Below, one piece after another: positions 1 through 29,760 of a stretch of 29,760 nt of DNA. Position numbers and translations under genes: made by a program. The notes below the pieces were generated by a model. The model had not been told where the DNA came from and did not search any database. It saw only the letters and a list, made by a program, of their open reading frames with translations. Location of the stretch: the IMG/VR virus record IMGVR_UViG_3300032315_001656, positions 1 to 29,760 of that record; one strand, given 5' to 3'. Source of the DNA: a virus. Positions within the stretch are counted from its first letter, which is position 1, and each line of letters opens with the position of its first letter.

Positions 1-588
1 CACCTCGGTCCTGAAGCTCTCGGTGGCCTGGGTGCGCGCCGCCTCGGCGATGGCGTCCTGGGCGGACTTGTCCACGGCCAGCAGCCCGTGCCGCAGCGCA
101 CCGGGCGGCATGGGGAACCGGCGGCCGGCCCAGTCGGTCTCCAGCGCCTCGCGTGCGCGTGCAGCGTCGGCCAGGGCGCGGTCCCTGGCGCGGTTCCAGA
201 GCTGCTGCTCGACGGCCACGTTGATGCCGGCGCCGCCCGTGGTCAGCGCCTTCTTCACCCAGCTCTGGGCGTCGTTGATGAACGAGTCGTCGGCGAAGTT
301 GTCGTCGATGAACTCGCGGTACAGGCCCGCAAGCTGGTCGATGACGCCGACGCTGGTCGCGTCGTACAGCGCCGATGCGGTCGCCGTCGTAAGGTTCGGC
401 AGCGTCGGCGCCGCAGGCATGGTCGGCGCCGTGACCCTGTCCGGCATCGCCGCCGTGGGCGCGGGCTGCGTGAGCGCGACAGCGTCGTTGGTCAGCTCGC
501 TGGCGTCAGCGCTCAGCTCCGTGGCCTTGATCCAGGCCCGGTTGATCATGTCGGGGACGATTGCCGCCGGCCCGGTGGTCACTGCCAT
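1..588 (-). CDS. Phage structural protein, N-terminal part (runs off left edge)
   Basis: The reading frame is open for 196 codons from an ATG at 588 to the window edge, with no stop. A GGAGG lies 8 bases upstream of the ATG, and the start is 2 bases past the stop of the preceding gene, so it is the next cistron of the late operon. The N-terminal 65 residues are rich in Ala, Thr and Pro (linker-like). The following residues are mainly helical and charged, with phrases such as LYREFIDDNF and AQSWVKKAL. I do not recognise a named family. Position after the fibre genes suggests a tail or virion component, possibly the start of a large helical internal or tail protein. The reading is clear; the function is inference. 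Confidence 0.75.
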   Translation of the reverse strand, partial: MAVTTGPAAIVPDMINRAWIKATELSADASELTNDAVALTQPAPTAAMPDRVTAPTMPAAPTLPNLTTATASALYDATSVGVIDQLAGLYREFIDDNFADDSFINDAQSWVKKALTTGGAGINVAVEQQLWNRARDRALADAARAREALETDWAGRRFPMPPGALRHGLLAVDKSAQDAIAEAARTQATESFRTEV

Positions 589-590
589 GT

Positions 591-2555
591 TCAGATCCTC
601 CGCTTGAATTCGGCGGCAAAGAACGAGACGCCGTCAATCTCGAAGTCCGCGCCGTCCTGGTTGACCAGCTCGAACGTGAAGTAGTTCGCCTGGAGGCCGC
701 GCCCCACGTCGAAGCGCTGCTGCGCCGCCGTCGTCGAGAAGTCGCGTGCCTCGTAGGTGTACGTGATGCCGTCGGCCGTCACGCGCAGCAGCAGCTTGCC
801 GGCCGAGCTGGCACCGACGTAGGCCCGCGCCATGTTCTTCATGGTCTTGGAGCCGAAGTCCTGCTGGCCGTACGACACGCTGGCCCTGATCGGCTGGCCG
901 TCGTCAGTGCTGCCTTCCAGCAGATACAGGCCGTCGCCTTTCAGCCCGAACGCCCGCCCGCCCAGCACGCCGAAGCTGTTGAATGGGTAGTTCTCGAACG
1001 TCGAGGTGGCGTTGTTGGCGAGGTTCACCACCCACACCTCGTTGGGCTGCTCGGACAGCGGGATGTCCGAGCCGACAGCGGCACTGGTCCGCATCAGCTC
1101 GGCGATGATCGACGACAGCACGACACTCGTGCTGGCCGCGCCAGACGAGTTCAGGCTTGCCTTGGCGATCATCGCCGCGGCGATGGTGGTGGCCATCGAG
1201 CCGGCGGTGTTCATCAGCACCACCAGCTCGCCGACGCCTGCGAGCGTCGTCTTGTTTCCGCCGTGGGTAAAGATGCGGTTCGAGTAGGCCGTCACAGTGA
1301 TGCCGTTGCGCACCTCGGTGGCGATGCCTTCATCCGCGCCGAACACCACCATCGACGGCGCCACCAGCGCAGCCGCCCCGCGGTTGCCCACCGAGGCGTT
1401 GAGCTTCGCTGCGCCAGCCCCCAGGTTCGCTCGGCCCACAGTGCCGACCAACGAACGCCCTTCGGTGCGGGGCCGCGGCATACGCACGCGGCCGAACGGG
1501 AATGTCGTGCCTGTGAAGTAGCCCGCGCTGACCTCCGCTCGCGGAAGGTTGAACGCAGCTTCCCCGATCACGTAGTTGCTGGCGCGCACCCGTGCGGCCG
1601 GCGTCGTCGCGTTGGCGCGGCGGGCGATACGCCCGGTCACGACGGGGCGCGGCGTGATGACCGCGCCGCCGATCTTCACGCTGCCCTGCCCTGCCTTCAG
1701 CGCTGCGGCGGGGCCTACGAGGTTGGCGCCGTCGTACTGCGTGACCTCCAGGCCATCGACCCAGGCGCCCGGGTCGAAGATGGCCGCACCGAGCGACCAC
1801 ACCTGTGAGCCCCTACCCCACAGAGGCGCCGAGGCGTAGCTGAAGGACGCGAGCACTGTCCCGCCCCGCTTGAACTTCACCACGTCATTCAGCAGCTCAA
1901 CCTCAAACAGCGTGGTCTCCGAGAACGGGGTCGAGAAGCCCGCGCTGACCCCGCTGAGGGTTTCGAGGCTCCCTGCGCCGCCGTTCGGGTCGATGCCGCC
2001 GATCACGGTGCCGAAGCTGCCGCCGAACGCCCCGAAGTTGAACCCCCAGAACGCTTCGCGGTGGTCGGTCGCGTCAGCCCCCTGCTGGATGCCGACGCGC
2101 ATCTTGCCGTCGGGCTTCACGCGGAAGCGCACGCGTCCGTTCAAGTAGAACGCGGTCTTGGACATTGCGCCGGCGTCCCAGCCGGGCGAGTACGAAGTCC
2201 TGGTCGTGGCGTCTTGCCCCACCGCGGCCAGCACCTCACGCGGAACCTTGAAGTCGGCGCATACGAAGCCGAGGTCGTCGCCCGGGGGGACGATGCTCGT
2301 GGTGAAGTAGGCGTCGCGGGCCGTGGTCGGGCCGGTCGCCTGGAGTTGGGTGTAGTCGAGGTCGCGGTACTCGTACTTCCCGTTCACCACGCTGCCGGGC
2401 GCGGCGCGCAGCAGAGGCTTCGGATACCAGCCGCAGAGGCGCACCACCCCGTAGGCCACGCCGGGGAACACACGCGGCTTGCCGGGGACGGTCGTCTCCA
2501 TCCCGGTCCGGCGGTAGAGGCGGACGCCGTCTTCGTCGAGCTGTTGGGTTGTCAT
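591..2555 (-). CDS. Large virion/tail appendage protein
   Basis: A 654-residue protein. The ATG at 2555 is chosen because it forms an ATGA overlap with the stop of the upstream gene; the frame is open further upstream, but that part lies over the preceding gene. The N-terminal third (FKVPREVLAAVG, YLNGRVRFRVKPDGKMRVGI, FEVELLNDVVKFKRGG) reads as beta-sandwich, lectin-like sequence. The centre is Ala/Gly/Val-rich. The C-terminal part, from about NEVWVVNLANNATSTFENYP, reads as a beta-rich virion domain of a kind I recall from tail genes of Proteobacteria phages. No enzymatic motif is seen. It lies at the end of the fibre cluster, so a role in the tail tip or host contact is likely but inferred. 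Confidence 0.75.
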   Translation of the reverse strand: MTTQQLDEDGVRLYRRTGMETTVPGKPRVFPGVAYGVVRLCGWYPKPLLRAAPGSVVNGKYEYRDLDYTQLQATGPTTARDAYFTTSIVPPGDDLGFVCADFKVPREVLAAVGQDATTRTSYSPGWDAGAMSKTAFYLNGRVRFRVKPDGKMRVGIQQGADATDHREAFWGFNFGAFGGSFGTVIGGIDPNGGAGSLETLSGVSAGFSTPFSETTLFEVELLNDVVKFKRGGTVLASFSYASAPLWGRGSQVWSLGAAIFDPGAWVDGLEVTQYDGANLVGPAAALKAGQGSVKIGGAVITPRPVVTGRIARRANATTPAARVRASNYVIGEAAFNLPRAEVSAGYFTGTTFPFGRVRMPRPRTEGRSLVGTVGRANLGAGAAKLNASVGNRGAAALVAPSMVVFGADEGIATEVRNGITVTAYSNRIFTHGGNKTTLAGVGELVVLMNTAGSMATTIAAAMIAKASLNSSGAASTSVVLSSIIAELMRTSAAVGSDIPLSEQPNEVWVVNLANNATSTFENYPFNSFGVLGGRAFGLKGDGLYLLEGSTDDGQPIRASVSYGQQDFGSKTMKNMARAYVGASSAGKLLLRVTADGITYTYEARDFSTTAAQQRFDVGRGLQANYFTFELVNQDGADFEIDGVSFFAAEFKRRI

Positions 2556-4258
2556 GGCTTGTTGAACTCGTCGGGGAGCTGCGGGTACAGCGGCCGGGAC
2601 CGAGGCGCCCAGGTGAGCGCTTCGAGCCAAGGCGTGATGGTGGCGGTGCTGACAGACTCCGTGATCGGCCCCAGGTCAGTGAACGTGGAGAAGTTGCCGT
2701 CTGTCTTGAAGCAGTGGAGCTGTTTGACTGCCCCCGCCGTAACGGTCTTGGCGATCAGGATTGTGCCGGGCTCGTCTTCGTTCAGGTATGGCGCCGTCGT
2801 CGTGAAGTACCTCACCCCCTGAAGGTTAGGTGGCAGATCGACCTCCGACCAAGATGAGCCGTAGTTGCGGGTGATGCGCAGCTTGTGCCCCGTTTCGTAC
2901 CAGACCGGCAGCGCGCAGCATCCGGGGCCGAAGCAGTAGTTGGCCGGTGCTCGCTGGAAGCTGTCGTAGTCGGTCACGAACTGGGGGCCGTCGGACAGCC
3001 TTCCGTCGGAGAACGCCACCAGGAGGGCGGACGTGGTGTCGTAGCCCCAAGTGAGTCGGGTGAAGCCCCCACCCTCGAAGAGGAAGCACATCGTGCCGAG
3101 CGTGCTCGGCGGGGTGACGATGAGGTTGTTGGCGAGGAACAGAGACTTGCCGTTGCCGAGGTAGACGAAGAACGAGAACGCGGCAAGGCGGGCCAGCGGC
3201 TCAGCGGTGTAGAGCGGCTCGGTCGACAGCACGGCGGTCGTGAAGATGTCCACGGTCGCGGGGGTCGTCGTCTGGGGGATGTACGACGACAAGAACCCGG
3301 TGCCGATCTGGCTCCAGGTGTCGCCGTGGTCGGTCGAGTGGAGGAAGTACGGGGCGACTCGGTTCGCGGTCGTGCTGAAGACAGCGGGCGCACCCGGGAC
3401 GTACACGTCGTTCTCGTCGAAGCCGCCCATCGTGCCGGCGGAAGTCTGGATTGTCCGGTCGTGGACCGCGACGAGCCCCGTGAGCTGCCCCGGCCCGGTG
3501 ACAAACAGCTTGCCCCCAAGGTGTCCGCGCAGGTCGCCGGAGTTCTCCGGCGTCGTCGTGAGGACGAAGCCGCTCACCGTGTCGTACAGGTGAACTCGCG
3601 GCATGCAGGGAAAGAGGGCCGGGCTCTGCGCGGTCGTCGTGTTTCCTGCGGAGCCCGTGCTGGGCAGCACGGCGCCTGGGGCCGGCGGTGATTCGTAGGA
3701 CAGCCAGTATTGGTAGACCGCCGGCATCTTGCTGGAGAACCCCCAGCGGTAGGACTGCCTGTCGTCGTCCCAGCCGGTCGCAAAGGCGCTGAGGGCGACT
3801 TCCCCCTCGACCCACTCGAAGCCGCGCCGGCCGCGCCGGCCGCGCCGGACGACTGACGCGATGGAGGATGCCGGCAGAGCCAGCCCGGCGCCGACGTTCA
3901 CGGCCACGTAGCCCTTCCCCATGAAGAGCAGTTGCGGGGCCCGCCACGCCTCGTCGCCGCCCGGCGGCGTGGGGTAGTTCTTCCCCCTACGGCCCGCCTT
4001 CGAGAGCCTCACCGACTTGACGATGCGGTCGTTGAACCCGGAGGAATACGTGCCCTGGAGCACCATGATGTCGCCCTTGTCGGCGGCGGGCTCTTCCTCG
4101 TCGGTGATGACCTCGCTGAAGAGCCCGCGCTTCCTGGCGGTGTAGCCGACGCCGCGTGCTCGCAGGTACGGCGCCTCGGTGCCGTCAAGCGCCCGCAGCT
4201 TCGCTTCACCGGCCGGCGTTGCGGCGGTGAGCGTGCTGCGGAGCTTAGGGAACTTCAT
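2552..4258 (-). CDS. BNR/Asp-box-containing tail protein (sialidase-like propeller)
   Basis: A 568-residue protein. One Asp-box (consensus SxDxGxTW) is exact: STDHGDTW at residues 308-315. A degenerate copy, TRNYGSSW, is at 463-470. Asp-boxes sit in the beta-hairpins of sialidase-like and related beta-propellers, so the C-terminal two thirds may be a propeller that binds or trims surface glycans. Catalytic sialidase residues cannot be assigned by eye. Residues 138-146 are three Arg-Arg-Gly triplets encoded by a 9-base tandem repeat. The gene overlaps the upstream gene by 14 bases and the downstream one by ATGA. There is no clear Shine-Dalgarno site, so translation is probably coupled. Virion location is inferred from context. 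Confidence 0.75.
   Translation of the reverse strand: MKFPKLRSTLTAATPAGEAKLRALDGTEAPYLRARGVGYTARKRGLFSEVITDEEEPAADKGDIMVLQGTYSSGFNDRIVKSVRLSKAGRRGKNYPTPPGGDEAWRAPQLLFMGKGYVAVNVGAGLALPASSIASVVRRGRRGRRGFEWVEGEVALSAFATGWDDDRQSYRWGFSSKMPAVYQYWLSYESPPAPGAVLPSTGSAGNTTTAQSPALFPCMPRVHLYDTVSGFVLTTTPENSGDLRGHLGGKLFVTGPGQLTGLVAVHDRTIQTSAGTMGGFDENDVYVPGAPAVFSTTANRVAPYFLHSTDHGDTWSQIGTGFLSSYIPQTTTPATVDIFTTAVLSTEPLYTAEPLARLAAFSFFVYLGNGKSLFLANNLIVTPPSTLGTMCFLFEGGGFTRLTWGYDTTSALLVAFSDGRLSDGPQFVTDYDSFQRAPANYCFGPGCCALPVWYETGHKLRITRNYGSSWSEVDLPPNLQGVRYFTTTAPYLNEDEPGTILIAKTVTAGAVKQLHCFKTDGNFSTFTDLGPITESVSTATITPWLEALTWAPRSRPLYPQLPDEFNKP
3822..3848. repeat. Tandem 9-base repeat, three perfect units
   Basis: The unit CCGCGCCGG occurs three times head to tail, in frame in the Asp-box protein, and encodes Arg-Arg-Gly three times. 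The length (9 bases) allows copy changes by slippage without a frameshift. Confidence 0.9.
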
Positions 4259-5744
4259 AGGTCGTCTTGAAGCCGGTCCAGAACACGGAGGTGCCCAGCA
4301 GCTTCGGCTCGTTGCCGGGGCCGGGGGGGTTCAGCGCGGCCGCAAGGTCAGACTCAGTAGGCAGCGCGCCGGACGAGCTTTGGGCGCCGCTGACCTTGAG
4401 GCGCTTTACGACTGGGCGCGGGTTGGTGAACAACGTACCGAGGATTCGCGGTATGACGTTGAGCGACCACCCGATCAACTCGACCTTGCCGTCGGCCGTC
4501 CGCGCTAGGTAATCGGTAGAGACGCCAGTCGATGCCCCGATCAGGGAGTTGGCCACGTAGAGGCGCAGCTCGGTAGGCCACAGCTCAAGCCGAAGCGGCA
4601 ACCCTCCAACCGAGATGCTCGATGGGTCGAAGGCAAGGCCGTAGTTCGGCCTCGGGCCGTCGTACGTCGGCCCGCCGGGTGTCCAGAACGTCTGCACGCT
4701 CCCGTCGGCCTCTATTGCCGCACTGGCTTGCGCAAACGGAATTCCTGAAGACGTCGCAAACGCAAAGCCCACGCTGAATGCAGTAAATCCTGGTGGGATC
4801 AGGACTTCGAGTACGGCCGGCAAGTCTGTGAATCTCGCGGCGTTTGAAGTCGGGATGCAGTGCGCTAAGAGTAAGGCTTCTTCGTCTACCCGACTCACGC
4901 CGGTGGCCGTCAGTCCGTTTGAGCCCCCGCGCATCCAGTGCGGGAAGGCTTCGGGCGCCGGCCAGAAGGTCGCGCTAGTGTTCTCCTCGCATACCCAGGT
5001 CGCGCTGGCGAGCGGGCCGGTCTCGCCGTGCGATCCATTCAGGTTGATGGCCGTCCCGAAGTTGTCGGAGAACAGCACTTTCAGGTCCGAGTCAGAGGTA
5101 GGCGCCGGCTGGGTCGGCACGCCGCTGCCCAGCGCGCCGCTCGACACCTCGGTCTGGAGGTGCAAGTAGTTGAGCGCGACCGGCGATGCGCCGGGGGTGT
5201 AGCCGTCGCTGCCCAGGTAGCCGGGGTATCCGACGCGCAGCGAAGTGATGGGCGTGCCCGACATGACGCCCGAGCCGCGGGTGTAGACCAGCGAGTCGTT
5301 CACGTAGAACCGCATGGCCGCCGTGGTGACTTCGATGCGCACCACAACCAGGCCGGAGCCGGGGGCCGTCGCCGTGAAGTTGTGCGGCGTCTGGAACGCA
5401 CCCACGACGGCCCGGCCCGACCCGCTGGCCTGCACGGTGATGCCGGCGTAATCCGACTCGAAGTCGAACGAGATGTCCATCAGGCCGCCGGGCAGCATGC
5501 TGCCTTCGACCACCGTCACGCCGCCGCCAGCGCTGGTGTGGACGGGCGATACGCCGTCCGTGTCCAGCGTGGCGGAGCGGACCGTTCCACTCATGGTCAC
5601 CGTGGTGCCGGAGGTCGTCCGCGTGAACACGCCGGACTCACTGGCCGTCCACCCTGCTGACCCGACGCCCGTGAGCGTGCCCGGCCCGGTGCCCGCCAAC
5701 GCACCGCTGCCGCGGAAACTTTCGAGGATGACGGCGGTCGTCAT
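4245..5744 (-). CDS. Lectin-like (LamG/jelly-roll) phage structural protein
   Basis: A 499-residue protein starting at the ATG at 5744, 11 bases after the stop of the upstream gene. It is low in charge and rich in Gly, Ser and Thr. It contains concanavalin/LamG-like strand patterns: DISFDFESDYAGITVQA, then LVVVRIEVTTAAMRFYVND followed by SLVYTRGSG. A second beta-rich region (FAFATSSGIPFAQASAAIE and PLRLELWPTELRLYVANSL) repeats the same strand grammar in the C-terminal half, so the protein may hold two related sandwich domains. The family is not recognised by name. Its place among fibre genes suggests a receptor-binding or tail-decorating protein. The C-terminus overlaps the next gene by 14 bases. 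Confidence 0.75.
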   Translation of the reverse strand: MTTAVILESFRGSGALAGTGPGTLTGVGSAGWTASESGVFTRTTSGTTVTMSGTVRSATLDTDGVSPVHTSAGGGVTVVEGSMLPGGLMDISFDFESDYAGITVQASGSGRAVVGAFQTPHNFTATAPGSGLVVVRIEVTTAAMRFYVNDSLVYTRGSGVMSGTPITSLRVGYPGYLGSDGYTPGASPVALNYLHLQTEVSSGALGSGVPTQPAPTSDSDLKVLFSDNFGTAINLNGSHGETGPLASATWVCEENTSATFWPAPEAFPHWMRGGSNGLTATGVSRVDEEALLLAHCIPTSNAARFTDLPAVLEVLIPPGFTAFSVGFAFATSSGIPFAQASAAIEADGSVQTFWTPGGPTYDGPRPNYGLAFDPSSISVGGLPLRLELWPTELRLYVANSLIGASTGVSTDYLARTADGKVELIGWSLNVIPRILGTLFTNPRPVVKRLKVSGAQSSSGALPTESDLAAALNPPGPGNEPKLLGTSVFWTGFKTTYEVP

Positions 5745-5755
5745 GGCGCGTCAGG

Positions 5756-6196
5756 TCAAGCGGCGGGGATCGTGAACGAGTAGTAGTCGATGGTCTGCGG
5801 GGCGCCCGAGGTCAGCGTGGTCGAGCTGAGGTTCAGGTCCGCACCCACCGTCGCGACGGTGCCCTGGATGCGTGCCTGGGTGGTCGACGAAGTGCCGTCG
5901 TCGCCGGCCGCCACGTGCCGGAAGTACGTGGCCGTGCCGGTCGCGGCGTTGTTGCCGCTCCAGGTCTCGCCCGGCGCTTTCGACAGCACGCCGGCTGCGG
6001 CCGCGGTGTCGAAGTTGATGCCGGTGCCGGCGCTGGCCAGCGAGATGGTGCAGAGCAGCAGGCCGGTCACCGCCGCGTCGGCATCGACCGGCGGCGAGCC
6101 GCTGTAGATGCGGATCAGGCCGCCGGCCAGGATCGACTTCACCGAGCCGGTGTCGGCCATCTTGTTGCGCATGCCAGTGGAGAGCTTGATGGGCAT
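5756..6196 (-). CDS. Small phage structural protein
   Basis: A 146-residue protein with a good ribosome site (AAGGAA, 6 bases before the ATG at 6196). The N-terminus (KLSTGMRNKMADTGSVKSIL) is followed by GLIRIYSGSPPVDADAAVTG. This layout is one I recall from small virion-associated proteins in Proteobacteria phages: first a short basic segment, then a statement-like beta strand with IYSGSPP. The rest is a Thr/Ser/Ala-rich beta domain. No enzymatic motif. It probably belongs to the tail or fibre assembly, as do its neighbours; the exact role is unknown. Confidence 0.75.
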   Translation of the reverse strand: MPIKLSTGMRNKMADTGSVKSILAGGLIRIYSGSPPVDADAAVTGLLLCTISLASAGTGINFDTAAAAGVLSKAPGETWSGNNAATGTATYFRHVAAGDDGTSSTTQARIQGTVATVGADLNLSSTTLTSGAPQTIDYYSFTIPAA

Positions 6197-6206
6197 GATG
6201 TTTCCT

Positions 6207-6704
6207 TCAGGTGGAGGTGAGGGTCATGCCGGCGGTCACCCGAAGGATGCTGCCGGAGTCGAGGACGCGGGGCGAGCTGAACCGCACCACGGAGATGAGG
6301 ACGCCGGTCGTGGCGCCCTTGGCCGGTGCTGACGACAGGAAGCCGCCGTACACCGTCTTGGTGGCGTTGAACTCGAACTCGGCTCGCGCCGCGCTGTTGT
6401 CCACCACGCCAGCCGCCACGCTGCCGGGGGTCCACGTCTTGCGCGTGGTGCCCACGTACGTCGTGCATTCGACGGCCAAGCTCGGCAGCAGCGCTGCGGT
6501 GTCGCCGATCACGGGCGTGTAGTTGCCCTCGTAGAGGCCGGCGTACCAAGTCGTGACTTGGCTGGCCCCGACGAGCGTCACGCCGAGCATGTGGTTCACG
6601 CCCTCGGTCGGCATCAGGTTGTAGACCTCTTCGGAGTCGACAACGACTCCATCCTTCAGCACCTCGATGAGGTACTTGAAGCCGCCATGCAGCTTGGTGT
6701 TCAT
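6207..6704 (-). CDS. Phage structural protein, partner of the neighbouring small gene
   Basis: A 165-residue protein. The ATG at 6704 overlaps the upstream stop as ATGA and has AGGGGAA upstream, so the longer open frame is rejected. The protein starts MNTKLHGGFKYLIEVLKDG and continues with YAGLYEGNYTPVIGDTAA, a beta-rich pattern without catalytic signature. It ends 10 bases before the 146-residue gene. Similar paired small genes occur in the tail regions of other phages, so a joint structural role is likely, but I cannot name the family. Confidence 0.75.
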   Translation of the reverse strand: MNTKLHGGFKYLIEVLKDGVVVDSEEVYNLMPTEGVNHMLGVTLVGASQVTTWYAGLYEGNYTPVIGDTAALLPSLAVECTTYVGTTRKTWTPGSVAAGVVDNSAARAEFEFNATKTVYGGFLSSAPAKGATTGVLISVVRFSSPRVLDSGSILRVTAGMTLTST

Positions 6705-7963
6705 GTCGTTCCCCTGCGGATCACTTCCGCGTCCATGTAGCTGCGTGCAGCAGCGGATGCGCCCTCGGCGCCGAAGAGGCTCGATGCCACGAGCCGCTGT
6801 CCGTCTTGCTCCTGAACCAGAGTTGCCGCCGACGCGGCACGGCCAACCGCCACGTTCTCGTCTTGCAGCAGCTCCACCTCGCCGGTCGATGAGCCCTTGG
6901 CGATGCCCTTGGGCGTCATCCACACGCAGTCTTGTTTGTGCGGCAGGTACGTGCCGGACCCGAACACCGCGGTGTAGGGCGCGACCGTCTTCAGTTCGGC
7001 GGCGGCGATGTCGCCGGCCAGCCAGTAGGTCGCATCCGCCACCACGTACATGCCGCCGTCGCACGGCTCCATGACGGTGATCGGGGTGGGGAACCGGACG
7101 TAGTTCTTGGCCGGCGTGCAGAGCGCGGGCGAGTACACGTCGCTGTACCAGAGCACAGTGCCTGCGGCGGCGTACAGCCGCGAGGCGTGGTAGCGCAGGA
7201 TCGACGCGGCCGGCAGTGCGCGGCGCAGGTACGTCGTGGCCTGCATGCCCGAGCCGCTGAGCTGCGTGATCGTGGCGGTCGTGGCCGGGGCGAGCTGCTG
7301 CACCTCGGCGTACATCGTCGAGCCGCCGGACTGGCTCACGTAGATGACCAGCACCGTCGCGCCAGACGGCCAGGACGCGGGCAGGCCGCTGACAGTGATC
7401 GTGCCGCCGCTGGACACGCTGACCAGTTGGGCCGGCGTGCAGCCGGACAGCTCGAACTGGTCGTTGCCGTAGGCGAAGGCGATCTGGTAGACCCCGGCGG
7501 TCAGCGCGCCGCCGGTGCCGGCCGCGACGAGTGGCTGGGCGGCCAGCTCCGGCACGCCGAACACGCGGATGCCGTCCAGGCCGACACAGCGGTTCGTGAT
7601 GCCGTCGCTGAAGACCACGTCCGTGCCGACCTCGGCGTAGGTCAGCGACCGGCCGCGCACGAGGTCTGCTGTGACGGCATCACGTGTCAGCCCGCCGCCG
7701 CCCGTGCGCACGCGGTACAGCGTCGGGCCGTCGGCGTAGAACCCCACATCGTTGCGCCCGACCCAGAACGAGCGGCAGTCGTCGCCGGGGAACTGCTCGG
7801 TGTAGCCGCCGCGCCGCTTCAGGCTGCCCGACTCGCTGACGATGACGTTCGGCGCCGAGCGCACGAATGCGCCGCTCTTCGTGCGCAGACGGAAGTCCGG
7901 GCGACGGTTGTTCAGCCCCAGCATGACGCTGAGGTTGACTTCGAGTTCGCGGCCTGTGGTCAC
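6701..7963 (-). CDS. Tail/connector protein with propeller-like repeats
   Basis: A 420-residue protein with a GTG start at 7963. The start is uncertain: there is no Shine-Dalgarno site, and an in-frame ATG at 7924 is the alternative. The N-terminus (NNRRPDFRLRTKSGAFVRSAPN) resembles the opening of tail-nozzle and stabilisation-type proteins. Repeated short strand pairs follow (FYADGPTLYRVRTGG, LYAAAGTVLWYSDVYSP, GGMYVVADATYWLAG), as in a beta-propeller. By analogy with P22 gp10- or T7 gp12-like nozzle proteins it may be a tail-tube component, but this is a fold-level guess. It is the first gene after a terminator and a motif site, so it probably heads its own transcript. Confidence 0.7.
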   Translation of the reverse strand: MTTGRELEVNLSVMLGLNNRRPDFRLRTKSGAFVRSAPNVIVSESGSLKRRGGYTEQFPGDDCRSFWVGRNDVGFYADGPTLYRVRTGGGGLTRDAVTADLVRGRSLTYAEVGTDVVFSDGITNRCVGLDGIRVFGVPELAAQPLVAAGTGGALTAGVYQIAFAYGNDQFELSGCTPAQLVSVSSGGTITVSGLPASWPSGATVLVIYVSQSGGSTMYAEVQQLAPATTATITQLSGSGMQATTYLRRALPAASILRYHASRLYAAAGTVLWYSDVYSPALCTPAKNYVRFPTPITVMEPCDGGMYVVADATYWLAGDIAAAELKTVAPYTAVFGSGTYLPHKQDCVWMTPKGIAKGSSTGEVELLQDENVAVGRAASAATLVQEQDGQRLVASSLFGAEGASAAARSYMDAEVIRRGTT

Positions 7964-7975
7964 GTTCGGATTCTA
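7964..7975 (-). promoter_or_regulatory. TAGAATCCGAAC element touching the start codon
   Basis: Twelve bases identical to those just upstream of the HNH gene start (24650-24661). TAGAAT resembles a sigma70 -10 box; transcription would then begin at or near the start codon. No convincing -35 is seen at this copy. Confidence 0.4.
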
Positions 7976-7983
7976 GTCGTACG

Positions 7984-7998
7984 TCGATCCAAAAAAGA
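7984..7998 (-). promoter_or_regulatory. Motif-family site a (candidate promoter/operator)
   Basis: Minus-strand TCTTTTTTGGATCGA, partly shared with the T-tract of the terminator just upstream and 20 bases before the GTG at 7963. It matches 13 of 14 positions in the core of site f (TCTATTTTGGATCG). A second element, TAGAATCCGAAC, follows and touches the start codon. Confidence 0.45.
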
Positions 7999-8039
7999 GG
8001 TGCGCCCGCAGCCGGTAGGAGTAGCTCGACTGCGGGCGC
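7991..8039 (-). terminator. Rho-independent terminator (minus strand)
   Basis: Perfect 9-base arms (8002-8010 and 8031-8039) form a GC-rich hairpin read on the minus strand, followed within a few bases by six T (7991-7996). It lies downstream of the 704-residue fibre gene and separates it from the gene starting at 7963. Confidence 0.85.
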
Positions 8040-8110
8040 GGTGGCGGGTTGGTTCCAAGCAAGGACTCGGTTGCGGCCTGCACCCACCACTAACTCAACG
8101 GCCGCGAAAT

Positions 8111-10225
8111 CTAGCGGTAGCTGCCGGCGTTGGCCATCTCCGCATCGGTCAATGCCCGGTCCCAGATCACCACATTCTTGATGCAGATGTCCACCTTGCC
8201 GGCGCTCACGTTGCTGCCGAGGCGGATGGTGCTCGCCTTGTTGGCGATGGGCACGGTCGTCGGGATGCCGGCGCCGACACCGCCAGTGAAGTACGCCTTG
8301 ATTCCTCCCAGCGTCATGAAGCTGCCGCCCCCGGCTTCGTTGCGTGCGACGCTCGCTTGCCCGAAGAACTGCTTGACCGTCTGCCCACGCTGGGTCACGA
8401 GCCCGGTGCGGACCTGGACGCCGTCGAAGCCGACGGTGTTCGGGTAGTAGTCCTGCGCCCATCCAGCCGCGTCGCGGTCGCCTGCGTTGCCGCCGGCAAC
8501 GCCCGGCCGGATGCACGTGCCCCAGCGGTTGTTGTTGTCGAAGTAACTGTAGGCGATGTAGTGGAACCCGGTCTTGGTCCTGCTGTCGGACCGCGCCCCC
8601 ATCAACGTGAAGTCGAGGTGGAAGGTGAAGTCGTTCGCCGGCACGTTGCTGGTGATCGGCACCTCGACGTGGCCGTCTCCCCGCACGCTGACCGCAGTGG
8701 TCGTGTGGCCCACGTAGGCCGTCACGTGGTCCGCCTCGGTGGCCATCGGCGCGGCCACGTACAGGCCGTTGCCAGCCACGCCCGCGTAACTGGTCACGCC
8801 GTCGTCAGATGCGACGCCGAGGGTGAACCGGGGCGCAGTGGCGCCGGCGCCGACCGGCTCTGCATGCCCGATGCGCCACCAGTCGTTGATGCCCGTGCTG
8901 TAGGCGTACAGGTCGGCCACGTCGATGCCTGCGTCCACCACGCCCCAGACACCGCGCTCCAGATCGAACCACGCGCTGCGGGTCGTGGTGCCGTCCGCGA
9001 GCCGCGTGCTGATCCGCACCCACTTGCGGCCGGGCCCGCGGCGCACGTACCAAGCGTTCGGGATCGGCGCGCTGGTGCTGGCAGGCAGCGTCCCGCTCCA
9101 GTCTTGGAACAGCTCGAACGCACCCGTGGTGGCGGTCTCCGGCAGGAAGTAGCAGTGGTTGCGGCCGACCGGGTTGGCCACGTTCTGTACCCGAGCCACC
9201 GCCCCCAGGTTGGTCTTTTGCCAGGGCGTCGCGGTGCTGACTGTCGGGCTGGCGATGGCAGTCAGGTCCGCCGTCTGGAGCAGCCGCTGCGTGGCGGGCG
9301 GCGGGCGGCGGACCCCGAGGAAGGTCGCTTCCGGGATCGGCGCCCGGTCGAGGAAGTCGAACACGTTGCCGTCGGCTTCCAAGAAGCTGTACGGCAGCAC
9401 GTCGAAGTAGCGGACGCCGTCCACGCCAGCGCCCTGGAACGGCCATGCGGCGCCGGCTTCGCCGCGGGTCACGAACTCGCTCGGGTGCGGCACCTGATCG
9501 ACCTTGCGCTCGACCAGGATCTCGTCCATGCCGAAGCTGGTGCCGGCCACCAGCCCGAAGACGATCCGGTGGATCGTGCCGTCAGCCGGCGTGAAAGCCA
9601 GCGCCCGGCGGGCCGGCGTCGAGCTGATCGTGATGTCCCTGGTGGCGACGACCAAGTTGTCGCCGCTGCGGATGGCCTGGATGCGCAGAGTGACCGAGCC
9701 CGACGCCGCCCAGAACTTGCCGCTGATCACATGCAGATCCTGCTCGTAGGTCAACGAGTTCATCGTGATCATGGTCGTCGAGGCCGACGGCCGGGTCACG
9801 AGGACGCCTCTGTTGGCCGTGGCCGAGCCGCCGATGTACGTGCGGTCGGTGACTTGGCCGGTGGCATCGAGCGTCCAGCCGGTCGTCATGTTCCGTGCGT
9901 CGGGGCACAGGTTCTCGACCCGGCGCAGGCCCTCGTAGCCGAGTTCGTTGGCCCGGATGAGGTGCAGGTAGCCCTGGTAGTCGTGGATGCTGCTGACGCC
10001 CGTGCGGACGTACTGGACGAGCACGTTGTCGCTGTTGCGCCAGAGGTCCGCGTAAGGCGTGCCGCGCAGGCTGAACTTGGCGCGGGGGCCGTCGGCGAGG
10101 TTCCCGGTCCACAAGCCGTTCACGACCCTGCCCAGCGGGCCGGACGCGGCGGACCACAGCCCGTCGATCTGCTCGCGGGTGAACCCGGCGGCGAGGCCCC
10201 AGACGAGCAGCTCCGGGTAGTTCAC
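8111..10225 (-). CDS. Large tail fibre / receptor-binding protein with LamG-like C-terminus
   Basis: A 704-residue protein. The GTG at 10225 is chosen because it overlaps the holin stop as GTGA and is preceded by AAGGACG; the longer open frame upstream covers the holin and other genes and is a shadow. Residues 1-20 (NYPELLVWGLAAGFTREQ) match the N-terminus of the 236-residue protein at 10645-11355, suggesting a common attachment segment. A carbohydrate-binding-module-like region follows (ENLCPDARNMTTGWT; FWAASGSVTLRIQAIRSGD). The C-terminal 200 residues look like a LamG/concanavalin sandwich ending VVIWDRALTDAEM, a typical closing strand of that fold. Probable role: host surface glycan binding. 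No depolymerase active site could be assigned. Confidence 0.8.
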   Translation of the reverse strand: MNYPELLVWGLAAGFTREQIDGLWSAASGPLGRVVNGLWTGNLADGPRAKFSLRGTPYADLWRNSDNVLVQYVRTGVSSIHDYQGYLHLIRANELGYEGLRRVENLCPDARNMTTGWTLDATGQVTDRTYIGGSATANRGVLVTRPSASTTMITMNSLTYEQDLHVISGKFWAASGSVTLRIQAIRSGDNLVVATRDITISSTPARRALAFTPADGTIHRIVFGLVAGTSFGMDEILVERKVDQVPHPSEFVTRGEAGAAWPFQGAGVDGVRYFDVLPYSFLEADGNVFDFLDRAPIPEATFLGVRRPPPATQRLLQTADLTAIASPTVSTATPWQKTNLGAVARVQNVANPVGRNHCYFLPETATTGAFELFQDWSGTLPASTSAPIPNAWYVRRGPGRKWVRISTRLADGTTTRSAWFDLERGVWGVVDAGIDVADLYAYSTGINDWWRIGHAEPVGAGATAPRFTLGVASDDGVTSYAGVAGNGLYVAAPMATEADHVTAYVGHTTTAVSVRGDGHVEVPITSNVPANDFTFHLDFTLMGARSDSRTKTGFHYIAYSYFDNNNRWGTCIRPGVAGGNAGDRDAAGWAQDYYPNTVGFDGVQVRTGLVTQRGQTVKQFFGQASVARNEAGGGSFMTLGGIKAYFTGGVGAGIPTTVPIANKASTIRLGSNVSAGKVDICIKNVVIWDRALTDAEMANAGSYR

Positions 10226-10638
10226 TGGCCGTCCTTCTTGTCGTCGAGCGGGGCAGGTCGGGTCGGCGGCACGCCCATCTTCTGCTCGGCGAAGCGCTGG
10301 AGCCACACCTCGCCGATGGTGAGGGCCTTGGCGCCGGCGTGGCCGGCCAGTCCCGCCGCCGCCCCCGTGATGCCCAGCGGCATCTCCAGGTAGTCGCAGA
10401 TCAGGAACGCCAGCAGGCCGGCCAACGCGGACACCATGAACTCGCCCACCAGGGCGAAGATGTTCGTAGCGGCCAGCTCGCCCCGCTTGACTTTCAAGTA
10501 CCAGCTCACGGCGCCGCCCAGCAGCGCCATGACCAGGATGAACAGCCAGTTGCGGATCGGCTGATCCAGCGGGTTCTTGGGCTCGGCGATGGCGGCGCCG
10601 GCCAGCAGCGCGATGATTGCGGCGATCAACTTCTTCAT
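10222..10638 (-). CDS. Holin, LydA/phage holin III-like
   Basis: A 138-residue membrane protein. Residues 1-18 (MKKLIAAIIALLAGAAIA) look like a signal sequence or first membrane span. Further spans lie near 29-48, 60-81 and 86-107, followed by a charged C-terminal tail (DDKKDGQ). The core (NWLFILVMALLGGAVSWYL, then ALAGLLAFLICDYLEMPLGI with a Gly/Ala-rich last span) matches the pattern of the LydA-type holin family. It would form lesions in the inner membrane to time lysis. It lies between fibre genes with short or overlapping junctions, and no endolysin gene is adjacent or elsewhere in the window. The start has no strong ribosome site and may rely on coupling to the upstream gene. Confidence 0.8.
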   Translation of the reverse strand: MKKLIAAIIALLAGAAIAEPKNPLDQPIRNWLFILVMALLGGAVSWYLKVKRGELAATNIFALVGEFMVSALAGLLAFLICDYLEMPLGITGAAAGLAGHAGAKALTIGEVWLQRFAEQKMGVPPTRPAPLDDKKDGQ

Positions 10639-10644
10639 GGCGGG

Positions 10645-11355
10645 TCAGAAACCAGTCAGGATTGCGTGCGCCACCGTGCCCGTTTCGACCCCGGCGCTCA
10701 TCTGCACGGTGATGCTCATGATCAGCGCGTTTGTACTCATGTCGGAGACGGAGTTGTTCGTCGGGTAGACCGACGTTGCCGTGCCCGAGTTGAAGCCGGG
10801 GGCGCCGAAGCCGGGGTCGCGGCCGACACCGCGAAGTTGGGTGGTGCTCGAAGCGAAGAACATCCACTCGCACGTGCCGTTGCGGCTGGTGCCGGTCAGT
10901 GCCGTATTGGTGCCCATCGAGGCGTCCCCGGTCAGGCCGGTCAGGCCGATGCGGAAACGCGCCGACAACGTCTCTGCGGTGCCTGACTTCGAGGTCAGTA
11001 CCTTCAACGAGAAGTACCGCAGCGACATCAACACGCCCGCAGGGAGGGCGGGTAGCGTCTTCAGCACCTGCTCGCTCGTGTTGGTGGCGCTGGGCGGCGA
11101 CGCCGTGAAGTCGACCACGAGGTCTTGCTGGCCCGCGAGGCGCCAGAGCGCGCCGTCGCTGAGCCACCTGGTCGCGCCGACGTTGCCGACGTCGCTGACC
11201 AGGATTTCGGTGCCCGTTGGCACAGCGCTGGCCGGCGGCTTGTTCGCCCAGGTGAAAGTGCTCGGCCCGCTGAAGGTGGATGCGTACAGGTTGGCGGCTT
11301 GCGCACGGGTCATCCCTGCGTTCAAGCACCAGACGAGGAAGTCGGGGTATTCCAT
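10645..11355 (-). CDS. Fibre-associated structural protein sharing an N-terminal anchor
   Basis: A 236-residue protein with AGAGG 10 bases before the ATG at 11355. Its first 20 residues (MEYPDFLVWCLNAGMTRAQA) align with NYPELLVWGLAAGFTREQ of the 704-residue fibre. The rest is a Ser/Thr-rich beta domain (LRYFSLKVLTSKSGTAE; SARFRIGLTGLTGD; NGTCEWMFFASS), which reads as a single sandwich domain. It may bind the same platform as the large fibre. Function is otherwise unknown. Confidence 0.75.
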   Translation of the reverse strand: MEYPDFLVWCLNAGMTRAQAANLYASTFSGPSTFTWANKPPASAVPTGTEILVSDVGNVGATRWLSDGALWRLAGQQDLVVDFTASPPSATNTSEQVLKTLPALPAGVLMSLRYFSLKVLTSKSGTAETLSARFRIGLTGLTGDASMGTNTALTGTSRNGTCEWMFFASSTTQLRGVGRDPGFGAPGFNSGTATSVYPTNNSVSDMSTNALIMSITVQMSAGVETGTVAHAILTGF

Positions 11356-11374
11356 GGCGTTTGCCCTCTGTGGC

Positions 11375-11659
11375 TCAGGTCTCTTTGACCTTGATGGTGA
11401 ACTCGGCTTCCTTGACCAGATTCGAGCTTGTGGTGACCCGTACGGTGACCTTGTAGGTCGCGCCGGCTGTGCCGCCGGCCATCACCGCAGTGACCACGAA
11501 GCCGTCCCTGCGGTGGGAAGAGACCGTGATGCCCGCTTCGGCCGTGACCGTGTACGACGCAATCGACACGCCCGAGCGGCCGGCGAACCAGCCGGTGAAG
11601 TCGACCGGGTAGTCGATGACTTCGGCAGGCTGCTTGGTGAATCGCCCGAGGATCGCCAT
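11375..11659 (-). CDS. Phage fibre-tail adaptor protein
   Basis: A 94-residue protein. GGAGG lies 9 bases upstream of the ATG at 11659, and the start is one base past the stop of the 58-residue gene. The pattern (KQPAEVIDYPVDFTGWFAG, then IASYTVTAEAGITV, VTAVMAGGTAGATYKVTVRV) is that of the small fibre-tail adaptor proteins of many tailed phages: a short conserved strand with DYxxDFxxWL-like core, followed by an Ig-like strand series with GGTAGxxYxVT. Such proteins link side fibres to the tail. Its position directly before fibre genes agrees. Confidence 0.8.
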   Translation of the reverse strand: MAILGRFTKQPAEVIDYPVDFTGWFAGRSGVSIASYTVTAEAGITVSSHRRDGFVVTAVMAGGTAGATYKVTVRVTTSSNLVKEAEFTIKVKET

Positions 11660-11660
11660 G

Positions 11661-11837
11661 TCACCGACCCTCCGAGCTGACCGTCATGCGGGTGACGTCG
11701 GGCGGCACGAACATGCGCGTGTCCTCGGCCCGCACGCGCACCGTCGCGGTCTCGGGCGCCACGAACAGCGCACGTGAGACGGTAGGCTGGGCTGGGCCCG
11801 AGACCTCGGGGGCGCGCAGGTTGAGTAGGAGCAGCAT
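11661..11837 (-). CDS. 58-residue phage protein with repeated VRxEDTRM-type segments
   Basis: A short gene from the ATG at 11837 to TGA at 11661-11663, with AAGG upstream and only 9 bases after the stop of the 610-residue gene. It ends one base before the ATG of the adaptor gene. The protein has a Leu-rich start (MLLLLNLRAPE) and then repeating strand-like units: TVRVRAEDTRMF, followed by VPPDVTRMTV. Short proteins made of such EDTRM-like units commonly sit next to fibre-tail adaptor genes in phages. The tight spacing on both sides and GC-rich third codon positions support it being real. Role: probably a minor tail or fibre connector; not established. Confidence 0.7.
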   Translation of the reverse strand: MLLLLNLRAPEVSGPAQPTVSRALFVAPETATVRVRAEDTRMFVPPDVTRMTVSSEGR

Positions 11838-11846
11838 CGCGCAGCC

Positions 11847-13679
11847 TTACAGGATGTAGCTGGCCTGGGCCGCGAACGTGAAGCTGGGCGTCGTGCCGCC
11901 GACGGTCCAAGCCAAGCGCCACGTGCGCGGCAGGGGCGCGTTTAGCGCTGCGTTGGCGGCAGTGGCGATGCCCGGGTAGATGCGCAGCACCGCGGCGGTC
12001 ACGCCAGTGATGCTGGCCGTCTGCGCGTTCGTGGTGTCCAGATCCAGCCAAGTGGTGCCGCCGTCGGGCGACCACTGCACGCGCACCGTCAAGGTCGGCG
12101 TGGTGCCGGACACTGCGGTGACGTTGACCCACACAAACAGCCCGCTGGCGTTGAAGTTGGTCTGCGTCGAGCCGTTGCCGCTGGCGACCTTGGCACTGCT
12201 CGCCTCGACCGCAACGTTGTGGTTGTTGCGGGCGCGGTCCCAGGTGGTGCCGTTGAACCCGCTTTGAAGGGCTCCGCCACTTGCCGTGGTCGGGTTCGCT
12301 GCGGCGTCAGCCAGTGCGGCAGCGGCAGCGAACTCGGTGTCCGCAGTGACCTGCATGTTCCCGGCCGTGTTGCTTGCAACGAGTTGCGCCGCAGCCGTCC
12401 ACGGCTCGGTTGAGATCCGCGAGAAAGCCCGGATGCTGCCGCCCGTGATGGTCGTTGCGATCCGCAGGCGCAAGAACACGGCGCGGACTGCGAAGGTGTA
12501 GATGATCTGCGAGGCCGTAGCGGTGATCGCCGCCGTGATCGGGGTGCCATTCACCAGCTCGGCGTTGAACACCGGCAGCGGGCGCCATTCGTTGGCTGCC
12601 GCCCCGCCCGTGTTGCTCTGCTCGAAGATGAACGTGCCCCCCGTGCCGGTGGACACGACCTGCACCGAGGCGCTGCGGTAGCCGGCCACGCTCAAGCCTG
12701 CCGTGCCGGCCGCGGGGGTCAGGATGTTGTTGACCGTGGCCGTCTGCGCGGCGGCGCCGGTCAGCACCAGCGGCAGCTCGGTCACAGGTTGCGTGCCGGC
12801 GGAGTCCGCGTCACCCAGAGACCCATACGCGCAGTTGAGGTTGAACGTCGTGGTGGTCGATGCGCCCGTGTTCTGCGCGATGACCTGCACGTAGTTGCCG
12901 TTGATCGTCAGCGAACGGGCGAAGCCCACCCCTGCATCAACGTAGAAGAAGATGTCCGGCGCTGCGAACGTGCCGCCCGCGTCGATGAACTGCCGGACGC
13001 GCACGGTCGTCGGCTGGTCGCTGGTCAGCAGGATCGACAGGCTGGGCTGGTCCTGCGCCGTCTCGATTGCGCCAGTGAACGACGCGCCGGCGGCAAGCTG
13101 CGTCGTGCTGCTGTTGCCGGTGCTGATCGGGTAGTTGTACGCCGCCACCTTGGTGTTGACGTTGGCAGCGCGCAGTTGTGCGTCGGTCAGCGGGCCGCTG
13201 ACCGGCACGGCGGTGGCGCGGAGCTGCGCGTCGGTGAGGCCGGCCCAGGTGAAGCTGACCGGCTGCGTGGCCTGCCAGAAGGTGCCCGACACGGGCACCG
13301 CCGATGCGCGGAGCTGTGCGTCGGTGAGGCCGCCCCACGAGGCGATGCTGACCGGCTGCGTGGCCTGCCAGAACGTGCCGCTGACCGGCTGCGTGGCCTG
13401 CCAGAACGTGCCGCTGACGGCGACGGGGGTCGCACGGAGCTGCGCGTCGGTCAGCCCCACCCAGGTGAAGCTCACCGGCTGCGTGGCCTGCCAGAACGTG
13501 CCCGTGACCGGGAGCCGGTCGGCGTTGCTGACGTCTTTGAAGTCGCCGTCAACGCCAAACCCGATCTTGACGCGCTGCACCTTGACGCCGCTGGAGGCGG
13601 CGCCGTTGATGGTGGTCAGCTCGTCGGTGGCGATGGTGTCGCCGCCGGTCCCGGCGTTGGTCGTGGTGTTGTCAGCCAC
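11847..13679 (-). CDS. Fibre/structural protein with FWQATQPV and LTDAQLRA repeats
   Basis: A 610-residue protein with a GTG start at 13679, preceded by GGAG with 6-base spacing. Residues 59-171 hold four copies of GTFWQATQPV and four of LTDAQLRA, interleaved. FWQATQPV-type repeats occur in virion proteins of many unrelated tailed phages and probably form a short shaft or linker. After residue 180 there is a beta-rich body (TGAIETAQDQPSLSIL; TTVRVRQFIDAGG; YVQVIAQNTGAS), then a C-terminal region with an Ig-like strand pattern (TPTLTVRVQWSPDGGTTWLD). The gene follows the head-tail adaptor gene and precedes the fibre-adaptor gene, so it is likely a tail fibre or tail-tip component. Confidence 0.8.
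   Translation of the reverse strand: MADNTTTNAGTGGDTIATDELTTINGAASSGVKVQRVKIGFGVDGDFKDVSNADRLPVTGTFWQATQPVSFTWVGLTDAQLRATPVAVSGTFWQATQPVSGTFWQATQPVSIASWGGLTDAQLRASAVPVSGTFWQATQPVSFTWAGLTDAQLRATAVPVSGPLTDAQLRAANVNTKVAAYNYPISTGNSSTTQLAAGASFTGAIETAQDQPSLSILLTSDQPTTVRVRQFIDAGGTFAAPDIFFYVDAGVGFARSLTINGNYVQVIAQNTGASTTTTFNLNCAYGSLGDADSAGTQPVTELPLVLTGAAAQTATVNNILTPAAGTAGLSVAGYRSASVQVVSTGTGGTFIFEQSNTGGAAANEWRPLPVFNAELVNGTPITAAITATASQIIYTFAVRAVFLRLRIATTITGGSIRAFSRISTEPWTAAAQLVASNTAGNMQVTADTEFAAAAALADAAANPTTASGGALQSGFNGTTWDRARNNHNVAVEASSAKVASGNGSTQTNFNASGLFVWVNVTAVSGTTPTLTVRVQWSPDGGTTWLDLDTTNAQTASITGVTAAVLRIYPGIATAANAALNAPLPRTWRLAWTVGGTTPSFTFAAQASYIL
13167..13505. repeat. Interleaved in-frame repeats in fibre gene
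   Basis: Near-identical DNA copies encoding GTFWQATQPV (four) and LTDAQLRA (four). Two FWQATQPV units, near 13350 and 13384, are directly adjacent at about 33-base spacing. All are in frame, so recombination between them would change shaft length without breaking the gene. Confidence 0.9.
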
Positions 13680-13691
13680 GTGCGGCTCCGA

Positions 13692-14345
13692 TCAGAGTCC
13701 GCCGTAGGCGACGGAGCGAGGTTTGTGTCGCGCACGGGCCTGCTCGACCTTGGCGCGGGTGCAGTAGGCGTAGAACTCCTGCTCGAAGTCCTCGGCCTTG
13801 GTCTTGTCGTAGGTCTCGGCGTCATGGACGCTGTAGGCCCTGTGCTTCATCCACTTCAGCAGCCCGAGGTGGTGATCCGACGGAATCTCCAGCGCCTCGT
13901 TGTCGGTGATCGTGGTCAGCGGCCTGCGGAACACCGACAGGCGCACCGTGTCGTTCTGGTTCGGGAACGGCCACAGGCGCACCTTGTCGGGGTCCATCCC
14001 GGTGACGATGGCGCGCACGCGGCCGACACGACCGTCGAAGCGCATGCCCCGCGGCTCCATGTCTTCGAGGTTCACGACCTCGACCGAGGTGCCCTCACCG
14101 ACCCTGTACGCGGACCTGATCTTCAGGATCGAGGGGTGCAGCGACAGAACGTCGGTGTAGGTGGGGGCGATGATCAGATCGACGACCGCCGTGGTCGTCG
14201 AGTCCGGGATGCCGTCGGTGAGGCGGGTGAACTGCTTCTGCGCGTCGTCGAGGAAGCCGATCACGGAGTCGTCCGACCAGAGGTACGGCACCTTCGTGTC
14301 GGACATCTCGTCCCGAAAGACGGCGAGCAGTTCGCTCGGGGTCAT
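13692..14345 (-). CDS. Head-tail connector / phage adaptor protein
   Basis: A 217-residue protein starting at the ATG at 14345, which shares a base with the upstream stop (TGATG). The opening MTPSELLAVFRDEMSDTK is followed by LWSDDSVIGFLDDAQKQFTR and later DVLSLHPSILKIRSAYRVGEG. The C-terminal half has RPLTTITDNEALEIPSDHH and a helical tail with KAEDFEQEFYAY. This is the pattern of the phage adaptor family found after N4 gp56-type capsid genes (helical, gp6/gp4-like connector). It would sit under the portal and link head to tail. Confidence 0.8.
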   Translation of the reverse strand: MTPSELLAVFRDEMSDTKVPYLWSDDSVIGFLDDAQKQFTRLTDGIPDSTTTAVVDLIIAPTYTDVLSLHPSILKIRSAYRVGEGTSVEVVNLEDMEPRGMRFDGRVGRVRAIVTGMDPDKVRLWPFPNQNDTVRLSVFRRPLTTITDNEALEIPSDHHLGLLKWMKHRAYSVHDAETYDKTKAEDFEQEFYAYCTRAKVEQARARHKPRSVAYGGL

Positions 14346-14749
14346 CAGTCGCCCCGGGCCGCGGCGCCGGCGGTGTACTTGACCCAGGCAGCGTCGCGCT
14401 CCTTGGCCTGGACCGACCAGCCCAGCTCACGCGACAGCACGGTGTTGTGCGGCACGCCGCCGGCCGTGAAGTCCTCGCGGGAGGCGCGCTTCACGATGGC
14501 GTCGAAGGCGGCGAACATCTGCTGCTCCCGTTCGGCGAGCTGGGCCGGCGTGGGCTTGCCCAGCGGCAGCTCGTCGTCGGGGATTTCGTTCTCGGGCACC
14601 CCGCCCACAGCGATCACCTCGGCGAACATGGCCGGGGGCACCAGCGTCGGCACGCCCTTCTCGAACTCGACCGACAGGCCGCACGTCGAGGCGACGGTGC
14701 GCTTGCGGTGCATGACGAACTTCATCGGTTGGGCGGCGACGGGCTGCAT
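14345..14749 (-). CDS. Conserved phage protein of head/connector region
   Basis: A 134-residue protein with AGGA 9 bases before the ATG at 14749. It begins with a short beta region (FVMHRKRTVASTCGLSVEF, then VPPAMFAEVIAVGGVPE), followed by an acidic linker and a helix (AEREQQMFAAFDAIVKRA). This arrangement (a VPP..YAEV.AxGAVPE-like motif) is one I recall from capsid regions of phages that use an N4 gp56-type capsid. The final part (GGVPHNTVLSRELGWSVQAKE) is likely helical. The exact role is unknown; a head-completion role fits the position. Confidence 0.75.
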   Translation of the reverse strand: MQPVAAQPMKFVMHRKRTVASTCGLSVEFEKGVPTLVPPAMFAEVIAVGGVPENEIPDDELPLGKPTPAQLAEREQQMFAAFDAIVKRASREDFTAGGVPHNTVLSRELGWSVQAKERDAAWVKYTAGAAARGD

Positions 14750-14778
14750 GTGGGTGTCCTTGGTGTGGGTAGATGGAG

Positions 14779-14800
14779 AGACGGGGCCGAAGCCCCGTCT
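14779..14800 (-). terminator. UUCG-tetraloop hairpin between late genes
   Basis: Nine-base perfect arms around a TTCG loop closed by C-G when read on the minus strand: the very stable cUUCGg class. No T-run follows, so it may be a partial terminator or an mRNA end-stabiliser separating the abundant capsid/decoration messages from those of the connector genes. Confidence 0.6.
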
Positions 14801-14816
14801 TGTTCAGCTCGCCTGC

Positions 14817-15314
14817 TTAGGCGACCTGGACTTCGTGCGCCCGGCCGTCGACCTTGTAGGTGATCGACACCCGGACGCGGCCGGCCGTGGCGTTGGCCAC
14901 GGTGTAGGCGATGGTGGCGCGCACGTTCTGGCCGGCGTTGCACAGCAGCGGGCTGGTCAGGGTCAGCGCGGTACGGGCCGCGCTCCTGATGTCTACCGCG
15001 TTGAGCAGGGCGGTCAGCGTGCCCGCGATGCCCAGGCTCAGCGTGGCGGCGGTCGAACCGGCGTAGGCCGTCTCGACGATCACCTCGCCGCCCGTGATCA
15101 CCGCGCCGGGCGGCATCGGTGCGCAGTCGAACGTGATGGTGTTGGCCACCGGGCCGGTCAGACCGGGCTCCAGCGGGTCGGTGGACAGCGCCACCGTCGA
15201 GCCGAGGGTCTTCTTGGCGCCGTCAACGGAGTCCACCACCCAGTTGTTGTGCTGGAAGATGAAGTCCTGGGTCAGCGGGTACTGCGCGGTGCGCGAAGCG
15301 ATGATGCGGGGCAT
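14817..15314 (-). CDS. Capsid decoration-like structural protein
   Basis: A 165-residue protein with AAGGAAA upstream of the ATG at 15314, 30 bases after the capsid gene. The N-terminus (MPRIIASRTAQYPLTQDFIF) is followed by a Thr/Ala/Gly-rich beta region (TLGSTVALSTDPLEPG; VITGGEVIVETAYAGST; TLSLGIAGTLTALLN; RVRVSITYKVDG). The placement right after the major capsid gene, with a good ribosome site and a stabilising hairpin following, fits a high-copy capsid-associated protein. This is inference from context and fold pattern; the family is not named. Confidence 0.7.
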   Translation of the reverse strand: MPRIIASRTAQYPLTQDFIFQHNNWVVDSVDGAKKTLGSTVALSTDPLEPGLTGPVANTITFDCAPMPPGAVITGGEVIVETAYAGSTAATLSLGIAGTLTALLNAVDIRSAARTALTLTSPLLCNAGQNVRATIAYTVANATAGRVRVSITYKVDGRAHEVQVA

Positions 15315-15344
15315 GGTGCGTTTCCTTTCGCGGTTGTCGGCCGA

Positions 15345-16472
15345 TTACTGCGCGACGAACGCGGACAGCACGCCGAAGTCTTCGACGGTGTTGTTCTCGT
15401 AGATCGTGCCGAACTTGGGCTTCAGGAAGCCGAGGATCTTGCCGATGGCGATGCCTTGGCTGTTCTCGTAGTCGAAGCCCTTCTCGTTCCACTCGGGGGC
15501 GCCGATGTCGGCCATGCCCAGCGCCTGCGCGCCGCAAAACAGCACCTGCGAGCCCTCGATGTTCAGGCCCGAGCCGTACTTGCCCACGCCGCTGACGGCC
15601 CTCGACACGTTCGGCACGTGCCGGAACTCGTGCAGGTAGATGCCGTCGATCTTGACCGTGCTGCCGGTGAACAGCGTGTCGTTCTTGCTGGCCTGGGTCG
15701 AGTGCCGCAGGTTCTGCAAGTACGTCGGGTCCAGCTTCAGCTTGGCCATCGCCTGCGGGGTCAGGAAGGCGTGGTAGGTCTCCTCGCCGCCCTCGGCGTT
15801 CACGCCGCGGATGTAGCGGTCCTTGGCGTACGCCTTGAGCTGCACGAACAGTTCCCACGACGGGGTGTCGGTGGCGACCACCGAGCCCGAGGTGTTGCTG
15901 CCCGACACGCTGTCCCGCAGCGCCTTGGCGGTGTTGTCCCAGCGCAGCATGCGCTTGGGCGACGGCACGGTCACGTCGTTGGCGAAGTCCAGGAACGGCA
16001 GGTCCGAGCCGGTGCGGGTCGAGCCGTCCGGGCGGGTGCCGAAGCTGCGGCCGCCCAGGGCGCTGAACGCCATCTGGTCGATGCGGTCGGCCAGCCAGTA
16101 GGCCAGCACGTCGCGGCTGTTGTTGCGGAACTCGACCACCGAGCGCTGGTCGGCCATCTTGCCTTCGTGGCGGTTGGCGTGACGGAGCTGGTCGATGCGG
16201 ATGACCTGATCGAAGGTCTGCATCGCCTCTTCGTTGCCCTCCAGGGTGCGGTCACCGGCCACGCCGTCGCCGGTCAGGTCGGCCAGCAGCGTGATGACGG
16301 CGCGGGCGCCCTTCTCGGACTTCTTCAGCTCGGTGATGTGCTGGATCAGCGAGTTCGGGCCCTTGCCCAGGAACTTGTTGACGAAGCTCATGTTGCGCGC
16401 TTGGCGCCACAGGTCCATCGACCAGACGGTCTTCTGCTCGTTGGTGAGCAGGGCAAAGTTGGTGAGTGCCAT
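15345..16472 (-). CDS. Major capsid protein, N4 gp56 family
   Basis: A 375-residue protein with a near-perfect ribosome site (AAGGAGG, 6 bases before the ATG at 16472), the strongest in the window and as expected for a major capsid gene. Family features seen: an N-terminal KTVWSMDLWRQARNMSFV region, then ALTNFALLT ahead of it, VITLLADLTGDGVAGDRTLEGNEE, the conserved IDQLRHANRHEGKMADQRSVVEFR and ADRIDQMAFSALGG. These match the N4-gp56 family of HK97-fold major capsid proteins, and the length fits (about 350-400). The gene has its own upstream terminator and motif sites, so it likely heads a strongly expressed late transcript. Confidence 0.92.
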   Translation of the reverse strand: MALTNFALLTNEQKTVWSMDLWRQARNMSFVNKFLGKGPNSLIQHITELKKSEKGARAVITLLADLTGDGVAGDRTLEGNEEAMQTFDQVIRIDQLRHANRHEGKMADQRSVVEFRNNSRDVLAYWLADRIDQMAFSALGGRSFGTRPDGSTRTGSDLPFLDFANDVTVPSPKRMLRWDNTAKALRDSVSGSNTSGSVVATDTPSWELFVQLKAYAKDRYIRGVNAEGGEETYHAFLTPQAMAKLKLDPTYLQNLRHSTQASKNDTLFTGSTVKIDGIYLHEFRHVPNVSRAVSGVGKYGSGLNIEGSQVLFCGAQALGMADIGAPEWNEKGFDYENSQGIAIGKILGFLKPKFGTIYENNTVEDFGVLSAFVAQ

Positions 16473-16590
16473 GTGGCACCTCCTTCACGGATCAGGAACA
16501 AGACTTGTGGCCACTCGGCCGCCTTGCCGTGTCTCGTCACGACCAACGATGCGTGTGGGTTGCTCTCGTGAACCCGACCTGAAACCGGAA

Positions 16591-16605
16591 TAGATCGAAG
16601 TCTAA
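16591..16605 (-). promoter_or_regulatory. Motif-family site c (candidate promoter ahead of capsid gene)
   Basis: Minus-strand TTAGACTTCGATCTA. Its ACTTCGATC core recurs at 28016-28024 and 29413-29421, each time upstream of a gene start. It lies about 120 bases before the capsid ATG and just after a terminator, where a capsid promoter is expected. Confidence 0.5.
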
Positions 16606-16616
16606 TCGAAAAAAGA
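16602..16616 (-). promoter_or_regulatory. Motif-family site b
   Basis: Minus-strand TCTTTTTTCGATTAG, overlapping the T-tract of the terminator and the next motif copy. It resembles site e (TCTATTTTCGATTAC) at 12 of the first 14 positions or better. Confidence 0.4.
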
Positions 16617-16637
16617 CGGCCCGCAAGAGCGGGCCGT
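16609..16637 (-). terminator. Rho-independent terminator (minus strand)
   Basis: A perfect 9-base GC-rich stem (16616-16637, loop of 4) is followed on the minus strand by six T (16609-16614). It lies downstream of the gene ending at 16680 and upstream of the capsid gene, so it closes the packaging/portal/scaffold transcript. Confidence 0.9.
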
Positions 16638-16679
16638 GTGAACTCGTGCTTTCAGGCCACGAGAGGAGACAACTGGGGA

Positions 16680-17066
16680 TCAGTCCGGGCTGGCTGCGCC
16701 GTGGCCGAGCCGGGTGCGCAGCTCGTAGCCCATCAGGGGCCAGATCTTGTTCACGGCGTTGGCGCGGGCGATCTTCTTGCCCACTTCGGCGTCGAAGTTC
16801 TCGGGGCTGGCGCAGGCACTCTCGCCGGTGACGGTGAAGCCGTTGCGCAGCACCAGCACGCAGAAGGTCAGCAAGTCGAGGGCGTGCCGCGGGCGCTGCT
16901 CGCCCGACACGTGCGCCAGGGCCGCGTCGCCGGCCGTGAAAAACCACTCGGAGGCGATGTTGGCCTCGATGTCGGCCGGCGTGACCCGCGGGGCGGTCAG
17001 GCCCTTGGCCACAATCTCGGCTTCGATGCCGGCGTCGTCGGTGCGCGGGGATTGGATGCGTTCCAT
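16680..17066 (-). CDS. N4 Gp49 / Sf6 Gp66 family protein
   Basis: A 128-residue protein. The ATG at 17066 is chosen because AAGGAG lies just upstream and the preceding gene stops 2 bases before; the longer open frame is a shadow. The family signature is clear: VTPADIEANIASEWFFTAGD at 28-47, HALDLLTFCVLVLRNGFTV at 61-79, then GESACASPENFDAEVG and KIARANAVNKIWPLMGYELR. This is the phage N4 Gp49/Sf6 Gp66 family, of unknown biochemical function but widespread in tailed phages. It is co-transcribed with a crAss001_48-like gene, a frequent pairing. Confidence 0.9.
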   Translation of the reverse strand: MERIQSPRTDDAGIEAEIVAKGLTAPRVTPADIEANIASEWFFTAGDAALAHVSGEQRPRHALDLLTFCVLVLRNGFTVTGESACASPENFDAEVGKKIARANAVNKIWPLMGYELRTRLGHGAASPD

Positions 17067-17068
17067 GT

Positions 17069-17278
17069 TCACTCCTTGTTGAATGCGTTGATGCGCTCGC
17101 CCAGGACGGCCGAGTAGCCGTCCATGAAGCGGGCCTGACAGCGGAGGCGGATCTGTTCGTCCGCCGGCAGCGTGGGGAAGATCGGGCCCTGGAAGAACGC
17201 CAGCAGCGCGACGAGCTTGGCGTCCAGCTCCGTCTTCTCGGCGACGACGCGCTCCTGGTGCGGTGCGAGTGCGCTCAC
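17069..17278 (-). CDS. crAss001_48-related small protein
   Basis: A 69-residue helical protein. The GTG at 17278 overlaps the stop of the scaffold gene (GTGA) and is preceded by GGGGAGA. The sequence pattern (RVVAEKTELDAKLVALLAFF, PIFPTLPADEQIRLRCQARFM, then DGYSAVLGERINAF) matches the small crAss001_48-related family: helix, a short F..L...EQ segment, and a final M..Y...L..RI helix. Function is unknown. It usually sits beside N4 Gp49-like genes, as here. Confidence 0.8.
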   Translation of the reverse strand: MSALAPHQERVVAEKTELDAKLVALLAFFQGPIFPTLPADEQIRLRCQARFMDGYSAVLGERINAFNKE

Positions 17279-18330
17279 AGGTCGTCTCCCCGCAACCGGG
17301 CCTTCTCGGACTCGGGCAGCTTGGCAAAGTCGTCCTGGCTCATCTTCATGACCGCCTCGGCCGTGATGACGCCGCCGAGCTTGTCGTGGTCCGCGCCGAC
17401 GCCCTTGGTGCTGGGCGGCTGGGCAGCGGCCACCTTGCCGTTCTTGGCGCGCTGGGCAGCGGCGCGGTCAGCGGCCTTGGCCTTGGCCACGTCCTCGGTG
17501 GTCACGCGCACCTCGGTGTTCACCGCGGTGGCCTGCTTGGCGGTCTTCACGCCGACCAGGGTCTCGGCAGCCTTCTTGATGGCCTGGGCGCGGGTGTACT
17601 TGCCGGTGGCGATGAAGCCGTCGCGCAGCTCGACCACCTCGGCCATCAGCTCGGCGTCAAAGTCGTCGTGGTCTTCGTTCAGCACCGGGTACGCCGCTTC
17701 GAGGCGCTCCACGGTGTTGTCGTACTGCACGCGCTCGTAGGCCCGTGCCTCGGCTGCCTGGACCTCGAAGGTCTGGCGGGCCTGGTTGATGCCCCGCTCG
17801 GTCCGGCGGATTTCGCCCATCTTCACGGCGGCCTTCTCGTGCTCACCGTCGCTGACCAGCTTGGCGTACTCCTTCTCCAGCGTCAGCAGCGCGGTCTCGG
17901 CGGCGGCGATCTGCTCGTTCGTCGTGGCGATGGACTCGGCCTGCTTGGTGGAGGCGAGCTGGCGCTCCAGGGCCTCGCGCTGGGCGCGCTCCTTGGCCAG
18001 AATCTCCTTGTGCCGGGCCAGCGGGATGCGCGTGTCCTTGCGGGTCTTCTTGTCGTCCTTCTCGGCCTTGTCCTCGTCGTCCTCTTCGTCGGCGTCCGGG
18101 TTGTCCGGGTCGACGTCCTTCTCGTCCTCGGGCGCCGGCGCCTCGGTCTTCACCGGCTTGGCCTTGGGCACCTTCTTGAGGTCGTCGTCGGTGATCGTGA
18201 CCTCGGGCTCGCCCTTGGCGTCCGGGCCGGTGGGTGTGAAGTCGTCGCCGCGGTCGAGCGTGGCAGCGCCGCCGCCAGTGTCATCACCGGCCGGGCCCAT
18301 GTAGCGGTTGAAGATCCAGTGCAGCTTCAT
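17275..18330 (-). CDS. Scaffolding protein (acidic, coiled coil)
   Basis: A 351-residue protein with AAGGAA upstream of the ATG at 18330, which overlaps the portal stop (ATGA). The N-terminal 90 residues are disordered and very acidic (ITDDDLKKVPKAKPVK followed by DEKDVDPDNPDADEEDDED). Next come long helices suited to a coiled coil (RHKEILAKERAQREALERQL, then TALLTLEKEYAKLVSDGEHE). The C-terminus is Ala/Lys-rich and ends charged (KLPESEKARLRGDDL). The position between portal and major capsid genes, with these traits, is typical of a procapsid scaffold that is lost during maturation. The assignment is by composition and gene order; no catalytic site is present. Confidence 0.8.
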   Translation of the reverse strand: MKLHWIFNRYMGPAGDDTGGGAATLDRGDDFTPTGPDAKGEPEVTITDDDLKKVPKAKPVKTEAPAPEDEKDVDPDNPDADEEDDEDKAEKDDKKTRKDTRIPLARHKEILAKERAQREALERQLASTKQAESIATTNEQIAAAETALLTLEKEYAKLVSDGEHEKAAVKMGEIRRTERGINQARQTFEVQAAEARAYERVQYDNTVERLEAAYPVLNEDHDDFDAELMAEVVELRDGFIATGKYTRAQAIKKAAETLVGVKTAKQATAVNTEVRVTTEDVAKAKAADRAAAQRAKNGKVAAAQPPSTKGVGADHDKLGGVITAEAVMKMSQDDFAKLPESEKARLRGDDL

Positions 18331-20462
18331 TTCGGGGTTCCTTGGGTTGCGGGTTGGGGTTGGGGTTGGCTGGCCTGCTGAACGCGGACCATCCGCTCGG
18401 TCGCTGCCTGCTCTTCCCGCAGGCGGGCTTCTTGCGCCGCCTCACGGGCTTCGAGCTGCTGGTCGAACTCGAACTTCCGCTCGGCCAGCTCCATCTCCTG
18501 ATCGGCCTTCTCGCGGTTGATCTGCATGTCCGCCTGGGCGGTCATCATCTTGACCTCGATGCCGTTGTCCTCGGGCGGCGTGATCGCCTCCTTCTGGGCG
18601 GTCACGCGCTCCTTGGCGGCTTTGGCCTGCTTCAGGCCGGCGTCGGCGTTCTTCTGGGCAATCTCCGCCTCGGTCTTGCCGACCTCGGCCTGCGCGGCGC
18701 GCTGCGCCAGCTCGCGCTGGGCCTGCGCCTCCGGCGAGTCCTGACCGGCGCGCATCTTCTCGATGATCGACTTCTTGTCGATCAGGCGGCTGGCGTCGAT
18801 CAGCACCTCGTCAGGGATCATCACGCCCATCTCGCGCAGTGCCACGGCCTGATCGAACTGGCTGTCCTCCAGGGTCTCGCGCTGCGGCGCCGAGCCGATC
18901 ACCACGTCGTAGACGCCCAGCGTCAGGTCGTTGACGATTTCGCCCTCGGGCGTGACTTCGTTGATCGTGAAGGTCTCGGTGTCGCCGGTGATGCGGTCCT
19001 TGGTGATCGTCAGGATGCGCTCCTCGGTGTAGAACTCCTGCACGAGGTCCAGCACGTTGCGCGCCAAGACGAAGTCCGTGCGCACCAGGGCGTCCAGCGG
19101 CTTGGCGAGGTTCGTCGTGCCGGCTTGGCGCTTGGCCTGGATCGCCTTGGCAGCCACGTCCTCGCGGTCGTGGCCCTGCATCGAGTCGCTGACGCCGCTG
19201 ATCGTCTTGATGTGCTCTTCGGCCTTGTAGGACACCCGGTCCAGGCCGGTGGGCATGGTGTTCGGGGTGATCTTGACCAGATCCTTGTCCGGGTCGCCGT
19301 TCACCTCGACGACCAGCCCGGTCTCGGCACCGCGCTGCTCCAGCTCTTCGGTGCTCATGTTCGTCAGCGCGCCCGAGCGCAGCTTCCAGCCGCTGTTCGC
19401 GGTGGTGTTGATGACGTGCAGCTCCTGGCTGGAGGTCTTGTTCAGCAGCTCTTGCGGGCCCAGCAGGTTCTCGACGAGGCCGATGGTCTTGCCGTAGCGG
19501 AAGTACGGGAAGTACGGCACCACGGTGAAGTGCTTGTAGGGGCTCCACTCGTCCTTCAGGACGAAGTTGTCGCAGACCACGACCCACTTGATGCGGTGGA
19601 CCATCCGCGGCACGACCTGGAAGCCGTATTTCTCGACGAACCACGCGATCTTGTTGCGGTCGAAATCTTCGGGGATCGGCCGCATGTCGCCGGTCTGCGG
19701 CGCGAGGAAGTGCTTCTGGCGGTCCAGCGTGCGGTACTGGCGCTCGATGACGCGCATGTTCCGCTGCACGCTCGACTGGTCGAACGGGCCGGGGTACGCC
19801 GGGTTGAAGCGGTCGCCGAAGCGGTCGCGGCCGGCCTGGATGGAGTCGTAGCCGTACGGGAAGAAGCTCTGCTCGCGGTTGCGCAGCGCCTCGCCGTCCT
19901 CCTTGCCGTACAGGATGACGATGTCGTCGGCGGTCATCCACTTCGTCGTGAAGACCTCGTTCCACGTGTCCGGATCGAACTGCTCGGCGTCCGGGTCGAC
20001 GATGACGTTCTTCGGGTTGATGTTCTCGATGACCACGTCGCCCTGCATGTTCTCGTCGAACTCCATGCGGACATCGAGAAAGCCCCGGCTCGTGATCACG
20101 CCGTCGGCGAACATGTCGCTGCGCTTCCAGTCGAGCTGGTTGCGGTCGCTGATGTGCTTGAACACCTTGGTGAGCACCGCAGCGGTGTCGGTGGACGCCT
20201 TGGTGCGCGGCCGGAACGACACCTCGTTGCGGCGGAAGATCTGCTCGCCCATGACGTTGCCGAGCGTGCTGATGATCTTGTTGATCGTCAGCGCCGGGCG
20301 GCGCTGCTGCTTGAGCCTCAGCCTGTCCTCGGCCGACCACTGGTCGCCAGCGAAGAACTTCTCGCACTGGTCCGCCTTGTCGACGAAGCGGTTGTGGCCG
20401 TTGTCGCGGCACCAGGCGTACCTGTACCAGACCTTCATCGCGTCGGCGGTATTCAGCGGCAT
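18327..20462 (-). CDS. Portal protein, P22 type
   Basis: A 711-residue protein with AAGGG upstream of the ATG at 20462. Family features: an early FFAGDQWSAEDRLRLKQQRRP followed by PALTINKIISTLGNVMGEQ, then NEVSFRPR; a central DVRMEFDENMQGDVVIENI and KNVIVDPDAEQFDPDTW; later FPYFRYGKTIGLVENLLGPQ. These are hallmarks of the P22 gp1-like portal family. The C-terminal 180 residues (from about residue 530) form a long Gln/Glu/Ala-rich helical barrel-like tail ending in a Gln/Pro-rich stretch. The portal forms the dodecameric DNA gate at one capsid vertex, docks the terminase and binds the tail adaptor. Confidence 0.93.
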   Translation of the reverse strand: MPLNTADAMKVWYRYAWCRDNGHNRFVDKADQCEKFFAGDQWSAEDRLRLKQQRRPALTINKIISTLGNVMGEQIFRRNEVSFRPRTKASTDTAAVLTKVFKHISDRNQLDWKRSDMFADGVITSRGFLDVRMEFDENMQGDVVIENINPKNVIVDPDAEQFDPDTWNEVFTTKWMTADDIVILYGKEDGEALRNREQSFFPYGYDSIQAGRDRFGDRFNPAYPGPFDQSSVQRNMRVIERQYRTLDRQKHFLAPQTGDMRPIPEDFDRNKIAWFVEKYGFQVVPRMVHRIKWVVVCDNFVLKDEWSPYKHFTVVPYFPYFRYGKTIGLVENLLGPQELLNKTSSQELHVINTTANSGWKLRSGALTNMSTEELEQRGAETGLVVEVNGDPDKDLVKITPNTMPTGLDRVSYKAEEHIKTISGVSDSMQGHDREDVAAKAIQAKRQAGTTNLAKPLDALVRTDFVLARNVLDLVQEFYTEERILTITKDRITGDTETFTINEVTPEGEIVNDLTLGVYDVVIGSAPQRETLEDSQFDQAVALREMGVMIPDEVLIDASRLIDKKSIIEKMRAGQDSPEAQAQRELAQRAAQAEVGKTEAEIAQKNADAGLKQAKAAKERVTAQKEAITPPEDNGIEVKMMTAQADMQINREKADQEMELAERKFEFDQQLEAREAAQEARLREEQAATERMVRVQQASQPQPQPATQGTPK

Positions 20463-20472
20463 GGTCAGCCCT

Positions 20473-20838
20473 TCACTTCAGGAACTTCAGCTTGTAGTAG
20501 CTGCGGTCGATGACCGAGAGAATCTCGTCGATCAGGTTCGCCAGCTCGGTGCTGCCGTCGGCGCACTCGGCGCGGTGGTCAGCGACCCACTTGTGCAGGT
20601 CCGTCAGCAGCTCGGTCGGGCTCACGTCCTGCTGGATGGGCGCGTGCGGGAACTTCTTGAACTGGCCCTCGACGCCCATGTGGCACTCGGCGAACCGATC
20701 AGTCACGTCGAGCAGCGCCGTGTAGAACTCTTCCAGCGCGACGTGCTCGGCGAACGACGTGGTGCGGAAGTGCAGGTAGTGGGCGGAGGTGCGCGCCGCG
20801 AAGCAGCGGGCGACCAGCTCGGCGCAGGCGTAGCTCAC
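20473..20838 (-). CDS. DUF5856-like helical protein
   Basis: A 121-residue protein with a GTG start at 20838 that overlaps the stop of the 25-codon ORF (GTGA) and has GGGAGAAG upstream. The pattern ARTSAHYLHFRTTSFAEHVALEEFYT followed by a second helix with D and E is that of small ferritin/Dps-like helical bundles annotated as DUF5856 in phages. The His, Glu and Asp residues are compatible with a metal site, but this cannot be settled here. It ends 10 bases before the portal gene. Confidence 0.65.
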   Translation of the reverse strand: MSYACAELVARCFAARTSAHYLHFRTTSFAEHVALEEFYTALLDVTDRFAECHMGVEGQFKKFPHAPIQQDVSPTELLTDLHKWVADHRAECADGSTELANLIDEILSVIDRSYYKLKFLK

Positions 20839-20912
20839 CGCGTCTTCTCCCGGGCGAAAGTCAGCTCGAACAGGAACTGGCGCACGGCGGCTGCGATGGG
20901 TGACGGCTTCAC
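20835..20912 (-). CDS. 25-residue micro-ORF coupled to both neighbours
   Basis: A GTG at 20912 overlaps the stop of the 85-residue gene (GTGA), and its TGA at 20835-20837 overlaps the GTG of the 121-residue gene (GTGA again). The peptide begins VKPSPIAAAVRQFLFELTFA and ends REKTR: a short, probably amphipathic helix with a basic end. The two four-base junctions leave no untranslated base between three genes. It may be a real peptide or simply a relay for coupled translation. Its length is too short to judge by codon use alone. Confidence 0.5.
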   Translation of the reverse strand: MKPSPIAAAVRQFLFELTFAREKTR

Positions 20913-21166
20913 GGCAGGCGCACCATCAGGGTGGCGGTCGTGCCGGTGGCGTAGACCTGGGTCACCAGCACCGGCAGCACGGTGCCTGCGGCCACGCCTG
21001 AGAACGTGACCGGCCCGACGCCGTCAGCGGGCATCACCGCCACTGCGCCGGCGCCGCCGACGTAGATGGCCGAGGGTGCGAACACGGTGCCGTCGCTGGG
21101 CGTCACGGCAGCAGCCGAGAAGCCACCGACGGCGCGGACGAGCTGAGCAGCGAAAGGCAGAGGCAT
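20909..21166 (-). CDS. Spike base-like small structural protein
   Basis: An 85-residue protein with AGGA 6 bases before the ATG at 21166. The sequence (AAVTPSDGTVFAPSAIYVGG, GAVAVMPADG, VTFSGVAAGTVLPVLVTQVYATGTTAT) is the pattern of small phage proteins described as spike base proteins (RCAP_Rcc01079-like): TPSDxT, then AxxIYVGxAG, then TFxGVPAGTxLPVxVxxVxATGTTAT. Unusually it sits in the packaging block rather than near fibres. The family match is from memory of the pattern, so moderate. Confidence 0.7.
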   Translation of the reverse strand: MPLPFAAQLVRAVGGFSAAAVTPSDGTVFAPSAIYVGGAGAVAVMPADGVGPVTFSGVAAGTVLPVLVTQVYATGTTATLMVRLP

Positions 21167-21175
21167 GGCGATCCT

Positions 21176-21397
21176 TCAGGGGTGGGCGCAGTAGTGCGGC
21201 GAGCCGAGGCCGTTGAGCGACTTGCCGCACTTCAGGCAGTGGCCGAGCGCGCCGAGCAGGCTGGGCGGAGTGGGTGCGGGCGGGGTGTGGACTGGGCCGA
21301 CGCGGTCCACGGCGTCGCGGACGGTGGCCGGGTCGAACGTGCCGACGGCGCCGGCGAGGTAGCCGCGAATCCACCAGACGAACTGGTCCGCGGTCAT
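21176..21397 (-). CDS. Small phage protein with C-terminal zinc-ribbon-like motif
   Basis: A 73-residue protein. The ATG at 21397 is chosen for its ATGA overlap with the TerL stop. The N-terminal part (TADQFVWWIRGYLAG) is a motif found in many short phage proteins of unknown role. A Pro-rich linker follows, then CLKCGKSLNGLGSPHYC. The pair CxxC plus a distant Cys and nearby His could bind one zinc. It ends 9 bases before the ATG of the spike-base-like gene. Confidence 0.7.
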   Translation of the reverse strand: MTADQFVWWIRGYLAGAVGTFDPATVRDAVDRVGPVHTPPAPTPPSLLGALGHCLKCGKSLNGLGSPHYCAHP

Positions 21398-23103
21398 GCG
21401 CTCATGTGCCCGCCGCTGCTCGACAGGGCTCTCAGCCGGTCTTTCCATGACTTCACCACCTGTGCTCTGGGTTTCTGCGGCGGGGTCCGAGCGATAGCCA
21501 GATGTCCAACCCAGGCCAGGGAGTCGACGCAGTCGTCATGCACGCCGGCCGGGAACCTCAGCATCTCGGCGCGGACCACGTCGTACCACTCGCCGCTGTC
21601 CGAGAAACTGACCATGCCCTGCTGCATGCGCCCCTGGATCGCCCTGGCCCGAGCCATCTTGTCGGTGATCGGCGTCAGCACCTGGATCGACGGATACAGC
21701 TTCCGTTCGAGCATGCGCTTCTTCAGCACCGCGCTGATGGCCTTGTAGATCTGGCCGTCTTCAAACCCTAGAACTAGCGTCGGACTGTACCATTTCGACG
21801 CTAGATCCAAAATAGATTCCACGATGAAGAACGCGTCCTGGCTGCGGAACCGGACCACGTCCGCCACGTGCAGCACATCGTTCTCGTCCTGAAGCCCCAC
21901 AGTGCCGACCGTGTAGTCGTTCTGCTTCTTCTCGCTGATCGCAAAGTCCCAGGCGATCATCACGTTGGCCCGCTTCACGTGCGGCACCGGCCCGCGCCGG
22001 AACTGCTCCTTGTTGAAGTAGACGCCGTCGTCAGGGACAGGGTTCTGCTGGTACAGCGCGCTCCACCAGCGCCCGTCTGAGCCGTCGCTCTTGCGGTTCA
22101 GGGCCCTGATCTTGCTGAGCGCCTTGATCGGGTAGCGGCTGGGGTGCAGCGCCTCGCCCTTGCTGCGCAGCAGCGTGGCGCCGGGCGTGGGCGTGTTGTG
22201 GACGATCCGGTTCGTGACGGGGTCCAGGTACTCGTCCGACTCGGCGATGGCCGGGTACTTCACGACCTCGAACTTGTCGATGTCGTCGTCGTCCTCGCCG
22301 GCCGCCATCATCTGCTGGAGCCGGCCGGCCAGATCGTCGTCGTGCCACCACGTCTGGATCACCAGCACGCCTCCGCCGGGCGCCAGCCGCGTGTAGGCCG
22401 TCGAGAGATACCACTCCCAGATCTTCTCGCGGGCGTCGCCGCTGTCAGCCTCTTCGGCGTTCTTCACGGGGTCGTCGATCACCAGGACGTGCGCGCCCTT
22501 GCCGGTGATCGGCCCGCCGATGCCGGCCGCGACGTACCCGCCGCGCCTGCCGGCGATGGCCCACTCTTCCGTGCTCTGGTTGTTCTTGTCCAGGCTCACG
22601 TCGAACACCGTCTTGTAGAGGGTGTCGTCGATGATCTGCTTGACCTTGCGGCTGAAGCCCATCGCCAGGGACAAGTTGTACGAGCAGGCGATGAACTCGT
22701 GGTCCGGGAAGCGCCCCAGGTGCCACGCAGGGAAGTTCTTGGACGCCAGCTCGCTCTTGCCGTGCCGCGGGGGCATCAGCAGCATCAGCCGCGGGCTCTT
22801 GCCGGCCGCCACGTCGTCGCTGAAGCGCTCCAGGCGGGCGCAGATGTCCCGGTGGACCCAGCCGTCGTCGTAGCGGTCGTTCATCCGCTTGACGAACGGC
22901 AAGAAGCGGCGCCGCGCCAGGATGCGGCTGGCCATCTCGACCTGGGCGAGCTGCTTGGGGCGGCTCAGCGGCGGCAGAGGCCGGGCGAGGCTCGGATCTT
23001 GGGCCAGCGCCTGGGCAACCTGCTCTTCGCGGGTGCCCTGGAAGCGGCTGAGGTCGGGCTCAGACGGTGAGGTTAGCGTCGAGGATGCCGGCAGCTCGGG
23101 CAA
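21394..23103 (-). CDS. Terminase large subunit (packaging ATPase-nuclease)
   Basis: A motor ATPase that translocates and cuts DNA at the portal. Numbered from a TTG at 23103: Walker A PPRHGKSE at 111-118, Walker B VLVIDD near 206-211, coupling motif QTWWHDDD at 249-256, and a C-terminal nuclease with AWDFA (Asp about 385), LGFEDG (Glu about 446) and HDDCVDS (Asp about 522). The start is uncertain. The frame is open back to an ATG at 23493, but that part overlaps the 160-residue gene and lacks the G/C third-position bias. Bias is present between 23060 and 22935, ahead of the first later ATG (22935), so I favour the TTG at 23103 (GGAG just upstream). Codons near 21764-21826 are unusually AT-rich. 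Confidence 0.92.
   Translation of the reverse strand: MPELPASSTLTSPSEPDLSRFQGTREEQVAQALAQDPSLARPLPPLSRPKQLAQVEMASRILARRRFLPFVKRMNDRYDDGWVHRDICARLERFSDDVAAGKSPRLMLLMPPRHGKSELASKNFPAWHLGRFPDHEFIACSYNLSLAMGFSRKVKQIIDDTLYKTVFDVSLDKNNQSTEEWAIAGRRGGYVAAGIGGPITGKGAHVLVIDDPVKNAEEADSGDAREKIWEWYLSTAYTRLAPGGGVLVIQTWWHDDDLAGRLQQMMAAGEDDDDIDKFEVVKYPAIAESDEYLDPVTNRIVHNTPTPGATLLRSKGEALHPSRYPIKALSKIRALNRKSDGSDGRWWSALYQQNPVPDDGVYFNKEQFRRGPVPHVKRANVMIAWDFAISEKKQNDYTVGTVGLQDENDVLHVADVVRFRSQDAFFIVESILDLASKWYSPTLVLGFEDGQIYKAISAVLKKRMLERKLYPSIQVLTPITDKMARARAIQGRMQQGMVSFSDSGEWYDVVRAEMLRFPAGVHDDCVDSLAWVGHLAIARTPPQKPRAQVVKSWKDRLRALSSSGGHMSA
21802..21816 (-). promoter_or_regulatory. Motif-family site d, inside terL
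   Basis: Minus-strand TCTATTTTGGATCTA inside the coding frame of TerL (encoding residues near SILDL). With the flanking bases it matches site f at 16 of 17 positions (GGAWTCTATTTTGGATC). The surrounding 20 codons are atypically AT-ending, so the site may be kept for its DNA sequence. Confidence 0.4.
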
Positions 23104-23542
23104 CGACTCCGAGGTCGAACTTGGCCGGCTTGCGCGTGGCTTGCTCGGCGGCGGCTTTGGCGTGCCGGTCTGCGTCCGCACGGTCGCCGAAGCTCGGCCT
23201 CCAGCCCCTGAAGGCGTCGCGGACGGCTTGGGGGCTTTGGGGCCTGCCTTCTTTGCGGAAGCTGTACGAGATGCTGGCGCCTTTGATTTCGGCGACGCGC
23301 TCGTCGAAGGCTTGCCGGTAGGCTTTGCAGAAGGCTTCGCTGCTGCCGTTGGCGACGTAGCGGCGGAGTTCGGTGTTGCAGGGGTCTTGCGGGTCGATTT
23401 CGCCGCAGAGGGCTGCCTGGAAGTCGACGTACGACCGGCCGTAGCCGTCGAACTGACGGACGAGTGGGTCGAAGGGAGCTTCTTGGACGGCATCAGTCGC
23501 TGTCTCCGTCATCCCCGCTGTGTGCAAGCTGTTCGAGGTCAT
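23060..23542 (-). CDS. Unknown protein encoded between terS and terL
   Basis: A 160-residue protein. The ATG at 23542 (AAGG 9 bases upstream) gives a 50-base overlap with terS; the ATG at 23512 is the alternative. It is the real frame here: third positions are almost all C or G, unlike the overlapping long TerL-frame extension. Sequence features: DPLVRQFDGYGRSYVDF, three Cys within residues 45-80, and a C-terminal region with DRADADRHAKAAAEQATRKP then LGVVARAAGI, probably helical. No known domain is recognised. Its place in the terminase cassette suggests a packaging accessory, but that is guilt by association. Confidence 0.75.
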   Translation of the reverse strand: MTSNSLHTAGMTETATDAVQEAPFDPLVRQFDGYGRSYVDFQAALCGEIDPQDPCNTELRRYVANGSSEAFCKAYRQAFDERVAEIKGASISYSFRKEGRPQSPQAVRDAFRGWRPSFGDRADADRHAKAAAEQATRKPAKFDLGVVARAAGILDANLTV

Positions 23543-24161
23543 GTTGAACGCCTTGTTGGATCATGCGCAGCAGTTCGGCGTCGCTGAGCTTGCTCATCTG
23601 CTGCATCGTGACGTTGCCGGTGACATTGATGTCCAGCGTGCGCTTCACCGGCTCAAAGTAGCCGCACATCTGGCCCACGGTCTTCCAACCAGTGATCACT
23701 GAGGCCGGTTCGCCGGCCAGTTTTGCCATCTCGATGCCCTCCAGCAGCCCGTCCATGACCTTTTTGCGGGTCATCTGGCAGGACTCTTCGTACAGGCGCT
23801 TCTCTTCCGCGTAGAGGGCCTTGACCTGGGGGTAGTGAACGAGGCGGTAGGCGTAGGTGGCGCCGTCACCGTACCCGGCGCGTGCAGAAGCTGAGGTGAT
23901 CGACTCGCCCTGCGCCCAGAACTTGACGAACAGCTTGGCCTTCTCGGTCAGGGGCTTGTTCGGATCGACCGACTCGGCGATTTCGTGACGCGGCAGCGCG
24001 CTCACATCGACGTATTTGCTGCGGTTGTCGGCGACGACAACGGGCATCTTGGCGGCGGATTGGCCGCGCTTCTTCGGCTGTGGCTTGGCCACGACTTTCA
24101 GACCTTTGCCATTGCCGTGGCGATTGAGGCCGTCGGGGTTGGGCGGGAGGCGCTTGGTCAT
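23493..24161 (-). CDS. Terminase small subunit
   Basis: A 222-residue protein. A basic N-terminus (KRLPPNPDGLNRHGNGKG; KPQPKKRGQSAAKM) leads to the helix-turn-helix region of small terminases: LTEKAKLFVKFWAQGESITS then ASARAGYGDGATYAYRLVHYP, which recognises viral DNA. Next is a helical oligomerisation region (VMDGLLEGIEMAKLAGEPAS) and VGQMCGYFEPVKRTLDI, as in this family, then an acidic C-terminus (HSGDDGDSD). It recruits the large subunit to the packaging site. The ATG at 24161 has no Shine-Dalgarno; TTAGACTCC lies 9-17 bases upstream, suggesting a short or absent leader. The stop overlaps the downstream genes. Confidence 0.88.
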   Translation of the reverse strand: MTKRLPPNPDGLNRHGNGKGLKVVAKPQPKKRGQSAAKMPVVVADNRSKYVDVSALPRHEIAESVDPNKPLTEKAKLFVKFWAQGESITSASARAGYGDGATYAYRLVHYPQVKALYAEEKRLYEESCQMTRKKVMDGLLEGIEMAKLAGEPASVITGWKTVGQMCGYFEPVKRTLDINVTGNVTMQQMSKLSDAELLRMIQQGVQHDLEQLAHSGDDGDSD

Positions 24162-24169
24162 TTGGGGTT

Positions 24170-24178
24170 GGAGTCTAA
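24170..24178 (-). promoter_or_regulatory. TTAGACTCC element before terS start
   Basis: Minus-strand TTAGACTCCAACCCCAA runs directly into the ATG. It resembles TAGAATCCGAAC ahead of the HNH gene and the 7963 gene. TAGACT could serve as a -10, giving an almost leaderless terS message. No convincing -35 is seen. Confidence 0.35.
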
Positions 24179-24184
24179 CGGCTT

Positions 24185-24199
24185 TCTATTTTCGATTAC
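24185..24199 (+). promoter_or_regulatory. Motif-family site e, at the 3' end of the HNH gene
   Basis: Plus-strand TCTATTTTCGATTAC, overlapping the HNH stop codon. With site f it forms a direct repeat (TTCTATTTTsGAT) flanking the HNH gene. Its orientation is opposite to that of neighbouring minus-strand genes. Confidence 0.4.
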
Positions 24200-24648
24200 T
24201 TGACGTAGAAGTTGTTGCCCTTCTTGCCGTTGGTCGTCCGAAGCACGACTCTGAGATTGGCGGGGACGTGCAGCCCGCACACCAAAGGATGCTTGAGTGG
24301 GATGACGTGGTCCACCACGTACTCCGGCCCGGCTTTGACCGCCTTCTTGCACACCGGGACGAAGTCGGTGATCGACACCCACGGCGGAATGCGAGTGCGG
24401 CGTTTGGCGGAGTTCCAGAGATTGAAGGCGCGCTTGTAGGCGGGCTCGCGCTCAAAGCGCAGTTGCTTCACTCTAGCCGTCCGCGCCTTTGTGGCCTCGC
24501 GCTCTGTCGGTCGCGCCCAGTAGCTCGTTTGCTTTGCCGCGGCGAGGCACACACGACATGCGGCAGAGCGTCCGTCGCCTGATGCGCGGCGAACAACGAA
24601 GTCGGCAAGCGACTTGACTGCGAAGCATCGGGAGCAGGGCTTTTGCAT
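24196..24648 (-). CDS. HNH endonuclease
   Basis: A 150-residue protein. N-terminal Cys pairs (CSRC at 5-8, CRVC at 31-34) form a zinc-binding knuckle typical of phage HNH proteins. A basic helical linker follows. The HNH core runs VVDHVIPLKHPLVCGLHVPANLRVV at about 111-135 with His114, His127 and Asn131, then TNGKKGN at 139-145. It cuts DNA with one metal ion at the His/Asn centre. Next to terminase genes, HNH proteins either assist packaging cuts (as HK97 gp74) or are mobile homing-type genes. The first Cys is at residue 5, so the ATG at 24648 is the likely start although it lacks a Shine-Dalgarno. Confidence 0.88.
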   Translation of the reverse strand: MQKPCSRCFAVKSLADFVVRRASGDGRSAACRVCLAAAKQTSYWARPTEREATKARTARVKQLRFEREPAYKRAFNLWNSAKRRTRIPPWVSITDFVPVCKKAVKAGPEYVVDHVIPLKHPLVCGLHVPANLRVVLRTTNGKKGNNFYVK

Positions 24649-24655
24649 GGTTCGG

Positions 24656-24685
24656 ATTCTATTTTGGATCGCAGGTATTTTGCAA
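24656..24685 (-). promoter_or_regulatory. Sigma70-like promoter, probably leaderless (HNH gene)
   Basis: Read on the minus strand: TTGCAA (24685-24680), an 18-base spacer, then TAGAAT (24661-24656). The ATG begins 7 bases after the -10 box, so the transcript would start at or very near the start codon. The -10 is embedded in the reverse complement of motif site f. Confidence 0.45.
24658..24672 (+). promoter_or_regulatory. Motif-family site f, divergent junction
   Basis: Plus-strand TCTATTTTGGATCGC in the intergenic region between the minus-strand late genes and plus-strand early genes, about 195 bases before the first early gene. It could serve either direction: as an early promoter/operator rightward or as part of the HNH promoter leftward. 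Confidence 0.45.
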
Positions 24686-24798
24686 ATTTTTCTGGTGGCC
24701 GAGGGCGCGTGAGTCTCTTCTCCCTAGCTCTCCGAACGAAGGGGTGCCTTCGGATTCGGGTTCCGCTACGGGAGAAAAGGATGCTTATCTACCGCCCA

Positions 24799-24821
24799 GC
24801 CGCTCATCTTCGATGAGCGGC
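24799..24821 (+). terminator. Early-region hairpin 1 (triloop TTC)
   Basis: Ten-base perfect arms around TTC, followed by GTCG. It lies between the divergent junction and the first early gene. There is no T-run. It is the first of several similar hairpins in the early region, so it may be an attenuator or RNA-stabilising element rather than a classical terminator. Confidence 0.55.
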
Positions 24822-24866
24822 GTCGCGCTGCGTTGGTGTTCTCGTCACCCAACCAGGAGCTTGCTC

Positions 24867-25052
24867 ATGTCTTCCTTCTTCCGCTTCGCCCTCGCCGTGT
24901 CGCTCATGGCGTTCGGCACGTTCTGGCTGCTGTGCTTCGCAGCGCCTGCGCTGATCGGTGTGCCCGTCACGTGGGCCAACGCCCCGCTGCTCATCGTGAC
25001 GATCCCGACCTTCGGCGCATACGCCGCAGCGTTCTCGATCACGCGCTACTGA
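24867..25052 (+). CDS. Small membrane protein, two spans
   Basis: A 61-residue protein with AGGAG 7 bases before the ATG at 24867; the open frame extends upstream but has no ribosome site. Two hydrophobic segments, about residues 5-30 and 38-58, separated by a short VPVTWANAP turn, suggest an inner-membrane hairpin. No signature of a known family is seen. It is the first gene of the plus-strand early cassette and is followed by a hairpin. Small membrane proteins in this position often alter the host envelope or block superinfection; this is inference only. Confidence 0.75.
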   Translation: MSSFFRFALAVSLMAFGTFWLLCFAAPALIGVPVTWANAPLLIVTIPTFGAYAAAFSITRY

Positions 25053-25060
25053 TCCACCAA

Positions 25061-25084
25061 GAAGCCCAGCGTTCGCTGGGCTTC
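25061..25084 (+). terminator. Early-region hairpin 2
   Basis: An 11-base perfect stem with a two-base loop (or ten pairs with GTTC loop), then GTCGTTCCGCTCTCGTG. It lies 9 bases after the stop of the 61-residue gene and 46 bases before the next ATG. The tail resembles that of hairpin 3. Confidence 0.6.
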
Positions 25085-25130
25085 GTCGTTCCGCTCTCGT
25101 GTTCTTCAACTTCCTTTCAGGAGATTCACC

Positions 25131-25391
25131 ATGCGTACCACCAAGATCGAACTCGCCCAGGCCCTGCAAGCTCGCAACACCGAGCTGGAGGCCGCTCGTC
25201 TGCGCATCGCCGAACTGGAGGGCGACGTGCAAGCGCTCAAGGCGCAGCTCAGCCGCGCGCCGGCGCCCAAGCCCGTCTACGTGCGCCCGGTGCGCGAGGC
25301 CACGCCCGAGCAACTCGCCTACCGCGCAGCGTGTGCGGCAGCACGCGAGCTGGCCATGACCTCTGGCCGCTCGGTCAAGGTGGGCGCGTGA
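25131..25391 (+). CDS. Short coiled-coil protein
   Basis: An 86-residue protein with AGGAG 7 bases before the ATG. Residues 5-42 form a heptad-like coiled coil (IELAQALQARNTELEAAR then LRIAELEGDVQALKAQL). A Pro-rich linker (APAPKPVYVRPVRE) leads to a C-terminal helix (TPEQLAYRAACAAARELA). It is likely a dimer or an adaptor to another protein. It overlaps the next gene as GTGA. No family name can be given. Confidence 0.75.
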   Translation: MRTTKIELAQALQARNTELEAARLRIAELEGDVQALKAQLSRAPAPKPVYVRPVREATPEQLAYRAACAAARELAMTSGRSVKVGA

Positions 25392-25612
25392 ACCACGGCG
25401 CCTTCACCTGGGAGAACTACCGCCGCAGCGACGGCACGTTGGATGTCATCGCAGCGCTCGTCATCCGCGAGCCGCTCGATGCGCCCGCCCATCTGCGCCG
25501 CAAGGCGCGGGACTACCTCATGGAGCTGGAGGAACTCAGCTCCATGCGCAACTACGAGTCAGCCAGCCTCGCGCTGGCCCACGCCATGCTCATCGTTCGT
25601 AACGAACGGTGA
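25388..25612 (+). CDS. Small helical protein of unknown function
   Basis: A 74-residue protein with a GTG start at 25388 overlapping the previous stop (GTGA), and AAGGTG upstream. It is mostly helical: GTLDVIAALVIREPL, then HLRRKARDYLMELEELSSM and ALAHAMLIV. The final codons contain a palindromic CGTTCG/CGAACG sequence near 25594-25608. The function is unknown; it is translationally coupled with the coiled-coil gene. Confidence 0.7.
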   Translation: MNHGAFTWENYRRSDGTLDVIAALVIREPLDAPAHLRRKARDYLMELEELSSMRNYESASLALAHAMLIVRNER

Positions 25613-25620
25613 GTTGGTTC

Positions 25621-25643
25621 AAGGCCCGGGTTCCCCGGGCCTT
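25621..25643 (+). terminator. Early-region hairpin 3 (triloop TTC)
   Basis: Ten-base perfect arms (25621-25630 and 25634-25643) around TTC, then GTCGTTCTGCTCTTTTGCC. It has a modest T-rich stretch (CTCTTTTG), so it is the most terminator-like of the early hairpins. It begins 9 bases after the stop of the 74-residue gene. Confidence 0.65.
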
Positions 25644-25697
25644 GTCGTTCTGCTCTTTTGCCTTTCTGGCCCTTTGTCAACCTAACGGAGAATGTGT

Positions 25698-26171
25698 ATG
25701 TCCAAGTTCGCTCAAGCCAAGCCCGCCGCCAAGAAGACCATCGTCAAGCCCGCGGCGCCGCGTGCCCGCACCACGCACGTGGAGGTCGAAGACGTCGAGG
25801 TCGTCGGCCCCGAAGACGACGTGCAGAGCGCGTACCAACGCATCCGCGACGCGGCCGAGTCGCTGTTCGCTCGGCTGCACCGCCCCTCGTGGACGCGCAC
25901 GTTGATCAACGCCACCATCGGCTTGGTCAGCTACGCGTCCGTCTGGTACGGAAGCATGGTCCTGCTGGACATGCTGATGCTCGGCGTCGTGGCTTACACC
26001 GGCCTCGGCTTCATCTCGTTCCTCGTCGCCTTCCTCGGCGTGGTGCTGAGCTTCATGGCCGCGTTCAAGGCCGGGAAGCTGGCCTACGACTTGGCCGCCG
26101 CGTTCGAGTTCAGCAGCGTGAAGAGCCGCGTCACCGGCTGGTTCAGCTTCGGCAAGCCCGCGGCTGCGTGA
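25698..26171 (+). CDS. Membrane protein with basic N-terminus
   Basis: A 157-residue protein. The ATG at 25698 is chosen over 25692 because CGGAG then has a 7-base spacing. Residues 1-25 are Lys/Ala/Pro-rich, and 26-42 are acidic (HVEVEDVEVVGPEDD). A helix with basic patches (AESLFARLHRPSWTR) precedes two membrane spans near 69-90 and 92-122. The C-terminus (KSRVTGWFSFGKPAAA) is probably cytoplasmic. Family unknown. It overlaps the next frame as GTGA. It likely sits in the host inner membrane during early infection; the role is not known. Confidence 0.75.
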   Translation: MSKFAQAKPAAKKTIVKPAAPRARTTHVEVEDVEVVGPEDDVQSAYQRIRDAAESLFARLHRPSWTRTLINATIGLVSYASVWYGSMVLLDMLMLGVVAYTGLGFISFLVAFLGVVLSFMAAFKAGKLAYDLAAAFEFSSVKSRVTGWFSFGKPAAA

Positions 26172-26185
26172 TCGGGAGGCCGATC

Positions 26186-26467
26186 ATGATCGAGATGGGG
26201 ATCGTGGTCGGCATCGGCATCATCGTGATGCTGGCTCGTTTGAGCTGGCGTTCCAAGATGATGCTGTTGTCGAATCCACTTGTAGTGGACATCGCCGTGT
26301 TCGTGTTGCTCTCTGTGATGCACTGGGGAACCTTCTCTGGCCTCATGGTCGCAGCAGTCGGAGCTTTGTTCTGTTCAATCACACTGAGCATCGCTCGGTG
26401 GCTGTTCGGCTATGTCGCAAATGGAGCGTACAAACCGGGCGTCTTCAACGTGGGAGACAAGCTGTGA
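26186..26467 (+). CDS. Membrane protein, about three spans
   Basis: A 93-residue protein. The ATG at 26186 has GGGAGG 6 bases upstream; a GTG at 26168 (overlapping the previous stop) is in frame but less likely. Spans lie near 3-17, 30-52 and 54-73, followed by GYVANGAYKPGVFNVGDKL. The pattern SNPLVVDIAVFVLLSVMHWG, then TFSGLMVAAVGALFCSI, is one I recall from early regions of other Proteobacteria phages, but the function is not known. It overlaps the next gene as GTGA. Confidence 0.75.
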   Translation: MIEMGIVVGIGIIVMLARLSWRSKMMLLSNPLVVDIAVFVLLSVMHWGTFSGLMVAAVGALFCSITLSIARWLFGYVANGAYKPGVFNVGDKL

Positions 26468-26691
26468 GCCGTGGCCTCATGTCCCTCAACTTCCTGTTCC
26501 TCGACGGTGCGCGTGCCGTGCTCAGCGGCTCGCGTGTCACGCTCATCGTTCGGAACCAACCCGACCGCGAGATGGCCATCGACGAGCTGCCGCAGCCTCG
26601 CATCGACGAGCTGCTGTCCTACGGTGCGATCAAGCTGATCGCCAACCCGATGGAGGTCACATGCCCCGCGACTCGGGCTACCTCAGCATGA
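26464..26691 (+). CDS. Small early protein of unknown function
   Basis: A 75-residue protein with a GTG start at 26464 overlapping the previous stop (GTGA), preceded by GGAGA; an ATG at 26479 is the alternative. The core (SLNFLFLDGARAVLSGSRV then TLIVRNQPDREMAIDELP) looks like a small beta-alpha domain. Its C-terminus overlaps the next gene by 31 bases. No known motif is found. Confidence 0.65.
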   Translation: MSRGLMSLNFLFLDGARAVLSGSRVTLIVRNQPDREMAIDELPQPRIDELLSYGAIKLIANPMEVTCPATRATSA

Positions 26692-26864
26692 CGCTGGATG
26701 TGCAGGGCGTGGTCCGCTACGCCCAGCACCACCGTGACCCGGAACTCCTTCGGGCCACGTTCCCCGACCTCGATGATGAGCAAGCCTTTGCCATCGTCGA
26801 TGGTCTCGCCAGCTTGCAGGTCGTCAACCGCAAGCTCCAATTCACCCGAACCCAGGTGCATTGA
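26661..26864 (+). CDS. Small early protein of unknown function
   Basis: A 67-residue protein starting at the ATG at 26661, just after GGAGG (4-base spacing). It lies partly inside the end of the preceding gene. Helical segments: LDVQGVVRYAQHH, then PELLRATFPDLDDEQAFAIV and ASLQVVNRKLQF. The pattern could suit a small regulator or adaptor, but nothing in it identifies a family. Confidence 0.65.
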   Translation: MPRDSGYLSMTLDVQGVVRYAQHHRDPELLRATFPDLDDEQAFAIVDGLASLQVVNRKLQFTRTQVH

Positions 26865-26868
26865 AACC

Positions 26869-27060
26869 ATGGCCACACGGCTCACGTTCATGCCGGTCGA
26901 GGTCAGCATCTTCGACAGCTTGTCGGCAGCAATTGCCTACGAGCTGCATGCAGAGCTGCCCGACGAAACTTCGTGGGGCGCCGACCCCTTCGACATCCTC
27001 GCAGCCAAGGAGGAGGAAGCCGGCATGTCGCTCATCGACATGCCCGATGACGACGACTGA
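26869..27060 (+). CDS. Very acidic small protein
   Basis: A 63-residue protein; the ATG is 4 bases after the preceding stop, and the ribosome site is weak (AGG at longer distance), so coupling is likely. It has 16 Asp/Glu against three basic residues (Arg, Lys, His), ending IDMPDDDD. Such charge is found in phage DNA-mimic inhibitors of host nucleases or transcription, but also in many ordinary small proteins. No structural signature proves mimicry. A hairpin follows 5 bases after the stop. Confidence 0.65.
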   Translation: MATRLTFMPVEVSIFDSLSAAIAYELHAELPDETSWGADPFDILAAKEEEAGMSLIDMPDDDD

Positions 27061-27065
27061 TCGCT

Positions 27066-27088
27066 CTGGCCTGCGTTCCGCAGGCCAG
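27066..27088 (+). terminator. Early-region hairpin 4 (triloop TTC)
   Basis: Ten-base perfect arms (27066-27075 and 27079-27088) around TTC, then GTCGTGCTGCC. It follows the stop of the acidic protein by 5 bases. No T-run. Confidence 0.6.
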
Positions 27089-27130
27089 GTCGTGCTGCCT
27101 TCATGTGTTCAACCCTGAAGGATGAGGTTC

Positions 27131-27421
27131 ATGATGAACCTGACACCTACCGTTGTTTCCATGGAGCTTGTGGTCGTCGACTACAAGGTGCTGGCTGAGA
27201 TGAGCGATGGATCGCTCATCGAACTCAGCACACCGTGGGGGGCGCCACCCGAGCGCGACCTCACGAGCCACAGCATCATCGGGTGGCGGTTCAAGACCCG
27301 CGAACAGCTCATCGAGCTGGCTCGCCGCTTGAACAGCCAGCGTCGGGATGACGCGAACTATCGCCTGCACCTCGACAAAGTGCGGCGACTGGGCTGGGAC
27401 TACGCATCACGCGGGTACTAG
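27131..27421 (+). CDS. Small early protein of unknown function
   Basis: A 96-residue protein. ATG codons at 27122, 27131 and 27134 are in frame. AAGGATGAGG sits best for 27131 or 27134. The N-terminal half is a beta-rich domain (VVSMELVVVDYKVLAEMSDG, SLIELSTPWGAPP). The C-terminal half is a basic helix (TREQLIELARRLNSQR, RLHLDKVRRLG). It might bind nucleic acid, but no motif confirms this. It is the last gene before a long stretch without a clear gene; a hairpin begins 7 bases after the stop. Confidence 0.7.
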   Translation: MMNLTPTVVSMELVVVDYKVLAEMSDGSLIELSTPWGAPPERDLTSHSIIGWRFKTREQLIELARRLNSQRRDDANYRLHLDKVRRLGWDYASRGY

Positions 27422-27427
27422 CCCACA

Positions 27428-27456
27428 GCGGGTGAGGCGAACAACCCCTCACTCGC
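27428..27456 (+). terminator. Early-region hairpin 5
   Basis: A ten-pair stem with one G-T pair (27428-27437 with 27447-27456), a 9-base loop, then TTCGTAGTTTGG. It follows the 96-residue gene directly and probably ends the small-gene cassette. Confidence 0.6.
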
Positions 27457-27640
27457 TTCGTAGTTTGGTGGAGTCCACACAACCACCCGGTGTGTCTCGG
27501 CTTCAATGCCGTTTGCCTCTGCTTGCCGGTATCAAGCAGCGTGTCCGCGTTAGGTGCGGCTCGTGAACATCAGCACGCATCACGCGAGGGTTGCCTACTG
27601 CCCTAGCTGGAACACGTCACCAGCGCCACCAACAAGGAGA

Positions 27641-27664
27641 ATGATGATGACTCTGTGCGCGTAA
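27641..27664 (+). other. Seven-codon ORF with strong ribosome site
   Basis: ATGATGATG follows AAGGAGA directly and runs ACT CTG TGC GCG TAA. It may be a leader peptide or the remnant of a gene broken by a nonsense change. Confidence 0.35.
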
Positions 27665-27709
27665 GGAACATCGCGCCCTCCATTCCGGGTATCTGAACTT
27701 GAACCTCTC

Positions 27710-27865
27710 ATGGCGACGTTCAAGGGACAGCCGGACGCAGACATGCCGCACTACGTCGGAGCCTCTGCGTACCCTCAGACACCCGGCACTCATGGCTGGC
27801 CCACGTCACGGGTCGACATGCGTCACTTGGACGCTGGCTCGAACGAGACCTCGGTTCTCTACTAG
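27710..27865 (+). CDS. Possible 51-residue protein (weak)
   Basis: An ATG-to-TAG frame with about three quarters G/C at third positions: begins MATFKGQPDADMPHYVGASA and ends with NETSVLY. There is no Shine-Dalgarno site, and no known family. It is the only frame in the 27457-28011 stretch with coding-like bias. It could be real, or a remnant. Confidence 0.3.
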   Translation: MATFKGQPDADMPHYVGASAYPQTPGTHGWPTSRVDMRHLDAGSNETSVLY

Positions 27866-28011
27866 GCCACTTCACCATCACTCGCGCTCGATGACAGCGT
27901 TGCGCGATGTCCCGGCTGAGCTGCCGAGTTACCAACCCATCCGACCATCCGGAGTGCGTTGCATGCACTGGGGTATGGGCTCCACCACACGGGCCCGATT
28001 CGCTCTTTGTT

Positions 28012-28026
28012 TCTTACTTCGATCCA
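28012..28026 (+). promoter_or_regulatory. Motif-family site g ahead of the 354-residue gene
   Basis: Plus-strand TCTTACTTCGATCCA, 22 bases before the ATG at 28049. The core ACTTCGATC is identical to sites c and h. Confidence 0.5.
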
Positions 28027-28048
28027 ACTTCAACCCGAGGAAATCACC

Positions 28049-29113
28049 ATGCCCAAGACCCACACCGTCACCCCCGGCACCATGACCACGATGGCTGCCG
28101 CGTTCCAACAGGCCGAGCAGTTCATGGCCAACCAGCCGAACGACCTGCCGCCGGCCGACTCCGCACCGACCGACCTGCCCGTGGTCGTCGTGCAGCCCAG
28201 CGCCGGCGTGCAGATCGACGGCTTCCTCGACTTCATCGACCAGCTCGCCACCACGGCGCAAGCGCGGCGCTACGTGATGTGGTCTGCGGCGAACAGCCTC
28301 AACAACTACATCATCGCCAACCTCCAAACGCACATCCGCTCGGAGACGCGCCAGTCGCAGGAGGTCAACCAGGACGTCGAGTACCTCAGCTCGCTGGGTC
28401 TCGACCAGACCACCATCGACAGGTTCAACGAGCAGAAGGCTTTGATCGACGAGATGCGTGCCAACGGTGCCAACCTCGTCGAGCAGGGCTACGAGGCGCT
28501 CATCCCGCCCATCGAGACCGCAGAGCGCCTGGTCAACCTGCGCGGCTACGTCGCCGAGAAGATGAAGGCCACGGCCAAGACCGTGCGTGACCTCGCGCAG
28601 CCGATTAGCGACAGCATCGCCTACAGGCTGTCACGCACGCCGTCGGTCGACGAGGGCCTCGTCATGCGCTGGTTCATCGCCTGCGACGGCAAGGTGTCTG
28701 TCGACGAGCTGCGCCGCGTCGCCATGCGGCAGCAGCTCAGCGACCGTGCGCAACTGCTGGAGCAGTCCGGGCGCATCATCGACCTGGCCAAAGACCTCGC
28801 CTACAGGGGTGCGCCCAGCGACGCTGAGGTCGAGTCGCTGTTCGACGAGCTGCCGATCCACGTGCAGTACAAGCTGCTGGGCGGCATCGTGCGCACGCTC
28901 AACGTCGCCATGGAGAAGGAAGTCGCTGCCTTCATCCGGTTCAACCGCCTGGACAGCATCGCCAACCGCACGCTGATCCAGTCCGTGCTGAACGGCTACA
29001 TCGACGCGTTCGGCAAGTTCGGCAGCGCCAATGCCGACGCGCTGATCGCCTACGAAGAGCGCGGCAGCAAGCTGCCCACGCTGGAAGAGCTGCTGGCCGA
29101 CAAGTCGGTCTGA
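28049..29113 (+). CDS. 354-residue protein of unknown function
   Basis: The ATG at 28049 has AGGA 8 bases upstream. The open frame extends 30 codons further, through site g, and that part is rejected. Residues 1-45 are Pro/Thr-rich and probably disordered. The rest is almost wholly helical: GFLDFIDQLATTAQARRYVM, later EQKALIDEMRANGANLVEQG, a region MRWFIACDGKVSVDELRRVA, and a C-terminal helix (LPTLEELLADKSV). No catalytic motif is seen. It lies alone between two motif sites and ahead of the primase gene, so it is probably expressed early and strongly; the role is unknown. Confidence 0.8.
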   Translation: MPKTHTVTPGTMTTMAAAFQQAEQFMANQPNDLPPADSAPTDLPVVVVQPSAGVQIDGFLDFIDQLATTAQARRYVMWSAANSLNNYIIANLQTHIRSETRQSQEVNQDVEYLSSLGLDQTTIDRFNEQKALIDEMRANGANLVEQGYEALIPPIETAERLVNLRGYVAEKMKATAKTVRDLAQPISDSIAYRLSRTPSVDEGLVMRWFIACDGKVSVDELRRVAMRQQLSDRAQLLEQSGRIIDLAKDLAYRGAPSDAEVESLFDELPIHVQYKLLGGIVRTLNVAMEKEVAAFIRFNRLDSIANRTLIQSVLNGYIDAFGKFGSANADALIAYEERGSKLPTLEELLADKSV

Positions 29114-29122
29114 CGCAGGCAC

Positions 29123-29152
29123 GCCGCCCAGGCCCTCAGGGGTCTGGGCGGC
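29123..29152 (+). terminator. Hairpin after the 354-residue gene
   Basis: Nine-base perfect arms (29123-29131 and 29144-29152), followed by TTCC. It starts 9 bases after the stop. It probably ends or attenuates the 28049 transcript. Confidence 0.65.
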
Positions 29153-29257
29153 TTCCACGTGCGGGCCAGGACTGAACGGACTACGCGATTTCTAGCGCCG
29201 TGACTGAGCGGCTAAAAACGGCCCTTGGAATTGCGCTGTTCCAAACCTTTTACATAC

Positions 29258-29304
29258 TACTCTCTCTTCTATATCTCTTCTTTTTTCTTAGAGTAGAGAG
29301 AGTA
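29258..29304. repeat. Inverted repeat in AT-rich stretch
   Basis: Perfect 10-base arms (TACTCTCTCT and AGAGAGAGTA) separated by 27 bases, within strongly polypyrimidine and polypurine halves. Confidence 0.75.
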
Positions 29305-29322
29305 TAAGTATAAGAGTATAAG
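29301..29322. repeat. Short direct repeats AGTATAAG
   Basis: Two exact copies (29301-29308 and 29315-29322) with TATAAG between them, giving a small tandem array of TATAAG units. Confidence 0.7.
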
Positions 29323-29408
29323 AGTAGAGAGGTGTAGAGGGAAAGCTGCCACATTTTTGAGCACGTCCCTTGTGTTCTTCCTAGTGAAGGACGGCCTGCG
29401 GACCGTTT

Positions 29409-29423
29409 TCTAACTTCGATCTA
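29409..29423 (+). promoter_or_regulatory. Motif-family site h ahead of primase
   Basis: Plus-strand TCTAACTTCGATCTA, 25 bases before the ATG at 29449. It shares ACTTCGATCTA with site c ahead of the capsid gene, on the opposite strand. Confidence 0.5.
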
Positions 29424-29448
29424 CACTACCTCCCCGACTGGAGGACTC

Positions 29449-29760
29449 ATGGACCTGTTCTTCTTACACTCTGACGTGCCGCTGACCAAGGCGTACAGCC
29501 TCAGCAACGGCGCCCTGACCAAGACGCCCTACCCCTTCGTCTGGGAGTTCAGCTCGGTCCACGAGCAGGTTACGACCCTGGCTCAGATGCACAAGCTGCT
29601 GGTCGATCACGCAGCCCTCGGCCACTGCCTCCTGAAGGGCAGCATCGCCAAGCCCCTGGTCAAGGAGTCGCGTGCCGGCAGCACCACCACCGGCTCCATG
29701 ACCGAGTTCATCGTCCTGGACCTCGACGGACTGGACTGCCCCTCGGTGGACGTGCTGCTC
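29449..29760 (+). CDS. Phage DNA primase (AEP-type), N-terminal part
   Basis: GGAGG lies 5 bases before the ATG at 29449; 104 codons are seen and the frame is open at the right edge. The N-terminus (TKAYSLSNGALTKTPYPFVW, then a region with LLVDHAALGHCLLKGSIA) and KESRAGSTT lead to FIVLDLDG with DLD at 91-93. This hydrophobic-DLDG motif is the first metal-binding motif of archaeo-eukaryotic primase-polymerases found in replication modules of many phages, often fused to a helicase. It would synthesise primers at the phage fork. The fusion partner, if any, lies beyond the window. Confidence 0.8.
   Translation, partial: MDLFFLHSDVPLTKAYSLSNGALTKTPYPFVWEFSSVHEQVTTLAQMHKLLVDHAALGHCLLKGSIAKPLVKESRAGSTTTGSMTEFIVLDLDGLDCPSVDVLL

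Follow-up and report, generated by a model that had tools for sequence, protein, structure and literature searches.

A family of 15-bp palindromic sites, putative operators of one phage-encoded regulator, in an at least partly temperate clade of KPP25-like phages

Systems of repressor sites spread over the genome have been well worked out for some phage groups (e.g., those of mycobacteria and Bacillus). Short elements at many short-gap positions ahead of genes are also typical of T7-type promoters, which are asymmetric, require the phage polymerase and start transcription at a fixed base. In the cluster A mycobacteriophages L5 and Bxb1, the passages cited describe the stoperators as 13-bp, asymmetric sites that follow the direction of transcription and are occupied by a monomer (PMC9283540, PMC6550527). 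In Bacillus phage SPbeta, the 15-bp intergenic element SPBRE, first seen in silico, is bound by the master repressor MrpR, a degenerate tyrosine recombinase (PMC10516654).

The site family described here is similar to the stoperators, as portrayed in those passages, in its many genome-wide copies, located at promoters and in short intergenic gaps, in its clade-specific motif and in its occurrence in temperate phages. However, contrary to the stoperators so described, these sites are 15-bp palindromes with an 11-bp phasing and no orientation, and their phages are those of Gram-negative bacteria. Being symmetric, the sites do not constitute a cluster A stoperator system as defined. The likeness to SPBRE and MrpR lies in the 15-bp element at several intergenic places, whereas the phage group differs.

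The stretch of DNA analysed, referred to here as the window, is a 29,760-base phage record from IMG/VR. Its portal protein shares 46-48% identity with those of the Pseudomonas phages KPP25, phiR18 and YMC17/07/R4900a, and 72% with that of G001, a metagenomic phage of 66 kb. Everything left of ~24.65 kb is encoded leftward, and the early genes run rightward, the start of a primase-type gene being the last in the window. This gene order is shared by the Kochitakasuvirus phages (KPP25, phiR18). The replication genes of G001 comprise DNA polymerase A, a helicase, a nuclease and a DUF5906 primase. The genes needed here are the following:

GTG start at 7963, leftward: head-closure gene
15345-16472, leftward: capsid gene
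18327-20462, leftward: portal gene
21394-23493, leftward: terminase large subunit gene
23493-24161, leftward: terminase small subunit gene (ATG at 24161)
24196-24648, leftward: endonuclease VII-like gene
28049-29113, plus strand: gene of a 354-aa early protein
29449 onwards, rightward: primase-type gene, 5' part in the window (phrog_24712; DUF5906 in the G001 homologue)

The 354-aa early protein gave no match in Pfam, PHROGs or the collections of viral and phage records; for a G001 early protein located similarly, G002, G003 and G028 contain distant relatives (23-30%). Ahead of this gene, some 600 bases (27425-28045) hold no convincing gene and no tRNA or Rfam match. The leader of the early transcript (24700-24800, plus strand) contains the blocks TACCCCACTTCGGATTCG and AAGGATGCTTAT / AAGGAGTCTCTT, which are kept family-wide, KPP25 and G013 included; this leader had no match in an Rfam search of the window, and no common fold was found for it (alifold energy 0). 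Ahead of the primase gene, pyrimidine and purine repeats form an A/T-rich run (29240-29345), a possible replication origin, and most relatives have comparable runs at this place.

A first-pass annotation of the window had reported eight related 15-mers, a to h, all of which are present where it placed them and on the same strands. The pattern TCTWWYTTSGATY has seven matches in the window, with 0.0 expected from Markov simulations, and its reversed form has none. Scoring with a palindrome matrix, for which 78 sites from relatives but none from the window served as training set, gave the following registers:

7975-7989, minus strand: best palindrome register near site a (7984-7998 in the first-pass annotation), upstream of the head-closure gene, score 9.1
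16593-16607, minus strand: site c, GATTAGA-C-TTCGATC, its left part doubling as the -10 box TAGACT at 16597-16602, score 9.7
16604-16618, minus strand: site b, in the terminator U-tract and promoter spacer, a weak neighbour 11 bp from c, score 9.2
21804-21818, minus strand: site d, AATCTAT-T-TTGGATC, within the terminase large subunit gene, score 13.6
24183-24197, minus strand: site e, separating the endonuclease VII-like and terminase small subunit genes, score 13.0
24656-24670, no strand assigned: site f, where early and late genes diverge, score 9.2
28010-28024, plus strand: site g, TTTCTTA-C-TTCGATC, ahead of the gene of the 354-aa early protein, score 14.1
28021-28035, plus strand: a further, weaker palindrome, shifted by +11 bp from g and overlapping it, score 7.8
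29407-29421, plus strand: site h, TTTCTAA-C-TTCGATC, some 30 bp ahead of the primase gene, score 18.4, the best in the window

This relatives-only matrix ranks h, g, d, e and then c at the top of the window, with b and f among the top eight. Seven of the nine window matches scoring at least 9 are intergenic, in a stretch with 8.3% intergenic DNA (binomial p ~9e-7), which bears out the earlier placement of the sites mostly before genes, with the exception of d. The first-pass annotation had named a motif as frequent within genes as between them as one finding that would speak against it, and the motif proved to be rarer within genes, both here and in G001, where 11 of 14 palindromes are intergenic and intergenic DNA makes up 11% of the genome. 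Its description of five of the sites as pointing into the next gene carries little meaning for a palindromic family. Site e as originally written faces away from the gene that it precedes; in its minus-strand reading, it stands 29 bp ahead of the ATG of the terminase small subunit.

Compared with the sites of the relatives, those of the window are weaker, only h having two or fewer mismatches to the palindrome, and they are degenerate members of the palindrome set of the clade. Orthologues of h lie upstream of the primase gene in G001, G003, G004, G005, G006, G028, G029 and PRO46, and h probably overlaps a sigma70-like promoter. Site f overlaps a leftward, minus-strand sigma70-like promoter, TTGCAA-N18-TAGAAT. 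The site-a register is followed by GACTAGAATCCGAACGTG, and the T-run of a comes after an inverted repeat. As first drawn, b and c share four bases and are thus not independent sites.

In the relatives, the canonical site is the 15-bp palindrome GATCTAA-S-TTMGATC. G001 has 14 places with two or fewer mismatches to it, against 0.15 for shuffled half-sites. The 11-base core TCKAANTTMGA occurs exactly 14 times in G001 (0.19 for shuffled half-sites), five times in G028 and four times in G003; it is absent from KPP25 and AP1, and not enriched in G009 or G013-G017. When all 5-base half-sites with gaps of 0-6 were searched de novo, without supplying the motif, TCTAAnTTAGA or ATCTAnnnTAGAT ranked first in G001, PRO46, G028 and G010 and second in G008. 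Unlike in the clade of the window, the palindrome was not enriched in KPP25 by the same search. Among 2.9 million viral contigs, the exact pattern was matched ten times; all clear members come from the clade of the window, the AT-rich ones looking like chance. The palindrome is found in this clade and absent from KPP25 and remoter relatives.

Neighbouring palindromes occur at exactly +/-11 bp of strong sites 29 times, against 4.5 in shuffled flanks, and at +/-7 bp 14 times, against 2.2, a phasing expected if dimers sit side by side on one face of the double helix. No orientation bias is seen, the left half being the better one in 42 sites and the right half in 32 (p=0.30); together with the palindrome recovered de novo, this sets the family apart from the asymmetric, oriented 13-bp stoperator. 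Two other descriptions were considered. An 11-bp direct repeat, (TTCGATCTAAC)n, is equivalent to overlapping palindromes that share GATC. A hairpin in the transcript is unlikely, since the TTC/TTA variants spoil the pairing without compensation; besides, d lies within coding DNA.

Site d encodes part of the sequence FIVESILDL in the terminase large subunit. In 19 carriers of the palindrome the codons of the site are A/T-rich, e.g., GAA TCT ATT TTG GAT CTA, and the site has the lowest third-position GC among 165 terminase windows in carriers (0.42, the mean of conserved columns being 0.84), whereas most non-carriers use ordinary GC-ending codons at the same residues. Judging from this codon usage, the DNA of site d is itself under conservation in carriers, beyond the protein that it encodes.

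Sites b and c belong to a composite element upstream of the capsid gene (16590-16640, minus strand), in which a -35 box within a terminator hairpin is followed by a U-tract spacer, a -10 box and then a half-site. The hairpin is the following:

16616-16637, minus strand: intrinsic terminator hairpin ACGGCCCGCTCTTGCGGGCCGT, with TTGCGG in its loop and 3' arm as the putative -35 box

This terminator-promoter composite precedes the capsid gene in most relatives, as far as KPP25. The pairs of -35 and -10 boxes are TTGCGG-16-TAGACT in the window, TTGTCA-18-TACATT in G006, TTGATA-18-TACACT in G003 and TTGCAA-17-TATAGT in KPP25; thus the boxes lie 16-18 bp apart and are conserved in relatives, as in a sigma70 promoter, and the mean score of these promoters is 10.6, against 7.4 for shuffled sequences. 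Since this sigma70-like promoter is also conserved in relatives without the palindrome, promoter and palindrome are distinct elements that overlap in c. Taken over all leaders with the motif, sigma70 scores exceed those of shuffles only slightly (8.3 vs 7.0), so the sites in the middle of gene clusters are not obviously promoters. The leader of the capsid gene (16473-16590, minus strand) is also conserved in sequence among relatives and includes two small blocks, stem-like and centred on CGACA motifs.

The well-supplied carrier genomes have some 12-19 palindromes each, in early and late regions and for the most part in the short stretches ahead of start codons. Positions before the primase gene (h), before the capsid gene (c), within the terminase gene (d) and at the divergent junction (f) are orthologous, and are retained at 50-70% protein identity. 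Within gene clusters, some palindromes span the entire gap plus the previous stop codon (G001 55405, G003 18141). At several places the sites come directly after terminators, which suits promoters and operators alike.

The connection to lysogeny comes from G046, a 6.4-Mb bacterial MAG in which four of the five exact 13-mers lie on a single 120-kb contig. This contig carries PRO46, an integrated relative of the window phage, which has an integrase at its right end and whose borders, at 30146 and 100425, are marked by a 48-bp repeat (att) associated with tRNA-Val. All 12 strong sites of the contig fall within the prophage. A host regulon was considered and rejected, as the matches in G046 concentrate in the prophage. 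Five phage relatives encode tyrosine integrases, in keeping with a temperate life. The palindrome system is the phage's own, and some or all of the clade is temperate, as are the cluster A phages. No integrase was seen in the records of the carriers G008, G010 and G011, so that lysogeny may not extend to all carriers. The integrase of G001 is located at 21095-22084 on the minus strand (L089 1095-2084), and a stretch close to it, at ~19.7 kb, resembles the tRNA-Val att core of PRO46.

Circumstantial evidence points to a 124-aa protein as the candidate regulator. Its gene is known from relatives, beyond the reach of the window, and lies at 25730-26104 on the minus strand of G001. Both prophage contigs and the carriers G004, G005, G007, G008, G010 and G028 have homologues, and the non-carrier G015 has a diverged one. 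A palindrome lies upstream of the gene in G008 and G010, and after it in G001, G004, G005, G028 and PRO46. The AlphaFold2 model is a winged helix (pLDDT ~90 for residues 10-60), and Foldseek returned weak matches only, many of them to regulators of the Fur, MarR and PadR types (E ~0.02-0.1). Other searches of these genomes covered HTH_3 repressors, for which no consistent gene was found, and a second tyrosine recombinase like MrpR, where PF00589 gave one match per genome and a diverged copy could escape; two regulator-like plus-strand "genes" of G001 are antisense frames of conserved genes.

The sites are best explained as operators of one putative dimeric regulator encoded by the phage, most likely repressing in the prophage, a reading to which we would give a probability of roughly 0.6. 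Repression is the likelier sign because the sites are genome-wide, late gene clusters of temperate phages included. We infer that the regulator would bind the palindrome as a dimer, and that dimers may spread cooperatively on one face of the DNA, each neighbour one helical turn (11 bp) away. In the prophage, this would block initiation at the sigma70-like promoters (b/c, f and probably h) and, in the gaps of gene clusters, may also block elongation by a stoperator-like roadblock. A more specific proposal, which we hold only tentatively, is that of an undescribed genome-wide silencing in temperate KPP25-like phages, where the small winged-helix protein would polymerise along the 11-bp-spaced palindromes at promoters, gene gaps and the terminase gene, the roadblock sites being symmetric rather than directional.

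The first-pass annotation had left the choice between a phage-specific promoter and an operator for one phage regulator. The latter half agrees with the palindrome, the phasing, the lack of orientation bias, the concentration in the prophage and the variable distance to genes; the former is not supported. A promoter for a phage RNA polymerase, or for the host polymerase redirected by a sigma-like factor of the phage, would account for sites just ahead of starts, several of them directly after terminators, and for a placement in short gaps like that of T7-type promoters. However, the element is symmetric where T7-type promoters are asymmetric and oriented, its distance to the start codon is mostly 8 to ~60 bp and ranges up to ~140 bp, and the capsid gene already has its own conserved sigma70-like promoter. 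The T7-type polymerase family PF00940 had no match in 18 records, the control genomes being equally silent. On balance, we consider this explanation improbable.

Somewhat less so, but still unlikely, is that the sites are bound by a phage activator which turns on weak host promoters for timed lytic expression. Several primase leaders do have the palindrome directly followed by a TACACT-like -10 box without a good -35, but the spacing between palindrome and -10-like box varies (offsets of -20, -17, +2, +8 and +13), and the site-bearing upstream regions barely beat shuffles in the sigma70 scores given above. The sites could also be a mixture of unrelated features, a and b being terminator U-tracts, c and f -10 boxes, and d and e products of chance: b does combine a terminator tail with a -10 box, T-runs shape a, and phages without the palindrome have -10 boxes at the same place. 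Yet the matrix built from relatives alone puts the same sites on top, and d appears constrained as DNA, so that a mixture is largely refuted for d, e, g and h. It could apply to a, and to b as a separate site, and for the family as a whole we regard it as very improbable.

Returning to the operators of a phage regulator, the palindrome matrix already tells carrier phages from non-carriers. If true, a palindromic version of genome-wide repressor sites in phages of Betaproteobacteria would mean that this strategy arose with a different site geometry. As stoperators reportedly require one orientation, these palindromes would offer a way to learn whether a symmetric site is able to stop elongation.

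Follow-up and report, generated by a model that had tools for sequence, protein, structure and literature searches.

We propose that four GC-rich hairpins ahead of early genes of this phage act as weak, promoterless intrinsic terminators or attenuators, punctuating an early operon that is partly read through. Judging from the sequence, we give this reading a probability of about 0.55. The hairpins are parts of a cassette that is ordered as a stop codon or leader, the hairpin, a 7-nt U-rich tract, GC, a second U-rich stretch with TTGTGTTCTTCAA, a Shine-Dalgarno sequence and a start codon. Cassettes of this kind recur across a family of related phages, where several copies carry the uninterrupted U-runs of textbook terminators.

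The window, by which we mean the whole stretch of DNA analysed, is a virus record of 29,760 bases. Its minus strand holds packaging and virion genes (terminase at 21394-23493, portal, major head protein and head closure), and its plus strand holds small early genes, the first of which starts at 24867. An HNH-like gene, named from its sequence, lies between the virion block and the early genes. Phages with related terminases reach 60-70 kb, so the window is probably about half a genome of its kind. The nearest cultured relatives are the Pseudomonas phages KPP25 and phiR18 (terminase identity 44-45%), which are podoviruses (PMC4859162). The early region is variable: most early genes of the window have few or no relatives among the fetched loci, unlike gp5 (39 relatives) and gp11 (34 relatives), and a search with two early proteins found no close relatives of the window phage. 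No tRNAs were found in the window, and Rfam returned chance-level matches only, far from the cassettes.

Hairpins of the early region

The features discussed below all lie on the plus strand.

24710-24789, plus strand: conserved leader element upstream of the first cassette, with motifs TGAGTCTC ... TTCGGATTCGG ... AAAAGGATGCTTA
24781-24816, plus strand: possible leader peptide MLIYRPAAHLR then stop, predicted from the sequence, ending inside hairpin 1
24799-24821, plus strand: hairpin 1, 10 bp, loop TTC, in the leader ahead of the first early gene (start 24867); covariance model E 1e-12, this copy being part of the model
24822-24841, plus strand: tail 1, GTCGCGCTGCGTTGGTGTTC, behind hairpin 1
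25061-25084, plus strand: hairpin 2, 11 bp with loop TT or 10 bp with GTTC; 8 nt past the stop codon at 25050-25052, next gene start at 25131
25085-25110, plus strand: tail 2, GTCGTTCCGCTCTCGTGTTCTTCAAC, containing the second motif of the family
25620-25644, plus strand: hairpin 3, 11 bp, loop TTC, top terminator score among the four (d = 21); 7 nt past the stop codon at 25610-25612, next gene start at 25692/25698
25644-25660, plus strand: tail 3, GTCGTTCTGCTCTTTTG, behind hairpin 3
27066-27088, plus strand: hairpin 4, 10 bp, loop TTC, directly past the stop codon at 27058-27060, next gene start at 27131
27089-27112, plus strand: tail 4, GTCGTGCTGCCTTCATGTGTTCAA, behind hairpin 4
27427-27457, plus strand: fifth hairpin, 11 pairs including one G-U, 9-nt loop CGAACAACC, tail TTCGTAGTTTGG, z -2.1, d = -9.2
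29123-29152, plus strand: gene-end hairpin following the gene at 28049-29113, terminator score d = 31

An earlier note on this DNA had described five hairpins of one design, the first four with tight TT or TTC loops and agreeing tails, the fifth with TTCGTAG in its tail. The description holds for the four at 24799, 25061, 25620 and 27066. Their stems are perfect over 10-11 bp, with folding energies of -17 to -22 kcal/mol that place them among GC-rich stable hairpins, and their fold z-scores run from -2.6 to -4.1. Perfect stems of at least 10 bp with loops of 2-9 bases fill seven rows in the window, with 25061 entered twice for its two loop readings, against 0.87 expected from dinucleotide shuffles (largest 3). 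The tails share the pattern GTCG..C.GC, agreeing on average at 8.83 of the first 12 bases. When quartets of 12-mers were drawn at random from the window, none of 20,000 agreed as well, nor did any of 4,000 with the register left free.

The fifth hairpin is a different structure. Its loop and tail differ and no start codon stands close behind it, and we rejected it as a member of the family. A covariance model of the design (model R1, described below) returned exactly the other four in the window and gave no match at the fifth at E values up to 10. Perhaps it is an ordinary gene-end hairpin. The hairpin at 29123 is strong, and it too lacks both the TTC/GTCG design and a start codon close behind.

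Recurrence in related phages

Two related loci, L042 and L054, carry the same TTC-loop hairpin with a GTCG-like tail in two and three copies respectively (tails GTCTCTCTGCG and GTCGTTGTGCG). Model R1 was built from the nine aligned copies of these two loci and the window. Both sides change at 8 of the 10 stem pairs, which bears out the compensatory arms that the earlier note had reported, now across three phages. Further, 92% of the alignment cells are paired, against 32-46% in slid versions, a pairing that is partly built in because the rows were picked as hairpins.

The covariance search of relatives, which had been put forward as a check, found the hairpin and its tail again outside the training copies. 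In a search of seven loci, L029 was matched at E 2e-9 and L026 at 4e-5, both from phages outside the training set. Across 828 kb, matches with E below 0.01 fell in L029 (two), L038 (two), L026 (two), L061, L053 and L045, and all of them map to the early strand within the early region. The 66-kb genome behind L054 holds three model matches, all within 0.8 kb of early region. The recurrence of tail and hairpin together in other phages (L042, L054, L029, L038, L026 and L061) supports the proposal that structure and tail are under selection; the earlier note had named absence of the tail from relatives as a refutation, and the tail does recur.

An unbiased search for a stop codon, hairpin, Shine-Dalgarno sequence and start codon in succession gave, according to the filter used, between 60 and 77 cassettes. 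They come from about 37 genomes of terminase-related phages including KPP25 and lie nearly all in the early region. Some of these automatic matches will be false, since the underlying gene calls follow simple rules. Under one and the same filter, 60 cassettes were found in 331 kb of early strand and 4 in 479 kb of late strand, and the latter four lack the features and resemble coding sequence. By median, 7 nt separate the stop codon from the hairpin, and 44 nt lie between the end of the hairpin and the start codon. The tail was also considered as a general viral motif, and rejected as such. Exact-pattern scans of a viral collection gave 107 and more than 120 stretches, a longer exact tail gave no matches in such a scan, and on the loci from these scans the covariance model did no better than E 0.003, in scores inflated at exact-pattern matches by the chosen pattern. 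These weak scores tie the element to this phage group.

The tails have a composition of their own. They are pyrimidine-rich. T is most frequent at +5 to +7 and drops at +8/+9, a profile confined to the transcribed strand. Behind the cassette hairpins, T occupies 3.22 of positions +1 to +8 on average, compared with 2.42 and 1.91 behind other hairpins (p 2e-7 versus other hairpins), and 2.56 when the same cassette hairpins are read on the other strand. Examples of typical tails come from L026 (TCTTTTTGCTTTTGTGTTC), L073 (TCATTTCTGCTTTTGTGTTC), L042 (GTCTCTCTGCGTTTGTGTTC) and the window (GTCGTTCCGCTCTCGTGTTC). An unsupervised motif search with the Shine-Dalgarno part removed recovered TTGTGTTCTTCAA at +10 to +14 (about +12), with a log-likelihood of 118 against at most 42 in shuffles, and this second motif, where it occurs upstream of starts, is mostly behind hairpins. 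Copies from one genome resemble each other in loop and tail more than copies from different genomes do (permutation p 0.001); the same holds for the arms, although this is less telling. For example, loops are AAAACC-like in L003-L005 and L018, AACCCC-like in L055, L061, L073 and part of L038, AGTA in L020 and L051, GA or AA in several others, and TTC in the window.

Ahead of the first gene, an 80-base leader keeps three motifs (TGAGTCTC, TTCGGATTCG and AAGGAGTCTCTT, or variants) at nearly fixed spacing in an alignment of about 24 relatives. RNAalifold found no shared secondary structure in this leader, and it is absent from Rfam. It may serve in packaging, act as a promoter-proximal site in the DNA, or be transcribed as a leader RNA. 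The ATG of the possible leader peptide is missing from those relatives that read GGAGTCTC there. Of 25 relatives, at least 15 have a cassette ahead of the first gene when a strict rule is applied, and inspection by eye adds several more. Since this copy stands before the first gene, its position is that of an attenuator rather than of a gene end.

Probable termination and competing explanations

If the four hairpins are weak terminators, RNA polymerase coming from the early promoter region would pause on the U-rich tract as the hairpin forms. Part of the polymerase complexes would stop at the cassette and the rest would continue, and each downstream gene or coupled gene group would receive a metered share of transcription. 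Each upstream message would gain a stable hairpin end. Read-through would be regulated, perhaps aided by the conserved leader or by a factor acting in trans. Partial transcription through the cassettes would be required because no sigma-70 promoter is found inside them: a scan confined to sigma-70 promoters scored 6.32 against 6.75 in shuffles (sd 0.12), with a best window score of 7/12. We infer that the cassettes most likely terminate transcription, probably with modest strength, which is the simplest reading.

The earlier note had considered ordinary termination doubtful, since most of the hairpins lack a proper T-run. The observation is correct for the window, where the four copies have 2, 3, 4 and 3 T among the first 8 tail bases, but the doubt itself is not supported. 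Homologous copies hold true U-runs (L029 TCTTTTTGCG, L026 TCTTTTTGC; d = 30-33), tails are U-enriched on the transcribed strand only, and the hairpin at 25620 is a clear pass by the terminator score. This score is a d'Aubenton-Carafa-type formula derived for E. coli. It is above zero in 24 of the relatives' 60 cassettes and not in the other 36; in the window 25061 lies on the threshold at 0.0, and neither 24799 nor 27066 reaches it. At comparable gene boundaries in KPP25 there are plain terminators, with CTTTTTGTCG and TTTTCCGCG behind the hairpin.

Several observations weigh against the terminator reading. The copies at 24799 and 27066 combine low scores with 2-3 T in 8, and four strong terminators in series without promoters would silence the genes downstream. 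Plain terminators also need no conserved loop or tail, and here both are genome-specific. Finally, the TTC design occurs in the window only ahead of gene starts, with a start codon 38-49 nt behind the hairpin in all four copies.

The genome-specific loop and tail are what a conditional terminator or antitermination site would lead one to expect, if a phage or host factor that co-evolves with them reads both and switches on read-through. We regard this explanation as unlikely. N and the Nus factors read boxB and boxA. In the commonest version of the cassette, the core of the second motif, TGTTCTTCAAC, is one base off the betaproteobacterial rrn boxA core TGTTCTTTAAC, and a hairpin followed by a boxA-like motif is the rrn order. 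A strongly conserved leader stands ahead of the first cassette and, by analogy, perhaps acts like a put site. The published boxA consensus is GYTCTTTAANA with an invariant T (PMC5725501), however, and at that position the family motif has C or T, with many relatives straying further; the window's GTTCTTCAACT differs from the consensus at two positions. Given the C or T at the invariant position, we do not class the second motif as boxA. Nor was an N-like protein recognised among the early genes by family search (PHROGs only for the first gene), and no shared fold emerged for the leader. A fuller version of this idea, in which a genome-specific hairpin code of fixed loop and tail with free arms is read by a co-evolving partner at conditional terminators set up by the leader, is doubtful.

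The association with gene starts suggests another explanation, in which the hairpins are 5'-UTR elements that insulate or stabilise the message, with a pyrimidine-rich tail that aids ribosome loading, and no termination takes place. The design precedes starts in four of four cases and is absent from the gene-end hairpins at 27427 and 29123, which lack a start close behind them; the copy ahead of the first gene, present in at least 15 of 25 relatives, has no upstream gene to end. However, the tails are not the especially open standby sites that ribosomes might use, being unpaired at 0.495 compared with 0.525 in shuffled tails, and the U-runs of the homologous copies are left unexplained. We consider such a role improbable.

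RNA processing, with the hairpins marking cleavage points that separate the early messages, would fit elements that are early-only, intergenic and kept in structure by compensatory change. RNase III would be expected to need longer stems than these perfect ones of 10-12 bp, the hairpins showed neither a bulge nor a shared cleavage motif, and the tails resemble U-tracts, all of which makes processing quite improbable. The hairpins might also be promoters of the N4 type, used by a phage RNA polymerase. This would suit start-associated hairpins with genome-specific loops and tails, and the podoviruses KPP25 and phiR18 have a virion protein of great size (phrog_30152, 2249 positions). It is highly improbable, however: U-runs occur in homologous copies, neither PDB nor Pfam gave a match to the virion protein, and motif, PDB and Pfam searches of KPP25 revealed no single-subunit RNA polymerase (the window genome being incomplete). 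The sole T7/N4-type motif match in KPP25 falls within an early-strand open frame of 711 codons that probably corresponds to the annotated DNA polymerase, and family A DNA polymerases have the same motif.

Comparison with known systems

The cassettes share with intrinsic terminators a GC stem of 10-12 bp, directly followed on the transcribed strand by some 7 nt rich in U, and several homologues are textbook examples. They differ in that the U-tract is interrupted (GUCGUUCUGC), loop and tail are conserved between copies, a copy stands ahead of the first gene, and the element repeats along one operon. The PeSL cassettes of T4-like phages, which pair a terminator with an early promoter, are reportedly the subject of work by Arbiol in 2010 and Comeau in 2014, cited in PMC4503421. 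They too place a stem-loop among small genes of the early region, a region that is rich in genes and changes quickly; here the cassette has no sigma-70 promoter, the phage group is another one, and the window U-tract is weak.

Multi-copy inverted repeats just upstream of starts, in the non-structural half of the genome, are also found as the ESAS of Cluster K mycobacteriophages (PMC3203893) and as the intergenic repeats of Clusters O and EG (PMC4351075, PMC7302621). The ESAS consensus differs between Cluster K subclusters (PMC3203893), much as loop and tail are genome-specific here. In those repeats, however, the arms share a consensus or are invariant, whereas here the arms vary with compensation and loop and tail are kept. 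Antitermination sites of rrn operons and lambdoid phages (boxB-boxA, nut) and HK022 put resemble the cassettes in having a hairpin followed by a boxA-like pyrimidine motif, in the rrn order, and a conserved leader. The cassette motif misses the invariant boxA position, occurs in many copies per operon, and was found with no known reader. The best reading of the sequence is a cassette that would work like an intrinsic terminator or attenuator, combining a PeSL-like placement without the promoter and an ESAS-like association with starts, with free covarying arms.

The cassette represents a sequence-defined, family-wide regulatory element for a large and almost unstudied group of 60-70 kb phages, whose cultured members KPP25 and phiR18 allow it to be tested. 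If a trans factor reads loop and tail, the cassettes would represent a new means of carrying transcription of a long early operon past its many stops, and would be a source of genome-specific on/off parts. Such antitermination would act at many sites, whereas known phages have a single nut or put site. If the hairpins are plain weak terminators, early genes in these phages would be metered without internal promoters, and caution would be warranted in judging GC-rich phage terminators by T-runs alone.

A leader between the late and early genes

24710-24789: conserved leader, lying where the late and early genes diverge

About 24 relatives (for example, loci L014, L013 and L042) carry a counterpart of this leader in the equivalent position. 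Its AT-rich AAATTTTT stretch is followed in turn by TGAGTCTC, TTCGGATTCG and AAGGAGTCTCTT/AAGGATGCTTA/GGGGACCCTA, and the spacing of these last motifs is nearly fixed across the window and about 24 relatives. The leader may serve as a cos site, as a promoter region or as a leader RNA. Rfam holds no entry matching it, and RNAalifold returned no shared fold.

Late-gene and virion features

14779-14800, minus strand: hairpin with a UUCG loop (AGACGGGGCTTCGGCCCCGTCT), in a gap between late genes
58634..550 of the KPP25 record: virion protein of very large size (phrog_30152, 2249 positions)

The late-gene hairpin has a start codon about 29 bases past it and lacks the GTCG tail shared by four early hairpins. 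The virion protein is encoded by KPP25, a Pseudomonas podovirus and cultured terminase relative; 1825 of its residues, searched against PDB and Pfam, gave no match.

Unusual stretches of the early region

Within this phage of 66% GC, positions 29236-29340 are strikingly AT-rich, running from polypyrimidine to polypurine with CTCTCTCTTCTATATCTC.../AGAGTATAAG repeats. A replication origin is one possibility. About 110 bases further on starts a gene of the phrog_24712 family, which a primase-like KPP25 protein matches over its full length. Earlier in the region, about 630 bases (27422-28048) hold no convincing gene; in KPP25 a stretch of comparable length at roughly the corresponding position (L083, 7219-7896) is also free of genes and contains near-identical direct repeats (CCCGCGTGGCACTAAGGCTCCAGC...).
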